DNA from: Brevibacillus agri | Lineage (GTDB): Bacteria > Bacillota > Bacilli > Brevibacillales > Brevibacillaceae | Assembly: GCF_004117055.1 (NCBI RefSeq) | Contig: NZ_CP026363.1 | Span: 5,132,501 to 5,196,500, forward strand | DNA length: 64,000 nucleotides | Direction: 5' to 3' | Part shown: positions 1 to 64,000 of the stretch, piece by piece | Numbering within the stretch: the first letter of the stretch is position 1 | Layout: each line of letters starts with the position of its first letter | Program-made: the position numbers and the translations under genes | Notes under the pieces: generated by a model | Seen by the model: the letters and a program-made list of their open reading frames with translations, nothing else | Databases searched by the model: none | Told to the model about the DNA's origin: nothing

Positions 1-163
1 GCTTTCCTTCTTCTCCCCTCATAATAAATCCTCTCCCCTGATTTACGAAAAAAGCCGAGGAAAAACAGGAGTGGATACCCGCATCTCGCTCGGCTGGTGG
101 CACGACTATTTAAGCTTTCGTACGACTGTTTATGCTTTGAGATCACTGAAATTGCTTGTTACA
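1..163. repeat. Left copy of a 163-bp direct repeat, island boundary
   Basis: These bases are identical to 22591-22753 at every position I compared. The match ends after base 163 and may extend leftward beyond the window. On the minus strand its first 21 bases equal the last 21 bases of rlmCD including the stop, and the rest is the DNA downstream of rlmCD with its terminator. The copy here is a 3'-end remnant; the intact gene sits at the other copy. This arrangement is typical of an element inserted at the 3' end of a gene. Confidence 0.93.
48..95 (-). terminator. Rho-independent terminator in the left repeat
   Basis: On the minus strand AGCCGAG (95-89) pairs with CTCGGCT (59-53) and is followed by six T. 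It is the duplicate of the rlmCD terminator and could also end transcription arriving from the CD-NTase gene. Confidence 0.6.
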
Positions 164-203
164 TAGTAGGAAAATATTCTGTAAGGGTATAGGAACTTCC
201 CAA

Positions 204-1472
204 TTATTTTATTACGACCTTTACCTCATCACTACACAATAGCGTGCCTCGCCGATACACACGACAAATCATTTTGTGAGTTCCCCGATAAAGTGTTGTT
301 TCCTGTACGTTAAGCCCAGTTTGCGTATGCCCCTTATCTAATCCACATTCATCACCAGTGTTTACTACTTCCCATAATACGGCATCAAAGTCATGGAAAT
401 TTGGAACAGCGTTAAAATAAATCGTTCTGTTTTTCGGGACTCTACCCCCAATGGTCTTTAGATTGATTCGAATGCTTGGTTTCCACTCGACAACAGCTAC
501 GATGTCAACACGATATTGAGAGCTTGCACTTTTTGCAAGAGAACGATTTTCGGCGGTTTCCGTAACAAGCCCTCCCCAATAGGAATGATCAAAAAAGTCA
601 TTCCAAGCTGATATGGCTTGGTCTTCCGTGCATTCATCTTCAAAAAGTACATCTAACTTCTTTATGTAGTTCGTGAGCCGAACACTTAAATTTTTAACCT
701 TTTGTTCATCTTTTGCTGTTAGCAATAAACTTGTGCTGGTGTCAGTTGGATTATTTACTGATTTATCTGTATTCAACCGATCACGAATCTCTTTGATTGT
801 GTAGTAAAATGTTTCGTCGAGACGGTCTTTAGATTGGATGCATTCTTCTACCAAGACCGATTGCACCAACCCTCCTGGCATTAGCCAGCCGCTTCTTGAT
901 TTGCAGAACATCTTTAACAATCGAACAACTTTTCGGATGTTGCCATCAGATTCGGTATTTTTTGTGTTGAACCAATCCGTGATGGATCGAGGATTTCTTA
1001 AACGCCACTGGCTTCCGCAATGTTCATACTCATATTCATCTTCTTCGTTTTTATATCTTCGGTAAATCGCAAAATCGACATGATAGCCGTCTGCATATTC
1101 AACACGAACTGCGTTGGTCAACGCTTCAGGTTCAGTTTTGAATTGCTTACATTTTCTTTTCAAAGCATCTACTACGATATTTTTTACTGAAGTAGTTCTC
1201 TCTGGAATGCTATCTTTATCAAAGACGATGGCAACGTCAATATCATACTCGCTTTGATCATTCTGAGTAATGGTACTCATAGCCATGCTTCCTTGCTCAA
1301 TTATTTCAACAACGGAATAGCTGGTTTCATTTTCAGTATTGTATTCCTGCAATCCAGACTTTAATCGGCTTATATTTAAGTCTTTCTTGTCTCTAAGGTT
1401 GTTCTGCTCATCTCTTGAAAGAACAACATGATCGTTGTAAAAGGTGTTAAATTTAGAGCTTAAATTATACAT
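204..1472 (-). CDS. CBASS cyclic-oligonucleotide synthase (CD-NTase)
   Basis: This 422-residue protein is probably the signal-generating enzyme of a CBASS anti-phage system, making a cyclic oligonucleotide on infection. The nucleotidyltransferase core is visible: GS at residues 61-62, D77 and D79 in YDID, and a third acidic residue D133 in HVDFA, which form the metal site of DNA polymerase beta-like enzymes. The last ~90 residues resemble the C-terminal sensor domain found in many SMODS nucleotidyltransferases. I chose ATG 1472 because AGGGGA lies 8 bases upstream; ATG 1478 is too close. It follows the TM-SAVED gene after about 20 bases, so the two are surely co-transcribed. The product nucleotide cannot be read from sequence. 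Confidence 0.88.
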   Translation of the reverse strand: MYNLSSKFNTFYNDHVVLSRDEQNNLRDKKDLNISRLKSGLQEYNTENETSYSVVEIIEQGSMAMSTITQNDQSEYDIDVAIVFDKDSIPERTTSVKNIVVDALKRKCKQFKTEPEALTNAVRVEYADGYHVDFAIYRRYKNEEDEYEYEHCGSQWRLRNPRSITDWFNTKNTESDGNIRKVVRLLKMFCKSRSGWLMPGGLVQSVLVEECIQSKDRLDETFYYTIKEIRDRLNTDKSVNNPTDTSTSLLLTAKDEQKVKNLSVRLTNYIKKLDVLFEDECTEDQAISAWNDFFDHSYWGGLVTETAENRSLAKSASSQYRVDIVAVVEWKPSIRINLKTIGGRVPKNRTIYFNAVPNFHDFDAVLWEVVNTGDECGLDKGHTQTGLNVQETTLYRGTHKMICRVYRRGTLLCSDEVKVVIK

Positions 1473-1491
1473 GATCATTTCCCCTCTCTTT

Positions 1492-2586
1492 CTATGCCGA
1501 AACTAAAAATGTATCCCTTGTTACTAATGAACCTTTTTGAGTTCCGTTTAATACGATCCCCCAAGGATATTTAATTGTTCGTTGACGATCATATTGGTAC
1601 GATATGATCTGTACCATACGATTGTCATCCATCAGTTTCCCTAATTCAAAAGCCAAGCAACTTTGTCCAGAGTAAAGAAGGTGTATCTTCTTTATATTAG
1701 GGTAAGCTTGCTGTGTATCCATCAACACCATATACACCGCATTGCAATAATCCTTTAGCTGTTCCTTGTACTTGATTGCATAATCCATCGGCTGTGGTAG
1801 TGATAGGTAAATTTTTGGACATGAAAACTGAGCGGTGTCCTCGTCTGTAATTTGAGAAGTTACGCTAACTGCGATAACAATTTCTTCTTCCTGCGTTCCT
1901 CCTAATGAATCCAAGGGAGGATTTTGCACTAATTGAGGATATGGTCTGCTTGTCCAACCTGTTTTACAGTTTGTCAATTCATAGTAGACATCATTTAGTT
2001 TGTTGTATTCAAAATACTCATCTAATACATGTCTTTCAAAAAATTTACCTGCCAACATGATGAATGGAATCGGTGCAATCCCCGTGTAAGCTCTTTTTTT
2101 GTCTCTACTCTCCACTTTAAAAGCTTCGATTTTATCAGATAGCTCTTCTTGTATCTCCTGAGCTATTGCTTCATTGATACCTTTTCGATACAGTCTGATA
2201 AAATCTATTTCTTTTTCCTTAAATTCAAATGGACTCAAATTCAAATCATTTTGATGATGTTCAATTCGTTTGTCAAAATATCCATTGATGTTAAGGATAT
2301 ACATTTTGTTTTTAATGTAGAAATGAAAGTATATTCCTCCAATAAGCAGAATGAACCCAGTAATAAGTTGAAGATAGTTGGTATCCACTTGTTGATTAGA
2401 CAAAAATGCAAACAATTTATCATCGAACGTCCCAAATGATCCAAATATTAACTCGATACCCATTGTAATGAGAAGACCTGAAACAGCTTCTTCTCTTCTT
2501 TTCTTCACAAAGTTATTTATTGCAAAAAATAGCCCCACAATAAATATTAGAACTGAAACAATTGAAAAAATCATTGTTACGCTCAT
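1492..2586 (-). CDS. cap14: TM-SAVED CBASS effector (Cap14-like)
   Basis: The 364-residue protein has three hydrophobic N-terminal segments (about residues 5-25, 37-58 and 72-92), then a cytosolic linker and a C-terminal SAVED domain. SAVED signs are the AVSVTSQI strand near residue 240 and the block IHLLYSGQSCLAFELGKL followed by SYQYDR. SAVED domains bind cyclic oligonucleotides made by the neighbouring CD-NTase; the membrane part is expected to disrupt the inner membrane when activated. The gene has a strong site (GGAGGGGAG) before ATG 2586 and lies immediately upstream of the synthase. Assignment as a Cap14 type is by architecture; I see no Cap2/Cap3-type ancillary genes, so the system would be type I-like. 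Confidence 0.83.
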   Translation of the reverse strand: MSVTMIFSIVSVLIFIVGLFFAINNFVKKRREEAVSGLLITMGIELIFGSFGTFDDKLFAFLSNQQVDTNYLQLITGFILLIGGIYFHFYIKNKMYILNINGYFDKRIEHHQNDLNLSPFEFKEKEIDFIRLYRKGINEAIAQEIQEELSDKIEAFKVESRDKKRAYTGIAPIPFIMLAGKFFERHVLDEYFEYNKLNDVYYELTNCKTGWTSRPYPQLVQNPPLDSLGGTQEEEIVIAVSVTSQITDEDTAQFSCPKIYLSLPQPMDYAIKYKEQLKDYCNAVYMVLMDTQQAYPNIKKIHLLYSGQSCLAFELGKLMDDNRMVQIISYQYDRQRTIKYPWGIVLNGTQKGSLVTRDTFLVSA

Positions 2587-2788
2587 ATAAGCTCCCCTCC
2601 GTCAGTAAATAAACAATTATCTTATTTATCTTATTACCAACTAATTTGAAATAGTATTCGAATCGATTAGATACCTTTCAAAAAGGAATGGTAATAAAAA
2701 ATCAGGTTCACTCCACCTCTTCTCACCTTAATGGTAACTTATAAGCATAACCACATTATAGCACATACGTTCGCGTTTGGTGCTTTAC

Positions 2789-3199
2789 TTACTTTTCTGT
2801 TTTAAATTGAAACTCCCCACACCCCAATTTATCTGCCTGCTCACTTTTGTTTAATTGATTCCAGACTGAATCCGCTTTACTCTTTTCATTCACACCATTT
2901 ATCGTTTGATACTTCTCAATTTCCTCCTTAACTTCCATGTAATGGGTTTTCCTTCCCAAACGTCGAAGAGCTTCTATCGCCGCATCTCTAATCTCTGCCC
3001 CCCTAAGCGGAACTTGCCTTACAATAACTTTATCGCCAGTAAATTTTTCCAACTCGTTTTGAAATGCATTGATTGAAATATCTATTTGCTTTATTTCGAT
3101 CTGGATTGCTTCTAATTTATCCTTTAGTAAATCCCTCTCTCTAACTTTCTCCTGAAGCATTTGACGGATTACCTCTATTTTTTGTTGTTGATTAGTCAT
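2789..3199 (-). CDS. Coiled-coil and winged-helix protein beside CBASS
   Basis: The 136-residue product has a highly charged coiled coil over residues 1-55 and then a small helix-turn-helix-like segment (AAIEALRRLGRKTHYMEVKE, about 75-95), similar in style to HARE/HTH modules found in restriction and toxin systems. It is encoded just upstream of the TM-SAVED gene on the same strand, but 202 bases separate them and a TATAAT sits in the gap (2755-2760), so the effector and synthase may also have their own promoter. It could be a regulator of the defence operon or an accessory factor. No family name is certain. Confidence 0.6.
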   Translation of the reverse strand: MTNQQQKIEVIRQMLQEKVRERDLLKDKLEAIQIEIKQIDISINAFQNELEKFTGDKVIVRQVPLRGAEIRDAAIEALRRLGRKTHYMEVKEEIEKYQTINGVNEKSKADSVWNQLNKSEQADKLGCGEFQFKTEK

Positions 3200-3301
3200 T
3201 TACATTGCCTCTATTCCATCATTTTTTCACTACAATCCCATGCTATTATAGTTACTTCAATAGAAATACTATTTAGAGATCTCTCCAACAGTAGTAGAAC
3301 T

Positions 3302-3526
3302 GTATTTGGCAAACGGAAAATGCAGAGTTTGGCAACGAACGACATTCACGGATATACATGGTTTGACATGGAGCCTCTACAGGCACAATTTCTTGCAAAA
3401 GAGCGAGACAACAGTATTTTACAAGACATGGGAGCCTATTATGCCCGCCTCTCCATGTAAAACCAAATGAATGGCAACTGTATCAAAAACGGTTGCCAAA
3501 CTATGCACTTTTATTTTGCCGTATAC
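3302..3526. repeat. Long imperfect palindrome, hairpin or MITE-like
   Basis: The two halves of this 225-bp stretch are imperfect reverse complements. Paired blocks include GTATTTGGCAAA with the complement of TTTTGCCGTATAC, AGTTTGGCAAC with GTTGCCAAACT, and GGTTTGACATGGAG (3360-3373) with CTCCATGTAAAACC (3451-3464). The inner 105 bp match, in inverted orientation, the hairpin at 5886-5998. It would fold into a long RNA or DNA hairpin. It may be a miniature transposable element or a structured RNA; I saw no coding content that explains it. Confidence 0.65.
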
Positions 3527-3900
3527 ACAGAAAACAAAGAATCTGTCCTTATCTCCTAATACCACGTTTACTTTTCTTAATCCGATGATCACTCCTAACA
3601 AACATATTAAATGCATCCGAATATTAATACGCACCTTCCTTCCAATGTACAGCCTTCAACACTATTGTTCATAGTGATGAGGCGTTCGCCAATTCTTTGA
3701 TCGAGTTGTAAAGCCCCATTCTGAGCCGATAATTCAAAAGGTTCTCCATCCCTTTTAAGAACCTTTTTCTAAATTCCTATTCCGTTGTTTTTCCAGATAT
3801 TGTATCATGTAACCGTAACGATCTCTCCCAAATAAAGACTACCTGCATATAGCTTTTCGAATTATTTTGTAAAGATGATAACTTTCTGAGGAGGCACAGA
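3527..3900. other. AT-rich gap without a convincing gene
   Basis: This stretch between the palindrome and the SUKH gene holds one clear hairpin terminator (3736-3768) and the SUKH ribosome site, TGAGGAGG. A 67-codon plus-strand frame starting at 3471 has no good ribosome site and looks fortuitous. Confidence 0.5.
3736..3768 (+). terminator. Hairpin terminator with no obvious gene
   Basis: AAAAGGTTCT (3736-3745) pairs with AGAACCTTTTT (3758-3768), ending in a T run on the plus strand. No recognisable gene lies just upstream, so it may end a transcript from the palindromic element or a lost gene. Confidence 0.6.
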
Positions 3901-4476
3901 ATGAGCTTTCACAAAGAAAAAAACATTAAAGTAGGGAATATCGTTGAGAAATCATTAAATGGATTGAAAAGTCGCCTCGAAAATGATGGAATTTTATTAA
4001 TCCAAAACGAAGAAGGGTACGTCGAACCGAACAAGTTCTCTTTTAACCCTCCTGCTTCTCTATCTCAAATTAAGCGTTTTAAAGATGAAACTGGCCTAAT
4101 CCTCCCTGCCGATTACCAATCATTTTTATTGCTTCACAATGGAGCACGGCTCTTTGTTCATCCCTATTACGGAGGCGGAGTGGAATTACTGAGTTTAGAA
4201 CAAATGTTAGAGTATAGATTTGACTATTTGCCTGATGGATGTTTTATCATTGCTTATCTTTTCGATGGATGCCAAGTCATTATTGACACCAATAGATATC
4301 AGGAAGGAAATAAAACAAGTTATCTATGGTATCTTGATAGTTGCTGTCCATTCGATGATGCACTGGATTTGCACATGAATTTTGAGTTATGGTTAGATAG
4401 ATTGATTATCGCTCAGGGGTGTGGTTACTGGCATTGGCCATCATCGACTGGTAATTCCTACTACAAGCAACGATAG
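3901..4476 (+). CDS. SMI1/KNR4 (SUKH) family protein
   Basis: The 191-residue product carries a SUKH domain from about residue 45: PASLSQIKRFKDETGL, then LPADYQSFLLLHNGARLF, the glycine-rich GGGVELLSLEQM and a WYLDS strand near residue 142. SUKH proteins are commonly immunity proteins against contact-dependent or secreted toxins, and also occur as solitary genes in defence or polymorphic-toxin islands. No toxin gene is adjacent, so it is an orphan immunity candidate. A strong GAGGAGG lies 8 bases before the ATG. It sits between the palindrome at 3302-3526 and an IS256-family element. Confidence 0.8.
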   Translation: MSFHKEKNIKVGNIVEKSLNGLKSRLENDGILLIQNEEGYVEPNKFSFNPPASLSQIKRFKDETGLILPADYQSFLLLHNGARLFVHPYYGGGVELLSLEQMLEYRFDYLPDGCFIIAYLFDGCQVIIDTNRYQEGNKTSYLWYLDSCCPFDDALDLHMNFELWLDRLIIAQGCGYWHWPSSTGNSYYKQR

Positions 4477-4651
4477 AACCTTGTTTTGTGTGCAACTTAG
4501 TTATTGGAGAATTTCAGGAGATTTATATTTTCTTAAATAGTCCCATCTCAAATTACACAAACCTAAACGCAGACAAAAAAGTACCCTCTAAACGGGACTG
4601 TAAAATATTTTGTGTAAACTCTCATTCCACATTCCATTACAATGAAACAAA

Positions 4652-5884
4652 GTGAGGTTGAGAGAACACATGGGACTCATTCCAAAAGACCAGCTGCGCC
4701 AACTTATCAAAGAACACAACTTGCAAACCATGGAGGATGTTCAAAAAGCCCTGAAGGACATTTTTGCAGAAACACTGCAAGAAATGTTGGAGGCCGAATT
4801 GGATACCGAATTGGGCTATGCCAAGCATGACAGCAAGCAGAAGCAGACGAAAAACAGTCGGAACGGCTATAGCAAAAAAACGGTTACGTCTGAGTATGGG
4901 GAGTTGGATCTCACGATTCCCCGTGATCGTCTTGGAGAATTTGAACCTGCGATTGTCAAGAAACACCAGAGACATGTAACGGGTATTGAAGATCAAATCG
5001 TCTCTATGTACGCCAAAGGCATGAGCACACGGGATATTCAGGATCATTTGCACAATCTGTATGGACTTGAGGTATCCCCGACCCTTATCTCCAACGTAAC
5101 AGCTAAACTGTTACCTCTTATCAAGGAATGGCAAAATCGCCCGCTGCAAAGCGTGTATTCCGTTGTTTTCATGGATGCCATTCATTTTAAGGTAAAACAG
5201 GACGGGCAAATTATCAGCAAAGCCGCCTATATGGTCATTGGCATTGATTTGGAAGGCTATAAGGACGTTCTTGGCATCTGGATCGGAGAAAACGAGTCAG
5301 CCAAGTTCTGGCTACATGTGTTGACGGATCTGAAAAATCGTGGCGTTCAGGACATTTTGATTATCTGTGTAGACAATTTAAAAGGCTTCAGCGAAGCCAT
5401 TGCAGCCAGCTATCCGCAAACGGAGGTTCAAAAATGTATCATCCACCAGATCCGCAATTCCATCAAATATGTGTCGTACAAGGATTTGAAGAAGATTACT
5501 ACGGCCTTGCGTCCGATCTATACGGCCCCAACGGAAGAGGCGGCTCTCCTGGAATTGGATCAATTTGAGGAGACCTGGGGAAAACAGTATCCCCTGATTG
5601 TCCGGTCGTGGCGGAGTAACTGGGATGAACTGGCGACCTTTTTCAAGTACTCCCCTGAGTTGCGCAAGCTCATCTATACAACGAATATGATCGAAAGCTA
5701 CCATCGACAACTCCGGAAGGTGACAAAGGGAAAAAGTATCTTTCCGACGGATGAATCGCTACTCAAAATGCTATATTTGGCGACGATGGATGTCATTCGG
5801 AAGTGGACAGGGCGGGTCCAAAATTGGGGGCAAATCCTTCTCCAGTTGACTGTACATTTCCCAGAACGGGTACAGATTCGATGA
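4652..5884 (+). CDS. IS256-family transposase
   Basis: The 410-residue protein is a mutator-type DDE transposase. Visible features are the first Asp in VVFMDAIHFKV, the second in IICVDNLKGF, the HQIRNS motif and the catalytic Glu in NMIESYHRQLRKVTKGK. N-terminal helices with LRQLIKEHNLQTMEDVQKAL are typical of the DNA-binding part. Length is close to the usual ~390-410, and no frame break is seen, so the enzyme may be active. An internal ATG at 4670 (MGLIPKDQ) is an alternative start. Confidence 0.93.
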   Translation: MRLREHMGLIPKDQLRQLIKEHNLQTMEDVQKALKDIFAETLQEMLEAELDTELGYAKHDSKQKQTKNSRNGYSKKTVTSEYGELDLTIPRDRLGEFEPAIVKKHQRHVTGIEDQIVSMYAKGMSTRDIQDHLHNLYGLEVSPTLISNVTAKLLPLIKEWQNRPLQSVYSVVFMDAIHFKVKQDGQIISKAAYMVIGIDLEGYKDVLGIWIGENESAKFWLHVLTDLKNRGVQDILIICVDNLKGFSEAIAASYPQTEVQKCIIHQIRNSIKYVSYKDLKKITTALRPIYTAPTEEAALLELDQFEETWGKQYPLIVRSWRSNWDELATFFKYSPELRKLIYTTNMIESYHRQLRKVTKGKSIFPTDESLLKMLYLATMDVIRKWTGRVQNWGQILLQLTVHFPERVQIR

Positions 5885-5885
5885 A

Positions 5886-5998
5886 GGGCTTTACATGGAG
5901 GGGCGGGCATGATAGGCTACTTTGCCTTGCGATGGTGTGAACTTCTCCATCGCCCAATCGCAAGAACTCATGCCCGCCAGTGGCTCCATGTCAAGCCC
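5886..5998. repeat. 113-bp hairpin element inside the IS256 right end
   Basis: The arms GGGCTTTACATGGAG (5886-5900) and CTCCATGTCAAGCCC (5984-5998) pair, followed inside by GGCGGGCATGA with TCATGCCCGCC and a central stem CTTGCGAT with ATCGCAAG. The same arm sequences occur in inverted orientation at 3360-3464. The hairpin begins two bases past the transposase stop and ends 24 bases before the IS right inverted repeat, so it looks inserted or captured. Confidence 0.7.
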
Positions 5999-6056
5999 GA
6001 CATATGAAGCATCGTTTTCACGTTTACACAAAAATCTTGACAGACTCATCCTTCCC

Positions 6057-6578
6057 TTACATCTGCTTTTTATTGGTAATAAGCCCTGACTCCCGTAACT
6101 TTTTCATCAAAATACAAACGTATCCTTGTGAAATACCCAATTCTTTTGCCAATTCCACTTGAGATGCTTTCGGATTTACCAGGAACGCCTCATGTAGCTG
6201 ATTCAGTAACTCGGCAGATTTGTTTCCTTTATGTTTTTTCCTCTTCTTTGTATCCATGACGGGCTCAGAGATTATAATCTCATTATGTTCGGTAATAATG
6301 CTCCTATCCCCTGCGTCCACCTCCGATGATGGCACTATTTCTCCTATGCATGTATGGCAAACCAAATATTTTTTGAAGTACACCATTTCATCGCTAAACT
6401 GACCACAAAATATACAAGTGTTCCCTTGATATTTTTTCAGGATGATCGTTTCGTTTTCTGTATCAATGAAAATTTCTAAAGGATCTTTGATCTGGACATC
6501 GAGTACATCACGAAGTTCCTTTGGTATAACGACCCTTCCAAGTTCGTCCACTTGTCTGACAATTCCAATGCTTTTCAA
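6057..6578 (-). CDS. AbrB-like regulator with zinc ribbon and HTH
   Basis: The 173-residue protein begins with a SpoVT/AbrB swapped-hairpin DNA-binding domain (IVRQVDELGRVVIPKELRD, residues 6-24). Two CxxC pairs (CIFCG near 55 and CHTC near 74) follow and suggest a zinc ribbon. The C-terminus has an HTH, ASQVELAKELGISQGYVCIL. It is likely a transition-state type transcription regulator. The start is TTG at 6578 with GGGGGA 6 bases upstream. Its stop lies 10 bases beyond the IS256 end, so the insertion came close to truncating it; the C-terminus could have been altered. Confidence 0.8.
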   Translation of the reverse strand: MKSIGIVRQVDELGRVVIPKELRDVLDVQIKDPLEIFIDTENETIILKKYQGNTCIFCGQFSDEMVYFKKYLVCHTCIGEIVPSSEVDAGDRSIITEHNEIIISEPVMDTKKRKKHKGNKSAELLNQLHEAFLVNPKASQVELAKELGISQGYVCILMKKLRESGLITNKKQM

Positions 6579-6660
6579 GAAAAGTCCCCCAATTCCAAAC
6601 TGCTCTTTCCCACAACATCTACGATTACCACTATTTTACTTGTCATGTTTCCATTACTCA

Positions 6661-6698
6661 ATAAAAACAAAAGACCAGAGGAGTCACTCCACTGATCT
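6661..6698 (-). terminator. Terminator of the XRE regulator gene
   Basis: On the minus strand AGATCAGTGGAGT (6698-6686) pairs with ACTCCTCTGGTCT (6684-6672), followed by TTTGTTTTT. It lies 15 bases after the regulator stop. Confidence 0.7.
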
Positions 6699-6712
6699 AC
6701 TTTGCCCAGGAA

Positions 6713-6967
6713 TTAGTCATCAGATAAATGATGCGTTTCACGGTTATGTTCATATTCTTCTTCCACTTCTCGTATCAAATCTGATGGCTTTATTTGAAGT
6801 GCATAGCATAAAGCAAAGACGGTGTTTATGGTGGGCTTCCTAATTCCACGCTCTACTTCCGATAGAAAGCTTCTGTCAATATCAGCGTTTAGTGCCAAGT
6901 CTTCCTGTGACAGTTTCCGATTCTTTCTATGGTTGCGTAATATCTCACCAAAAATGTTCTCAATCAA
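6713..6967 (-). CDS. XRE-family HTH transcriptional regulator
   Basis: The 84-residue protein is a compact lambda-repressor-type regulator with HTH residues LSQEDLALNADIDRSFLSEVERG and PTINTVFALCYAL. I place the start at TTG 6967 because AAGGAGT sits 6 bases upstream; the upstream ATG at 6991 has no ribosome site. A perfect 14-bp palindrome (7019-7032) lies in the divergent region with the GGDEF gene and is a likely operator. It probably represses itself and perhaps the diverging operon. Confidence 0.85.
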   Translation of the reverse strand: MIENIFGEILRNHRKNRKLSQEDLALNADIDRSFLSEVERGIRKPTINTVFALCYALQIKPSDLIREVEEEYEHNRETHHLSDD

Positions 6968-7018
6968 GGTTTTACTCCTTTTTGAGAACATTAGAAGATA
7001 AACTACACCACAACTCTA

Positions 7019-7032
7019 TAGGCTATAGCCTA
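7019..7032. promoter_or_regulatory. Perfect palindrome, candidate operator
   Basis: TAGGCTATAGCCTA is a perfect 14-bp inverted repeat between the divergent XRE and GGDEF genes. A second perfect palindrome, ATTTCATGAAAT, lies at 7045-7056. Either is a good binding site candidate for the adjacent XRE regulator. Confidence 0.55.
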
Positions 7033-7132
7033 CAAAACCAATTTATTTCATGAAATCCCCATCCATTTGTGCTATTATGCTTTATAGCAATGCTAAATTA
7101 TACCTTCTTTAGTAAAATAGGCGGGATTCAGC

Positions 7133-7783
7133 ATGAAATATACTGGTAGAATCGTTTTGACTATTTTTGCTTTTTTATTACATTCGATGTATATCGTCTA
7201 TTATTTTTGTCGAGACGGAAAAGTTGAACCATTCGATGTATATACCTATCCTCTCTTGATAATTTGGGGATATTGGACTGGCAAACAGTATGATAAGGTC
7301 AAATTTTTTTCTGAGAAAGATGAATTGACAGGGCTGTTCAATCGAAGATTCGTGATAAAAAGTTTTGAAAAGATCGCATCATTAGCTGAACGAGCAAATA
7401 GCAAGCTATTTTTATTGGTTATTGATTGTGACAATTTCAAACATATTAACGACGACTATGGTCATGATAAAGGTGATTTGATTCTAACTCAGATAGCTGA
7501 AACACTGGTTAGATCAACACGAAAAAGCGATATCTCCGCTCGCTGGGGAGGGGACGAATTCCTGGTAATTGGTCATTACAAAGATGAGGCTGGACTACAA
7601 ACTCTTATCATGAGGCTGCATAATGATTTAGAAAATCTTTCGAATCAAGTCAGCATAGAAGTTAAAGTTTCGATTGGTTCAGCGATCTTCCCTGATCAAA
7701 GTCGGGAATTAGACGAACTAATCAAATCAGCCGACCAAAATATGTACATGTATAAGGAACAGAAGAAAACGGGGGTCAAGTGA
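7133..7783 (+). CDS. Membrane diguanylate cyclase (GGDEF)
   Basis: The 216-residue protein has two N-terminal hydrophobic segments (about 5-26 and 37-50) and then a complete GGDEF domain: DELTGLFNRR at 64-73, the metal-binding DCDNFKHIND, and the active site RWGGDEF. It should make cyclic di-GMP from two GTP at the membrane. There is no separate sensor domain, so input is unclear. It heads a plus-strand run of five small genes to 8932, and it is divergent from the XRE regulator. The ribosome site is GGCGGG. Confidence 0.88.
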   Translation: MKYTGRIVLTIFAFLLHSMYIVYYFCRDGKVEPFDVYTYPLLIIWGYWTGKQYDKVKFFSEKDELTGLFNRRFVIKSFEKIASLAERANSKLFLLVIDCDNFKHINDDYGHDKGDLILTQIAETLVRSTRKSDISARWGGDEFLVIGHYKDEAGLQTLIMRLHNDLENLSNQVSIEVKVSIGSAIFPDQSRELDELIKSADQNMYMYKEQKKTGVK

Positions 7784-7836
7784 AAAATAGTTCGCTTGTC
7801 CCTTTCTATTTAACCACCAAAATGGAGGTATGGAGG

Positions 7837-8040
7837 ATGAATCAAAATCAGAACATCCGTGATGTAAAGCTAATCAATAAGGCAGGGAAAACAGGGCTGA
7901 CAAGAGAGGAAAAGGAGATCATGAAGCAGATGAAAGGGTCTGTTACATCTCCTTTTGATCTTGACTCGATCCGTGAGCGGATAAAATACGGTGATCAGGA
8001 GGAAAGCAGGGATTGGAAGGCAGAAAACAGAACGGAGTAG
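7837..8040 (+). CDS. Small charged protein of unknown function
   Basis: I place the start at ATG 7837, 7 bases after GGAGGT, giving 67 residues. The longer frame begins upstream inside the GGDEF gene and lacks a site. The product is hydrophilic, with LTREEKEIMKQMKG in the middle and an acidic, basic-rich tail. I recognise no family. It follows the GGDEF gene after about 50 bases and is probably co-transcribed. Confidence 0.6.
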   Translation: MNQNQNIRDVKLINKAGKTGLTREEKEIMKQMKGSVTSPFDLDSIRERIKYGDQEESRDWKAENRTE

Positions 8041-8097
8041 GATTTCGATAAGGGGATATTTCCTCAGCTCTGTTACACGAAAGGTAGGTGGTACTTC

Positions 8098-8433
8098 ATG
8101 AAAAGAAAGCTGAATCAAGCAGATTTATGGCTCATAAATGAAATCACCAGCGAATTACAAGAACATTTCAACATTTCCTTAGAGAAAGCCCAAGAATGCA
8201 TTCAGAATTCTAACTTACTGCCAATGCTTTATTCTGACCCTGAATTCGTCCACCATGAAGGTTCCCGTTGGGTGCAAACAATAGCAATGCATAACAAACT
8301 TATTGGTCAAACGAAAAATAAGCATATGGACCCTGAGAAAAAACGAGCGGCTCTATTGGCTGGTGGCTCTGTTAAAACCAAGCATCAAATTAATTCCCTT
8401 GAAATTTGCCGACAAGTGCGAGGAAATGAATAG
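8098..8433 (+). CDS. Small uncharacterised protein
   Basis: The 111-residue product starts at an ATG preceded by AGGTGG. It is helical at the N-terminus (LWLINEITSELQEHFNISLEKAQECIQ), then has the segment LLPMLYSDPEFVHHEGSRWV and a basic tail. The pattern faintly recalls small DUF3791-type proteins that accompany toxin-like genes, but I cannot claim that family. It is the third gene of the run behind the GGDEF gene. Confidence 0.6.
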   Translation: MKRKLNQADLWLINEITSELQEHFNISLEKAQECIQNSNLLPMLYSDPEFVHHEGSRWVQTIAMHNKLIGQTKNKHMDPEKKRAALLAGGSVKTKHQINSLEICRQVRGNE

Positions 8434-8539
8434 TTCGTTCAACACTTCGTAGACATTATTACGAGACAAAACAAATTGAGATAGGTGATTAGTTCAAAAA
8501 GGGCAAAGCAACTCAAGCTCGTAAGGGAGGTATATTATT

Positions 8540-8698
8540 ATGAATGATGCACGTCAAGACAGCTCGGCTACCAATCATACTACCAAACAGCAATCTAACC
8601 AAGAGAAGGCAATCAGTCTTGCTCGACTTGCTGGATCTGCCAAACTAAATGAGTATGTTGACCTTATTGCTATCATGAGAACGGCTAAGGGAAAATGA
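8540..8698 (+). CDS. 52-residue small protein
   Basis: A strong ribosome site, AGGGAGGT, lies 8 bases before the ATG, which supports translation. The product starts MNDARQDSSATNHTTK and ends in a helical segment (KAISLARLAGSAKLNEYVDLIAIM). No family is recognised. It is followed after 45 bases by a zinc-finger gene and belongs to the same plus-strand group. Confidence 0.6.
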   Translation: MNDARQDSSATNHTTKQQSNQEKAISLARLAGSAKLNEYVDLIAIMRTAKGK

Positions 8699-8743
8699 GG
8701 AGCAGGAATTCATTAGAAAACAAAACTTGAGGAGTGAACTGTT

Positions 8744-8932
8744 TTGACGAGTATTAAGCAATGTGTTTTTTGCGGCTGTACAAATGTCCCTCCTGCCGAA
8801 CTGGAAATCGCCGTGGAATCCAAACACATTATAAGTGTGAAAGTTAATGGGTTCAAATGTTCTCAATGTGGAGAAGAGTATTTCCATTCAGACGCAATTA
8901 AAATTATAGAGGAGATTGAAAAGCTAAAGTGA
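8744..8932 (+). CDS. YgiT/MqsA-type zinc-finger protein
   Basis: The 62-residue product has the MqsA/YgiT zinc finger: CVFCG near residue 7 and CSQCGEEYF near 39, separated by a beta region. Full MqsA antitoxins add a C-terminal HTH, which is missing here; stand-alone versions occur in Firmicutes. The start is TTG with GAGGAG upstream. No MqsR-type toxin is adjacent, unless one of the unknown small genes upstream has that role. Confidence 0.75.
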   Translation: MTSIKQCVFCGCTNVPPAELEIAVESKHIISVKVNGFKCSQCGEEYFHSDAIKIIEEIEKLK

Positions 8933-8977
8933 TCTATCAAGAAGGGATTAATAACTAACAGTAGCATTTTCCCTTAT

Positions 8978-9340
8978 CTACACTTCCAAAAGTATACGCA
9001 ACAATGGCAATGTATACGAATCAAATTTTTCATGATCGTCTAATCGAATCCATGCAACTTCTATAATATCTTGGTTCGACTCATTTTGGTTATCAAGATA
9101 GAGTTCCCCGCCTAAGAGTTCGGCTACAAAGGTGAATTTTCCACTTTCTTCATGTAATTGCTTTGTGATTCGAATGTCGTATCCAGTTTCTTCTTTCACT
9201 TCCCTGATACAAGCTTGCTCTGGAGTTTCGTTTTCTTCCATTTTTCCACCTGGGAAATTCCAAACAATATCCCCTCGTTCGACATACTGCTTGACCATTA
9301 ATACTCGATCATCTCGAATGATGATTCCTTGAGCAATCAT
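8978..9340 (-). CDS. Nudix hydrolase
   Basis: The 120-residue protein has a complete Nudix box at about 31-53 (GGKMEENETPEQACIREVKE, then ETG), with all catalytic Glu residues. It should hydrolyse a nucleoside diphosphate linked to another moiety; the substrate is unknown. The start ATG 9340 follows GAAAGGGGAG and overlaps the end of the DUF7669-like gene by about 30 bases, which suggests translational coupling. It is the last gene of an operon that begins with a metallophosphatase, so two nucleotide or phosphoester hydrolases are co-expressed. Confidence 0.85.
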   Translation of the reverse strand: MIAQGIIIRDDRVLMVKQYVERGDIVWNFPGGKMEENETPEQACIREVKEETGYDIRITKQLHEESGKFTFVAELLGGELYLDNQNESNQDIIEVAWIRLDDHEKFDSYTLPLLRILLEV

Positions 9341-9584
9341 AAGACGACTCTCCCCTTTCCTCGACCTTGGATCCTGTTTGGAATAAACGATAAATCCCTC
9401 GTCCAATTCGCTCAAAATCATTATACGTAACAGCATGGTTAGCGACGGCATTTATACAACATCTTGAAGTGATATGCGTGCAAATGGTCGAAACGTTCAA
9501 ATTGGGATTCTTGCCGAGCATGTATTCCACGATCTCACCAACTTCAAACTCATTAATGCCTTTTCGCTTTATGATCTCACGCAC
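9309..9584 (-). CDS. DUF7669-like protein, separated from its N-terminal half by a stop
   Basis: The 91 residues resemble the DUF7669 type: FEVGEIVEYML, STICTHITSRCCINA and the closing ERIGRGIYRLF. The only normal start is GTG 9584, which lacks a clear ribosome site. The frame continues upstream with NYRDEILAAV, which looks like part of the same fold, to a TAA at 9620-9618, and beyond it the same frame encodes the 51-residue small protein. The gene may therefore be a nonsense-interrupted single gene or be reached by readthrough or reinitiation. Confidence 0.65.
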   Translation of the reverse strand: MREIIKRKGINEFEVGEIVEYMLGKNPNLNVSTICTHITSRCCINAVANHAVTYNDFERIGRGIYRLFQTGSKVEERGESSYDCSRNHHSR

Positions 9585-9617
9585 AGCGGCTAAGATTTCA
9601 TCTCGATAGTTTTTTGA

Positions 9618-9773
9618 TTATTGCTTTTTCTGCTCTTGAATGTACTGCTCGGTCATTTTATCATACGCCTTTCGCTCGGAGTCTGAAATTTCATCTGGAG
9701 AAACAACGAAAATACCATTTGCCTCATCTTCAAGCTCCTCAACTTTTCGATCTGACAGAAAGCCATCTTTCAT
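9618..9773 (-). CDS. 51-residue acidic protein upstream of the DUF7669-like gene
   Basis: The frame starts at ATG 9773, 18 bases after the phosphatase stop, with GGAG close upstream, and ends at TAA 9618. The product is acidic (KVEELEDEANGIFVVSPDEI) with a helical end. It is in the same reading frame as the DUF7669-like gene, and removal of the single stop would give one protein of about 155 residues. Either it is an independent small gene or the 5' half of a broken gene. Confidence 0.55.
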   Translation of the reverse strand: MKDGFLSDRKVEELEDEANGIFVVSPDEISDSERKAYDKMTEQYIQEQKKQ

Positions 9774-9790
9774 TTACTCCAACCTCATTC

Positions 9791-10489
9791 CTATATTTTC
9801 CCGACTTTCCGCTTCTCGATCTTCTTCTGAGCAGACTTGTAAACCCAATAGATCATTTCGGTCAGATTGACCAAAGCCAATCCCCTTTCCTCTACGATTG
9901 AGTAGGTGTTAGATCCAAGGTCACAGTTTATGCGGACTCCATCGAAGTAGATTCTTTCAACTGGAGTATGTCCATGGACAATTGGTTTGCCTTTGGTAGC
10001 AGATAAAAGCAGGTCTTTAGAGATGCTGTAAAAATCCATCTCCTCCATCCAAAGAATTTCCCTATTCTGGCCGTCTAACGGTTCGTATGGGTTAAACCCT
10101 GCATGGGTGTAAACAAACTCATCGTCTTCGAAAAACAGGGGTAGGGAACAAGCCCAGGATATATGCTCTTGCCTACGCTTCTCATCTGGAAACGCCTTTT
10201 GGAAGCTTTGTACTGTTTCGTTTCCTCCATGGCTGAGCCACAACCTGTCGCCACGTTCAAAATACCAACTCATCATCTCCTCGTGATTGCCGATGATCGC
10301 TTGAACGTTATCAGGATGCTTTTCCATTAATGCTTTTACTTCCTTAACTACTCCTGCACTGTCCTTGCCTCTGTTTATCATGTCCCCGCCAATCACAAGC
10401 TGGTCTTTCGTCAAATCGACTCCGACATGCTTCAGTAATAATCTCATTCCTTTTAGATCGCCATGGATATCCGTAATGAAATATTTCAA
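9791..10489 (-). CDS. Calcineurin-like metallophosphatase (PrpE/ApaH type)
   Basis: The 232-residue protein has the metal-binding set DIHGD (residues 7-11), GGDMINRG, GNHEE, THAGF and VHGHTP. Proteins of this type act as protein serine/threonine phosphatases or as bis-nucleosyl tetraphosphatases in Bacillus. It opens the minus-strand operon containing the small protein, the DUF7669-like protein and the Nudix hydrolase. The Nudix partner makes a dinucleotide or nucleotide substrate attractive, but this is inference. Confidence 0.85.
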   Translation of the reverse strand: MKYFITDIHGDLKGMRLLLKHVGVDLTKDQLVIGGDMINRGKDSAGVVKEVKALMEKHPDNVQAIIGNHEEMMSWYFERGDRLWLSHGGNETVQSFQKAFPDEKRRQEHISWACSLPLFFEDDEFVYTHAGFNPYEPLDGQNREILWMEEMDFYSISKDLLLSATKGKPIVHGHTPVERIYFDGVRINCDLGSNTYSIVEERGLALVNLTEMIYWVYKSAQKKIEKRKVGKI

Positions 10490-10537
10490 CTCTTCATCCC
10501 CTTCTGCTTACCAATATCCCACTTTTCAACATCACAC

Positions 10538-10858
10538 CTATTTTGGACGACAATTCTTACATTTTTCCGCTCGAAATGTTTCTCTTCCTTCTACAAGATC
10601 ATCAGTAAAATAATAACGCCCATTTTTTCCTGTATTCTCCAACACCTTCACTCGGAAGCTTGAGATATTCACATCTGAACATCCTGTAGTATGTATCAGC
10701 CTTCTCGTTGTGTCGATTATGACGAAATATCCATCTCGGATCGCTTTATAATGCTTAAAATCTTCCTCACCGAGAATCTCAATGTTCATTTTGTCTTCCC
10801 CCACTTCTTTGCCATTTCCCTTATTTCCATTATGATTGGATATCCCGTATATTTCCAT
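10538..10858 (-). CDS. Small protein with Cys/His motif, unknown function
   Basis: Starting at ATG 10858, which follows GAGAGG by five bases, the product is 106 residues; ATG 10789 with GGGGAAG is a possible shorter start. The C-terminal part reads HTTGCSD, then YYFTDD, and ends EKCKNCRPK, so a metal site from one His/Cys pair and a final CxxC is plausible. The N-terminal 25 residues are low-complexity (Asn, Gly, Lys). No family was recognised. Confidence 0.55.
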   Translation of the reverse strand: MEIYGISNHNGNKGNGKEVGEDKMNIEILGEEDFKHYKAIRDGYFVIIDTTRRLIHTTGCSDVNISSFRVKVLENTGKNGRYYFTDDLVEGRETFRAEKCKNCRPK

Positions 10859-10956
10859 ATATCCTCTCACTTTCAATGAATTTCAATTGCCTAAGTTCCA
10901 ACTATGTTGTCTCAATTGAACAATAACTGCACCAACGTTCCCTTTTTAAACACAAA

Positions 10957-10995
10957 GGGATCGGATTTTGGCATTCAACCGATTTTTCCGATCCC
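10957..10995 (-). terminator. Terminator after the Rpn-like gene
   Basis: On the minus strand TCCGATCCC and GGGATCGGA (10995-10987 and 10965-10957) form a 9-bp stem followed by TTTGTGTTT. It lies 11 bases past the stop of the gene at 11007. Confidence 0.65.
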
Positions 10996-11006
10996 CTACA
11001 TATCAT

Positions 11007-11651
11007 CTAAATTTTCTCAAAGGATTGTACAATTTGTTCAAAGTCATCGCCTATAAGCAACTTCCCAGTCATCGCCTTCATGAGCTTTAATACCAAATCC
11101 CTTTTTCCGTGATCAACCAACTGATTGGCGATCTCTATTGCCTCCACCACCCTCTCATAACGAGAAAGATTTGTCTGTAAAAAGGGAAGAAGAACAAACC
11201 TGGACAATTCCTCGTCCGTAAGTTCACCAGTATGTCTCACTTTTCTGGCGAGATCTTCGGAAATTTCATCACCATCAATTCGGCTCATCCATATAGCATC
11301 CGAGATCCTGTATTTGATAGCACCGAGATCTATGGAAGTTTTTGCATTGGATATCGCTGGTCCAAATACGACAACGGTATTTATCAATTTCTCGTACTTT
11401 TCATAGATCTTCAAATTATGTTCCATTAATTGAACCATCAATTCATCCAAATCTTTTGGATTCGGCGAGGCGTGAAGCACAAAATAAAGCAGGCTATCAT
11501 CTTCTAATCGGAATAGTTCCTCAATCATGACTCTCTCTTTTCGAAGATTTACAATCTCAGTCGGAACATGCTCAACAATTCGCCCCAATTGAATGCCAAA
11601 CGCCGAAAGAAAATCATTACCGAATGCTTGAATAACTGAGCTACTACTCAT
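11007..11651 (-). CDS. Rpn/YadD-like protein, possible PD-(D/E)XK nuclease
   Basis: The 214-residue product starts at ATG 11651 behind a G-rich site. It resembles the Rpn/YadD group of putative recombination-promoting nucleases: a first domain with VNLRKERVMIEELFRLEDDSLLYFVLHAS, and a C-terminal helical part with DLARKVRHTGELTDEEL and a terminal ELMKAMTG-like helix. A complete D-(x)n-ExK triad is not obvious, so nuclease activity is doubtful. It is a single-gene unit with its own terminator. Confidence 0.5.
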   Translation of the reverse strand: MSSSSVIQAFGNDFLSAFGIQLGRIVEHVPTEIVNLRKERVMIEELFRLEDDSLLYFVLHASPNPKDLDELMVQLMEHNLKIYEKYEKLINTVVVFGPAISNAKTSIDLGAIKYRISDAIWMSRIDGDEISEDLARKVRHTGELTDEELSRFVLLPFLQTNLSRYERVVEAIEIANQLVDHGKRDLVLKLMKAMTGKLLIGDDFEQIVQSFEKI

Positions 11652-11848
11652 GTAGCCAAATCCCCCTTTACTTTCCTCCCGCAACTATTCATTTCAATCC
11701 AACCTTTTTTCAACTTCAGACCTGAATCCCCTGTTCTTCCACCTCCTACATATTGAGCATTTACCTCTCATCCTGTTTTATTGGTAACTTTGTATTATAT
11801 GTCGATGCGAGGGAGAAATAACTTTAGAGGCTGGGTTTAATAAAAACA

Positions 11849-11889
11849 GGGATCATGGGTTCGAATAATAATGTCTTCCCTCTGATCCC
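11849..11889 (-). terminator. Terminator of the UvrD-like helicase gene
   Basis: GGGATCA (11889-11883 on the minus strand) pairs with TGATCCC (11855-11849) and is followed by TGTTTTTATT. It begins five bases after the helicase stop. Confidence 0.7.
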
Positions 11890-11893
11890 GAGT

Positions 11894-14149
11894 CTAAACT
11901 GGCTCTAACAAGCCCCGCTCCAAACAAGCCATAACCGAAAGTGTTTTTCCATTTGACCCAAACTGAATCTGGATCTGTTCCTCGTTTACACGAACGATCG
12001 ATCCCGTTCCGAAAACTCTATGTTTTACCGTCCTTCCAACAATCAGCTCCGACCTATTACGGATCGCATTCGGATTAAATGCTATCTCAGCCGTTCTCTG
12101 CTTTTGTCTATCAACCTGTCTCTTACTTTTCCCTTGTCCCAGCTTGCTAAGTGTGTCTGATGACTTTCGCTCATCTTCCCCCTGTTTTTCAGGCGGATTC
12201 ATGATGTTTCGAACAGCCGCCACAAATTCTGATTCTGAAACCTCTTCCCCATCTCTTTTCCTATAGACAATCAGCTCCAGGTGCTTTTTTGCTCGTGTCA
12301 TTCCAACATAGAACAGACGGGTTGCCTCTTCCATGGCATTGCCCTCGGCCGCTCCTATTTTGTAATCCTCCGAGGATGGAATAATCCCATCGATTAGGTC
12401 AATCATGTATACTCGCTCAAACTCCAGCCCTTTTGCACTATGAAAAGTGGAGAACGTTACAACATTTTGACCCTTTCTGGATTTTGCCGTCTTTAACACC
12501 GATGCCAGATGCTTGAGACGACTCGCAAATTCCTCCATTGTCTCCAACCCAACCGCAATCTCTTCCAGCGTGTTAAGGATGCCAAGCAAGTATTCTTTTC
12601 GGAATCCAAGACGCTCACACATCTTTTCAATAGCCTTTTCGTAGCCTAACCGATCACGAATAACACGAATGGCATGTAGCGGTGGCATCCCCCTCATTTG
12701 TTGGAACGTCTCTTTGTTTGCCTTTACCAGTTTGACTTGATAATCCTGCAACTCAACATATTTCAGCAAGTTATCAAAGACCGATTCATTATTATGGATT
12801 TCCTTCAATGCCGCCATTTGCTGTTTGCTTATATACCCATTTAGTTTTAAATGGATTTTTTCAAATATGTCGGCTCTCTTGTCGGTAAATGTCATGCGCA
12901 TAAAGTTCAGAATATCTTCGACTACCCAATGCGAAAAGAAACGATTATCGGCATCTTTCATGTAAAATGGGATGCCCGCCCTATCGAACTCATTCATTAA
13001 TGCGATAGAAGATGAATTGTTTCGATACAGTACCGCTACTTCAGACAAATTCTCGATCTTTTGAATTTCCTGCACCAGATACTTCGACTGATAAATGTAA
13101 TCCGCAAAGCTCCTGATTTTGATCGGCTTACCTGCTGGATTCTTGGTAAACATATTCTTGTCGTACCGATTCTTGTTTCGCTTAATGAATTGGTTTGCAA
13201 CGCTCACGATATCCTTGGTTGATCGATAATTCTGCTCCATAAATAGGGTCAGGGAATCAGGGTAAACCTCCTTAAAATTCAGAAGGTAGGAAGGCTCTGC
13301 ACCTCGCCAACTATAGATGGACTGATCGTCGTCGGCAACTACACAAAGGTTGCCGTGTTTCTGAACCAGTTTTTCGATAATGGCATGTTGCACCGTAGAA
13401 GTATCCTGGCTCTCGTCCGTTAACACATAATCATAACGATCTTGATACTTCCGAAGAAGCTCCCTATCCCTCTCCAAAACCACATTCCCAATGGTCAGCA
13501 TATCGTCATAATCGAGCAAGAGCTTACTATGTCCCGACTTCTTAAACGCCTCGTATTCCCGCAATATCCGCTCAGCTTCAGGAACACCCACTTTGACCGA
13601 TGACCATTTCTCTTGTGGAATCATTTTGTTCTTTATAAAACTGATATAAGTCGTCAGCTCATCCATTTGATCATCGGTAATGTTCTCACCGATAATTGAC
13701 TTGAACAAGTTTCGCAAAATGATCTTTTTATGTAGCGGCAGATGATTTGAATCTAATGCGTTCTGTTCCTCTGAATCAAGATCACCCTCAATAATCTGGT
13801 AAGCAGTCCCCGTTTTACGGAAATGATCCCGTACCACTTCAAAGGCAAGGCTATGAATCGTAGAAAAATCAATTGGTGGAAGAGAAGGAAAGAAGCGTTT
13901 GAACCGCTCCTTCATATCACTCGCCGATGCTCGGCTAAACGTAACTGCCTTTATCCTTGCAGGGTTTATCCCCTTTTCTTCGATCAAATACCCAATCCTC
14001 ATAATGATCGTCGTTGTCTTACCCGATCCTGGCGATGCCAGCAAGAGCAAGGGACCTTCCGTCTGAAGTACAGCCTTTCTCTGAACCTCGTTTAAGATAA
14101 CACTTAATTCACGGCTCTTGCGGACAAAGAAATCTTCCTTTACCTTCAT
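11894..14149 (-). CDS. UvrD/PcrA-like superfamily 1 DNA helicase
   Basis: The protein is about 751 residues. Motifs in order: Walker A ASPGSGKTT, motif Ia AVTFSRASA, Walker B as DESQD rather than the usual DEYQD, motif III DDDQSIYSWRG, motif IV QNYRST, motif [11 protein letters not shown] and motif VI VGMTRAKK. The C-terminus has the PcrA-like Tudor fold (VKHRVFGTGSIVRV). It should be a 3'-5' helicase. The chromosome also encodes true PcrA at 45.7-48.1 kb, so this is an island-borne paralogue. No nuclease partner such as GajA is adjacent. ATG 14167 is an alternative start. Confidence 0.88.
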   Translation of the reverse strand: MKVKEDFFVRKSRELSVILNEVQRKAVLQTEGPLLLLASPGSGKTTTIIMRIGYLIEEKGINPARIKAVTFSRASASDMKERFKRFFPSLPPIDFSTIHSLAFEVVRDHFRKTGTAYQIIEGDLDSEEQNALDSNHLPLHKKIILRNLFKSIIGENITDDQMDELTTYISFIKNKMIPQEKWSSVKVGVPEAERILREYEAFKKSGHSKLLLDYDDMLTIGNVVLERDRELLRKYQDRYDYVLTDESQDTSTVQHAIIEKLVQKHGNLCVVADDDQSIYSWRGAEPSYLLNFKEVYPDSLTLFMEQNYRSTKDIVSVANQFIKRNKNRYDKNMFTKNPAGKPIKIRSFADYIYQSKYLVQEIQKIENLSEVAVLYRNNSSSIALMNEFDRAGIPFYMKDADNRFFSHWVVEDILNFMRMTFTDKRADIFEKIHLKLNGYISKQQMAALKEIHNNESVFDNLLKYVELQDYQVKLVKANKETFQQMRGMPPLHAIRVIRDRLGYEKAIEKMCERLGFRKEYLLGILNTLEEIAVGLETMEEFASRLKHLASVLKTAKSRKGQNVVTFSTFHSAKGLEFERVYMIDLIDGIIPSSEDYKIGAAEGNAMEEATRLFYVGMTRAKKHLELIVYRKRDGEEVSESEFVAAVRNIMNPPEKQGEDERKSSDTLSKLGQGKSKRQVDRQKQRTAEIAFNPNAIRNRSELIVGRTVKHRVFGTGSIVRVNEEQIQIQFGSNGKTLSVMACLERGLLEPV

Positions 14150-14228
14150 TCCGACTTTCCCTTTCATTTTTTCCGTACCATCAAATACTCCAATTATATC
14201 ACGACATCATATGGGAATGGGACGAATA

Positions 14229-14266
14229 CAAAAAGCCAGAGGATTAGATAATCCCATCCCCTGACT
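14229..14266 (-). terminator. Terminator overlapping the DUF6075 stop
   Basis: AGTCAGGGGAT and ATCCTCTGGCT form an 11-bp stem with two mismatched pairs on the minus strand, followed by TTTTTG. The stem includes the stop codon of the upstream gene. Confidence 0.6.
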
Positions 14267-14612
14267 CATTCACTCCAAATCTGATCTTTATCGCCTTTAT
14301 CGCCAACTGCCTATTCCTCTCATCCAAATTTGCAAACAGATCGACTACCGTACCACACGGATAGTTATTGTACAAGTTGAATGCAAGCTCCACCATCGCT
14401 CTCGAACTGCTCGTCAAATTAACCTCTTCAAATGCTTCTGATCGGATCATACGCCCTTCAAAATCGTAGAAGTGCTCAATTCTATCTCCCAAATCTCTGA
14501 AGCCCGCAAAGACGTATAATAACGCCTGCCGCTCCCTGTCTTTTGGATGAGTCCCATCCTGCCTTATGAACTGTTCATACCTCTCTTGATGCTCTGGAAA
14601 CAAAAAGATCAT
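14244..14612 (-). CDS. DUF6075-like protein
   Basis: The 122-residue protein begins at ATG 14612 with AGGAGGGG upstream. Characteristic stretches are FLFPEHQERYEQFI, RERQALLYVFAGFRDLGDRI and LAFNLYNNYPCGTVVDLF, which I associate with DUF6075, a small uncharacterised family widespread in Firmicutes mobile DNA. It lies directly upstream of and divergent from the WYL regulator, which may control it. Confidence 0.7.
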   Translation of the reverse strand: MIFLFPEHQERYEQFIRQDGTHPKDRERQALLYVFAGFRDLGDRIEHFYDFEGRMIRSEAFEEVNLTSSSRAMVELAFNLYNNYPCGTVVDLFANLDERNRQLAIKAIKIRFGVNESGDGII

Positions 14613-14761
14613 AGAAGTCCCCTCCTGTTTTTTTGAACTTCTATGTCTTATGCGGAAGGGCAGGGAAAAATAAATCATGTACTTTGAAGGAAACTGCGTA
14701 TGCTGGAAAAGGAAGCATTCACATCCTTGAAGAACCCATCATGAAAGGAGTTGGAACCTTA

Positions 14762-15748
14762 ATGAATAACGTAAGCAACACAGGACGAATCATGAAAATA
14801 AGAGAAATCTTATTTAACCATACGGATGAAAATCACGAACTATCTATCTTGGAAATCATAGACCATCTAAAAATTCACTTCGGAAGCGATTACAAAGTCT
14901 CGAAAAATACTGTAAGAAGTACAATTCAAGAACTACGAGAATGCGGATTCAGCATCGAGGAAAGCGTTAAGGACAATAACACCGTTTTCTATAGTCACCA
15001 GTATCGAAAATTTGAAACTCATGAGCTTAGAATGCTAATTGATGCGGTATCATCTGCCAGATTCATCACTTCTGATGAGTCAAAACAGCTCATCGAAAAA
15101 ATAAAAACTTTATCAAGCAAACATCTGGCAAAAAAGCTTCATCATCAGATTTCAGTCGATCCAGCAATCAGAGCACAAAATAAAGAAGTACGATATCATA
15201 TCGACAAAATCCATACATCCATCATCGAGCAAAAAATGCTTCATTTCCAATATGGAAATTTCAATATCAAAAAGGAATTTGTGCTTCGGCATCACGGTAA
15301 ACTTTATACAGTTATTCCATTGGGATTGGTATGGAATCACGACTACTACTATCTCGTAGCAAAGAATCCCCAGGAGAATAAAATCAAACATTATCGGGTT
15401 GACCGAATGAAAAATGTGTCTGTCTCTGAAGAGAGATTTATCGGAACAGACTTTTCAATCTCCGACCATATGAAACAAACATTTAATATGTATCCTGGAA
15501 ATGTCGAATATGTTGAAATTCTGTTCGACAATCACCTTGTTAATGTGGTAATTGACCGTTTTGGAAAAGATGTCTCCATTCGAAGTGTCGATGATCGGAC
15601 TTTTTCGATCAAGATTAAAGCCGCTATTAGCGAAGGCTTTATTCGCTGGTTACTTATGTGGGGAAGTGATGCGAAAGTAATCTCACCTCAGCACCTTGTT
15701 GAAAAAATAAAGGCTGAAGCTGAAAAAATGAACAAACTCTATTCTTGA
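14762..15748 (+). CDS. WYL-domain transcriptional regulator
   Basis: The 328-residue protein has an N-terminal winged helix (MKIREILFNH to TVRSTIQELRECGFSI), a central linker and a WYL domain with the core KLYTVIPLGLVWNHDYYYLVA and HYRVDRM near residue 220. A C-terminal WCX-like extension follows. WYL regulators often repress defence systems (BrxR, CapW) and sense nucleic acid or nucleotide ligands. Here it is about 11 kb from the CBASS genes, so a direct CapW role is unproven. I chose ATG 14762 behind GAAAGGAG. Confidence 0.82.
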   Translation: MNNVSNTGRIMKIREILFNHTDENHELSILEIIDHLKIHFGSDYKVSKNTVRSTIQELRECGFSIEESVKDNNTVFYSHQYRKFETHELRMLIDAVSSARFITSDESKQLIEKIKTLSSKHLAKKLHHQISVDPAIRAQNKEVRYHIDKIHTSIIEQKMLHFQYGNFNIKKEFVLRHHGKLYTVIPLGLVWNHDYYYLVAKNPQENKIKHYRVDRMKNVSVSEERFIGTDFSISDHMKQTFNMYPGNVEYVEILFDNHLVNVVIDRFGKDVSIRSVDDRTFSIKIKAAISEGFIRWLLMWGSDAKVISPQHLVEKIKAEAEKMNKLYS

Positions 15749-15856
15749 GGGATCTTTGCAGATGCCTCATTTTTCTTATAAAAAGAAGCGATCAAATTTT
15801 TTACCACTGTTCTGGTAATATGAAACCATAAAGAACATGTAGCGGAGGTGTCATGA

Positions 15857-16856
15857 ATGATTGCAAAATGGCTGAAGGAATCAAGATATACCGTAATTTT
15901 TTCGGGTGCAGGCATGAGTACGGAAAGTGGGGTTCCCGACTTTCGATCCCAAAGTGGACTTTGGCATGGAAAAGACCCTCAATCCTTAGCCAGTGTGGAA
16001 GCGATGAAATATAACCAGAAAGAATTCATTGATTTTTATCGCATGAGGATTCAAACATTGCAAAACGTCAAACCTCACATTGGATATCGTATTTTGTCAT
16101 CCTGGGGACAACAGTTTCAAGTAAAATCCATCATTACGCAAAACACGGATGGATTGCATGAACAAGCAGGAAACATTAATGTCATCCCCCTGCACGGGAC
16201 AATTGTGAATGCTAATCAAAAAGTTGACCATTTTTGGAGCAAACGCTCATCTTCGAGTTGACCACCTACGATGCTTTTTTTCACACAAAGTAGCATTTTA
16301 TTTCCTGCACCAAGGATCGTCAAGGATAAAGGGTAAACCCCTTGCTACGCAAGCCCTTGACGATCCTTGGCTCAGTAAAAACATTTGCAATTAGGTGTGA
16401 AAATGATGACGTGTGCTCAAACTGTCAGGTGGGTAACTTTATGATGAGCAAAGTGGTCAACATTTTGGTGAGCGTTCACAGACAATTCAAAAATTGCACT
16501 GCCATTCATGCGGGACTATGTACTCAACAGACCGATACGTTGAAAATCATTTGTACTGTACGTGTGGTGGGTTTATCCGCCCCTCTGTCGTGTTGTTTGG
16601 AGAGTCATTAGACCCCCACATGTTAGCGGCGGCAGAGAAAGAGACAAAACAATCCGATTTGTTTATTGTTCTTGGCTCTTCACTGGTTGTCTCTCCTGCT
16701 AACTCATTTCCAATGATCGCAAAAGAACACGGTGCAAGAGTGGTAATTATCAATCACGATCCGACTCCCTTAGACTCTATCGCTGATGCTGTAATAAACA
16801 ACCGAAATATCGGTGAAGTATTGAGACTCATTACCGAGGAGTTGTCACTGAACTAA
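15857..16856 (+). pseudogene. Sirtuin (Sir2/CobB-like deacylase) split by a MITE
   Basis: The 5' part encodes the NAD-binding start VIFSGAGMSTESGVPDFRS, then ITQNTDGLHEQAG and IPLHGTI; the 3' part resumes with LHCHSCGTMY, a second CxC and VLGSSLVVSPA. The two are separated by a 277-bp insertion (16204-16480) with a 6-bp target duplication. Removing the insertion and one duplicate gives a continuous frame, PLHGTIQKLHCHSCG, of about 238 residues, close to normal CobB length. As it stands the gene cannot make the full enzyme. Whether the ancestor was a housekeeping deacylase or a defence sirtuin is unknown. Confidence 0.9.
16204..16480. mobile_element. 277-bp MITE, IS21-like ends, inside the sirtuin gene
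   Basis: The ends are inverted repeats of about 27 bp. The left starts TGTGAATGCT, the right (complement) TGTGAACGCT, and both continue to CAAAA then GTTGACCA. The 6-bp GACAAT flanks both sides (16198-16203 and 16481-16486), a target duplication. GTTGACCA also recurs at 16257, giving the multiple-repeat end structure seen in IS21-family elements. Inside is a perfect 16-bp stem, 16310-16325 with 16355-16370. No coding capacity is present, so it must be moved in trans. Confidence 0.85.
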
Positions 16857-16943
16857 AAAACCCAACTTGGTGATTAATTATTTGATCGGGTCCCTTGATA
16901 CTTTTTGGTGGAAGACATAAAACGGAAAGGGTGGGGGTGGCTT

Positions 16944-17336
16944 ATGATTTGGATCCTATTCCTATTTATTCTGTTCTTATACCTTTTGTTGAGGCAAGGA
17001 AATCAAGCAGTTGATAAATCCTCCTATGTACCAAATCCAAACGGACATTGGGTTAATAAGGGTACGGATTTAGATGAAGAATGGGCATGGTGGGGGCCAG
17101 AAACCAATAAGATATCCTTGTATGTGAGTGTCCTTGAAGAAGATGGAGGTTATAAAATTCTCATTAACGATGAATCTCCAAAAAACGCAATTGATTTCAT
17201 GGATTGCGATGACAAACGAGAAGCAGAGATAGCCGTATCGGTTTTAACTATTTACTATACCGCATTTGGCAATGTTACCGTTTCAGATCTCGTCGGGGTA
17301 GATATCAATAAAAATTTGAATGGAGAATGTATATGA
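16944..17336 (+). CDS. Single-pass membrane protein of unknown function
   Basis: The 130-residue product begins with a strongly hydrophobic stretch (MIWILFLFILFLYLLL) that is a membrane anchor or uncleaved signal, followed by a soluble domain with EWAWWGPE and FMDCDDKREAEIAVSVL. I chose ATG 16944 behind a G-rich site; a GTG at 16905 is possible. No family is recognised. It overlaps or abuts the next gene and opens a four-gene operon of unknown proteins. Confidence 0.6.
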   Translation: MIWILFLFILFLYLLLRQGNQAVDKSSYVPNPNGHWVNKGTDLDEEWAWWGPETNKISLYVSVLEEDGGYKILINDESPKNAIDFMDCDDKREAEIAVSVLTIYYTAFGNVTVSDLVGVDINKNLNGECI

Positions 17337-18655
17337 ACCAACCAAGAGCATATGGAACATTCATCAAACGTGGAGATCATACTTATCGAACAACAGCTTA
17401 CATCCAGTGGGGGCAGTCTGAGATGTCTATTGGGGCATGTCTTTTGCTTAACCCAGGATCAGCCGATTTCAATAAAATCAATCCTGACTTGATAGAAAAG
17501 CTGAATATATCATTCAAAGCGGAAGGTGAAATAACTCCTGATCCGACAATGGATCAATTAATCCTTTTGGTTGAAGAAATCTATGGCAAAGATAAGCCCG
17601 TGTCGGGAAGGTTCCATATTTACAACCTTTTCAATCTTCAAAACTCCAAGTCTACGAACGCCGTCGATCAGTTTGAATCTCTCGTCACTTCAGGAGAGTA
17701 TGACATCACTGCATCATTGATTTCACTACAAGAATTACAAATGCATCCCTGGCTACTTCTCGGTTGGGGCGTTGATCACAAAGCAGGTTGGAAGAACCTT
17801 AAACGTATTAAGGAAAAATGGCTAAGCTTAATCGGTCAATCAAAGGTTCCTACTTTCGGAAAAAAACATAAGGATTCCAATAATTATTATCATCCTTGCC
17901 CTCTTATCCCTACTCACCGACCAACAATGTTGAACGAACTGCTCTCGTTATATAAACAAAAATTCGGCAAGCAACGTTTTCCAGTCTACGCAACGAAACC
18001 AAACCTGTTTGTAGATTCTCAACCTGTTGAAGAATGTGATGATTTTGATTTTGGCTGGTTCAGAACTGCCGCCAATCCAGAATCCATAGTAAGGGCATTT
18101 TCCCATCTTCGGATCAAAGAGGGATATAAATTAAGGGCTTATCAGTATACGGACGGAGCAAATGGAAACGGAATCGTTTGGGCTTTACCAGTCGATACTG
18201 AACTTCCAGACCCAAATGAGTGCCAACGTTTAGAAGAGCATTTCCTATCTGCACCGAAACCCTCCTTTGCATTAGCCGATTTCATGCAAGCCATCGATGG
18301 CGACCGAACCCCTTTATCATATTTGCAAGCATCCATCGTGTTTCATGAACTTCATGAGTTTGGTGCGATGTGGCACGGAACCTCATGGGGGAGAGATATA
18401 ATCTTACCACTGACGGATGATCAAAAATCACATTATGGCCATTATGAATGGGAAATGATTGAGGATGAACCCGAAATCATTGAGCCTCACTTTTATTACG
18501 ATGTTGAAGGTAATCCTGTCATTGTCTTCCACACCATAAATGATATCGGAACCACAACCTTTAATCGTTATGTTCATACCTTTAGTAAAAATGACTATAC
18601 AGCACATGTTGAACGAACCTGTATCGCAACCGCAGGTGGTGGAATTATCTTCTAA
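17333..18655 (+). CDS. DUF1643-like N-terminal domain with a novel C-terminal domain
   Basis: This 440-residue protein starts at ATG 17333, 7 bases after GGAG, overlapping the previous stop. The N-terminal ~200 residues have the DUF1643 layout: ACLLLNPGSAD early, YNLFNLQNS, then LLGWGVDH. DUF1643 proteins are usually ~160-200 residues and unassigned. The C-terminal ~230 residues (FGWFRTAANPESIV, WHGTSWGRDIILPL, HVERTCIATAGG) match nothing I know. It is the main protein of the operon 16944-19529. The fusion of an apparent DUF1643 core to a new domain is unusual. Confidence 0.65.
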   Translation: MNQPRAYGTFIKRGDHTYRTTAYIQWGQSEMSIGACLLLNPGSADFNKINPDLIEKLNISFKAEGEITPDPTMDQLILLVEEIYGKDKPVSGRFHIYNLFNLQNSKSTNAVDQFESLVTSGEYDITASLISLQELQMHPWLLLGWGVDHKAGWKNLKRIKEKWLSLIGQSKVPTFGKKHKDSNNYYHPCPLIPTHRPTMLNELLSLYKQKFGKQRFPVYATKPNLFVDSQPVEECDDFDFGWFRTAANPESIVRAFSHLRIKEGYKLRAYQYTDGANGNGIVWALPVDTELPDPNECQRLEEHFLSAPKPSFALADFMQAIDGDRTPLSYLQASIVFHELHEFGAMWHGTSWGRDIILPLTDDQKSHYGHYEWEMIEDEPEIIEPHFYYDVEGNPVIVFHTINDIGTTTFNRYVHTFSKNDYTAHVERTCIATAGGGIIF

Positions 18656-18667
18656 AGAGGTGAACGT

Positions 18668-19177
18668 ATGATTGAATTTACCCATAAGAGCGGGCACGGT
18701 CAAATTGAGCTAATTGAGGATGGAAGCGTTCGATTTAATATGATGGGAGATGATCATCTTCTCCAGACGTTACAATTAGAGTTTTCGAAAGGCATTCCTT
18801 CATTAAAGGCATTTCAACAGAAAGGTATACCTGGGAAAATGAGAGGGTATAGGAAGATCGAGAGGACAGAGGATCTCCTTACTCTACTTAAATCGTTTCA
18901 GGAGCACTATCCCCAATTTGATATCATGATCAAGCATAAAGTTGATAGTCAAGAATTCAAAAAGAGGTACACCCTACTGAAGTGGAATGGGGAATATGGA
19001 GCTGATGCCATCTTTATCGTCAGGGATAATTGGAAGGCAAAACAAAGCTTGTTTACACCAGGTCGATGTGAAGATTTGTTTTGGTTTCATGCAGATTTGG
19101 CAAATGATCCGTCTGTTTCAAGTTGGGAAGATTTTGGCGAGGAAAGTTTTGACGATTTAGAACCGATCGCTTTTTAA
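18668..19177 (+). CDS. Unknown protein, third gene of the operon
   Basis: The 169-residue product follows the DUF1643-like gene by 12 bases and has AGAGGTG before the ATG. It is soluble and acidic, with IEDGSVRFNMMGDDHLLQTLQL, KKRYTLLKWNGEYGADAIFIV and FWFHADLANDPSVSSWEDFG. No family is recognised. Tight spacing argues for joint function with its neighbours. Confidence 0.65.
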   Translation: MIEFTHKSGHGQIELIEDGSVRFNMMGDDHLLQTLQLEFSKGIPSLKAFQQKGIPGKMRGYRKIERTEDLLTLLKSFQEHYPQFDIMIKHKVDSQEFKKRYTLLKWNGEYGADAIFIVRDNWKAKQSLFTPGRCEDLFWFHADLANDPSVSSWEDFGEESFDDLEPIAF

Positions 19178-19190
19178 TGGGGATGATGGA

Positions 19191-19529
19191 ATGCGACAGT
19201 ATTGGGAAGATATTATCGTGCTTTCTGGTGAAGGTGGCAGAATCACTTTAATCGGTTCAAAAACATCAAACGGATCATGGATTTTCAAAAAGCAAACTGA
19301 CGAAACTGCTTTAGCTGACTTTTTCGATGATGAAGATTTGTCTCTACTTGTCCATCAACAATCAAGCTTTGTAACTGGTTTGGATCAAGTATTCACACTA
19401 TTGGGGCGTTTTTGGTTTAGATTACGCCCCCTCTACATTCATCCTGAGTTCAAAAAGCTGATTTGGGAAACAGTTGCTCCAAAAATCGAGGCTCACCAAT
19501 TAAGGTATTGGGAAAAGGTCATTCAATAA
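19191..19529 (+). CDS. Unknown protein, fourth gene of the operon
   Basis: The 112-residue product starts 13 bases after the previous stop. Visible text: WEDIIVLSGEGGRITLIGSK, then acidic FFDDEDL and the aromatic FTLLGRFWFRLRPLYIHPEF. It resembles small hypothetical proteins but I cannot name a family. It ends the operon. Confidence 0.6.
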   Translation: MRQYWEDIIVLSGEGGRITLIGSKTSNGSWIFKKQTDETALADFFDDEDLSLLVHQQSSFVTGLDQVFTLLGRFWFRLRPLYIHPEFKKLIWETVAPKIEAHQLRYWEKVIQ

Positions 19530-19594
19530 TTCAGTACAATATTCAGCTTTTTCCTTTCAAACTGAGACATACTATTATTCACGGATCCTAATCA

Positions 19595-20098
19595 TCACTT
19601 TTGATCAACGTCTCGCTTTGCGATACTTACGGCTTCGAAATATAAATGCCTCATCTCATCCTCTTGATTCTCTGGACACATTTCTTTAAACCAATCTTCT
19701 TCCATGTACTCTTCTTTAAATATAATGGGTCTCCAGAGTGATAATCCGAGTTCTGGAAAAAAGTATGTGTAACCTAACTCCCAATGATTCCGATCATATT
19801 CTGAAATACGATCAATGCGGGTTACCAAGTCATCTGCTTTTGTATTGAATACATCGATATCATAAAATAAGCAGTTGAATTCATCCTTTAAGGACGATGG
19901 AATTTCAATAAAGTCAACTCTTCTATTCGCATCATACTCTACCCTGAATACATTCTTAAAATAATTTCGAGTATGGTATTCCTTTTGGTATTTCCTTGCG
20001 TATTCTTGAATGCAGGCTTCCACTTCATCCTTGCTCATACCGATTTTAATCGTACCAATTGCACCTGGTTCTATGATTAAGTTATCCACCATCATCAT
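19595..20098 (-). CDS. Uncharacterised protein, possible immunity type
   Basis: The 167-residue product opens with VDNLIIEPGAIGTIKIGMSKDEVEACI, a beta-hairpin plus helix pattern seen in several small immunity-like or lipoprotein families. The remainder is acidic and rich in aromatics (WELGYTYFFPELGLSLWRP). I cannot assign a family. It lies 17 bases after the stop of the wHTH-nuclease gene and is likely co-transcribed with it. Confidence 0.5.
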   Translation of the reverse strand: MMMVDNLIIEPGAIGTIKIGMSKDEVEACIQEYARKYQKEYHTRNYFKNVFRVEYDANRRVDFIEIPSSLKDEFNCLFYDIDVFNTKADDLVTRIDRISEYDRNHWELGYTYFFPELGLSLWRPIIFKEEYMEEDWFKEMCPENQEDEMRHLYFEAVSIAKRDVDQK

Positions 20099-20115
20099 CC
20101 TTACATATTAATCTT

Positions 20116-20742
20116 CTATGAAACCTCTTCTATTCCCCCATTCTCGTCTATGAATACCGCTGTAATTCTTGTCCTCTTCTTAGCCAATAGAGGAAACTTG
20201 CCCCATAGATTACGAAACTGCTTTACATCGGGTAATGCTATGCTGTATTTTGCATTTGGATCATCCATTCTTTGAAGTGTTTCTGCCAAGACCCCCAAGA
20301 AGTAGTTTACGTTCATTGGATTAGAAGACCCTAAGCCTTTAACTTCAATGATCCACCTTTCCGTACCTCTATACGCATTGATGTCAATTCCAGGAGTTTT
20401 CCCCCATGCTATCTGCGTCTCCCAATCATTCGATTGTAGATGTTTTTTCAGTATCTCTTTTAAGTTATCCTCTGCAAAAACAGAAGCATCCTTTTCCAAG
20501 TTCTCAGGCTTATGACTCATAATCGGTTCAGTTTTTGGTCTGTCAGAAACGATGTAATTTCCCAATAATCCGTCATTTCTATTAATTCTTTTGATTATCC
20601 CTTTCGCTTCCAAAGATCTGCATGCCTGATTGACAGACTGTTGTGGCATTCCTTTCCCTAACAGTAAATCGGTAATTTCTCTATCTGTTAAGCCCTCTCG
20701 GTCGCTTAATATATCAATGATTTTATCTTTTAAGGTTTTCAC
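20116..20742 (-). CDS. wHTH protein with PD-(D/E)XK nuclease-like domain
   Basis: The 208-residue protein has an N-terminal winged helix (LKDKIIDILSDREGLTDREI to LEAKGIIKRI, residues 4-52), a linker and a C-terminal domain with the pattern GIDINAYRGTERWIIEVKG. The D and ExK residues fit the active site of a PD-(D/E)XK nuclease. The end (KKRTRITAVFIDENGGI) completes an alpha/beta fold. It could be a restriction-like or repair nuclease that recognises DNA by its winged helix. It has the small unknown gene 19595-20098 downstream as a possible partner. Confidence 0.6.
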   Translation of the reverse strand: MKTLKDKIIDILSDREGLTDREITDLLLGKGMPQQSVNQACRSLEAKGIIKRINRNDGLLGNYIVSDRPKTEPIMSHKPENLEKDASVFAEDNLKEILKKHLQSNDWETQIAWGKTPGIDINAYRGTERWIIEVKGLGSSNPMNVNYFLGVLAETLQRMDDPNAKYSIALPDVKQFRNLWGKFPLLAKKRTRITAVFIDENGGIEEVS

Positions 20743-20833
20743 TGAACATTCTCCTCATGTTATTCTTTTCTGCTTATTTTACACTTTTTTTCAAGATCTT
20801 CGATACCGAGACAATTCCACACCCCTACTCAAT

Positions 20834-20881
20834 TGAAAAACCGAGGAAAAATAGGAGTGGATACCTGATTTCGCTCGGCTC
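20834..20881. repeat. Third, partial copy of the island-end repeat
   Basis: This 48-bp stretch matches positions 47-95 with a few substitutions and short gaps. It shares CCGAGGAAAAA, AGGAGTGGATACC and TCGCTCGGCT. The inverted arms survive (AACCGAG with CTCGGCT, one G-T pair), so it keeps the terminator shape on the minus strand. Confidence 0.7.
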
Positions 20882-21414
20882 GTAACATTTGTTCCAATTG
20901 CATAGATAAGTTACTTTAAAAAGATTGTCTAAAAAACCTCTTTGTTTCTTCGCTCTTTTTGATTTACTTGGCAATATTGCAATTCGCATTGACGACAGGC
21001 AATCTGTAGATTATACATAGTCTTCGCAAGACAGTATGTATCCAATTTTATATGGTGTACGAAAGACGCATTCACTTAACGCCTACGCTTTTGAAATTTA
21101 ACAAAATCAGCCTGGTGTGCTACCTCTAAAAACATTTGAGTATAGCACAAGCATTCTGAGCAATATGACAAATGGGATTACACCGAATACAGAGAGCGAA
21201 TAATCCTGCACTTTAATACGATAATTAATTAAAGTCAATCAACAAACATTAACAAAGTGATTATACTTCTTCGAAATATGAACAATCTCCAGCATGTTTT
21301 GTGTTCAAACAGTTCAGATAGACCTGAACACCTCGTTTTGCAGGTTTTTGAATGTTTATAGCCATTTTTTTGCGGTTTCAACCAGTTAATATTGCTGTAT
21401 TACCCGAATTTCTT

Positions 21415-21945
21415 TAGCGAAGGCGTTTAGTGAATTCCTTTTCGCAATGATATTGCCAACTTCACTTTACGACATTGAAGCCCATTAGTTACTGGATCAA
21501 TACTCTCCAGGTTGCTAAAACTCAGCGATATTGCGACATTCCTTTGCGATTTGTGATGCGATTCCACCAAGCGAAACTTTTGATCGCTAATATAAAGGTA
21601 TATGTATTCCGAAAGTTGCAAACTCCCCTTTATGTTTTTTCAATAGACCAGTGATTCTGCTGTATCACCAATGATTTTCAGCGAAGGCGTTTAGTGAATT
21701 CCATTACGCAATGGTTTTGCAATCCCATCTGGCGACATTGCAACCGATTAGATTTTGGATCAATATCTTCAATGATGATGAACCCCAGCGATATTGTGGC
21801 ACTGCTTTGTGCGATGTCAAGCGGATTCCACCGAGCAACACTTTTATCGCTATATAAAGGAATTATGTATTCCGAAAGTTGCTGAAACACCATCATGAGC
21901 CTTCTTCATCAGACCAGTGATTTTGCGGCATCACCAATGTGTTCA
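21415..21945. repeat. Two degenerate ~264-bp tandem repeats
   Basis: Copy A begins near 21415 and copy B near 21679, a period of 264 bp. Shared blocks include GAAGGCGTTTAGTGAATTCC, CAGCGATATTG and ATGTATTCCGAAAGTTGC. A shorter similar block (21390-21414 region) precedes copy A, and a truncated third start ends near 21950. On the minus strand each copy keeps an open frame (64 and 72 codons) that shares QLSEYI, LYSD and LQCR, so they may be decayed paralogous small genes. Confidence 0.7.
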
Positions 21946-22590
21946 GAGCAGGGGAAATATAGAGTCAAGCATTGAGGCTTGAATAATCGAGAAACGATTG
22001 AAAAGGGCATTGTGGCGGCTTGAGAAAAGCGATTGTTGTGTGCCTTTCCGAGTTACTTGAGAGGCATACAGGAGCAAATGACGGGCGTAGTGAGAGTTTT
22101 ATAAGTGGAGCTATGTAGTGTCTCGATCCGCCGCTCGCTTATCAGTTTACTTTATTGAGGCTACACTCGCTGAAGAGGAGCATAATTGTTCACTTCGCCC
22201 TCTCTGCTTCCGTAAGGAAGCAACCCTTTCCCCATTGCAACCAGACTCGTTCAAGTCCAAAATTTGCTTTTACAATCCCTACTATGTCAAAAGCAAAAAT
22301 AGTCATCTTACGCCCCGCCCATCTCCCCCACTGCCACTCCCGCTTACAGCCCCAAGGCTTCTCAGCCTTTTCTCCTCCATCATCCCAATTTTTTCCTGCA
22401 ATTAATGTCGTGATAAGAAACGAGTAAAAATCGAGTTCAGGACGAGCAAAATCGGGGGCAAAAAAGCAATTAAAGTCGAACGAAGAGCAGGGGAAAAAAC
22501 AGGAAGAGCCTGGGGATAGGACCAAAGATTATCGGAGAAAATGATCGAGAAAAAACAGGAGAAAAATGTTCGAAGTCCTTGCCCCACAAG

Positions 22591-22753
22591 GCTTTCCTTC
22601 TTCTCCCCTCATAATAAATCCTCTCCCCTGATTTACGAAAAAAGCCGAGGAAAAACAGGAGTGGATACCCGCATCTCGCTCGGCTGGTGGCACGACTATT
22701 TAAGCTTTCGTACGACTGTTTATGCTTTGAGATCACTGAAATTGCTTGTTACA
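22591..22753. repeat. Right copy of the 163-bp direct repeat
   Basis: It is identical to positions 1-163 and includes the 3' end of the intact rlmCD gene plus its terminator. This is the presumed chromosomal attachment side of the island. Confidence 0.93.
22638..22685 (-). terminator. Terminator of rlmCD
   Basis: AGCCGAG (22685-22679) pairs with CTCGGCT (22649-22643) on the minus strand and six T follow. The loop is long (29 bases), so strength is uncertain. Confidence 0.6.
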
Positions 22754-24184
22754 ACCCTTTAGATTCATCAATATTACACACTCCACATGCCCCGTATGCG
22801 GAAACATATCCACCGGCTGCACTTCCTTCACCTCATACCGCTCCGCCAATACCTTCAAATCCCTTGCCAGCGTCGACGGGTTACACGACACGTACACCAC
22901 GCGCTCCGGCTGCATTTCCAAAATTGTCGTCAACAGCGCCTCATCGCAGCCCTTGCGCGGCGGGTCGACCACGATCACATCGGCGCGGATCCCCTGCTCC
23001 TTCCACGCCGGAATTACGACCTCTGCCGGGCCTGCCTCGAATGTCGCGTTTTTCACGCCGTTCAACCGGGCGTTGCGGTTCGCATCCGCGATCGCTTCCG
23101 GGACGATCTCCACGCCGTACACATGCTTCGACTTCTGCGCCAAAAACAGCGAGATCGTGCCGATGCCGCAATAGGCGTCGATGACCGTTTCCGTCCCTGT
23201 CGCGCCGGCGTACTCCAACGTTTTGTTGTACAGCACTTCCGTCTGTGCCGGGTTGACCTGGTAGAACGACCGCGCCGAGATCGCGAATTTGATCGGGCCG
23301 ATGTAATCGTAAATGACGTCGCTGCCCCAGAGTGTCACAGTCTTTTTGCCGAAAATGACGTTGGTCTTGTCCGGGTTGATGTTTTGCACGATGCTAGCGA
23401 CGCCCGCCACCTCGGTGCGGATCGCTTCCACGAGCTTGTCTCGCTGCGGAATCGCCTCCGCGGTCGTCACGAGCACGACCATGACTTCGCCCGTCTTTAC
23501 CCCCACCTTGACGACTACGTGGCGCAGCAAGCCTGTGCCGCGCACTTCGTCGTACGGCTTGATGCCGAGAGCAGCAGCGGCTCTCTTCACGGTGGCGACC
23601 GCCTCGTCGTTCTTTTGGTGCTGGATGAGGCATTCGTTCATGTCGATGATGGAGTGGGATTTTTCCGCGTAAAAGCCGCCAACCAAGGCGCCGTTTTCCT
23701 CGCCGATTGGCACCTGTGCCTTGTTGCGGTAGCGCCATGGATCGCTCATGCCGAGCGTCGGGTGCACCGTGATTGCTCCTTCTCCCTCCACCTGAAAGCC
23801 GCCGATGCGGCGCAGGTTGTCGCGGACGATTTGCTGTTTGTGCCGCAGTTGTTCCTCGTAGGCGAGGTGCTGCAGCGAACAGCCGCCGCAGCGGTCGTAC
23901 AGCGGACAGGGTGGGTGCGCGCGGTATGTGCTGGCTTCCACCACTTTCGTCAGCTTGGCGAAGCCGAAGTTCTTTTTGACATGGTCGACGCGCGCGTGGA
24001 CTCGCTCGCCTGCGAGTGCGCCGTCTACGAACAGCGTATATCCTTCAATCCGGCCGACTCCAGCGCCCTCGTGGTTCAGTCCGGTTATCTCCACTTCCAC
24101 GGTTTGGCCGACACGTACCGGGACGTCCAGCTCCACCTTGGCGGTCTGCTGCGGTCCGCGCCGCTTTTTTGTTGTTTTTGCCAC
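22733..24184 (-). CDS. rlmCD: 23S rRNA (uracil-5-)-methyltransferase RlmCD
   Basis: The 483-residue protein methylates uracils in 23S rRNA using S-adenosylmethionine. It has an N-terminal TRAM domain (VRVGQTVEVEITGLNHEGAG), an iron-sulfur-type Cys cluster (CPLYDRCGGCSLQH), the methyltransferase fold (VIDAYCGIGTISLFLA, VVDPPRKGCDE) and the catalytic Cys in YVSCNPSTLARDL. Homologous to B. subtilis YefA/RlmCD; the split between two target uracils is family knowledge. The last 21 bases are duplicated at the far end of the island, making this the insertion locus. Confidence 0.93.
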   Translation of the reverse strand: MAKTTKKRRGPQQTAKVELDVPVRVGQTVEVEITGLNHEGAGVGRIEGYTLFVDGALAGERVHARVDHVKKNFGFAKLTKVVEASTYRAHPPCPLYDRCGGCSLQHLAYEEQLRHKQQIVRDNLRRIGGFQVEGEGAITVHPTLGMSDPWRYRNKAQVPIGEENGALVGGFYAEKSHSIIDMNECLIQHQKNDEAVATVKRAAAALGIKPYDEVRGTGLLRHVVVKVGVKTGEVMVVLVTTAEAIPQRDKLVEAIRTEVAGVASIVQNINPDKTNVIFGKKTVTLWGSDVIYDYIGPIKFAISARSFYQVNPAQTEVLYNKTLEYAGATGTETVIDAYCGIGTISLFLAQKSKHVYGVEIVPEAIADANRNARLNGVKNATFEAGPAEVVIPAWKEQGIRADVIVVDPPRKGCDEALLTTILEMQPERVVYVSCNPSTLARDLKVLAERYEVKEVQPVDMFPHTGHVECVILMNLKGCNKQFQ

Positions 24185-24307
24185 GTTTCGTTTGCTCCTT
24201 TTGTCTTGCGCTCTGGCTTCCCGGCTGCTTTTTGCTCAAGGAAGCAGGCAGGGATGCACAGCGAACGCGGCATCCCTACGGCTATTGCTATTCATTTTAC
24301 TATCTTC

Positions 24308-25198
24308 CTACGGGACGAACAACTCGATATGTCCTGGCAAAGCTTCCACGACGCACGGCAACTGTCCGCCGAGCTCGCCGTCCAGATTGAGCTGGACCAC
24401 CTCGCCTGTGGGAGAGGTCGCTTTGATGTAGTCTGCCTGGAAATACAGGATGTTAGGGTCGCGCAAATGCTCGCCGCGAACCGCTTGTGTCGCGAGTCGG
24501 ATAAATTCGGCGATGTTCGTCTTTTTCACGACGATGACATCCAGCTTGCCGTCTGACAAATCGGCCTCCGGGGCGAGCTTGTCGAAGCCGCCGACCGCAT
24601 GGCTGTTGGCGATGAGAAACACCATGATCTCCTCGTCCAGCAGCACTTCCTTGCGATTTTCCAGGCGGACCCGGATCGGGTGCAGGGAGGGCAGCTTCTC
24701 CAACCCTTTGACGTAGTACGCCATCTGGCCCAGCAGCGTTTTCAGCTTGCTCGGGACCTCATAGGTCAGGTTGGTGAGGGAGCCGCCTCCCGCAATATTC
24801 ATGAAATAACGGTTGTTGATCCGGCCCAGGTCGATGCGCTTCTTCTTGCCTTTGGCGATGATTTCCGTGGCGCGCGTGATCGACTTCGGTATGCCTACCG
24901 CCCGGGCAAAATCGTTGCTGGTTCCGCAGGGAATAATTCCAAGGGTGGGGCGTGCTTTTTGCTCCGCCATCCCGTTCACAACTTCGTATATGGTTCCGTC
25001 TCCGCCAGCAGCCAGGATGACGTCGAAGCCGCGGGCCACGGCGCGGGCAGCTTCCTCGGTCGCATCATCTTCCCCTCTGGTTGCATGGCAGGAGGTTTCG
25101 TATCCGGCCGATTCCATCAAATCGAGAATATCCGGCAATCGTCGCCGCACGATTTCCCGGCCGGAGCTCGGATTGTAGATCAATCTGGCTCGTTTCAA
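24308..25198 (-). CDS. dgkB: Diacylglycerol kinase DgkB
   Basis: The 296-residue lipid kinase phosphorylates diacylglycerol to phosphatidic acid, recycling the lipid released during lipoteichoic acid synthesis. It shows the DAGK catalytic motif GGDGTIYEVVNG and GIIPCGTSNDFARA. I use the TTG start at 25198 because MKRARLIYNPSSGREI is the conserved beginning of DgkB and AAGG lies 8 bases upstream. It lies downstream of the gat operon region in related genomes; here it is divergent from glcK. Confidence 0.92.
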   Translation of the reverse strand: MKRARLIYNPSSGREIVRRRLPDILDLMESAGYETSCHATRGEDDATEEAARAVARGFDVILAAGGDGTIYEVVNGMAEQKARPTLGIIPCGTSNDFARAVGIPKSITRATEIIAKGKKKRIDLGRINNRYFMNIAGGGSLTNLTYEVPSKLKTLLGQMAYYVKGLEKLPSLHPIRVRLENRKEVLLDEEIMVFLIANSHAVGGFDKLAPEADLSDGKLDVIVVKKTNIAEFIRLATQAVRGEHLRDPNILYFQADYIKATSPTGEVVQLNLDGELGGQLPCVVEALPGHIELFVP

Positions 25199-25339
25199 GG
25201 CAGATCCCTTCTTCCTTCCCTCGCTCACGGGTGTACTTCCTTCCATCATATCCTGTATAGCCATTTTTGGGAATCGCTATGCGGGTAACAGCGTGATAAT
25301 ATAGAAAAAGATGGCAAAAAGGAGAGCGAGGGGACAGTT

Positions 25340-26311
25340 GTGAACAAAATCATCGTTGGTGTTGACGTGGGCGGAACGGCAATCAAAATGGCGTTGATTA
25401 CCCCGGATGGTGAGCTGGTAGCGAAAACGCACGAGCCGACACCTGTCGCAGATGGAGAAGATGGCGTACTGCGAAAAATCGCGGAGATGACCCGCGTTCT
25501 TCTGCACAAACACGGCTATGCGCCGGAGCAAGTGAGCGGAATCGGCGTAGGAATCCCCGGACCTATTGATGCCCAAAACGGAATCGTCATGCAAGCCGTC
25601 AACCTGCACTGGACCAAGCCTGTCTTATTGAAGCAAAAGCTGGAAGCACTTACAGGGCGGCCAGTCGCAGTCGACAACGACGCCAATGCGGCGGCACTGG
25701 GCGAAATGTGGCAGGGCGCAGGCCAAGGCGCACAAGACCTCGTGCTGATTACGATTGGCACAGGAGTCGGCGGCGGCGTCATCCTGAACGGAAAAGTCGT
25801 TCACGGCATGAACGGAGTCGGCGGCGAAATCGGGCACATCACCATGACGCCAGACAGCGGCGCTCTCTGCAATTGCGGCAAAACAGGCTGTCTGGAAACG
25901 TACACCTCCGCCACCGCCATTATCCGCGAAGGGCACCTCGCTGCCGAAAACGGAACGAGCCCGTACCTCGCTTCCGTGCTGGCCGAAAAAGGCAAGCTCG
26001 GGGCAAAGGACGTGTTCGAAGCAGCCGTAGCAGGCGACGTCGCTGCTCTTGCCATCGCCGACCAGGTGGCGCTCTACCTGGGCCTTGCCCTCTCGCATCT
26101 GGCGATTGTGCTGAACCCGGCCAAGTTTGTCATCGGGGGCGGCGTGGCGGCGGCAGGCGACTTCCTCTTTTCCCGCATTCGCGATGCGTTTGCCCGGTTT
26201 GTTCCGTTCGCTTACGTCGTGGAAACAACCAAGATTGTGGCTGCCACACTGGGCAACGACGCAGGCGTGTACGGAGCGGGCTGGCTGATCCGCTCGCAGA
26301 TGGAAGAGTAG
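25340..26311 (+). CDS. glcK: ROK-family glucokinase
   Basis: The 323-residue enzyme phosphorylates glucose to glucose-6-phosphate. ATP-binding DVGGTAIKMAL is at the start, the sugar site VDNDANAAALGE follows, and the ROK zinc motif CNCGKTGCLETY is near residue 178. The start is GTG preceded by GAGGGGA. It is transcribed away from dgkB and the intervening 140 bases should hold both promoters. Confidence 0.92.
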   Translation: MNKIIVGVDVGGTAIKMALITPDGELVAKTHEPTPVADGEDGVLRKIAEMTRVLLHKHGYAPEQVSGIGVGIPGPIDAQNGIVMQAVNLHWTKPVLLKQKLEALTGRPVAVDNDANAAALGEMWQGAGQGAQDLVLITIGTGVGGGVILNGKVVHGMNGVGGEIGHITMTPDSGALCNCGKTGCLETYTSATAIIREGHLAAENGTSPYLASVLAEKGKLGAKDVFEAAVAGDVAALAIADQVALYLGLALSHLAIVLNPAKFVIGGGVAAAGDFLFSRIRDAFARFVPFAYVVETTKIVAATLGNDAGVYGAGWLIRSQMEE

Positions 26312-26723
26312 CCGTCATTTTTCTGTTGCCGCCTCGCGATTTGAGGGCTTCTCCAAACAAGCGGAGAAACACATTTACCGAGACAGGAACGGCAAAATGA
26401 GCGCGTTTTGGCAGGCTGTTTGCTTGCAAAAAGCTTGCTGCCGACGGCAAGGGCAACGGAACTTCTGCTTTTTCATTCGCTCACGCTAAGAAATCCATAA
26501 GCTACGGCCCAGTTCTTTTCCGATACGATAAACGATACAAAAAAGCGCTCCTGCCAGCAGCCTCAATGCCGCCGCACAGAAGCGCTTTTTCTCTACGATT
26601 CAATCACCCGCGCCACATACGCTTCCCTTCCTCCGCCCGATCTGGCTTCGGTTCCTTGCCCGCGACGATCAACTCCGCTCCTGCCAGCACCGTCACTACC
26701 GCCGCCCAGAAGCGCTTTTTCCT
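26312..26723. other. Gap with tandem copies of the EamA gene end
   Basis: Beyond the glcK stop, about 220 bases show nothing recognisable. From 26541 to 26723 the DNA consists of diverged tandem copies of the 3' end and terminator of the EamA transporter gene. Confidence 0.7.
26538..26590 (-). terminator. Terminator with AAAAAGCGCT stem
   Basis: AAAAAAGCGCT (26538-26548) pairs with AGCGCTTTTT (26581-26590) across a loop of about 32 bases. It can act on both strands, ending glcK-side and EamA-side transcripts. Confidence 0.55.
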
Positions 26724-26835
26724 CTACGATTCAATCACCCGCGCCGCAGACGCTTCCCCTTCCTCCGCCCGACCTGGCTTCGGCTCCTTGCCCGCGACGA
26801 TCAGGGCCGCGCCCGCCAGCACCGCGCAGCCGCCG
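26541..26835. repeat. Tandem duplication of the EamA gene 3' end
   Basis: The unit of about 135 bp runs GCCAGCACCG...CAGAAGCGCTTTTT-CTCTACGATTCAATCACCCGCGCC and so on. One copy (about 26700-26835) is the actual gene end, the second (26566-26700) is a diverged duplicate, and a third partial copy starts at 26541. The AGAAGCGCTTTTT block recurs at 26577 and 26708. Confidence 0.8.
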
Positions 26836-27668
26836 AGCAGTTGGAGCAGGCTGAACGCTTCGCCAAACAGCAGGGCTGAGAACACAATCGTCACGACTGG
26901 CTCGAACGTACTCAGTACGGAAGCTTTGGTCGAGCCGGTCAACTGTAGGCCGCGGAAGAAAAAGCTGATCGCCATGACTGTAGAAAAAACGACGATCCCG
27001 CCCAAGGCCCACCAGCCCGCCAGAGCAAAGGCCAGGTCGACGCCTCCTTCTTTTTGCGCGATCAAAAAGGTCGACGCGGCTGCAAACAACGAGATGTAAC
27101 CCGACGTCACATACGGGGACAAACCTTTTACGACCCGGTTGCCCACGATGATGTACACCGAGTAAAACAGCGCTGCCGCGAGCGCCAACACGACTCCGAG
27201 CGGCTGAATGCCGCCAAACGACAGCCCAAGCACCAGCCCCAGGCCCAGCAAAGACAGCAGCATGGCGAAAACGGTCTTTTTCGTCAGCGGCTCTTTTTCC
27301 ACAAAATAGCTCAGGACCGCCACAAACACGGGAAACGTGTACAGCAGCAACGCCGCCATCGAGGTCGGAATGTACTGAACTGCGGAAAAAAAGCTGAGTG
27401 ATTGCAGCGTGTACAAAATGCCGCCCAGAAAAAACAGGGCGAGCACCTGGCGACGATTGAGCCGCAGCGAATCCTTGCGCCAGGCCAAGAGGCCGAAAAA
27501 CAGCACAGCAGCAAACAAAAAGCGCAAAAACAAGAGCGTAGATACCGAAACGCCTGCTCCATAGGCATACACGGCAAAAATGGACATGACGCCAAAGCCC
27601 GCAGCCGAAGCAAGCACGTACAGCACACCGATGTACAGCGGATTCACGACATTCACCAGCCTTCTCAC
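26724..27668 (-). CDS. EamA-family (DMT) transporter
   Basis: The 314-residue membrane protein has ten predicted hydrophobic segments in two repeats typical of drug/metabolite transporters, for example LYVLASAAGFGVMSIFAVYA and LLSLLGLGLVLGLSFGG, and the second-repeat FEPVVTIVFSALLFGE. The substrate is unknown. The start is one of several GTG codons near 27668-27645; AGAAGG is nearby. Its last ~45 codons are tandemly duplicated downstream. Confidence 0.85.
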   Translation of the reverse strand: MRRLVNVVNPLYIGVLYVLASAAGFGVMSIFAVYAYGAGVSVSTLLFLRFLFAAVLFFGLLAWRKDSLRLNRRQVLALFFLGGILYTLQSLSFFSAVQYIPTSMAALLLYTFPVFVAVLSYFVEKEPLTKKTVFAMLLSLLGLGLVLGLSFGGIQPLGVVLALAAALFYSVYIIVGNRVVKGLSPYVTSGYISLFAAASTFLIAQKEGGVDLAFALAGWWALGGIVVFSTVMAISFFFRGLQLTGSTKASVLSTFEPVVTIVFSALLFGEAFSLLQLLGGCAVLAGAALIVAGKEPKPGRAEEGEASAARVIES

Positions 27669-27716
27669 AATGGCAGCGACATGGGCAACAGACAGCCTGG
27701 ATTTACTCCCTCCCGA

Positions 27717-28898
27717 TCAGTTTTTCAATCCAGCCCCTTCTCTGCGGAACAGTCGCGAGGCGAAAAAAATCGTGATCGCCACGTACACCAGCGAAGAACC
27801 GATGCCGACCAGCGCATGCAGCGGGTCGACCTTGCCGTAAAACACTTCCTTGCACAGCGCCACGCCATTGAACACGGGCAGCGCGTAGTAATGCTCCGCG
27901 ATGTCCACCGGGCTTTGCGGCATCAGCATGTACGACGGCACCATCGCCAGGAAAATGACTCCGCTCATGTACGTCTGTCCTTCTTTAAAAGACTTTGCAA
28001 TCGTGCTGAGCATCAGCTCCAGTCCGGCAAACGTCGCCGCCATGAGCAGGATGACGACGATCAGCACGAGCAAGGTAACAGGCGAGAAAAACGCGAGCGA
28101 AAAATGGTCGCCTGCCCCTCCAAACGGCCCCATGCTCATCACCAGCGATACCGAGATGAGCGAGGCTCCCGCACTCATGATACTCATCACCATGACCGCC
28201 AAAAGCTTCGCCGTCAGAATGTGGTTGGCGGCAATCGGCGCCGTCAGAAGCGACTCCAGCGTCCCTCGCTCTTTTTCCCCCGCGACGAGGTCGTTGGCGG
28301 AGGCGATTCCTCCAGAGGCGAGCGACACGACGAGCATGAGCGGAATGATGCCTGCGAGCATCCCGCCCGACTGCCTTTCTTCCGACGCTACGTTTTGAAA
28401 GTCAGGCGCGATCGGCTGAATCGTCTGCTCGGACAAGCCTGCCTGCTTGAGCCGCTTCGCCACAATCTCCTTGCTGTACGCCTCTACGGTCCGCTCGATC
28501 AGATCGCGGGCGTAGACTGACTTGGAATTGGTCGAGTCAAAAGCGACGTGCAGTGTGGCCGTTTTCCCCGCCTGAATCTGCTCGTCAAACGATTCCGGGA
28601 TCGTAATGATCGCGCGCAGTTGCCCCGCCTGCAGCGCTTGCTCGGGATCAGGCGGCTGAAGAATTTTGACCCCTTGGTTTTCTTGCAGGGACTTAATCAG
28701 CTTGGAGGAGCCGTGAACAGCCAGCGGCACGTATTCCCGCGCTTCCTTTTCCACGTTGCTGTAGGAGTTGCCCAATAAAAAAAACACAAACGGGATAATC
28801 ACCAAGGGCACGAGAAACGTCCCCAGCCACGCCTTCCGGTCGCGAAACAGGTCGAGCAGCTCCTTTTTGAAAACGGTCCAGATGATTTGCCAGTCCAT
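27717..28898 (-). CDS. natB: ABC-2 type permease, NatB-like
   Basis: The 393-residue membrane protein has one N-terminal membrane segment (TFLVPLVIIPFVFFLLG), a large extracytoplasmic domain and five C-terminal segments, the layout of NatB/YhaP permeases. With the ATPase encoded just before it, it likely exports sodium or another small cation or toxic compound. The genes overlap at 28898-28900, so they are translationally coupled. Sodium specificity is from family knowledge, not from visible residues. Confidence 0.8.
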   Translation of the reverse strand: MDWQIIWTVFKKELLDLFRDRKAWLGTFLVPLVIIPFVFFLLGNSYSNVEKEAREYVPLAVHGSSKLIKSLQENQGVKILQPPDPEQALQAGQLRAIITIPESFDEQIQAGKTATLHVAFDSTNSKSVYARDLIERTVEAYSKEIVAKRLKQAGLSEQTIQPIAPDFQNVASEERQSGGMLAGIIPLMLVVSLASGGIASANDLVAGEKERGTLESLLTAPIAANHILTAKLLAVMVMSIMSAGASLISVSLVMSMGPFGGAGDHFSLAFFSPVTLLVLIVVILLMAATFAGLELMLSTIAKSFKEGQTYMSGVIFLAMVPSYMLMPQSPVDIAEHYYALPVFNGVALCKEVFYGKVDPLHALVGIGSSLVYVAITIFFASRLFRREGAGLKN

Positions 28899-29626
28899 CA
28901 GTGCTCGCCCCCTTCCACAACCGCCATGAAGATGTCGTCCAGATCGTCAGTCCCAAACTGCTTGCGCAAGGCGTCCAATCCCCCGGAAAAGCGCAGCCGG
29001 CCTTTGTGGATCAGAGCCACCCGCTTGCACAGCTTGTTGATTTCGCCCATGTTGTGGCTGGAAAACAGGATCGTCTTGCCTTCCTCCTGCAGCCTTGTCA
29101 CCATCCGGCGAAAAATGGTAGCAGCCGTCACGTCGAGCCCTGTCGTCGGCTCATCCAGCAAAATGACGTCAGGATCGTGGACAAGCGTGCGGGCGATTGC
29201 CACTTTTTGCTTCATTCCCCGGGAAAAAGCGCCGACGCGCCTGTCGATAAACGGCTCCATCTCCAAAATGCGGCTCAGGCTGTCGATCCGCTCCTGCACC
29301 CGCGACGGCGGCAAGCCATAGAGGCTACCGAAGTAGGCGATGTTTTCCCTGGCTGTCAGCCGACTGTACAAGCCGACTTCCCCGCCAAACAGGATGCCGA
29401 TTCTGCGCCGCACCTCCAAAGGCTCGTGCCGCACCGAAAATCCGCTGATCTCGATGTCTCCCGCAGTCGGCGCGAGAATCGTCGCCATCATGCGCATCGT
29501 CGTCGTCTTCCCGGCGCCGTTTTCGCCCAACAGGCCGTACACCTCGCCCTCTTCCACGCGAAACGTCAAATCGCGGACCGCTGTGATCGTCCCGAACTGT
29601 TTGCTGACTGCTTTTACCTCAATCAA
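28898..29626 (-). CDS. natA: ABC transporter ATP-binding protein, NatA-like
   Basis: The 242-residue ATPase has Walker A GENGAGKTT, signature FSRGMKQKVAIAR, Walker B VILLDEPTTGLD and the switch His in SSHNMGE. It energises the NatB-like permease. I chose TTG 29626 (IEVKAVSKQF) with GGAGAGGAGG upstream; the longer frame lacks similarity. Confidence 0.88.
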   Translation of the reverse strand: MIEVKAVSKQFGTITAVRDLTFRVEEGEVYGLLGENGAGKTTTMRMMATILAPTAGDIEISGFSVRHEPLEVRRRIGILFGGEVGLYSRLTARENIAYFGSLYGLPPSRVQERIDSLSRILEMEPFIDRRVGAFSRGMKQKVAIARTLVHDPDVILLDEPTTGLDVTAATIFRRMVTRLQEEGKTILFSSHNMGEINKLCKRVALIHKGRLRFSGGLDALRKQFGTDDLDDIFMAVVEGGEH

Positions 29627-29703
29627 CAGCAGCCCTCCTCTCCTTCTCCCTTCGAACCGAACGGCCAGCCGCCCCACAGCAGATGACGCCTGGCGTCCCG
29701 CCG

Positions 29704-30180
29704 TCAAAATCGGACTTTCAGCAAATAGGAAGCTCTTTTCTCCCCGGAAAACGTCACCTGTACAACCCCTGTGCGGCCTTGCAGCACTCGCGGTATCGCC
29801 GCCGCCACGTGGAACTGCCTGTGCCTGTCATCGACGCGCGCGACAGTCACTGTGCCCGGCGGAGAGTATATCCTGTCTCCGTCCAGCGAATAAAACACGA
29901 GCGAGATTTCCCCTGCGGCACCGTGCGCCTCCCCGGAAAACACGATCGTATTCACAGCTCCGCTGACGCCGCCGGATACCCTTGTCAGGTCAAACAGCGG
30001 ATGGCGCAGCGAAGCAAGCGCAAGCCCGCCCCTCCAATCTTGCAAAAAAGCGTCGAACTCCTGAACCGCCGCAGGCGAAGCGATCACAGTGGCCTGCGGC
30101 GATGCTGCGCCAAGCGAGCCTGCCGGGCTGGCGGAAGCCATGAGCAGAAGCGTCATCCATACAGAAAGCATGCTAATCAT
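29704..30180 (-). CDS. Secreted protein of unknown function
   Basis: The 158-residue product has a likely signal peptide (MLSVWMTLLLMASASPAGSLGAA). The mature part (VSGAVNTIVFSGEA, GTVTVARVDDRHRQFHVAAAIP) suggests a beta-rich fold. It lies 77 bases upstream of natA on the same strand, which hints at co-regulation. No family is recognised. Confidence 0.6.
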   Translation of the reverse strand: MISMLSVWMTLLLMASASPAGSLGAASPQATVIASPAAVQEFDAFLQDWRGGLALASLRHPLFDLTRVSGGVSGAVNTIVFSGEAHGAAGEISLVFYSLDGDRIYSPPGTVTVARVDDRHRQFHVAAAIPRVLQGRTGVVQVTFSGEKRASYLLKVRF

Positions 30181-30291
30181 CTCCAGTAAATGGTTGTCCT
30201 TAGCATGCCCTCCGCAAAGTTTGAGCTATGTGTCTGATGCTGGCTCAGAATCTTTTGACTTTTACACACGGGCGCTATAGCTGCGCTCTCC

Positions 30292-30645
30292 TCATGTCGA
30301 GGTCAGGGCACTCGCGTAGCGTTCCTTCCATTTGGGCAGGGAAAAGCCTTCAAACAGGGCCACAAAGCTTTCCGTATCGTTAATGTAGTGACGCGTTTCT
30401 TTTTGCCCGGGGTACTTTTCTTCAAACAGCGGAGCGACCAGATGCGTGACCGGAATCCCTTCCGCCTCCTGGTCGTAGATGCCCCGCTCGGCCAACACTT
30501 TGCCGAAGTAGCGACAGTAGGTCACGGTCACCGTTTTTTGCTGCCCATTGTCTTCCCACGTCGCAATCGAACGGTCAAATGTATCGGATGGCGAGCCGCC
30601 CTTGCCCGGCGCTACACTCTCTCCTGTGACAGAAATCAGCTTCAT
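30292..30645 (-). CDS. Uncharacterised small protein
   Basis: The 117-residue product begins MKLISVTGESVAPGKGG and contains TVTVTYCRYFGKVLAERGIYD and TESFVALFEGFSLPKWKERY. No signal peptide or domain is evident. The GC-rich codon use matches its neighbours, so it is probably native chromosome. Confidence 0.6.
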   Translation of the reverse strand: MKLISVTGESVAPGKGGSPSDTFDRSIATWEDNGQQKTVTVTYCRYFGKVLAERGIYDQEAEGIPVTHLVAPLFEEKYPGQKETRHYINDTESFVALFEGFSLPKWKERYASALTST

Positions 30646-30856
30646 GTACTTTCCTTCCCCCTTTTTGTTCGTGTATGTTCATTATAGGGTAGAGTGGAAT
30701 TTCTTACAAATCCGGCCAACCCGCAGCAAATCAGGCCGGAGTCTATGTCCGCCGCTTGCAAATAAATTTTTTACAAAAAGTTTTTACGCATCTGTCAGAA
30801 AATCCTGCGCCCGGTAGTCTATGCAGTAAGTCAACTAACAACGAGGAGTTTTGGCA

Positions 30857-32602
30857 ATGGATCATTTGGTTATCAAGCCTGCCAGTCAAAGAGAAGAGGA
30901 GCAGGACGAGACTTTGGTAGAACGGGCAAAAGCCGGAGATCAGGAGGCGTTTGGCGAGCTGGTCAGACGCCACCGCTCCAAAGTGTACGGCTACGCCCGT
31001 TCGTACACCCAGGAAGCCTATCTCGCGGAAGACATCGTCCAGGACGCGCTCATTCGCGCCTTCCTCCACCTGGGTACGCTGGTCGACAGCCGCCGCTTCC
31101 TGCCCTGGCTGCACCGGATTGTGCGCAATCAGGCGTACACGCGTCTGAAAAAGGGACCGCAAGCACGGGAGCAGGTCTTTTCCGGGCTAACCAGGCAAAC
31201 GGGTGAGGCAGAGCCGACCGACTGGGAGGATCTCGACAGCATTTTGCACAGGCTTGGCCGTAGCTGGTCGACCGCAGCCGAGAGCAACGGCAACCCCGAG
31301 GAGGTCTTGATGCGCCGCGAGCTGTTTACGACGATCAAAAGCTTGCTGCACTGCCTCAGCCCGCGCGAACGGCGGATCGTCGAATCTCACTTTTTTGACC
31401 ATCTGGCCCCTCACGAGATTGCGCGCATGTTCGAGATGACCCAGGCAAATGTGTACCAGGTGCTGTCTCGCTCACGCAAAAAGCTCGTGCAGGAAAAAAT
31501 TCGCCTCGTTGTTGACCACTATGTGCAAATGCGAAAGGATGCGGGAATTATGAAAAAAGTCGTTTTGAAAAAGCCGGAAGCCATGAAGCTGAAAACATGG
31601 ATTACATGCGGGGCAGCGTTGCACGGATTAGTCGAGTGTACGGAACGAAAGCTGTCCCTGCCGCTGGTTCTCGGTTTGAGCGGGCACGCCTTCCGCCTGA
31701 CGATCGTTCCAGAGAGCATTCATATTGCGGGGCCAACCATGTTTTACTTCCAGCCCGTTCTGGAGCAAGGCTTGCGGAACATGGGCTTCAAGCCTCGTTC
31801 CGTCTGCCAGGAGCAGTTGGACGGCACGCCTGGCCCGAATGCGAACCAGGTCGATCCCGCGCTGCTCAGCCCTGCCGCGCGCGAAAAGCGGCAGCTTCCT
31901 GCCCTGCTGCCTCAGGCACTGGAGCTGATTCACCACGCGGTTGACAAAGGAAATCCGGTGCTCGCCTGGGACTTGTTCATGCCTGAATTTGGCCTGATCT
32001 ACGGTTACGAGGATGAAGCCAAGCTGCTGCACGCCGGAGACAACTGCGGTAACGACGGCACGGTGCCGTATGAGCATCTGGGGCGCGGACTGGTGGCAGA
32101 GCTGTTTGTACTCGCCATCGAAGAGACGCTCCCCATCGACCAGCGCACGATGCTGGCTAACGCTCTGGATTCAGCCCTGGCGCATTACCGCGGCCAGGAA
32201 GGGCAAAACGCCAACTTCATCTACGGCCTGGCTGCCTATCCTGCCTGGCAGGCGGCTTTTGCCAAAGGAACCATCGAGCCAAACGGAAACGCCTACACCA
32301 CAGCGGTCGCACACGACGCCCGCTGCAACGCCTACCGGTTCTTTACGGAAATCGCCGACACGTGGACTGACCCTTCGCTGGATGAAGCGCGCCCGCTGCT
32401 CAAGGAAGCAGCCGCGCTTTACGCCGCTATCGCGGACGACTTCGGCAAGCTGACCAGACTGTTTCCTTTCCCGGCTGGCGGCGAACCAAATGCAGACGAG
32501 CCAGGCAAAAAAGCTGTACAGCTTTTGCAGGCCATCGAGCAAAACGAAATTCAGGCTGTCTCCTTGCTGAAAAAACTGCAAACTGCTCTCGCCGCCAACT
32601 AG
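30857..32602 (+). CDS. ECF sigma factor with a large C-terminal domain
   Basis: The 581-residue protein starts at ATG 30857 behind GAGGAG. The first ~200 residues are an ECF sigma factor: region 2 (ERAKAGDQEAFGELVRRHRSK, AEDIVQDALIRAF) and region 4 (LSPRERRIVESHFF, HEIARMFEMTQANVYQVLSR). The remaining ~360 residues hold a second domain beginning LSLPLVLGLSGHAFRLTI and continuing with LAWDLFMPEFGLIYGY and NANFIYGLAAYPAWQAAF. The GHAFR start resembles the BtrH/C39-peptidase-like proteins, so it may bind a ligand and control the sigma domain. This assignment is inference. Confidence 0.82.
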   Translation: MDHLVIKPASQREEEQDETLVERAKAGDQEAFGELVRRHRSKVYGYARSYTQEAYLAEDIVQDALIRAFLHLGTLVDSRRFLPWLHRIVRNQAYTRLKKGPQAREQVFSGLTRQTGEAEPTDWEDLDSILHRLGRSWSTAAESNGNPEEVLMRRELFTTIKSLLHCLSPRERRIVESHFFDHLAPHEIARMFEMTQANVYQVLSRSRKKLVQEKIRLVVDHYVQMRKDAGIMKKVVLKKPEAMKLKTWITCGAALHGLVECTERKLSLPLVLGLSGHAFRLTIVPESIHIAGPTMFYFQPVLEQGLRNMGFKPRSVCQEQLDGTPGPNANQVDPALLSPAAREKRQLPALLPQALELIHHAVDKGNPVLAWDLFMPEFGLIYGYEDEAKLLHAGDNCGNDGTVPYEHLGRGLVAELFVLAIEETLPIDQRTMLANALDSALAHYRGQEGQNANFIYGLAAYPAWQAAFAKGTIEPNGNAYTTAVAHDARCNAYRFFTEIADTWTDPSLDEARPLLKEAAALYAAIADDFGKLTRLFPFPAGGEPNADEPGKKAVQLLQAIEQNEIQAVSLLKKLQTALAAN

Positions 32603-32703
32603 ATGCGCGTCAAACCGCTTCAAAGCCATTGGCACTTGCTGCCAATGCCGTTCCTCGCCATGTCCCCCTCTTCTGCTTTGTGCCTCTCTCTTGCCAAAAG
32701 AAA

Positions 32704-32731
32704 CAGCACTTTCCCTGGTCGGAAAGTGCTG
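32704..32731 (-). terminator. Terminator between gatB and the sigma gene
   Basis: CAGCACTTTCC (32704-32714) pairs perfectly with GGAAAGTGCTG (32721-32731). On the minus strand it is followed by TTTCTTTT, ending the gat operon; on the plus strand the T-rich tail is weaker. Confidence 0.85.
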
Positions 32732-32745
32732 CTTGTTGTTGTGCC

Positions 32746-34182
32746 TTACAGGCTGCTCAATACTTCCTGAATCAGCTTGTTCACCAACGGCGGGTTTGCT
32801 TTGCCTTTGGTTTGCTTCATGACCTGGCCGACGAAGAAAGCGGCTGCTTTTTCGTTTCCGGCCTTGTAGTCCGCTACTGCCTGCGGGTTGGCATTGACGG
32901 CGTCGATGACGATTTGGCGCAGGGCGCCCTCGTCGCTGATTTGCACCAGTCCTTTTTCCTCGACGATCTTCTTCGGATCTTTTCCGGTCTCCACCATCTC
33001 CTTGAAGACGGTTTTGGCGATTTTCGAGGAGATCGTGCCGTCTGCGATCAGCTTAATCATGTCACCCAAGCCCTGCGGCGTCATTTTCACATCGGCAAAC
33101 GTCAGGTTGTTGGCGTTCAGATGGGCGAGCAGGTCTACCATCAGCCAGTTGGCGACTGCTTTCGCATCTGCGCCTGTCTTGACGGTTTCGTCGAAGAAAT
33201 CCGCCGTTTCCTTGGAAATGGTGATGACCTCCGCATCTGCCTGCGACAGGCCGAACTCGTTGACGTAGCGAGCCTTGCGGGCATCCGGCAGCTCCGGAAT
33301 CGTGGCGCGGACCGCTTCAATCCACTCTTCGGAGATTTGCATACGCACCAGGTCAGGGTCCGGGAAGTACCGATAGTCGTGCGCCTCTTCTTTGGAGCGC
33401 ATGCTGACCGTCTTTTTGTTCGCCTCATCCCAGCGGCGGGTTTCCTGCACGATCGTACCGCCGGAGTTCAACACCTCTGTCTGGCGCTGAACTTCGTATT
33501 CCAGCCCCATTTGCACGTTGCGGAAAGAGTTCATATTTTTCAGCTCGGTCTTGGTGCCGAACTCTTTTTGCCCATATGGACGAATCGACACGTTGGCATC
33601 GCAGCGCAGCGAGCCTTGCTCCATGCGCACGTCGGATACTTCGGTGTACTGGATGATCGCTTTCAGCTTTTCCAGATAGGCGCGTGCTTCTTCCGGCGAG
33701 CGGATGTCCGGCTCGGACACGATCTCGATGAGCGGTACGCCCACGCGGTTGAAGTCTACGAGCGATTCTCCACCGAAGTCGCTGTGCGTCAGCTTGCCCG
33801 CGTCTTCCTCCAGGTGGAGGCGGGTGATCCCGATGCGCTTCGTCTCCCCGTTGACCTCAATGTCGATCCAGCCGTTGTAGCCGATCGGCTGGTCGTACTG
33901 GGAGATTTGGTACGCTTTTGGCGAATCCGGGTAAAAGTAGTTTTTGCGGTCGAATTTCGTCTCGCGGGAAATCTCGCAGTTGAGCGCGAGCGCTGCTTTC
34001 ATCGCAAACTCTACCGCTTGCTTGTTCGTTACGGGAAGCACGCCCGGATGTCCCAGACAAATCGGGCATGTATGTGTATTCGGTGGCGCGCCGAACTCAG
34101 TCGGGCAGCCGCAGAAAATTTTGCTCTTGGTCGAAAGCTCGGCGTGGACCTCCAGGCCGATGACGGTTTCGTACTTGCTCAT
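32746..34182 (-). CDS. gatB: Asp-tRNA(Asn)/Glu-tRNA(Gln) amidotransferase subunit B
   Basis: The 478-residue subunit binds misacylated tRNA and phosphorylates it before amidation. It begins [23 protein letters not shown] and has the conserved zinc-type [12 protein letters not shown] and the C-terminal YqeY-like helical domain (DLLAHLNAN to [14 protein letters not shown]). I use ATG 34182, five bases after the gatA stop, behind GAGGGGG. Confidence 0.95.
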
Positions 34183-34187
34183 GCCTC

Positions 34188-35660
34188 TTACCCCCTCACC
34201 CATTCCGGCTTGCGCTTGCTGTAGCCTGTTGCCTGCTCGTAGGCATGTGCTACGCGCAATACGGTGGATTCGTCAAACGCGCGCCCGACGATCTGCAAGC
34301 CGATCGGCAAACCGTTTTGGGCGAAGCCGCACGGTACGCTGATCGCTGGCAGCCCTGCCAGGTTGACAGGCACGGTGCAAATATCTTCCAGATACATTTT
34401 GACCGGATCGTTGACGTTTTCGCCGATCTTGAACGCGGTCGACGGCGTAGTCGGATGCAAAATGACATCGAAGTCGGCGAAAATGTTGTTGAAGTCCTGG
34501 ATAATCAGCGTGCGCACCTGCTGCGCTTTTTTGTAGTAGGCGTCGTAGTAGCCGGACGAAAGCGCATAGGTTCCGAGCATGATCCGGCGTTTCACTTCCG
34601 GTCCGAAGCCTTGGCTGCGCGATTCCTTGTACAGCTCGATCAAGTTGGACGCATTGTCTGCGCGCACGCCGTAGCGCACGCCGTCGAAGCGGGCCAGGTT
34701 GGACGATGCTTCCGAGGAAGACAGCAGGTAGTAGGCGGGAACCGCGTATTCGGTATGCGGCATGGAGACTTCGCTCCAAGTTGCGCCCATGCTCTCAAGC
34801 TGCTTCAAGGCGGCGAGCACAGCCTCGCGCACCTCGGCATCAATGCCTTCGCCGATCAGCTCTTTTGGCACTCCAATGCGCAGACCTTTGACATCGCCAG
34901 TGAGCGCGGAGAGGTAATCCGGCACTTCCACATTGGCAGAGGTGGAGTCGAACTCGTCATGTCCGGCAATCGCTTGCAGCACGTATGCTGCGTCTTCTAC
35001 GCTCTTGGTCACAGGTCCGATCTGGTCGAGAGAAGAAGCGAAAGCCACCAGACCGAAGCGGGACACGCGGCCGTACGTAGGCTTCAGACCGACGACACCG
35101 CAAAAAGCGGCAGGCTGGCGAATGGAGCCGCCCGTATCCGAGCCGAGCGTGAAATAGAAGTGACGGGCAGCCATCGCTGCGGCAGAACCGCCGGACGAGC
35201 CGCCTGGCACGTAATCGGTGTTCCACGGGTTTTTGGCCGGGAAGAAACCGGAGTTTTCATTGGAGCCGCCCATGGCGAACTCGTCCATGTTCAGCTTCGC
35301 CACGATCACGGCGTCCGCTTCCTTCACCTTTTTCGAAGCAGTTCCGTCATGGACAGGATCGTAGTTCGCCAAAAATTTGCTGGCGCAGGTCGTCCGTACG
35401 TCTTTTGTAATCAGGTTGTCCTTGAGCCCCGCCGGCAGACCGAAGAGAAGGCCAAGCTCCCCGTTCTCCTTAACCAGACGCTCGTCCAACTGGCGAGCAT
35501 GGGCGAGCGCTCCCTCCTCATCCACGTGCAGGACGGACTTGATTTTTTCATCGTGCTCCTTGATGCTTGCGATGGAAGCCTGCACCAGGTCTGTGACCGA
35601 AAGCTCTTTTGCGCGCAAGGCGCTATGTATTTCCGACAATCGCTTGTCAAACAGCGACAC
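34188..35660 (-). CDS. gatA: Asp-tRNA(Asn)/Glu-tRNA(Gln) amidotransferase subunit A
   Basis: The 490-residue glutaminase is an amidase-signature enzyme. The Ser-cisSer-Lys catalytic set is in GLPAGLKDN (Lys) and [13 protein letters not shown], with [16 protein letters not shown] downstream. It generates ammonia from glutamine for GatB. GTG start with AAGGAGG upstream. Confidence 0.95.
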
Positions 35661-35693
35661 AGTGGGTTCCTCCTTTCTCGTTCTCCTGACAGA

Positions 35694-35984
35694 TTATTCG
35701 AATACAGCCGGTACCTTGAATTGCCCGTCTTCGTGATCCGGTGCGTTTTTCAGCACTTCTTCGCGCGGCAGCGACGGTCTGTTCACGTCTTCGCGCATCA
35801 CGTTTTTCACATCGGTCGCGTGGCTGGTCGGCTCAATGTTGGACGTATCGAGCTCGTTCAGCTTCGCGGCAAACTCCAGAATGGCGTTCAGGTCCTTTGT
35901 GTATTGCAAAGCCTCGTCCTCCGTCAGTTGCAAACGGGCCAGATTGGCTACATGCTCTACTTCTTTGCGAGTGATGGCACTCAT
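35694..35984 (-). CDS. gatC: Asp-tRNA(Asn)/Glu-tRNA(Gln) amidotransferase subunit C
   Basis: The 96-residue subunit stabilises the GatAB complex. It shows the family start [19 protein letters not shown] and the end [23 protein letters not shown] 35984 follows GGAGGTG. It is first in the gatCAB operon. Confidence 0.95.
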
Positions 35985-36300
35985 CTCTTCCACCTCCGAA
36001 TCGTATCACATAACTTTGATCTTACTTGAAAACAGCAGGTTCAGTCAATTTTCGCGCGGATTCGGCAGCATAGAAACAAAATTTTTTCGAGTAAAAATGA
36101 TTGGCTGGATGATTTGAGAGGCGAAGCTGTTTCGAAAACAAGAGCGAATCCGATCGCTCCAGCTCTGGCATGCGGCCTGGCATGTCTCGGAGCCGGGCAT
36201 CGTCCTGGCAATGTCTTGACTTGGAACGGTACCGCGTGAAGCGTATAATGAAAGACAAGCACCTAAAAAATGGATATTTCTAAAAATAAGGAGGATGCCC
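35985..36300. promoter_or_regulatory. Divergent region between gatC and a secreted-protein gene
   Basis: A likely plus-strand promoter lies at 36216-36249: TATAAT (36244-36249) with TTGGAA 16 bases upstream, or TTGACT at 36216. AAGGAGG precedes the TTG start at 36301. The rest of the 316 bases shows no gene; gatC's promoter must be in the left part but I cannot point to it. Confidence 0.5.
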
Positions 36301-36603
36301 TTGAACTCAATGATCGTGCTGCTGCTGGCTGCCATCCTTTCTACGCATCATGCGCTTCCCATGTCCAACCTGCTGCTTTCAGTCCCCCGGCAGCAAATGC
36401 TTACCCCGGAGGAAGCCACGCAAGTACTGACCGCCATTTTGAGCAAAAACCCCGCTCTTGGCCCGGTAAAAATCACCTCTGTCACATACGCAAACGGGCA
36501 GTATTATATCCGTTACATTCGCGAAACCAACTGCGAGAGCGGGACACATATCATAGATGCCTATACAGGCGAGACAGTAGGCGGGACGCGGTCCCAGTGT
36601 TAA
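36301..36603 (+). CDS. Small secreted protein
   Basis: The start is TTG 36301, six bases after AAGGAGG; ATG 36295 abuts the site and is not usable. The 100-residue product has a signal-like N-terminus (MIVLLLAAILSTHHALPM) and a soluble part with TPEEATQVLTAILSKNP and ending CESGTHIIDAYTGETVGG. The ending resembles a PepSY-like strand pair, but I would not name the domain. Confidence 0.6.
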   Translation: MNSMIVLLLAAILSTHHALPMSNLLLSVPRQQMLTPEEATQVLTAILSKNPALGPVKITSVTYANGQYYIRYIRETNCESGTHIIDAYTGETVGGTRSQC

Positions 36604-36646
36604 AATCAGCTTTTTGTCTGCAATCAGCGGAACATCTATATATAGC

Positions 36647-36685
36647 AAAAAGGAGTCCCTTTTCTCCAAAAGCGGACTCCTTTTT
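36647..36685. terminator. Bidirectional terminator before psd
   Basis: AAAAAGGAGTCC (36647-36658) pairs with GGACTCCTTTTT (36674-36685), a 12-bp perfect stem with T runs on both strands. It serves the secreted-protein gene and psd. Confidence 0.85.
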
Positions 36686-36717
36686 CATTCGGCTTCTATT
36701 TTTCAGGCAACAAGCCG

Positions 36718-37569
36718 CTATGCTTGTTCCTTTTGCAACGTCGCCAGCAACTGCCCCATGAGCAGCGACTTCCCTTTTTCCACGCCTGCCGCCCATGTTA
36801 GCTGCGAAGATTCCAGGAGCAGGATGACGGTCGAGCCAAACTCGAACCAGCCGAGCTCGTCGCCCTTTGCGTAGTGCGGCTTGCCTTCGATCGGCTCGTC
36901 TGTTTGCCGGCCGTGCTTGATATTGGTCGTGGCGGTATTGTACACGACTTTGACGCTGCCGACGAACAGGGCGCCGACTTTTACCAGTGCGATCTCGCCC
37001 AGGCCATCCGACTCGATGTAGGTGACAAGCCGTTCGTTGCGGGCAAACAGTCTGTCCACATTTTCAATCCCGAGCCGGTTCACCGGATAGAGACGGCCCG
37101 GCAAATAGCTGTAGCGCACCAGCTCGCCTGCCACCGGCATATGGATGCGGTGATAGTCGCGCGGGCTCAAGTAGATCGTGATGAACTTTCCGCCGTAGTA
37201 GCGCTTTGCTTCTTCTTCGGAGCCGCCCAGCAGCTCTGTCACGCTGAACTCCTTGCCTTTTGCCTGAATCAGCGTGCCCTCGCATATGTCGCCGAGCTGG
37301 GAGACGGTCCCGTCTACCGGGCTGACGATAACGTCGTTGCCGGGAGCGATCGGCCTTGCTCCCGGCTTCAGACGGCGCGTAAAAAATTCCTTGAGCGTCC
37401 GGTATTCCGTTACCGGCTTTTCTATGATGGAGGCATCAATTTTATAGTGACGGATGTAGTGTTGGATCGCTAATCGACTGAAGCGAGAAGCGGTAATTTT
37501 GCCCATGGTCCGTGACATTGCGTTTTGCGGCAGTCGATGAATCAGACCTGGCAGCAGCTTTTTGCGCAT
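36718..37569 (-). CDS. psd: Phosphatidylserine decarboxylase
   Basis: The 283-residue proenzyme makes phosphatidylethanolamine from phosphatidylserine. The conserved YLSPRDYHRIHMPV and the self-cleavage region ELGWFEFGSTVILL are visible; the usual LGST reads FGST here, keeping the Gly-Ser cleavage pair. Length is normal for the Bacillus type. AAGGAG precedes the ATG. No pssA is adjacent. Confidence 0.93.
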   Translation of the reverse strand: MRKKLLPGLIHRLPQNAMSRTMGKITASRFSRLAIQHYIRHYKIDASIIEKPVTEYRTLKEFFTRRLKPGARPIAPGNDVIVSPVDGTVSQLGDICEGTLIQAKGKEFSVTELLGGSEEEAKRYYGGKFITIYLSPRDYHRIHMPVAGELVRYSYLPGRLYPVNRLGIENVDRLFARNERLVTYIESDGLGEIALVKVGALFVGSVKVVYNTATTNIKHGRQTDEPIEGKPHYAKGDELGWFEFGSTVILLLESSQLTWAAGVEKGKSLLMGQLLATLQKEQA

Positions 37570-37742
37570 AAGTGGAACTCCTTAATCGTTTTCGATTAGA
37601 CAGCAAGTAGCGAATACCCTTACTTTACCACCTCCACTTACAGCCAGTAAACCCTGCACTATTACCAACGTCTCATCATTTTCTTGCCCGGACTTGCTAT
37701 ACTATAATAATGGGACAAGCCTACAATCAGGAGACTACAGAT

Positions 37743-38666
37743 ATGGCGAAGCTTGATATCACAACTCTCATCAGTCAGCACGGCGACATCTTGACCAGCT
37801 TATTTCATCACATGTCGGACATGTTTTTCCTTATGGCTGTGGAAAAAAACGCCGACGGGGCCTACCAGTTCCGGTATGTCCTGATGAATCCTGCCGCTAT
37901 GAAAGGAGCAGGTCTTACTGAGGACACTTACGGAAAGCTGATTGAGGAAGTGTATCCGCCGGAAAAAGCAGACCTGCTCAACAGCATGTACAGACAGACG
38001 GTGGAAGACGCAAGCCCCACTCACTTCACGACAAACGGCAACATGATCGGAGAGTCGATCCTCTCTCCCGTCTTCAACTGTGAAGGGGTTTGCACCCATG
38101 TTTTTTCCGTGACCCGGGACATTACCGAGCGCAAAAAGCTGGAAAGGCAGCTCGAATACATGGCCTACCACGATGTGCTCACAGGCTTGCCGAACAGACG
38201 CCTGCTTTACGCCAATCTCCAGCAAGCTTTGGAAAAGGCTAAAGCGTCCGGCGAAATGGTCGCGGCCCTCTATCTCGATTGCGACCATTTCAAGCAAATA
38301 AACGATACTTGGGGCCATGACGCCGGCGACGTTTTTTTGCAAATGCTCGCCCAGCGCCTCCAGGCTTGTGTCCGCGAACAGGATACGGTCGCGCGTCTGG
38401 GGGGAGACGAGTTCGTCGTCATTCTCACTGGCATCCAGAACGAGCGTCAGGCGGAAAAAGTCGCGACCCGGATTTTGCATTCGCTGCAGCAACCGTGGAG
38501 CTTTCAGGGCCAGACTTTTTCATTTACGTCCAGCATCGGCATCGCGCTTTACCCTGTTTCCGCAAGCGAGGCGGACCAGTTGTTGAGCAATGCGGACAAG
38601 GCTCTGTACAAAGCGAAAGCGACGGGACGCAACCAGTTCTTTTTCTTCGATCCCGCTCAAAACTGA
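37743..38666 (+). CDS. PAS-GGDEF diguanylate cyclase
   Basis: The 307-residue protein has a PAS domain (MSDMFFLMAVEKNADGAYQF, residues ~25-130, ending VTRDITERKKLERQL) and a GGDEF domain with DVLTGLPNRRLLY and RLGGDEFVVIL. It should be a soluble c-di-GMP synthase whose PAS domain senses an unknown signal. ATG 37743 has AGGAG upstream. Confidence 0.9.
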   Translation: MAKLDITTLISQHGDILTSLFHHMSDMFFLMAVEKNADGAYQFRYVLMNPAAMKGAGLTEDTYGKLIEEVYPPEKADLLNSMYRQTVEDASPTHFTTNGNMIGESILSPVFNCEGVCTHVFSVTRDITERKKLERQLEYMAYHDVLTGLPNRRLLYANLQQALEKAKASGEMVAALYLDCDHFKQINDTWGHDAGDVFLQMLAQRLQACVREQDTVARLGGDEFVVILTGIQNERQAEKVATRILHSLQQPWSFQGQTFSFTSSIGIALYPVSASEADQLLSNADKALYKAKATGRNQFFFFDPAQN

Positions 38667-38762
38667 GCCGTTCGCCGTTCTATGGATAGATTTCGGCTGC
38701 GCCAACTCATTTGGCGGCCGCTCTTTTGTCAATGGCTTCACCACGTTAAGGCAATAACGATC

Positions 38763-39722
38763 TCACCCGTATAAAAACAGGAACACAGACAGGACGGAAA
38801 ACAGCAAGCTCACCAAGTACAGGACGACGACTGTCTGCTTGGCCGACAGCCCGAACGACATCAGCCGATGGTGAACGTGCCTGCGATCTGCCTGGTACAT
38901 GGGTGATCCGGCCAACAGCCGACTAATCATCACCTGTATCGTGTCCACGACGGGCAAGCCCAGCGCCAGCACCGTCACGACCAACGAAATGAGCGTCGCC
39001 CCTTTCATTGTGCCCTCTAACGAGATTACCCCGAGCGCAAACCCCAGAAACATCGACCCGGCATCCCCCATGAAAATTTTTGCGGGATAAAAATTAAAGC
39101 GCAAAAACGCAAGCGCAGCACCTGCCAGCGCCACCGCAAGCAGAGCGGTCACCTCCTGGCCCCGGGCCATGGACAGAAAAAACAAGGTGATCGCGGAAAA
39201 CGATGTCGCCCCAGCCGCCAGCCCGTCCACTCCATCCAAAAAATTCACCATGTTGATAAGTCCGACAATCCACAGCACCGTCGCCAGCAACGAAACGAGC
39301 AACGGAAACGATACGTACGCGCCTTCCTCCGCCCCGAGCCACGTCAAGCTGATGCCGCGAAACCGGATATCCAAAAGAAAAGCGAGAACGGCCACCACCA
39401 GTTGCACCAGCAGCTTTGGGAATGCCGGAAAATCTTTTTGCCGGGCTTTGAAGGTGTCGTCCACCCAGCCGATCACCACCAGCAGCAAACCGCCGACTGC
39501 CAAAACTGCCACCGTTTTTTGCGCCCCTGCAAAAAAAGTTGTCACCAACAGCAGCCCGACAAACATCGCCAGCCCGCCGGACAAAGGCATCGGTCTGCTG
39601 TGTCCTTTTCTTCCTCTGGGCATGTCCAGCAGCTTCGTTTTCCAGGCCAGACGGTACGCTAACGGCATCAGCAAGTAGACGAGAAAAAACGTCGAGAGTC
39701 CTGAAGCAATGTAAGTAAACAG
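38763..39722 (-). CDS. Undecaprenyl-phosphate glycosylphosphotransferase (TagO/WecA type)
   Basis: The ~319-residue polytopic protein belongs to the MraY/WecA family and transfers a sugar-1-phosphate, usually GlcNAc, onto undecaprenyl phosphate, starting wall teichoic acid or polysaccharide synthesis. Visible motifs are KGHSRPMPLSGGLAMF, the catalytic NMVNFLDGVDGLAAG and the metal site FMGDAGSMFLGF, with RRHVHHRL near the end. The start is uncertain: the frame is open to a stop before CTG 39722, which follows AGGTGAGGG and gives the usual N-terminal membrane helix; TTG 39674 is the alternative. Family members are usually 320-360 residues. Confidence 0.85.
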   Translation of the reverse strand: MFTYIASGLSTFFLVYLLMPLAYRLAWKTKLLDMPRGRKGHSRPMPLSGGLAMFVGLLLVTTFFAGAQKTVAVLAVGGLLLVVIGWVDDTFKARQKDFPAFPKLLVQLVVAVLAFLLDIRFRGISLTWLGAEEGAYVSFPLLVSLLATVLWIVGLINMVNFLDGVDGLAAGATSFSAITLFFLSMARGQEVTALLAVALAGAALAFLRFNFYPAKIFMGDAGSMFLGFALGVISLEGTMKGATLISLVVTVLALGLPVVDTIQVMISRLLAGSPMYQADRRHVHHRLMSFGLSAKQTVVVLYLVSLLFSVLSVFLFLYG

Positions 39723-39781
39723 CTACCCTCACCTGCCCGCACATCATTTTCTTACCCATTAGTGTGGACAAAAGGAGCGCA

Positions 39782-39811
39782 AAAAAGCCGCCCCCGTTTG
39801 GAGGCAGCTTT
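39782..39811 (-). terminator. Terminator of the rocA/pruA gene
   Basis: On the minus strand GCTGCCTCC and GGGGGCGGC pair with two mismatches and are followed by six T. It lies 14 bases after the dehydrogenase stop. Confidence 0.75.
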
Positions 39812-39824
39812 GTCGTGCGTTTTC

Positions 39825-41372
39825 TTACATTTTTTCGGAAACCATTTTTGCTTGAGTGAACAGGAGCAGGTAGTCTGGTCCGCCCGCTTTGGAGTCCGTA
39901 CCGGACATGTTGAAGCCGCCGAACGGATGCACGCCAACCAGTGCGCCTGTGCACTTGCGGTTGAAGTACAGGTTGCCCACGTGGAACTCTTCGCGAGCGC
40001 GCTCCAGGTGTGCACGGTTGCGGCTGATAACAGCGCCAGTCAAGCCGTACTCAGTGTTGTTTGCGATTTCCAGTGCATGGTCAAAATCGTTGGCTTTGCA
40101 GAACGCTACGACTGGACCAAAGATTTCTTCCTGCATGATGCGAGCTTGCGGATCTACGTCAGCAAATACGGTTGGCTTGATGAAGTAGCCGGTTTCTGGG
40201 CCTTTTTCGCCACCTGCAACCAGTTTGCCTTCTGTTTTACCGATCTCGATGTATTCGAGGATTTTGTTGTAAGCTTTTTCATCGACAACCGGACCTGTGT
40301 AGAACTCGTTGGATCTTACGTCGCCTACAGTCAGTTGGTTGGTCAGCTCGACTACGCGGTCCAGCACTTGATCGTACACGTCTTGGTGAACGATCGCACG
40401 GGAGCAAGCGGAACATTTTTGACCGGAGAAGCCGAATGCGGAAGCAACGATGGATTGTGCAGCCAACTCGATGTCGCAATCGCTGTCAACCACGATGGAG
40501 TCTTTCCCGCCCATTTCTGCTACCAGGCGCTTCATCCATTTTTGGCCTGGGCGATGTTTCGCAGCCAGCTCGTTGATGCGCAGACCTACGTCACGGGAGC
40601 CTGTGAAGCTGATGAAGCGAGTCAGCGTATGTTCTACGAGGAAGTCGCCGATTTCGCTGCCGGAACCTGGCACGAAGTTTACTACGCCTGCTGGTACGCC
40701 AGCGTCTTCGAGAATTTCCATGAATTTCGCTGCGATTACTGGTGTAGTGGAAGCAGGCTTCAGCACAACGGTGTTACCCGCTACGAGAGCTGCTGTTGTC
40801 ATACCGACCATGATTGCCAGAGGGAAGTTCCATGGCGGGATTACTACGCCTACGCCGAGCGGGATGTAGTACAGCTCGTTGTCTTCATCCGGAATGCGCG
40901 GCAGGTCATGGCGCTGGGACAGCTTATCCATTTGACGGCCGTAGTATTCCATGAAGTCGATTGCTTCTGCTGTGTCAGCGTCCGCTTCTGGCCAGCTTTT
41001 TCCTGCTTCTTTTACGAGCCAAGCGGAAAATTCATGCTTGCGGCGGCGCAGAATCGCTGCTGCTTTATAGAGATAACGGGAGCGCGCCTGTGCAGGTACC
41101 TTTTTCCATGTTTCGAAAGTGCTCGCTGCTGTCTGGATTGCTTTTTCAGCCAGCGCCTGGTCTGCTTGGGAAACGACGCCCACTACTTGTTCTTTGTTGG
41201 AAGGGTTGATGGAGCGGGATTTTTTCTCGGTTGTAATGCGCTCTCCACCAATGATGAGAGGGTACTCGCGGCCAAGCTCGCTTTCTACTTTGGCGAGTGC
41301 TTCTTCAAATGCCTTTTTATTTTCCGGCAGGCTAAAATTGGTAAACGCCTCGTTTTTGAATTCAACTTGCAT
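39825..41372 (-). CDS. rocA: L-glutamate gamma-semialdehyde dehydrogenase
   Basis: The 515-residue aldehyde dehydrogenase oxidises glutamate semialdehyde (pyrroline-5-carboxylate) to glutamate in proline and arginine catabolism. It has the NAD fold, the catalytic Glu in AEMGGKDS and the nucleophilic Cys in [14 protein letters not shown] chose ATG 41372 with AAGGAGG 9 bases upstream. It is preceded by a probable sigma-54 promoter, as for the B. subtilis roc operons, so rocA is used; pruA is the alternative name. Confidence 0.92.
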
Positions 41373-41423
41373 TCGGTGACGCCTCCTTATCGATTTCTTC
41401 CTGAGATCACTCATAAAATATAT

Positions 41424-41438
41424 GCAAGGATCATACCA
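41424..41438 (-). promoter_or_regulatory. Sigma-54 (SigL) promoter of rocA
   Basis: On the minus strand the sequence reads TTGGTATGATCCTTGCA, with GG and GC ten bases apart as required for -24/-12 promoters. It lies about 52 bases before the rocA start. A palindrome, TTTTTCGCGAAAAA (41476-41489), lies about 45 bases further upstream and may be the enhancer for a RocR-type activator. Confidence 0.7.
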
Positions 41439-41574
41439 ACTAATACTGAGTTGCTCGACCACGATAGTGTTTGCATTTTTCGCGAAAAACAACAGCCAAG
41501 TTCAAAAAACGAAATCTGACACTTATGTTTATAAACTGCTCAATGATATACACTTTTGTTCATTCACTGCACAA

Positions 41575-41612
41575 AAAGCCCGATTCACACCTTGGCTGGT
41601 GCAAATCGGGCT
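41575..41612 (-). terminator. Terminator of camS
   Basis: AAGCCCGATT and AATCGGGCTT form a perfect 10-bp stem (41612-41603 with 41585-41576) followed by TTTTT on the minus strand, 10 bases after the camS stop. Confidence 0.85.
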
Positions 41613-41621
41613 TCTGTCCGT

Positions 41622-42689
41622 TTATTGACGATAAAGATGCATGTACGGTTCGCCGGATGTCGGGCGAATATAAATCGCCAGCGGTTTGTTCATCGACTGG
41701 ACGTACAGGTTGACGTGAACACTTTTGTCGAACAGTTGGTTGATGCTTCCGGCGGCATACTGGGTAAACTGCAGAACCTCTGTCCGCGAGTCGTACTCCG
41801 CTGTTGCCGTGATCGTCAGCTCGGTCAGCCTGCCATCCATAAAGCGTCCCACGCCTGTCATGCCGACGTACTCCCCGAAGTAAGCCTGCGCTTGCCGCAT
41901 CAGCTTGTCGTACTGCAACGACTGCTGGGCGTATTTTTTCTCGACGTCCGCGCTCGGGAAGAGGAAAAACTCCTCGTCGATCGGCTGCCACTTCGAAACG
42001 GCCGAATCGTTGGCCGCCACTGTGCCGGACATGATGAAATGGCCCGGCACGAGCGAAGAATTTGCCTCTGGGACCTGATACAGCAAAATCAGCATCGGCA
42101 CGTTCGGCGTGCTCACCCGCAACGTCGAAACGATGGTGGCGGCAAGTTGCTGGCCTTTTGCTTGCAGCTCCTGCCGGGTGTAGACCATTTCCTTGCCCGT
42201 TGCATCCTGATAGTTCGGCGAAACAGACAAGCCCAGCACCATCCCGGCGAGCTGTTTGTCTTTTTTGTTCAGGTAGTCATGCTCCAGTACGTGCACCAGA
42301 ATGCCGTTTTTCTGCTGCCCGTTCGTTCCGCTCGCCTTTTCCTGGGCAATCCATTGGGCTACCTGTTCTTTTTTCACCACTTGACCTTCCTGGAAATAAT
42401 ACTCGGAGGTCGGGAACGTATCGCGGGCAAACTCCATCAAGCCCAGCTCCAGGTGGCTGAAATCAATCCGGTATCTCGTGCTGCTGAGCATGCCGCGCGT
42501 CAAATTCGGCTTGTACGGCGTGATGCTGCCGTAGTAATCCTCGGACACTTCCACTACTTCAGACAAGGATGGCGCGGTAGGCTCGGGCGCTTGATCCTTG
42601 CCCCCTGGCAGCAACGAGCAGCCAGCGGTTGCAATCGCGAGCACAATCGCGGCTGCGTACCTGCATCCTGTCAAAAACTTCGCTTTCAT
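41622..42689 (-). CDS. camS: CamS-family lipoprotein
   Basis: The 355-residue lipoprotein has a signal peptide ending in the lipobox IATAGC near residue 24 and the family blocks GMLSSTRYRIDFSHLELGLM and YYFQEGQVV. CamS precursors (YerH in B. subtilis) are linked to sex-pheromone peptides in some species; function here is unknown. It sits downstream of ligA in the conserved pcrA-ligA-yerH order, with one extra lipoprotein gene between. Confidence 0.9.
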   Translation of the reverse strand: MKAKFLTGCRYAAAIVLAIATAGCSLLPGGKDQAPEPTAPSLSEVVEVSEDYYGSITPYKPNLTRGMLSSTRYRIDFSHLELGLMEFARDTFPTSEYYFQEGQVVKKEQVAQWIAQEKASGTNGQQKNGILVHVLEHDYLNKKDKQLAGMVLGLSVSPNYQDATGKEMVYTRQELQAKGQQLAATIVSTLRVSTPNVPMLILLYQVPEANSSLVPGHFIMSGTVAANDSAVSKWQPIDEEFFLFPSADVEKKYAQQSLQYDKLMRQAQAYFGEYVGMTGVGRFMDGRLTELTITATAEYDSRTEVLQFTQYAAGSINQLFDKSVHVNLYVQSMNKPLAIYIRPTSGEPYMHLYRQ

Positions 42690-42720
42690 ACGCTACTCCT
42701 TTTGTCTTGAAAAAATGGGA

Positions 42721-43608
42721 CTAATTCCATTTGGTCCAGCGATTGTCGCTGAGCTTGTAGATCAGCGCCGATTCGCCGATTCCCACCCATTTTGTATCGC
42801 CGTCGCCCGAGGCGATGACGATCAGCTTTTCCGGTGAGCGCGCATCGAGCAAACGCCACTCTCCCTCAATTTTTTCATAGACGCCTTTTTCAGTTGCGAC
42901 AGCGAGAACGCCAGTACGCCTGTTGACGGAGAGAGAATAGATTTGTTCTGCTTCCGGAATCTCCTCTGTCTTCCACTGCCCCTCTTCATTATAGAGCAAG
43001 CTGAATTGTGCCGCTACATAGAGACGGTTCTCGTTCGGGTCAAAATCCATGGCATATACTTCCTGGTCCATCGGCTGCCAGAGAGTCCACGACCCTCCCT
43101 TGTCTGTCGACTGGTAGATGCCTTCGCCCGACACGAAGGCGAACAAGCGAACCTTTTCCCCCTGGCGCGTACCTGCAAAGCTGCGAATCTGAGCAGGCTC
43201 AGGCAATCCGTTGCTCGCCGGGGTCCAGTTTTTCCCGCCGTCCGCAGAGCGTCGCACCCCTTCGCTTCCACCGACATAAATGTGTGCGGTATCTTCCGGG
43301 TCCACAAACCAGCCGACGGTGTCAAACTGCTCCAACTGCGTCGACAACAGCCCCCACAAGCCTCCGCCAGTGGAGCTGTACAGTCCCGCATGCGTGCCCA
43401 CCCATACATGTGCAGCATCCGGCGTCATCGCCAGCGTATGAATCGTCTCTCCCTTTTCCAAAACGTCCTGATAGGTCAAGTCACCTTGCAGAGCAGCCGC
43501 CATAACCGAAGAGGGAGCTGGCTTCTCCTGTACGTCGCCGCCATCGCTGCAACCGCCCAAGAGCAGCACTGCCATTGCTCCTATTCCCCATCGCTTAAAG
43601 CTACCCAT
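42721..43608 (-). CDS. Lipoprotein with BNR/YCF48-like repeats
   Basis: From ATG 43608 the 295-residue product has a signal with lipobox LLLGGC (Cys 20) and then a chain of WD/BNR-like blades, for example AHVWVGTHAGLYSSTGGGLWG, GGSEGVRRSADGGKNW and YQSTDKGGSWTLW. A beta-propeller in the cell envelope is expected. It is inserted between ligA and camS; this differs from B. subtilis. A longer start at 43635 is possible. Confidence 0.78.
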   Translation of the reverse strand: MGSFKRWGIGAMAVLLLGGCSDGGDVQEKPAPSSVMAAALQGDLTYQDVLEKGETIHTLAMTPDAAHVWVGTHAGLYSSTGGGLWGLLSTQLEQFDTVGWFVDPEDTAHIYVGGSEGVRRSADGGKNWTPASNGLPEPAQIRSFAGTRQGEKVRLFAFVSGEGIYQSTDKGGSWTLWQPMDQEVYAMDFDPNENRLYVAAQFSLLYNEEGQWKTEEIPEAEQIYSLSVNRRTGVLAVATEKGVYEKIEGEWRLLDARSPEKLIVIASGDGDTKWVGIGESALIYKLSDNRWTKWN

Positions 43609-43669
43609 GCTCTTCACGTCCCTTCCCTTGCTCATCCGTCTGTCGCCGCTGTTTTCTCTTTCGGCGCTG

Positions 43670-45688
<2,019 letters not shown>

Positions 45689-45709
45689 TTACTTTAGCGA
45701 TAGTTCTGC

Positions 45710-48055
45710 TTATGTCCGCTGTATCGGTGCGAATTTCGCGAGCAGCTTCTTGATGCCTGTCGGGCTTGGAAACGCGATATCAAGCTCCATGTCGTCTCCC
45801 GTGCCTTTGACCTTGACGACAGTGCCTGTGCCCCACTTGCCATGCTGCACCCTGTCCCCGACTTTCCAATCCACTCCGGCTCCCTGGCCGTGTCCGGGTA
45901 GCTTGTCGCCAGCCTGCATGCCTGGGCGGGAAAACGTTGCCTGAGAGCCTCCGGCAAAGCGCTGCGCCATGCCCGGCTTTGTCGCGCCGAAGCCACCGCC
46001 GCCTGCTTGCGAAGTCGTGGCGCCAAACGCTCTCGCCCCCGGATCGCGCTGGCCGAATGCTCCGCCGCGACTGCCGCCAAAGCTCCGCTCCGCAGCAGCA
46101 GGGTTTCCTTCCAACAGCTCTGGCGGGATTTCCTGCAAAAAGCGCGATGGCACGCTCACATTCGTCCGGCCGAACAGCGTCCGCATCCGTGCGCACGTCA
46201 TGTACAGCCGCTCCTCTGCCCGGGTAATGCCTACATACGCGAGGCGGCGCTCCTCCTCCATCTCGGCATCGTCAAACAACGAACGGCTGTGCGGGAACAC
46301 GCCTTCCTCCAGGCCGACGAGGAACACGACAGGAAACTCCAAACCTTTGGCGCTGTGCAGCGTCATCAGGACAACCTGCCCATTTTCCGCTACCTCTTCT
46401 TTTTCCCCGTCTTCTCCGAGCGAGTCGATGTCCGCGACCAGTGCCAGATCGGTCAAAAACGCGAGCAAGCTCTTGTCTTCGTTTTTGCGCTCAAACTCCT
46501 GCGTCACAGACAGAAACTCCTCGATGTTCTCCAGTCTGGCCTGCGCTTCGATCGTTTTATCCTCTTTGAGCGATTCGCGGTAGCCGGAGCGCTTCAGCAC
46601 TTCCTCTACCAACTCGGTCACGCTCAAGTAGTCGGTCATCTGCATCAGGTTGGTAATCAGGTCGTTAAACGACAAAATCGCATTCGTCGTGCGCGACGGC
46701 AGCCCCATGTAGGCGGCCTCCTGAATCGCCTGATACAGCGACTGGCCGTTTGCATTGGCGTACGCTTGCAGCTTTTCAACCGTCGTGTCCCCGATATTGC
46801 GCTTGGGCACGTTGATGATGCGCTGCAGGCTGATGTCGTCGTCCGGGTTGGAAATGAGGCGCAGGTAAGCCAGGATGTCCTTGATCTCTTTGCGGTCGTA
46901 GAACTTCGTTCCGCCGACGATCGTGTACGGAATGTTCGACTTGATGAACACATCCTCCACCACACGGGACTGGGCGTTTGTCCGGTACAGGACGGCAAAC
47001 TTGTCGTAGCGCTTGTACTGCGGCAGTTGCTTGCGGATCGTATCGACGATGAAGTACGCCTCGTCGTGCTCGGAGTCGCCCTGAAAACACATGATTTTGT
47101 CGCCGCCCGGATTTTCCGTCCACAGCTTCTTTTCCTTGCGCAGCTTGTTGTTGGCGATCACCTCGTTGGCTGCCTGCAAAATCGTTTTTGTCGAGCGGTA
47201 GTTTTGCTCCAGCTTGATGAGCTTCGCTTCCGGATAGTCTTTTTCAAAGTTGAGGATGATGGAAATATCCGCGCCCCGCCATTTGTAAATACTTTGGTCG
47301 GCGTCCCCCACGCAGCATACGTTGCGGTATTTGTCCGCGAGCATGGAGATCAACAGGTACTGGGCCCGGTTCGTATCCTGGTACTCGTCCACGTGAATGT
47401 AGCGGAATTTTTTCTGGTAAAACTCGAGCACTTCCGGCACTTCTTTGAACAGGCGAACAGTCGTCATAATCAAGTCGTCGAAGTCCAACGACTGGTTGCT
47501 TTTCAGCTTTTTCTGGTACGCCTCGTACACCTTCGCGGCGACCTGCGCAAACGGATCTCCGGCAAGTCTGGCGAAAGTGTCCGGGTCTGTCAGTTCGTTT
47601 TTCGCTCCGCTGATGGCAGCCAAAATCGAGCGCGGCTCATACTGCTTGGGATCAATGTTTAGCTCCTTCAGGCATTGCTTGACGACCGACAACTGATCGC
47701 CCGCGTCGAGAATCGTAAAGCTGCGGCTGATGCCGAGTCGGTCAATGTCTCTGCGCAAAATTCGCACACACAGGGAGTGAAACGTCGACAGCCACGTATC
47801 CTGCGCCGCCGCGCCGCCAATGATCGCCGCCACGCGGTTTTGCATCTCCCGCGCCGCCTTGTTGGTGAAGGTGATGGCGAGAATGCTCCACGGCGCCACC
47901 TGTTTCACGCTGATGAGGTACGCGATGCGCTGCGTCAGCACTTTGGTCTTGCCGCTGCCCGCACCGGCCAAAATCAGGACAGGGCCTTCTGTAGTCAGTA
48001 CGGCTTCCCGCTGCTGCGGGTTCAAGCCTGCTGTAATTCGTTCTGCTAAAACCAT
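45710..48055 (-). CDS. pcrA: ATP-dependent DNA helicase PcrA
   Basis: The 781-residue essential helicase has Walker [10 protein letters not shown], Walker [35 protein letters not shown] and [11 protein letters not shown]. The C-terminal Gly-rich linker and Tudor domain ([16 protein letters not shown]) bind RNA polymerase in family members. It acts in repair, plasmid replication and transcription-replication conflict. It heads the pcrA-ligA pair. Confidence 0.96.
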
Positions 48056-48156
48056 ATGTATAAGTCCACCTTTCCACGTTCCCTAGACGAGTGCATATGT
48101 TCCTATTTTCGCACAGATCGCACTTGAGTTCCAGTTCGTAAACGGGCGAGGAAAGA

Positions 48157-48957
48157 TCATCCTTTTGGCAAAAGCGGCTCGTACATCATATAGGCGCGAT
48201 TCTCCGTCAGCCACTCCTGTTCCAGCCAGGTCCCGTCCTGCGCATACACATTGCGGTAAAGCTGATTGCTCCGTTCGTAGCCGCCCCAGATCGACGGGGT
48301 GATGGCGTGTTCTTTTTCGATAATCTCATACGTTCGTGTCGGGGGCATGTCGGAGCGCCACTCTCCGACCAGATGCGTGTCGGTCAGGTAGACGTGAAGC
48401 TGGAACGTTTGCTTCGTCCGGTTTTCGATCTGCAAGTCGAGGTAGTTGTAAAAACAGGTCGCACCGCTTCCGAACGGCTGCGTCCGGTTGGCGTCGGGAA
48501 AAACGTCGTAGCTGTGGCGGTGGCGCTCGGTGACCGTCAAGGGCGTATGCAGCGTCATCCAGTACAGCAAATTCGAGAGCTGACACAACCCGCCGCCGAT
48601 TCCGGCTGTGACGCGCCCGTGCGAGAGCAGCATCCCCTCCACGTAGCCTTTTCCTTTTGTCGGCTTGCCAATCAGCTTCCAATAGGAAAAGGTTTCACCC
48701 GGCCGCAGCATTACTTTGTCCAGGCGAGCTGTCGCCAGTCGCAAATTGATGACTTTGTTGTGCTGCATCCACATCTCGACGTTTTGCAACCGCCGCAGCA
48801 ATATCGTCTGGTGGGAAAAATGCACATGCGAAAGCAGCTCGCTTTTTTTCTCGCGGGCGAATCTCGTTCGTCCCACCAGCCACTGAATCCGTCTTTTCCC
48901 GCGGTAATAGACGATGCCTGCCGCGAGCCTCCACCTTCCCCGCGCAATCGGCTTCAT
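48157..48957 (-). CDS. VanW-family protein
   Basis: The 266-residue product starts at ATG 48957 behind AGAGGAGG. It has the VanW core LRPGETFSYWKLIG, GRVTAGIGGGLCQLSNLLYW and HRHSYDVFPDANRTQPFGSGATC. VanW-type proteins are found with glycopeptide resistance genes and elsewhere; the catalytic role is not settled, but an envelope function is likely. No other van genes are nearby. Confidence 0.82.
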   Translation of the reverse strand: MKPIARGRWRLAAGIVYYRGKRRIQWLVGRTRFAREKKSELLSHVHFSHQTILLRRLQNVEMWMQHNKVINLRLATARLDKVMLRPGETFSYWKLIGKPTKGKGYVEGMLLSHGRVTAGIGGGLCQLSNLLYWMTLHTPLTVTERHRHSYDVFPDANRTQPFGSGATCFYNYLDLQIENRTKQTFQLHVYLTDTHLVGEWRSDMPPTRTYEIIEKEHAITPSIWGGYERSNQLYRNVYAQDGTWLEQEWLTENRAYMMYEPLLPKG

Positions 48958-49154
48958 CCTCGCGCCTCCTCTTTTTTCCTGATTTATAACATGTAGACGA
49001 CGCGTCAGGCCCGTTAGTTGCGAAAAAGGCTCCTTCCGATTTTGTAAGGGCGTCGTAAGCCAATTCTCTTTCCTCGCCCCTCCCTGTGCGGTAGGATGAA
49101 GAGGTGTCTGTTTTTGTTTGGACATTCATCTATGGAAAAAAGGAAGTGATCGGC

Positions 49155-50219
49155 TTGTCAGCCTTTGCTCCCATCGGGAACCAACGGATCAACACATTGG
49201 ACACCGTGCGCGGGTTCGCCCTGCTCGGCATCGTCCTGGTCAACATATTGCCGCTTCTCTCCGTGCAGACACCTGCTCCCGGCAGCGTTGACGCCTGGCT
49301 GTTCCAGTTTTTCAACTTTGCCGTGGAATCGCGCTTTTTCGTGATTTTCTCGTTTTTGTTTGGCGTCGGCTTCCATCTGTTTGTCAGCCGGGCAAAAGAA
49401 AAAGGCGCAAACAGCACCGCCCTGTTCATTCGCCGATTGATTGCGCTTCTGGCCTTCGGCTTCGTGCACAAAATGTTTCATCCGGGAGAAGCGTTGTTCA
49501 TTTACGCCATCTTCGGCTTTATGCTGATGCCTTTTTACCGCCTGCGCGCTAAAACAAATCTGGCAATCGGTCTTATTCTCTCCATCCTGGTTTGCGCCAC
49601 AGGCGTGAAGCCGTTTCTCGTGCTGCCGCTGTTCATTCTCGGCCTGTCCGTCGGGCAATTCGGGGTTTTTCAGGACATTCCCCGCTTCCTGCCCGCGATC
49701 AAAAAGGTGCAAGGAATCGCCTTCGCGCTCACGCTGCTCGGCTTGTACGCCCAGTATCAATTCCTGCCATCCGATCCGTTCATGTCGGCCCAGACGATCG
49801 TCGTGGACGATATCTCGGAGCAACAACTGCTGGAGCTTACGTATTACACGATCGCCCTGACCTCGACAGGCTTTGTCATGTCGGCGTTTTACACAACGAC
49901 GCTGATCCGGCTGTTGGAGCACCGCAGCGTGCAAAAGGCGCTGGCGCCGCTGACCAGCTACGGGCGGATGGCGCTGACGAACTACGTGGGACAGACGGTG
50001 CTGATTTTGGCTGGCGGCTATTTGTTTGGCTGGTACGGCACGCTCAGCTACTGGCAGTCCACGCTCATTTGTCTCGGCATTTACGCGCTGCAAATGGCGT
50101 GCAGCATGCTGTGGCTGTCGGTCTTTCGCATGGGGCCGCTGGAATGGGTGTGGCGCGTATGCACGTATATGCGGGTGACGCCTCTTTTGAAGGGCAGCAA
50201 GGAGCGGGGGCGCGCCTGA
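49155..50219 (+). CDS. DUF418-family membrane protein
   Basis: The 354-residue polytopic protein begins at TTG 49155 (SAFAPIGNQRINTLDTVRG) behind AAGGAAG. The early RGFALLGIVLVNI and the C-terminal GRMALTNYVGQTVL identify the DUF418/YeiB type. Function is unknown; members are often linked to envelope or two-component genes. Confidence 0.85.
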   Translation: MSAFAPIGNQRINTLDTVRGFALLGIVLVNILPLLSVQTPAPGSVDAWLFQFFNFAVESRFFVIFSFLFGVGFHLFVSRAKEKGANSTALFIRRLIALLAFGFVHKMFHPGEALFIYAIFGFMLMPFYRLRAKTNLAIGLILSILVCATGVKPFLVLPLFILGLSVGQFGVFQDIPRFLPAIKKVQGIAFALTLLGLYAQYQFLPSDPFMSAQTIVVDDISEQQLLELTYYTIALTSTGFVMSAFYTTTLIRLLEHRSVQKALAPLTSYGRMALTNYVGQTVLILAGGYLFGWYGTLSYWQSTLICLGIYALQMACSMLWLSVFRMGPLEWVWRVCTYMRVTPLLKGSKERGRA

Positions 50220-50293
50220 TAGCTTGCTAGGGCTTGCATTTAACAGTATTGACCCTTCTGGCCCTTCCTCTTCGAAGTGAATTTGGAAAAAAT

Positions 50294-50322
50294 GAGCAAT
50301 CCGTTCTTTTGATGGATTGCTC
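50294..50322 (+). terminator. Terminator of the DUF418 gene
   Basis: GAGCAATCC (50294-50302) pairs with GGATTGCTC (50314-50322), followed by GTTTC. Confidence 0.6.
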
Positions 50323-50355
50323 GTTTCACCTATACCCGATATCCTACTTATTGAG

Positions 50356-50493
50356 ATGAAGATGATGACTATTTTGGAAGTCTTCTACATGCCTGAAATA
50401 GTGACTCTTCTGTTAGCTGCTGCGTTTAATTTAAGGAGCATAGCCAAACAAAACGACAAAATCATAAAGTTGCTAGAGGAATTAAAAAAATAA
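50356..50493 (+). CDS. Small membrane-helix peptide, 45 residues
   Basis: The frame begins MKMMTILEVFYMPEIVTLLL and ends in a charged helix, KIIKLLEELKK. A hydrophobic segment followed by a short coiled coil is typical of tiny membrane proteins. It has its own terminator (50508-50538), but the ribosome site is weak. It could be a leader or a real small protein. Confidence 0.4.
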   Translation: MKMMTILEVFYMPEIVTLLLAAAFNLRSIAKQNDKIIKLLEELKK

Positions 50494-50507
50494 AGATAGC
50501 AGCCTAA

Positions 50508-50538
50508 AAACCGCCAGAATGTACAAATTCGGCGGTTT
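50508..50538 (+). terminator. Terminator after the small peptide gene
   Basis: AAACCGCC (50508-50515) pairs with GGCGGTTT (50531-50538), followed by CTTTTC on the plus strand. Confidence 0.65.
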
Positions 50539-50643
50539 CTTTTCGACAATCGAATTAAGCCTTTCGTTGGAGGTTTCACGCTGATCGCGACTGCCATTCT
50601 AGTGCGGAAGGTGTTTGGACAACTGCAACAAAAATGCAACGCC

Positions 50644-52461
50644 TCACTTCTTCAACCGATACGGCACCGTAGCGATTTTCACATCCTGCCTGGCAAATAA
50701 ATACGCCCGAATCAGCAAACTCGTCTGGTTATGCAGCAGGTTATGCCACCAGCGCTTTGTAATAAACTGTGGAATCATGACCGTAACATGGTCGGTTTCG
50801 GCCTTTTTCCATTCCACCGTGTCAATAAACTTAAACAACGGCCTGATGATACTACGGTAGTGCGAACGCAAAACAATCAAGCGCACTCCCGGATTCCACT
50901 GCGCCCATTTTTCCTCCATTTTTTTCATGTCCTCATCACTGAATCCTACATAGACAGCCACGATGTCGTCCGTCAATGATTGCGCATAACTGATCGTGTT
51001 TTTTACCACCTGCGATATGCCCGCCACCGGGATCACAATGACACTGCCTTTTGGCTCCGGCTTATCGGTTTCAACATCCAGCCGCAGCTCATCGGCCAAA
51101 TCTCTGTAGTGCCTGTTAATTTTGCGGAAGATAAAAATGACGATGGGCAGGAAAATAAAAATCGACCACACCTGCGTGAACTTGGTAAGCAAGAAGATCA
51201 GGCAAATCGTCAAGGTCGTGAGCATGCCCAACGTATTAATCAGAAAAGGCGTGAGCCAGCCTGGCGGTTTTTTCGTGATCCATCGCTTCATCATCCCTGC
51301 CTGTGACAGCGTAAACGGGATAAACACACCAAGCGCGTATAACGGGATCAGATTTTCTGTTTCTCCTTGAAACGCAATAATTAAGATTCCTGAAAGAATC
51401 GCCAAAAAAATGATTCCGTTCGAAAACCCCAGACGATCTCCCCGGACCATAAACATGTTGGGCATGAATCTGTCCTTCGACAGCATAAAGGCAAGCAAAG
51501 GAAAGGCCGCAAAAGCCGTATTGGCTGCAAGGAACAAAATAAGCGCTGTAACAGCCTGAATGAAGTAGTACAGGATTCCGCGCCCAAAAACCGTTGAAGC
51601 GATTTGCGACACTACTGTTTCCTTTGGACTCGGCGCAATCCCGTACGCGTAAGCCAGCAGGCTGATTCCCATGAACATAATGCCAAGGATCAATCCCATG
51701 GTGATAAGCGTCAAAGCTGCGTTTTTCGGTGCTGGCTCCCTGAAATTCGGAATGGCGTTGGAGACAGCTTCTACCCCTGTCAATGCCGAGCAGCCTGAAC
51801 TAAAAGCCCGCAAAAGCAGGAATAACGTAATGCCTGGAACAACTGCGCCGTATTCGGGAGATGGCGTGTGAACGTTCCCGGCTATCCATTGATACACGCC
51901 GCCAATGATTAAGGCGAGAATGGCTACGACAAAAAAATACACGGGGTACATTAAAATCGTAGCCGACTCCGTGATGCCCCGTAAATTCAAGAGCGTGACA
52001 ATGAAAATCATCAGAAGGGCAACCAGCACGCGATGTTCATGCAGAGCCGGAAATGCCGATGTAATCGCGTCTGTGGAAGCGGACGTACTCACCGCCACAG
52101 TCAAAATGTAATCCACGAGCAAGGAACCGCCTGCAACCAGCCCTGTCGTGGTTCCCAAATTGTCCTTTGCCACAATGTATGCTCCGCCGCCTGTCGTATA
52201 AGCGAATATCGTTTGGCGGTAGGACAAAATCAGGATAGTTAACAGGCCGACAACGGCAATCGAGATCGGGATGGAATACCATAGCGCTGCAGCGCCCACC
52301 GTTATTAATACGAGAAGAATCTGCTCGGTTCCGTAAGCTACGGAAGATAGCGCATCAGATGAAAGGACCGCTAACGCTTTTACTTTGCTTAATTTTTCTG
52401 CTGCAAGCTCGTTTGTTTTCATCGGTCTTCCGATCAGGAAGCGCTTGAAATCGGATATCAT
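50644..52461 (-). CDS. kimA: KimA-like potassium importer (APC superfamily)
   Basis: The 605-residue protein has about twelve membrane segments starting SKVKALAVLSSDALSSVAYGTEQILL, with TTGGGAYIVAKDNLG and a long C-terminal cytosolic domain (SVIVIPVAGISQVVKNTISYAQ). This is the layout and length of B. subtilis KimA (YdaO), a proton-coupled potassium importer, controlled by c-di-AMP in family members. Some relatives may carry amino acids instead. Upstream lies a terminator-like hairpin (52614-52650) but not a recognisable ydaO riboswitch. Confidence 0.8.
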   Translation of the reverse strand: MISDFKRFLIGRPMKTNELAAEKLSKVKALAVLSSDALSSVAYGTEQILLVLITVGAAALWYSIPISIAVVGLLTILILSYRQTIFAYTTGGGAYIVAKDNLGTTTGLVAGGSLLVDYILTVAVSTSASTDAITSAFPALHEHRVLVALLMIFIVTLLNLRGITESATILMYPVYFFVVAILALIIGGVYQWIAGNVHTPSPEYGAVVPGITLFLLLRAFSSGCSALTGVEAVSNAIPNFREPAPKNAALTLITMGLILGIMFMGISLLAYAYGIAPSPKETVVSQIASTVFGRGILYYFIQAVTALILFLAANTAFAAFPLLAFMLSKDRFMPNMFMVRGDRLGFSNGIIFLAILSGILIIAFQGETENLIPLYALGVFIPFTLSQAGMMKRWITKKPPGWLTPFLINTLGMLTTLTICLIFLLTKFTQVWSIFIFLPIVIFIFRKINRHYRDLADELRLDVETDKPEPKGSVIVIPVAGISQVVKNTISYAQSLTDDIVAVYVGFSDEDMKKMEEKWAQWNPGVRLIVLRSHYRSIIRPLFKFIDTVEWKKAETDHVTVMIPQFITKRWWHNLLHNQTSLLIRAYLFARQDVKIATVPYRLKK

Positions 52462-52613
52462 CTATATTCTGCCCCTTACCAGATTTTCGGTTAGTTTCCC
52501 CGCCGTTTCCAAAATTAAACGAACCGGTCCACCTGCTGCTAATCATGCACGGCTGCTCATTTTTTCTTATGTCAGACTACCCGAACCTTGCTCGCTTCCA
52601 GCTAAACAAGGCA

Positions 52614-52650
52614 ACAAAAAAGCAGCCTGCACGATCTGTCACGCGGCTGC
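52614..52650 (-). terminator. Terminator-like hairpin upstream of kimA
   Basis: On the minus strand GCAGCC (52650-52645) pairs with GGCTGC (52627-52622) and TTTTTTG follows. It lies about 150 bases before kimA and 80 bases after the first pcrB terminator, so it could be a second terminator or an attenuator in the kimA leader. Confidence 0.5.
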
Positions 52651-52687
52651 GCCCCAACCCATTTTCTTCCAAAATATATGCTTTCGC

Positions 52688-52721
52688 AAAAAAAAGAGAG
52701 CCTTCCATCATTCTGGCTCTC
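52688..52721 (-). terminator. Terminator of pcrB
   Basis: GAGAGCC and GGCTCTC (52721-52715 with 52702-52696) form a 7-bp stem followed by eight T on the minus strand. Confidence 0.8.
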
Positions 52722-52733
52722 GTCTTCTGTCTG

Positions 52734-53426
52734 CTATTGTTCACCCTTCACGGCAGCCACTGTCGCCAAAGCTGCTTGCAGGTCGTCATAAATCACGTTG
52801 CCCACGACTACCGTGTCGGCAATCGCCGCCATTTCCGCCGCTTGCTGCGGAGTGCGAATGCCGCCCCCGTAAAAGACGTGGGCTTCGTCGGCCCCTGCCT
52901 TGCACGCCTTGACGATAGCAGGATCGCCGTAGGTGCCGCTGTACTCCAAATAGACGACAGGCAAACGGCAGATTTTGGTCGCGACTTGCGCGTATGCCTT
53001 CGCTTCTGCGGCGTCTGCGATCGGCCGCGCGCGCGTCAGCTCGGCCACTCCTGCTGCGGGATTGGCGATGAGATACCCTTCCGTAATGATCTCGTCCCAG
53101 TGAATATAGGCGCCATATGCTTTCAGCCCGGTGACGTGCGGCGTAAACGTCCAGTCAGGATCACCCGCATTCAGCACGAGCGGGATCAAATACGAATCAA
53201 ATCCGGGCACAACCGCATCGAGCGAAGAAATCTCCAGCACAGCCGGAACCGCGTAGCGGCGAATGCGGGACATCAGATCGAGCGTGTTGTCGAATGTCAC
53301 GCCGTACGTGCCGCCGACAATAATCGCATCGGTACCGGACTCGCAAATCAGTTCCAGCGCCTCGTCGTCGATCGTTTTGTCCGGGTCCAGTTTAAACGTA
53401 TGGCGCCAACTGCGATAGTCAATCAA
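52734..53426 (-). CDS. pcrB: Heptaprenylglyceryl phosphate synthase PcrB
   Basis: The 230-residue TIM-barrel enzyme joins heptaprenyl diphosphate to glycerol-1-phosphate. It begins IDYRSWRHTFKLDPDK and shows GTDAIIVGGTYGVT, YLIPLVLNAGDPDW and the phosphate-binding HVFYGGGIRTPQQA. The start is TTG 53426 behind AGGAGGC. It lies with yerC and yerB near pcrA, as in B. subtilis. Confidence 0.94.
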   Translation of the reverse strand: MIDYRSWRHTFKLDPDKTIDDEALELICESGTDAIIVGGTYGVTFDNTLDLMSRIRRYAVPAVLEISSLDAVVPGFDSYLIPLVLNAGDPDWTFTPHVTGLKAYGAYIHWDEIITEGYLIANPAAGVAELTRARPIADAAEAKAYAQVATKICRLPVVYLEYSGTYGDPAIVKACKAGADEAHVFYGGGIRTPQQAAEMAAIADTVVVGNVIYDDLQAALATVAAVKGEQ

Positions 53427-53443
53427 CGTTGCCTGCCTCCTAG

Positions 53444-53734
53444 CTATTTTCCAATGCGCTCCAGCGCCATCTGATATCCGTCGTTGCCGTAGTTCAGGCA
53501 GCGTTTGACGCGGGAGATGGTGGCTGTGCTGGCCCCGGTCTCCGCTTCGATCTGGTTGTAGGTAAAGCCTTTGCGAAGCATGCGCGCTACTTCCAGCCGC
53601 TGCGCCAGCGACTGCATTTCGTTTACCGTGCACAAATCGTCAAAAAATTGATAGCACTCTTCCATTGTTTCCAGAGACAGAATCGCTTCAAAAAGCTGTT
53701 CAATCCCTTTCCCCTTCAGTTTTTCCAGTTGCAT
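53444..53734 (-). CDS. yerC: YerC/YecD family TrpR-like protein
   Basis: The 96-residue helical protein has the TrpR-like HTH (MQSLAQRLEVARMLRKGFTY and TGASTATISRVKRCLNYG). It is a small probable DNA-binding regulator, target unknown. ATG 53734 follows GGGGTG; a GTG at 53743 is possible. It is 17 bases upstream of pcrB. Confidence 0.9.
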   Translation of the reverse strand: MQLEKLKGKGIEQLFEAILSLETMEECYQFFDDLCTVNEMQSLAQRLEVARMLRKGFTYNQIEAETGASTATISRVKRCLNYGNDGYQMALERIGK

Positions 53735-53853
53735 GTTCGTCACCCCGATTATGGTCTCCGTCTTCCGGACGGTTTCTCGCTGTACAATTTTTAAGCACTA
53801 AAGCCTTACAATTAATCTTAGAAGAAACCGCCTTCATCCGCAAGCCCCAATCC

Positions 53854-54918
53854 CTACTGGAACTTCAACGATTGCGACAGATCCGGGGTAGTCGGGAGGA
53901 TTTCCACCCATGTATTTCCCGGCAAAAGCGGCGCCTCCTGCGTCAGCGCAACGTCCTCGTAGGCACGAATGACGCCGTTGCTGCGCTTCCACTTGATTTT
54001 GCGGGCTTTGCCCTGCTGGAACAAATAACCGTCTCCCGGGCCGACTACATCGACCTGTCTGCGGCCCTCGCTGTCGAGGACGCGGTGCTTGGCCGAGATG
54101 ACCAGCAAATTCGTCGTCGAAAGCTGCTTGTTGTCGCTCAGATCGACATGCGGCTTGCCAGCCGTGAAGCGCATGTATTTCTTTTGTTCGGCATCGTATG
54201 TAAAGGCAGCCTTGTTCAACGAGTGAAACGTCAAATCCACCTGTGTCGCCGGCTCGCCTTCCTTGATCTTTGCATCTGCGGGCAGGAACGTGAAGTGAGG
54301 CACTTCAGCGGTTGAGCGCATGCCTTTGTCCTCCATCGCCTGCTGGATCAGCTCTGGCTTGGTGTAGAGGTTGTGCGGCATTTTGCGGAAGTTCTCCCTC
54401 CAGAAGTAGCGGCCGTTCGGGATTTCGTCCAGATGGCTGTAGTCGGACCGCGCCAGCGTTTCCAGCGCTTCCTGGCTGCCGCCTGCATGGACGAGCACAG
54501 CGTCAAAGCCGATGCCGAGCTGAATGAAATACGGGCGAATGCTGCGAACAGGCCCGATGACGTCCGGCTGCTGGCTTTGGTAAATCGTCAAAAAGCGAGT
54601 CATCTCGCCCTCGGCCAGCACTTCGTAGATAATGTCCGCCTTGTTCAGCCCTGTCTGCGGCCGCGCTGGCGGCGCGTTGTTAATCATGACCATGATCGGG
54701 CGCTTGCTGTCCAGTCGTTCCTGACTGCCGAGTCCTGTCAACGGGGCAGTGTACGGGTATTGGATCGGTTGGTTCGCCTCCGGCGGCGTTTGCACGGTAG
54801 GAGCGGTCGGCTGCTCTGGAGCCGGAGTAGGCTGCGTATCCACCGGCTGCGTGGCGCAAGCCGTAACAAATAGCAGCAAGGATAGTAGCATGAGTGACGT
54901 TTTCGTCTGTCGTTTCAT
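53854..54918 (-). CDS. yerB: DUF3048 lipoprotein YerB
   Basis: The 354-residue lipoprotein has a signal with lipobox FVTAC (Cys near residue 20), a Pro/Thr-rich linker, and the DUF3048 domain (PIMVMINNAPPARPQTGLNKADIIYE, then GGSQEALETLA). ATG 54918 is behind GAAAGGAG. Function is unknown. Confidence 0.9.
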   Translation of the reverse strand: MKRQTKTSLMLLSLLLFVTACATQPVDTQPTPAPEQPTAPTVQTPPEANQPIQYPYTAPLTGLGSQERLDSKRPIMVMINNAPPARPQTGLNKADIIYEVLAEGEMTRFLTIYQSQQPDVIGPVRSIRPYFIQLGIGFDAVLVHAGGSQEALETLARSDYSHLDEIPNGRYFWRENFRKMPHNLYTKPELIQQAMEDKGMRSTAEVPHFTFLPADAKIKEGEPATQVDLTFHSLNKAAFTYDAEQKKYMRFTAGKPHVDLSDNKQLSTTNLLVISAKHRVLDSEGRRQVDVVGPGDGYLFQQGKARKIKWKRSNGVIRAYEDVALTQEAPLLPGNTWVEILPTTPDLSQSLKFQ

Positions 54919-55093
54919 GAAATCGCTCCTTTCCATCTGTCGGTGCCGTTTTTTCCCTTCTTCATTTTTCGCGAGAGCGGAGGGGATTCCTGCTTCCACA
55001 CGTTTTCCACGATTCTCTTACGCGCCTCCCACACATCTCGTTTTTTGGCTATGCTATAATAATGGAAAACAGATGCAAAGCGAGGGCAAAACC

Positions 55094-55795
55094 ATGAACA
55101 CCCCCTACCTTGTCTATCTGGTGGACGATGAAACCAACCTGCTAGAATTGCTGCAATCGTACTTGCAAAGCGCCGGATTGCAGGTCAAGGCATTTTCCAG
55201 CGGCACCGAGGTGCTGCCGCTGCTTGATGAAGAAACTCAGCCCCATTTGTGGATATTGGACATCATGATGCCGGATATCGACGGCTACGAGCTGCTCCGG
55301 CTCATCCGCCAAAAATCGAACGTCCCGATCATTTTCATCTCGGCCCGCGACCAGGACGTGGATAAAATCATCGGTCTGGAGTTGGGCAGCGACGACTATC
55401 TCGCCAAGCCGTTTTTGCCTCGCGAGCTGGTCATTCGCGCGAAAAAGCTTTTGCAGCGCACCTATGAAAAGCCAGGTGTTGCCGTCGTGTCGCCGCAGAC
55501 TTTCCAGGATTGGGTAACGGTCGGTCCTTATATGATCTCAGAAAAAGGACGGCAAGTAAAAGAAGGCGACGAACTGATTGATTTGACGACCAAAGAGTTC
55601 GAGCTGATCGTCTACCTTTTGCACAACCAGGGACTGGCGCTGAATCGCGAGCAAATCCTGACCTCGATCTGGGGCGAGGATTACATCGGCTCCGACCGTG
55701 CCGTCGATGACCTGGTCAAGCGAATCCGCAAAAAAATGCCCAAGTTTCCACTCGAAACGGTCTATGGCTTCGGCTACCGGATGACGCGCGTATGA
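55094..55795 (+). CDS. cssR: Response regulator CssR
   Basis: The 233-residue OmpR-type regulator has a receiver (YLVDDETNLLELL, phospho-Asp in WILDIMMPD) and a DNA-binding domain (LTTKEFELIVYLL, GSDRAVDDLVKRIRKKMP). The match to B. subtilis CssR is close across the receiver (HLWILDIM, FISARD, LELGSDDY, KPFLPREL). CssRS responds to secretion stress and controls HtrA-type proteases. The site before ATG 55094 is weak. Confidence 0.88.
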   Translation: MNTPYLVYLVDDETNLLELLQSYLQSAGLQVKAFSSGTEVLPLLDEETQPHLWILDIMMPDIDGYELLRLIRQKSNVPIIFISARDQDVDKIIGLELGSDDYLAKPFLPRELVIRAKKLLQRTYEKPGVAVVSPQTFQDWVTVGPYMISEKGRQVKEGDELIDLTTKEFELIVYLLHNQGLALNREQILTSIWGEDYIGSDRAVDDLVKRIRKKMPKFPLETVYGFGYRMTRV

Positions 55796-57195
55796 GCAAA
55801 TTTCGGCTGAAAAACTTGCCGCTCTCCCGGCAAATTCTCATTTTGTTCATGCTGTTGACGAGTGTACTGGGCATTGGACTTGGCATCGGCTATCCGCTGG
55901 CCGTCAAACAATACCTCGTCTCCAACACGTACGCGCTGCTGGAGGACGAGTTTTACACGTTGTCCGAGCATATTTCCTTCAATGAACACAACGAGCTTTT
56001 GCCCGTTCCGGCTGCGGCTCCTTACTTTTTGCAATTGCTGCTTTCCCGCTACGAATACTCGTTTGACATGATCGTCTACGCCGAAAACGGACGAGAGCTA
56101 GGCAGCCGCAGCAGCAGCGGGCGGATTCCGTATGAGGAAGCGCGGGAATTGTTCCTCAAGGCTGCCGCGCACCCGAACGGCCAACTGCAACACGGCACGT
56201 TGAGTCGCGGCGACGAAAACTACCTGTTCGTCAGCAAGCGCATGGACTATCACGGCTTTCCGTACTACATGGTGCTGTTCTCCAAGGAAAAAGAGCTGAA
56301 TCAGATCAACGCGATCCTCACCCGGCAGTTTTTGCTGATTTTCAGCCTGCTTTTGCTCGTTAGCTGGCTGCTCGCTGTCTGGTTCAGCGGATATTTGAGC
56401 AGGCCGCTGCGCAGTCTGGACGAGCTGTGCAAAAAGATCGCCCGCCGCCAGTTCGACATTCCGCTCGTGATGGATCGCGGCGACGAGATCGGCCAGCTCG
56501 CCCGCTCATTTGATACGATGAAAAACCAGTTGAAGGAATACGACGAATCACAGCGCCATTTTGTGCAAAACATTTCCCATGAGCTGAAAACGCCGATCAT
56601 GGCCATTCAAGGCTATACCCAAGGCTTGATCGAGGGCGTCTTCCAGGGACCGCAAGCGGAAAAAGGGCTGGCGATCATCATGGAAGAGAGCAAACGGCTG
56701 GAAAAGGTCGTCGGCCAGTTGTTGTATTTGACCAAAATCGAATCCGTCTCCCAAATAATGCAGGTAGGACGCGTCGACCTGTCGGAGATGATGCATTTGC
56801 TGCGACAACGGCTCTCCGTGCTCAATCCGCAAGTAGAGTGGCAAGTGAACGTGCCCCCCGACTTGATCGTGGAAGGCGACGGCGAGCAGCTCAGCACCGC
56901 TTTTGTCAACATCATGGAAAACCAACTGCGCTATGCCAAAAGCCGGCTGACCATCACCGGCCGACAGCTTGGGCAAAACGTAGTCGTGAGCATCTCCAAC
57001 GACGGTCCGCCTATCGAGGAGGCGCTGCTGCCGAACTTGTTCCAGCGCTTCCGCAAAGGCAAATCCGGCAAGCACGGCCTTGGACTGGCGATTGCCCGCG
57101 CCGTCTTCGAAGCCCACAAAGGCACGATTGATGCCCGCAATGACGCGGACGGGCCTTGCTTCACCATGACGATTCCCGTCTCGTTCAAAGGCTGA
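55792..57195 (+). CDS. cssS: Sensor histidine kinase CssS
   Basis: The 467-residue kinase has two membrane segments (QILILFMLLTSVLGIGLGIG and LLIFSLLLLVSWLLAVWFSG) around an extracytoplasmic sensor, a HAMP domain, the H-box FVQNISHELKTPIMAI, and the ATPase with NISNDGPPIEEALL and GKHGLGLAIARAVF. It overlaps cssR by four bases (ATGA), so coupling is certain. It likely senses misfolded secreted proteins. Confidence 0.9.
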   Translation: MSKFRLKNLPLSRQILILFMLLTSVLGIGLGIGYPLAVKQYLVSNTYALLEDEFYTLSEHISFNEHNELLPVPAAAPYFLQLLLSRYEYSFDMIVYAENGRELGSRSSSGRIPYEEARELFLKAAAHPNGQLQHGTLSRGDENYLFVSKRMDYHGFPYYMVLFSKEKELNQINAILTRQFLLIFSLLLLVSWLLAVWFSGYLSRPLRSLDELCKKIARRQFDIPLVMDRGDEIGQLARSFDTMKNQLKEYDESQRHFVQNISHELKTPIMAIQGYTQGLIEGVFQGPQAEKGLAIIMEESKRLEKVVGQLLYLTKIESVSQIMQVGRVDLSEMMHLLRQRLSVLNPQVEWQVNVPPDLIVEGDGEQLSTAFVNIMENQLRYAKSRLTITGRQLGQNVVVSISNDGPPIEEALLPNLFQRFRKGKSGKHGLGLAIARAVFEAHKGTIDARNDADGPCFTMTIPVSFKG

Positions 57196-57208
57196 CAGAG
57201 CCAGTAGC

Positions 57209-57264
57209 AAAAAGAGCGATTCGCCCGATGCAACCAACCATCGAGGCCAAATCGCTCTTTTTTT
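57209..57264. terminator. Bidirectional terminator after cssS
   Basis: AAAAAGAGCGATT (57209-57221) pairs with AATCGCTCTTTTT (57249-57261), with T runs on both strands. Confidence 0.85.
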
Positions 57265-57274
57265 GCGCGCTTGC

Positions 57275-58057
57275 CTATAGAGCAAATTCGACAAAAGCAT
57301 AGCTAGACACTGTCTCGTAGCCGAGCTTTTCATAGACCCGAATCGCTTGCGGATTGTCGGCAAACACCATCAAATAGACGTTTGGCGACTTTTCCAGGCC
57401 CAGTCGGCTGACGTCGGACGTAATCTGCGTCCCCAGCCCTTTTTGCCGATGCTTTTCGCTCGTTCCGATGTTCCCGATCTCCACAAACGCCTCTTCGTAC
57501 ACGTGAAAGCCTGCCAAGGCCATCGGCTCGTCCTGCTCGGAAAAAAGCGCGATGTGCGGCATCTCGACCACTTCCTCGGCGCGAAAGCTAATCATGCCGA
57601 TTCTTTGCGCCAGCTCCACGGCGACCTCGGCCTCAGCCGATGCGAGCAGGCGAGAATCCCCCGGCGCAAGCAACTTCTCCGGCCGGACCAGCTTCATCAG
57701 TTGCATTTCCCTTTGCGACAGCGTCCCTGGAATCGTCACCCGCTTGAGGCAAGCGTGAGGCACAGCGAACACCCCTGTCTGCCCGGCAGCCAGATCGACA
57801 GCAGGATGCTCGCGAAAATAATTCAGCATCTCCGTCACCTCGTAGTCTCTTTCAGCGGCAAAAAGCTGCAAGGAAAACGCATGGAACGGCATCCCCTGCA
57901 AATACGAGCCAACCGCCCGCAGCTCTCCCTCCTCCACATCTGCCGCAAATAAGCTCCGCTCCGCCCGCAACGCCACATTGCCGTACAATATGTACGACTG
58001 CTCCAGCGAAATGGGCGCGAGCGAACGAACTTGTTCACGATTCATCGGCAAAATCAC
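57275..58057 (-). CDS. GNAT-family acetyltransferase
   Basis: The 260-residue protein has the acetyl-CoA binding region in its C-terminal half: [21 protein letters not shown] (positions ~197-217), then [25 protein letters not shown]. The N-terminal half is a second, degenerate domain. Substrate unknown. The start is GTG 58057 with AAGGGG upstream. Confidence 0.82.
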
Positions 58058-58159
58058 GGCAAAAACACCCCTTCTTTCGATTCCCTATTGACGTTCTTAC
58101 GCTTGGCGGTTACCATGATAAAAATTTCTCTAATAAAGATCATACAGGAGGAGAGACTT

Positions 58160-59659
58160 GTGGCTTTTTATTACACAGAACCATCTCGGACGTTTAACGA
58201 GTTTTTGCTGCTTCCGAACCTGACCACAAAAGAATGCACCCCAAACAATGTGGACTTATCCACTCCGATTACCAAGTTTAAAAAAGGCGAAAAACCAGCG
58301 ATCAAACTCAACATACCGTTCTCATCCGCAGTCATGCAAGCAGTTTCCGACCATCATATGGCGGTCGCATTGGCTAGATGTGGCGGTATTTCCTTTATTT
58401 TTGGCTCCCAGTCGATCGAGAGCCAGGCGACCATGGTTCGCAAAGCGAAAAACCACAAGGCAGGCTTCGTCGTGAGCCGCTCCAACCTGACGCCAAGCCA
58501 CACATTGAAAGATATTTTGGAACTGAAAGAACAGACAGGCCACTCCACAGTAGCGGTGACCGAAGACGGCTCCGCCAAAGGCAAGCTGCTCGGAATCGTT
58601 ACCGGACGCGACTACCGCATCAGCCGCGACTCGCTGGACAAGCCTGTGAGCGATATCATGACGCCGTTCTCCTCCCTGATCTACGGCAAATCCGGCATCA
58701 CGCTCTCCGAAGCAAACGACCTGATCTGGGAGCACAAGCTCAACTGCCTCCCGATCGTGGACGACAACCAAAATCTCGACTTCCTCGTTTTCCGCAAGGA
58801 CTACGACTCCCGCAAAAACAACCCGCTGTCGCTTTTGGACGCCAATAAAAGCTATATCGTAGGAGCGGGCATCAATACGAAAGACTATCAGGAGCGCGTT
58901 CCTGCCTTGGTGGAAGCAGGCGTCGACATCCTCGTGATCGACTCCTCCGACGGCTTCTCCGAATGGCAGCGCGACACGGTTCAGTTTGTCAAACAAAACT
59001 TCAACGTGCCAATCGGCGCTGGTAACGTCGTCGACAAGGAAGGCTTCCGCTACCTCGTAGAAGCGGGCGCAGACTTCGTAAAAGTCGGCATCGGCGGCGG
59101 CTCCATCTGCATCACCCGCGAGCAAAAAGGGATCGGACGCGGCCAGGCTTCCGCTGTAATCGAAGTGGCGGCAGCGCGCGACGAATACTTCAAGGAAACC
59201 GGCATTTACGTACCGATTTGCTCCGACGGCGGCATCGTGCACGACTACCATGTGACGCTCGCGCTGGCAATGGGCGCAGACTTCGTCATGCTAGGCCGTT
59301 ACTTCGCCCGTTTCGACGAAAGCCCGACCAAAAAAGTGAAGATCGGCAACAACTTCGTGAAAGAATATTGGGGAGAAGGCTCCAACCGGGCGCGCAACTG
59401 GCAGCGCTACGACACAGGCGGCAAAAGCAGCCTCGTCTTTGAAGAAGGCGTGGACTCCTACGTGCCATACGCGGGTAGCCTGCGCGAAAACTTGGACCGC
59501 ACGCTGAGCAAAATCAAGTCGACCATGTGCAACTGCGGCTCCCTGTCCATCTCCGAGCTGCAGCAAAAAGCGCGCATCACGCTGATCTCCGCTACCAGCC
59601 TCGTCGAAGGCGGAGCGCACGACGTCATCCTCAAAGAAAGCACCATGGCAGCCGAATAA
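58160..59659 (+). CDS. IMP dehydrogenase, divergent class
   Basis: The 499-residue enzyme converts IMP to XMP in guanine nucleotide synthesis. It carries the signature [18 protein letters not shown], with the catalytic Cys in SICIT, CBS repeats ([15 protein letters not shown] to VSDIMTPF) and the flap RARNWQRYD. The flap and the N-terminus ([19 protein letters not shown]) differ from the usual GuaB, and I would not call it the housekeeping guaB. Start GTG 58160 behind GGAGGAG. Confidence 0.82.
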
Positions 59660-59671
59660 TAAATATCCAGG

Positions 59672-59716
59672 CAGGAAAAAAACGACGCGTAAGCTGTTCT
59701 CGCATCGTTTTTTTCT
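59672..59716. terminator. Terminator after the IMP dehydrogenase gene
   Basis: AAAAAACGACGCG and CGCATCGTTTTTT form a near-perfect stem, with T runs on both strands. Confidence 0.75.
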
Positions 59717-59728
59717 ATTTCAGACAAG

Positions 59729-59887
59729 CTACGACAGGCGGTACACCGCAAACGGCTCCCCGTGACGGTACGGGTCGCTCAGGCGGTCCAGCTTTTCCAT
59801 CGTCGCCGCATCGAGCGCAAGCGAAGCGCTCTGCAAGTTATCCGTGAGCTGGTCAACGCGAGTCGCCCCCACGATCACGGTCGAGAA
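59729..59887 (-). pseudogene. Aldo/keto reductase C-terminal fragment
   Basis: The remaining 52 codons read FSTVIVGATRVDQLTDNLQS and end HGEPFAVYRLS, the C-terminus of an aldo/keto reductase. The rest of the gene is missing: the sequence switches to truncated tnpB at about 59885. A deletion caused by the adjacent element removed both the 5' part of this gene and the 3' part of tnpB. Confidence 0.85.
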
Positions 59888-60645
59888 ATTTTATTGTCTT
59901 TTGCAAAATTTACGATAGCACGACTAACCTTATGGTCTTGGTCTTTCATCCAACGTTGTTCTTTATCTTTTGAACTACGAATCGCATTTACCTTTTTCTT
60001 TTTGCCTAATGCTTTGCGTTCAGAACGAAACTTACGCTTCATGTACTTATTTTGTCTGCCATTCCCAAAGAAACGTACCTTTTCATCATCTGTTACAGCA
60101 ACGGCAGGAACTTTTAAACCCAAATCAACCCCCATGACTTTTACTCCTGTTCCTTCCATAGTAGGTATGGTGACAGAAATTTGGGCAATCCATTTATTTG
60201 CTTTCTGTGTGATTCGAAGCGTACCTAATTTGTGTTTTAGCAAAGCAAAGTTACGGTTGTCTTTATCAACTAACAAAGCACGGATAGGTGTTTTAGTTAC
60301 CTTGCCGTCAATCATAATCGGCATGGAAATGTGCGTGAAATCAAACGAATAGTTTTGATTGTTCCAAATGCAGACAGGTTTTTTCAAAACAGGAACAGTA
60401 GTGAATTTGCTTTTCTTCGCTTTCTTAAACACACTTTTCGCGTCCTTGATAGCTTGATTTTTAACGGCACTTGGCAAAGAAGCAGAAATATCCTTACTCG
60501 ACTTCTTTGTGCTTTTCTTTTCAGCAACCATTTCGGAAACGAGAGTATTGATAGTGGAGAGGTACGTTTGACTCATTTCACGCAAAATAGAAGCCTGTTC
60601 TTTTGTTGGAAGCAATTTCACTTTGACTGTGATGGTCTGCGACAT
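59875..60645 (-). pseudogene. Truncated TnpB (RNA-guided nuclease type)
   Basis: The surviving ~256 residues include the N-terminal wedge part, MGVDLGLKVPAVAVTDD with the first RuvC Asp, and the arginine/lysine-rich HKVSRAIVNFAKD. It then runs into unrelated DNA and stops. The second RuvC acidic residue, the zinc finger and the final Asp are missing, so it cannot be an active nuclease. ATG 60645 lies behind GGGGGTG. Confidence 0.85.
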
Positions 60646-60650
60646 GATTT

Positions 60651-60933
60651 TCACCCCCTTGTTTTCTGTTGTTCGACATATCGCTTTATCGTTTCACTTG
60701 ATACATTTCCTGCGGTAGAATGGGAGTGCGTTGAGAAACATATGCGTATGGTCTTTGTCGCATTCAAGAGCAACAATCACAATTTGCAGTTCCTCACACC
60801 CTTCATGTACCAACTCTTTGAAGCGTTGTTCTACATCTGCTTGCAGAAAAATCTTTCTTCTGTACCGAGGGCAGAACACAAAATGGTAGTTTAATAATGA
60901 AAGGGTTGTGCTTGTTCTTCTGTATTCGTTCAT
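60651..60933 (-). pseudogene. TnpA (Y1 transposase) with an internal deletion
   Basis: The N-terminal part is clear: YHFVFCPRYRRKIF and ALECDKDHTHMF. The metal site reads HTH rather than the usual HUH. After HMFLNALP the normal middle section is missing and, in another frame, the C-terminal GNVSSETIKRYVEQQKTRG follows, ending at 60651. About 45 residues, including the region of the catalytic Tyr, are lost, plus a frameshift. The gene is dead. Confidence 0.8.
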
Positions 60934-61009
60934 ACACCTATCGTATCAGTTTGTTTTATATACTACAACAGATGAACAACAAAAAAGAGTGGAATTTTCA
61001 AATACTTGA

Positions 61010-61102
61010 AGTACCACAAACCTTCGGTTTATTCGTGGTACTCCGTATTTTGACCTCACTCTCATCCCGCCCCTAAAGGGGGTGCTATCGCACCGTAGCG
61101 GG
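61010..61102. other. Structured region upstream of tnpA
   Basis: Two folds are evident. AGTACCAC (61010-61017) pairs with GTGGTACT (61035-61042), with AAACC/GGTTT inside. Then CCCGC and GCGGG (61066-61070 and 61098-61102) enclose two hairpins, CCCTAAAGGG and GGTGCTATCGCACC, forming a three-way junction. This could be an element end, a guide-RNA relic or a riboregulator. Confidence 0.5.
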
Positions 61103-61125
61103 CTTTCTCGTTCGGAAAATCTGTA

Positions 61126-61170
61126 AAGGCACCTGTACCGCTGCGCACTTCGCACAGCCGTCAGGTGCCT
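61126..61170 (-). terminator. Possible terminator of the M20 peptidase gene
   Basis: AGGCACCTG and CAGGTGCCT form a 9-bp stem about 15 bases past the peptidase stop; the T run on the minus strand is short (TTTAC), so it is weak there and better on the plus strand. Confidence 0.45.
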
Positions 61171-61183
61171 CTTTGCTTTTTCT

Positions 61184-62320
61184 CTATACTTCTTCGATCA
61201 GGCGCGCCAGCAAAGTCGCGCGTGTCGATATTTCCCCCAGTTCGATCCATTCCTCCGGCGAGTGGGCAAATCCGCCCTTTGCCCCAAGTCCGTCCAGCGT
61301 CGGAACCCCGCAGGCAGCGGCGAAGTTGCCGTCGCTTACGCCACCTGTCCCGGATTCCTCCAGCTCCATCCCCAGCTCATGACGGCTGATGGATTTTGCC
61401 AGCGCAAACAACACGCCTGTATCCTTGGTACGCTCCATCGGCGGACGGCGAATGCCGCCCGTCACGTTGATGCTCGTGCCCGAAAGTAGCGGCTTGCGCT
61501 CGCGGATTACGTTTTCGATGCGTTGCGCCTCTTCCATGGAAACGACGCGCACATCCACCTCTGCCTCCGCGTAATCGGCGACGACATTGGCGCCAATCCC
61601 GCCTTTGACTACGCCGACATTGATCGTCGTGCCTTTTTCGTAATCGGTCAGAGCGTGGAGAAATTGGATTTGCCGCGACAGCTCTTCGATGGCCGATACG
61701 CCTTTTTGGTGATCGACCCCGGCGTGTGCGGAAATGCCGCGAACCGCCACCGTATAATGCGCGCTGCCTTTGCGCCATGTTTTCAGCGCGCCGCCAGGCT
61801 CCGTCGGCGGCTCCAGCACAAAGCTCGCGGCCGAGTGGGACGCTTCCTGCTCTACCAGCCATCTGGAGGTCGGGCTGCCGATTTCCTCGTCGCTGTTGAG
61901 CAAGAGCACGATTTTTTTGTCCGCCGGCAAACGGTCCAGCTTCACCAAAGCCCGCAGCGCGAACATCGCCTGCAAAATCCCGGCCTTCATATCATACACA
62001 CCTGGTCCGTACGCTTTTTCGTCCCGGATGGAAAATGGCCTGCGGGCCGCTTCTCCTTCCAGCCACACGGTATCGTAGTGACCGATGATGAGGATTTGCT
62101 TGTCCCCTTCGCCCAATGTGCAGCGCACCTGATCGCCGTATGTCGCATTCGGGATCAGCTCCGCCCTGCCGCCTGTCAGCCGTTGAAACTGGAGCGCGAA
62201 CCAGCCCGCCATCCGGTCGCCCAGCCGTTTGTCCCGCGAAGGCGAGTCCATGTTGACCGCCTCTTCGAGCAATTGCAAAAAGTGATTCATGTTGTCTTGC
62301 AAATAAGTCTGGATTGACAT
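61184..62320 (-). CDS. M20-family metallopeptidase (carboxypeptidase G2-like)
   Basis: The 378-residue enzyme has the dinuclear metal set: HYDTVW (His and Asp), GPGVYDMKAG, the catalytic Glu in LNSDEEIGS, and a late His in GGFAHSPEEWI. The dimerisation domain contains SAHAGVDHQKG. It likely cleaves a C-terminal amino acid or acyl-glutamate-type substrate. It lies 12 bases after the ABC permease operon, so it may process or use the imported compound. Confidence 0.88.
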   Translation of the reverse strand: MSIQTYLQDNMNHFLQLLEEAVNMDSPSRDKRLGDRMAGWFALQFQRLTGGRAELIPNATYGDQVRCTLGEGDKQILIIGHYDTVWLEGEAARRPFSIRDEKAYGPGVYDMKAGILQAMFALRALVKLDRLPADKKIVLLLNSDEEIGSPTSRWLVEQEASHSAASFVLEPPTEPGGALKTWRKGSAHYTVAVRGISAHAGVDHQKGVSAIEELSRQIQFLHALTDYEKGTTINVGVVKGGIGANVVADYAEAEVDVRVVSMEEAQRIENVIRERKPLLSGTSINVTGGIRRPPMERTKDTGVLFALAKSISRHELGMELEESGTGGVSDGNFAAACGVPTLDGLGAKGGFAHSPEEWIELGEISTRATLLARLIEEV

Positions 62321-62332
62321 AGTGCCTCTTCC

Positions 62333-63133
62333 TTAATGAGATTGTGAATTGAGTCCGAACAGGCGCTCTAGTCCGTACACTTTTTCCAGCAGCACGATAA
62401 AGACCAGACTCAGCAGAATGACAACCGCGGAGATGGAAGCAACCAGCGGGTCAAGCGTTTCCTGCATATAGGTAAAGATCGCAAGCGGAAGCGTTGTCGT
62501 GTCCGGTGCCACCAGAAACAGGGAAACCGTCACATTGTCAAACGACGTCAGGAACGAGAAAATCATGCCTGACACAATCGCAGGCCTAAGCAAAGGCAGC
62601 GTGATGTCCCAAAACACGCGAAACGGATGGGCACCCAGCATGTAGCCCGCCTTTTCCAGCGTGTAGTCAAATGTGCTAAGCCCGGTGAGCACCAGCCGCA
62701 CGACATACGGAATGGAAATCAGGATGTGCGCCAAAAGCAGCCCGGTAAACGTACCCGCAATGCCGATGCGCGTAAAAAACAGCAACGCGGAAATCCCGAT
62801 AATCAGCGACGGCACCGTGAGCGGCGAGAGCATCAGCGCATTGATGAAGCCGCTCCCGCGAAACTTGTACTTGGACAAGGCAAATGCCGCCAGCGTACCG
62901 AGCAACGTAGCCAGAACAGCCGTTACCGTCGCCAGCTTGAGACTCGTCCAGAGCGATTCGATAAACTCCGGCCGATCCAAAATCATCGTGTACCATTGGA
63001 ACGAAAAGCCCTCCGGCGGAAACGCCAAGTATCCGGCAGCCGTAAAGGAGCTTGGAATGATGACCAAAAACGGCAGATTGACCAGCACCAGCACAAAGAA
63101 CGTGATGAGCCCGAGCACATTCAGCTTTTTCAT
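62333..63133 (-). CDS. ABC permease, PotC-like
   Basis: The 266-residue membrane protein has six segments and the EAA-like loop (LEKAGYMLGAHPFRVFWDITLPLL). It matches permeases of the spermidine/putrescine type. It overlaps the preceding permease by four bases. Confidence 0.85.
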   Translation of the reverse strand: MKKLNVLGLITFFVLVLVNLPFLVIIPSSFTAAGYLAFPPEGFSFQWYTMILDRPEFIESLWTSLKLATVTAVLATLLGTLAAFALSKYKFRGSGFINALMLSPLTVPSLIIGISALLFFTRIGIAGTFTGLLLAHILISIPYVVRLVLTGLSTFDYTLEKAGYMLGAHPFRVFWDITLPLLRPAIVSGMIFSFLTSFDNVTVSLFLVAPDTTTLPLAIFTYMQETLDPLVASISAVVILLSLVFIVLLEKVYGLERLFGLNSQSH

Positions 63134-63972
63134 GACGCAAACACCTCTTTATACCGCTTCGTTTCGATCAACCACGTGTACAAGGTCACCAGCAAAATCG
63201 TACTGCCCAACAGCAGGAAGGCCAACGCCGCACCGAGCGGCCAGTTCAAGGTCGCCATGATCTGCTCATACGCGATCACAGGCATCACCTTCACCGAAGT
63301 ACCCCCCATCAGGGCAGGAGTGACAAACGCGCTCATCGACAGACTGAAAACGAGTGTCGTCCCGGCGATCATCCCCGGCAAGCAAAGCGGCAGCGTCACC
63401 GTAAAGAACGTGCGCATGCGCGATGCGCCCAAAATGGATGCTGCCTTGGACAGCGACGGATCAATCGCGTACAGGCTGGTCGCAATTGCCAGCACCATGT
63501 AGGCGATAAACGAGTCGGTCAGGCCGATGACCACCCCAAGCTCGTTGTACAAAAGCCGCAGCGGCTGCTCGATCAGCCCGAGCTTCATGAGCGTTTCGTT
63601 GATCCAGCCCTTTTCCCCGAGCACGACCACCCAGCCGAAGTTGCGGATGACCACGCTGATAAGGTGCGGAGCCAAAATCAGCATCGTGACAATCCCGCGC
63701 ATTTTGCCTGTCGCCTGCGCCATGTACATCGCCACCGGAAAGCCGAGCAAAAGCGTAGCCAGCACGGTCCACAGACTGACGCGGATCGTCCGCCAAAGAA
63801 TTTCTACGTAAAACGAATCTTGCACAAACAAGGCGTAGTTTTGCAGCGTAAAAGCCTGGTTTTCATCCTGGAAGCTGAGCAGAAGCATGAGCAGCATCGG
63901 CAGGATAAATACGCCGAGCAAAACAATCATGGCTGGTGCCGTCAAAAGTGTGATGGAAAGACGCTTGTTCAT
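63130..63972 (-). CDS. ABC permease, PotB-like
   Basis: The 280-residue membrane protein has six segments and the loop LSKAASILGASRMRTFFTVTLPLC. It forms the inner-membrane channel with the PotC-like partner. The ATPase and binding protein must lie outside the window to the right. Confidence 0.85.
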   Translation of the reverse strand: MNKRLSITLLTAPAMIVLLGVFILPMLLMLLLSFQDENQAFTLQNYALFVQDSFYVEILWRTIRVSLWTVLATLLLGFPVAMYMAQATGKMRGIVTMLILAPHLISVVIRNFGWVVVLGEKGWINETLMKLGLIEQPLRLLYNELGVVIGLTDSFIAYMVLAIATSLYAIDPSLSKAASILGASRMRTFFTVTLPLCLPGMIAGTTLVFSLSMSAFVTPALMGGTSVKVMPVIAYEQIMATLNWPLGAALAFLLLGSTILLVTLYTWLIETKRYKEVFAS

Positions 63973-64000
63973 CCGTCATCCCCTCTCCACGGGCATGACC

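Follow-up and report, generated by a model that had tools for sequence, protein, structure and literature searches.

How does an island of defence genes come to lie, bracketed by perfect repeats, at the 3' end of rlmCD? The window analysed here (64,000 nucleotides of the Brevibacillus agri contig NZ_CP026363.1, C1 hereafter) opens with such an arrangement: self-comparison of the window confirmed that bases 1-163 are identical to 22591-22753, with the match ending at 163, exactly as the initial annotation had stated. Between the copies lies an island of 22,121 bp (164..22284), a mosaic with CBASS, Sir2, WYL, UvrD and Nudix genes, and the earlier description of it as AT-rich foreign DNA with defence and mobile genes agrees with the GC bins (37-41% in 4-kb bins of 1-20000 vs. 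57% in bins of 24001-36000), with Pfam and PADLOC matches and with an IS256-type gene. Specifically, the island carries a CBASS on the minus strand (204..2586; a CD-NTase at 204-1478 and a 2TM-SAVED effector at 1492-2586; Pfam, PADLOC), a Mutator/IS256-type transposase (4652..5884, plus strand; PF00872, E 1.3e-121), a UvrD-family helicase with GajB-like matches, the helicase gene alone being examined (11894..14167, minus strand; domain and defence searches), a WYL regulator (14633..15748, plus strand; domain search) and a sir2 gene (15857..16856, plus strand) whose two PF02146 halves are split by a separate 277-279-bp repeat at 16204-16482. A plasmid or phage origin was dropped: neither the 22.1-kb island, compared by megablast with plasmids and phages, nor the 469-bp repeat described below, compared by blastn with plasmids, returned a match.

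The 163 bp turned out to be only the right third of a longer repeat. Searching the genome to the left of the window, as had been proposed, added 306 bp before identity was lost, and the full rlmCD-side repeat measures 469 bp at 100% identity (window -305..163 and 22285..22753; C1:5132195-5132663 and C1:5154785-5155253), so the left copy is not an extended duplication of the rlmCD region. Such a perfect match at a separation of 22.6 kb far exceeds chance. The next best full-length copy in the same genome has 72% identity (C1:236384), and a copy in another genome (G021) has 77%. Segmental duplication or an assembly artefact would likewise leave two identical copies, and is scarcely credible at this locus given a single-contig genome of 100% completeness, the 72% full-length relative, the copies in other genomes and an ACCCT pair at the outer ends.

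Structurally, the repeat (mini-element A) is gene-less and consists of fused left and right ends in a Tn7-like layout with TGT...ACA termini. The complete copy (TGTCAAAAGC...GCTTGTTACA, 22285..22753, plus strand, delimited by identity comparison) contains three left sites on the plus strand (L1, 22290..22307; L2, 22395..22412, 105 bp from L1; L3, 22463..22480, 68 bp from L2) and three right sites on the minus strand (R3, 22691..22708; R2, 22711..22728, 20 bp from R3; R1, 22731..22748, 20 bp from R2), all located by matrix scan, and a conserved hairpin AGCCGAG...CTCGGCT (22643..22685, plus strand) found by sequence comparison. For the first copy, the window holds the right 163 of the 469 bp (1..163, plus strand; the rest at -305..0 lies outside), with the hairpin and, by matrix scan, right-end sites at 101, 121 and 141. 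Site spacing is 105-106 (L1-L2), 68 (L2-L3) and 20 + 20 (right) in both of these copies, at C1:236384 and in G021, and 104, 68, 20 and 20 in a further genome (G147), while the G085 element has the right sites plus L3/L2. These asymmetric arrays of repeated sites, with spacing constant across copies and TGT...ACA termini, characterise Tn7-like ends, and the small size, lack of genes, inverted ends, target duplication and diverged relatives are those of a MITE. Matches of 45-71 bp to the hairpin, which made up most rows of the similarity searches, were left out of the element counts. A low-score three-site cluster in G016 was read as chance, and a shuffle of the 124-kb region yielded none; a structured-RNA search of nine loci gave just two sub-threshold matches, to unrelated families.

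The outermost ends of the two-copy arrangement are both adjoined by ACCCT (-310..-306 and 22754..22758, plus strand), a match that random 5-mers from the same region show at a rate of 0.0013. Next to A lies a second, older mini-element (B, 294 bp) with CCCTT on both flanks, and the G021 copy has ACTAT on both sides; 5-bp target duplications thus accompany all three. Against a Tn7-type origin, no matching 5-bp duplication was present at C1:236384 or at the G147 and G085 elements, nor, judged by eye, at a relative of B in G008. Removing A and B in silico restored an rlmCD tail (NLKGASN*) plus a perfect terminator hairpin, and at two other Brevibacillus loci (L128, L130) the rlmCD tails end RKGA*, followed by GGCTCCCTTTT. 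The initial annotation had the repeat starting 21 bases inside rlmCD (22733..24184, minus strand): the overlap with the last 21 bp of the gene (22733-22753) stands, but from the tail reconstruction these bases belong to the inserted element and have replaced the original tail. An att-core duplication copied from rlmCD was ruled out on the same grounds. As for an empty site, in B. gelatini (L116), the closest named relative, the island is absent and 2.1 kb of other DNA takes up the place, which is therefore not a clean one.

Where these elements insert was compared across loci. Measured from the HVE codon, the TGT end starts 26, 27, 28, 28, 27 and 26 nt downstream in six rlmCD tails. Mini or solo ends start 24 (G147), 26 (G085), 24 (G088) and 26 nt (own genome) after the glmS stop, and complete TnsABC+TniQ elements 23 (G187), 24 (G032) and 25 nt (G014) after it, the TGT next to the site array having been taken, on visual inspection, as the end for these glmS distances. 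Because mini-element ends lie at fixed distances past the rlmCD codon (26-28 nt) and the glmS stop (24-26 nt), in both cases beyond a conserved coding 3' end, rlmCD behaves as a second attTn7. A periodicity scan of 75 distinct rlmCD tails (29 more loci had no anchor motif and the remainder were duplicates) is suggestive at most: six of the nine top scores were the described ends, with three tails (L173, L167, L126) scoring equally high with no recognised end and two (L141, L120) having the TGT at the right place and no high score. No report of Tn7-type insertion at rlmCD was found in the literature searched. The gene, already known as a target of serine integrases, is here added to the insertion places of Tn7-type ends.

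These repeats share with Tn7 and Tn7-like elements the TGT...ACA ends, the spaced left and closely packed right sites, the 5-bp duplication, a right end facing the target gene and a constant offset from the 3' end of a conserved coding sequence; they differ in lacking tns genes, in being found at rlmCD as well as glmS, and in a site sequence unlike that of the complete Tn7-like elements compared. We consider it likely that they are non-autonomous Tn7-like mini-elements, sent to the rlmCD 3' end by TnsABC and a TniQ/TnsD-type selector acting in trans. Such machinery would place the mini-element at a fixed distance downstream of the conserved rlmCD coding sequence, as Tn7 does at glmS; A would have landed at the same site as B, 1 bp from it; and a molecule carrying one mini-element plus the island may then have cointegrated or recombined at the resident mini-element, leaving two copies flanking the island.

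In keeping with the earlier observation that no recombinase lies between the copies, a Pfam scan of 26 island proteins recognised no integrase or serine/tyrosine recombinase, and the suggestion that one might sit beyond the left edge found no support among 16 scanned proteins from the 28 kb left of the window, a flank that includes an IS4/5-type transposase fragment (-2647..-2255). Nor did the 26 island proteins include a recognised TnsA/TnsB/TnsC with TniQ/TnsD, as an autonomous element would. Since the genome as a whole has 0 TniQ and 0 Mu-transpos_C matches and only one broken TnsA, any movement would depend on functions supplied in trans or on homologous recombination. The tns regions scanned contained no autonomous element sharing this site sequence and no site pair spaced 19-22 bp, G187 having weak pairs only (scores 7.9-9.8), and other site sequences make up the right ends of G187, G032 and G014; this counts against the model. 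Part of the right end finds a 79% match on the G187 contig, at 16.5 kb from the TniQ gene there. In favour of the model, G127 has a 104-aa fragment of a TniQ relative ~0.26 kb inward from a right end of the mini-element A type. The 80 named rlmCD loci (≤6 kb downstream covered) yielded no relatives of the G001 Tns proteins.

Staphylococcal SCC elements insert at the 3' end of the rRNA methyltransferase gene rlmH, a parallel that the initial annotation drew, and carry a ccr serine recombinase. Here too the inserted DNA lies at the 3' end of a gene for an rRNA methyltransferase, yet this gene is not rlmH, the ends are of transposon type, and no Resolvase/Recombinase match, hence no recognised ccr, was found in the 26 island proteins. 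Mobilisation of an SCC-like or ICE-like island by a serine recombinase acting at rlmCD would have precedents: large serine recombinases adjoin rlmCD at four loci (L128, L130, L157, L177) and one lies at the G021 rlmCD tail, streptococcal ICEs use rumA/rlmCD as a serine-integrase target (as a section of PMC4701971 describes), and Listeria prophages sit between rlmCD and fosX (a passage in PMC8386393). Such ICEs and prophages enter the same gene and alter its 3' part, but they do so by a serine integrase, with 2-21 bp direct repeats and reciprocal exchange with the integrase gene (same section of PMC4701971). Here, 26 island and 16 left-flank proteins include no recognised serine recombinase, no serine integrase was recognised at a junction (in contrast to G021, L128 and L130), and the 469-bp repeat has transposon-type ends with a 5-bp duplication outside the outer ones; this reading is therefore very unlikely, and we reject it for this locus while accepting it as genuine at other rlmCD loci.

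How the island itself arrived is less clear-cut. The cargo lies between two copies with the duplication outside their outer ends, the layout of a composite transposon, and of the options listed in the initial annotation a composite island and homologous recombination are the two best-placed routes. The one that we favour, at about even chances, is cointegrate formation or RecA integration, in which a circle with the same mini-element and the island entered a lone rlmCD mini-element, or a replicative product arose. This would directly yield the 469/469 identity and the outer ACCCT, the inner flanks would be donor flanks (TACTA/TAGTA, 4/5 alike), and TnsA-less Tn7-related transposons form cointegrates (a part of PMC11406308); however, none of the 26 scanned island proteins was recognised as a replication protein, relaxase or integrase, and TAGTAGG follows right ends elsewhere too and is therefore not simply a donor duplication. 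Ranked next, and somewhat less probable, is a one-step composite, in which two near-identical mini-elements around a 22-kb block elsewhere were moved with it to rlmCD by a transposase using the outermost left and right ends. Here the ACCCT on the outer flanks, unmatched by the inner ones, is as expected, and the junction of right end, (T/C)AGTAGG and CBASS, also seen in another family (G127), can therefore travel as a block; perfect identity of the copies, with the next full copy at 72%, points instead to a single copying event and not to two insertions made separately.

The inner flanks themselves (TAGTAGG and CCTACTA) do not match ACCCT and count against the Tn7-type mini-element model, which gives no account of them; a palindromic target, ATCCCTACTAGTAGGGAT, was considered as a candidate account. 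Right ends might also be addresses for swapping defence modules in a cassette-like exchange, with TAGTAGGGAT marking module starts: a right end is followed by (T/C)AGTAGG at window position 163, at C1:236875 in the same genome and at two places in G127 (one right end truncated), and CBASS follows in two of these four junctions. A strict search for the junction pattern in 398 genomes, however, returned two places only, both already known, and tandem insertion plus recombination could equally produce the pattern, so that we regard such exchange as improbable.

Reportedly, MITE-bounded class 1 integrons were described in Acinetobacter by Gillings in 2009 and by Domingues in 2013. To our knowledge, no rlmCD/glmS-directed Tn7 type is known among them. 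They resemble the present arrangement in holding cargo between two identical mini-elements (cited in PMC10969869), and differ from it in that the island cargo here consists of defence genes. In Bacilli, the Tn7-like element of Bacillus cereus ATCC 10987 is said to help move neighbouring genomic islands (in a passage of PMC8725734), which likewise involves Tn7-type machinery proposed to mobilise islands, although that element is autonomous and the bounding mini-elements at rlmCD are gene-less. Tn7-type ends that carry no genes, sit at safe gene tails and are driven in trans would offer a concrete route for defence islands that lack a recognisable recombinase, would escape searches for Tn7-like elements based on tns genes, and make the putative rlmCD selector a searchable target. 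It is tempting to speculate further, though we hold this to be rather unlikely, that in Bacilli such mini-elements pile up at glmS and rlmCD, that their ends serve as addresses for exchanging defence modules between families without an island transposase, and that rlmCD has its own TnsD-type selector.

The cargo itself fits the Tn7-type mini-element model, as CBASS, sirtuin and UvrD/Gabija systems are known to be carried by Tn7-like elements (according to a section of PMC8649781). Relatives of one block of the island (11007-11684, 14244-14678, the WYL gene and 15857-19529) adjoin a right end in G009 (tblastn, L225; L064), and a decayed copy of the right-end hairpin within the island (20839..20880, plus strand; 88% match to repeat positions 356-404) is, judging from this similarity, probably what is left of a G009-like cargo element's right end.

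The perfect repeat that the initial annotation had placed at positions 1-163 and 22591-22753 is indeed identical (base 1 corresponds to C1:5132501 of the single-contig, 5.37-Mb genome), but its true length is 469 bp once the DNA left of the window is included, with copies at -305..163 and 22285..22753 (negative coordinates lie left of the window edge). Identity ends beyond those limits, which argues against a long duplication continuing leftward. The 22.1-kb island between the copies is AT-rich as first described (37-41% GC in 4-kb bins of 1-20000 vs. 57% at 24001-36000), and the repeat observation is thus confirmed and enlarged. As previously noted for the island, no recombinase was recognised, either in 26 of its proteins or in 16 left-flank proteins, the side on which a search for one had been proposed. 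The earlier comparison with SCC elements is replaced here: judging from sequence, rlmCD (22733-24184, minus strand) would be a second attachment site, bearing a pair of Tn7-type mini-elements.

The 469-bp unit (mini-element A) starts with TGTCAAAAGC and finishes with GCTTGTTACA, and both ends are imperfect inverted repeats. Scanning with a matrix of the repeated core gave three sites per half, widely spaced on the left (L1-L2 105 bp, L2-L3 68 bp) and 20 and 20 bp apart on the right, an arrangement shared with Tn7, whose left sites are spaced and right sites packed (as outlined in PMC11406308). A full copy elsewhere in the same genome (C1:236384-236875, 72% identical) and one in the compared genome G021 both have spacings of 106, 68, 20 and 20 bp, a complete unit in G147 has 104, 68, 20 and 20, and G085 retains the right sites and L3/L2 (20, 20 and 68). 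Because sites of these copies entered the matrices, we take spacing rather than matrix matches as evidence. The matrix scan found no cluster of three sites in a shuffled 124-kb region, and one low-score cluster in G016.

At rlmCD, ACCCT abuts A copy 1 on its left and copy 2 on its right, an agreement expected at a rate of 0.0013 for two random 5-mers from this region. The flank left of A is in turn another mini-element, B (294 bp, -603..-310, TGTACAG...TCTACA), which has CCCTT on both sides after removal of A, and a 78% relative of which occurs at the rlmCD tail of G008. The frame presently ends in NLKGCNKQFQ*; joining the outer flanks of A with a single ACCCT gives NLKGVDKQ*, and removing both A and B gives NLKGASN* with the hairpin AAGGGAGCC-AGTAACTA-GGCTCCCTT. 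The tails at two Brevibacillus loci (L128, L130) end in RKGA* and then GGCTCCCTTTT. The ACCCT pair for A and the CCCTT pair for B therefore indicate two separate insertions of different mini-elements at one position, offset by a single base and each flanked by a 5-bp duplication of its own. The G021 copy of A has ACTAT on both flanks; no matching 5-bp flanks were found at own 236384, G147 or G085. The RlmCD C-terminal tail after FPHTGHVE differs among most of the Brevibacillus loci L116-L130 and L162, as expected for a heavily used insertion site.

In six rlmCD tails, the distance from the HVE codon to the TGT end downstream is 26 nt for own B, 27 for own A, 28 for G021, 26 for G008 (locus L055), 28 for L135 (Paenibacillus cellulositrophicus) and 27 for L194 (Paenibacillus sp. 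XY044). The 469-bp family also has ends 24 (G147), 26 (G085), 24 (G088) and 26 nt (own genome, with the terminal T changed to C) past the glmS stop. Elements in G187, G032 and G014, with relatives of TnsA, TnsB, TnsC and TniQ in order, lie 23, 24 and 25 nt past the glmS stop, their ends being chosen by eye as the TGT next to the array of sites. Tn7 is described as inserting some 20 bp beyond the glmS stop and some 25 bp away from the TnsD site (PMC2918618). In G088, tandem ends of this family are stacked at glmS (C1:2170250-2171480, including a 254-bp direct repeat), and in G127 a right end before glnA (C1:2292544 onward) lies near a seemingly decayed glmS-tail copy (by eye), possibly a decoy attachment site.

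Two routes could have placed the island between the copies. The outer ACCCT is predicted both by a composite move of the island with its two mini-elements and by cointegration or recombination at a single mini-element; we lean towards the latter because the copies of A are perfectly identical and the genome has no close third copy. On the island side, copy 1 is bordered on its right by TAGTAGG and copy 2 on its left by CCTACTA. The right end at own C1:236875 is likewise followed by TAGTAGG, and G127 has CAGTAGG and TAGTAGG after two right ends, one of them truncated; a strict pattern search across 398 genomes hit two of these places and nothing else. A TAGTAGGGA-type sequence follows the right ends at window 163/164, own C1:236875 and G127 C1:2285705 and 2288514, and is inverted at 22284/22285, in front of copy 2's left end.

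The 469-bp query matched 11/26 genus genomes and 14/39 genomes of the order set, most rows being the hairpin alone; our genome has three copies >400 bp and G021 has one, the only ones in these sets. A right-end query matched 21/398 class genomes. TniQ was found in 6/26 and Mu-transpos_C in 8/26 genus genomes, ours being in neither group; its single TnsA match is broken into pieces, with no reported relatives of the remaining G001 Tns proteins nearby. TniQ is present in three (G026, G032, G187) of 11 genomes with ends of this family. The fetched tns regions contained no site pair of the family; G187 has two weak ones. A 104-aa fragment of a TniQ relative in G127 (C1:2291866-2292165), unmatched by the TniQ profile, lies just inside a right end of this family.

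The island encodes CBASS (204-2586), a SUKH protein (3901-4476), a Mutator/IS256 transposase (4652-5884), UvrD (11894-14167), WYL (14633-15748) and a split sir2 (15857-16856), as well as regulators, GGDEF, Nudix and a phosphoesterase. G009 carries relatives of 11007-11684, 14244-15748 and 15857-19529 in a block ending in a right end, and the hairpin relic at 20839-20880 is probably the remnant of such an end. The stretch from the right end into CBASS is collinear between our island and G127. With these relatives next to right ends, the island is thus a cargo mosaic, partly found next to Tn7-like ends in other genomes; the Tn7-like cargo listed in PMC8649781 includes CBASS, sirtuin and Gabija. 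The sir2 gene, a relative of which is unsplit in G009, is interrupted by a short repeat of a different mini-element family (window 16204-16482 and C1:5090174-5090452; identical over 279 bp, with TGTGAATGC to GTTCACA spanning about 277 bp), with apparent 6-bp duplications by eye (GACAAT; GAAGAC). A 208-aa protein (20116-20742) has no Pfam match and, by eye, a winged-helix-like start and a nuclease-like IEVKG motif; a 72% relative in G088 (near C1:2168702) likewise lies just inside a right end.

Other elements also use rlmCD. Across 80 named loci, a motif scan yielded six candidates for large serine recombinases, and Pfam confirmed four, which adjoin rlmCD (L128, L130, L157, L177). In G021, about 69 kb (C1:770200-839200) lie between rlmCD and a separated rlmCD tail, where a Pfam-confirmed large serine recombinase lies next to the mini-element; this segment is probably an ICE or prophage inserted in rlmCD that displaced the mini-element. 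Serine integrases are known to target rumA (PMC4701971), and Listeria prophages are described between rlmCD and fosX (PMC8386393). Our literature search found no paper mentioning both Tn7-like elements and rlmCD, and for rumA only Proteus papers; the available text of a survey of Tn7 target selectors names no methyltransferase (PMC10293859). Some CRISPR-associated Tn7-like elements are described as attaching at rsmJ, another rRNA methylase gene (PMC11406308).

The closest named rlmCD found, from Brevibacillus gelatini (L116, 97%), partly provides the empty site sought in relatives: its locus matches none of the island, and DNA matching the left flank (-971 to -4025) lies some 2.1 kb beyond rlmCD, but these intervening 2.1 kb differ, so that the case for a base-exact empty site comes from the duplications and the rebuilt terminator. 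Further left, -27494 to -19684 holds a Type I-C CRISPR-Cas operon (Pfam identifies Cas1, Cas4, Cas7 and Csd1/Cas8c; Cas5 and Cas3 were recognised by eye), the last part of which is also found downstream of rlmCD in B. gelatini.
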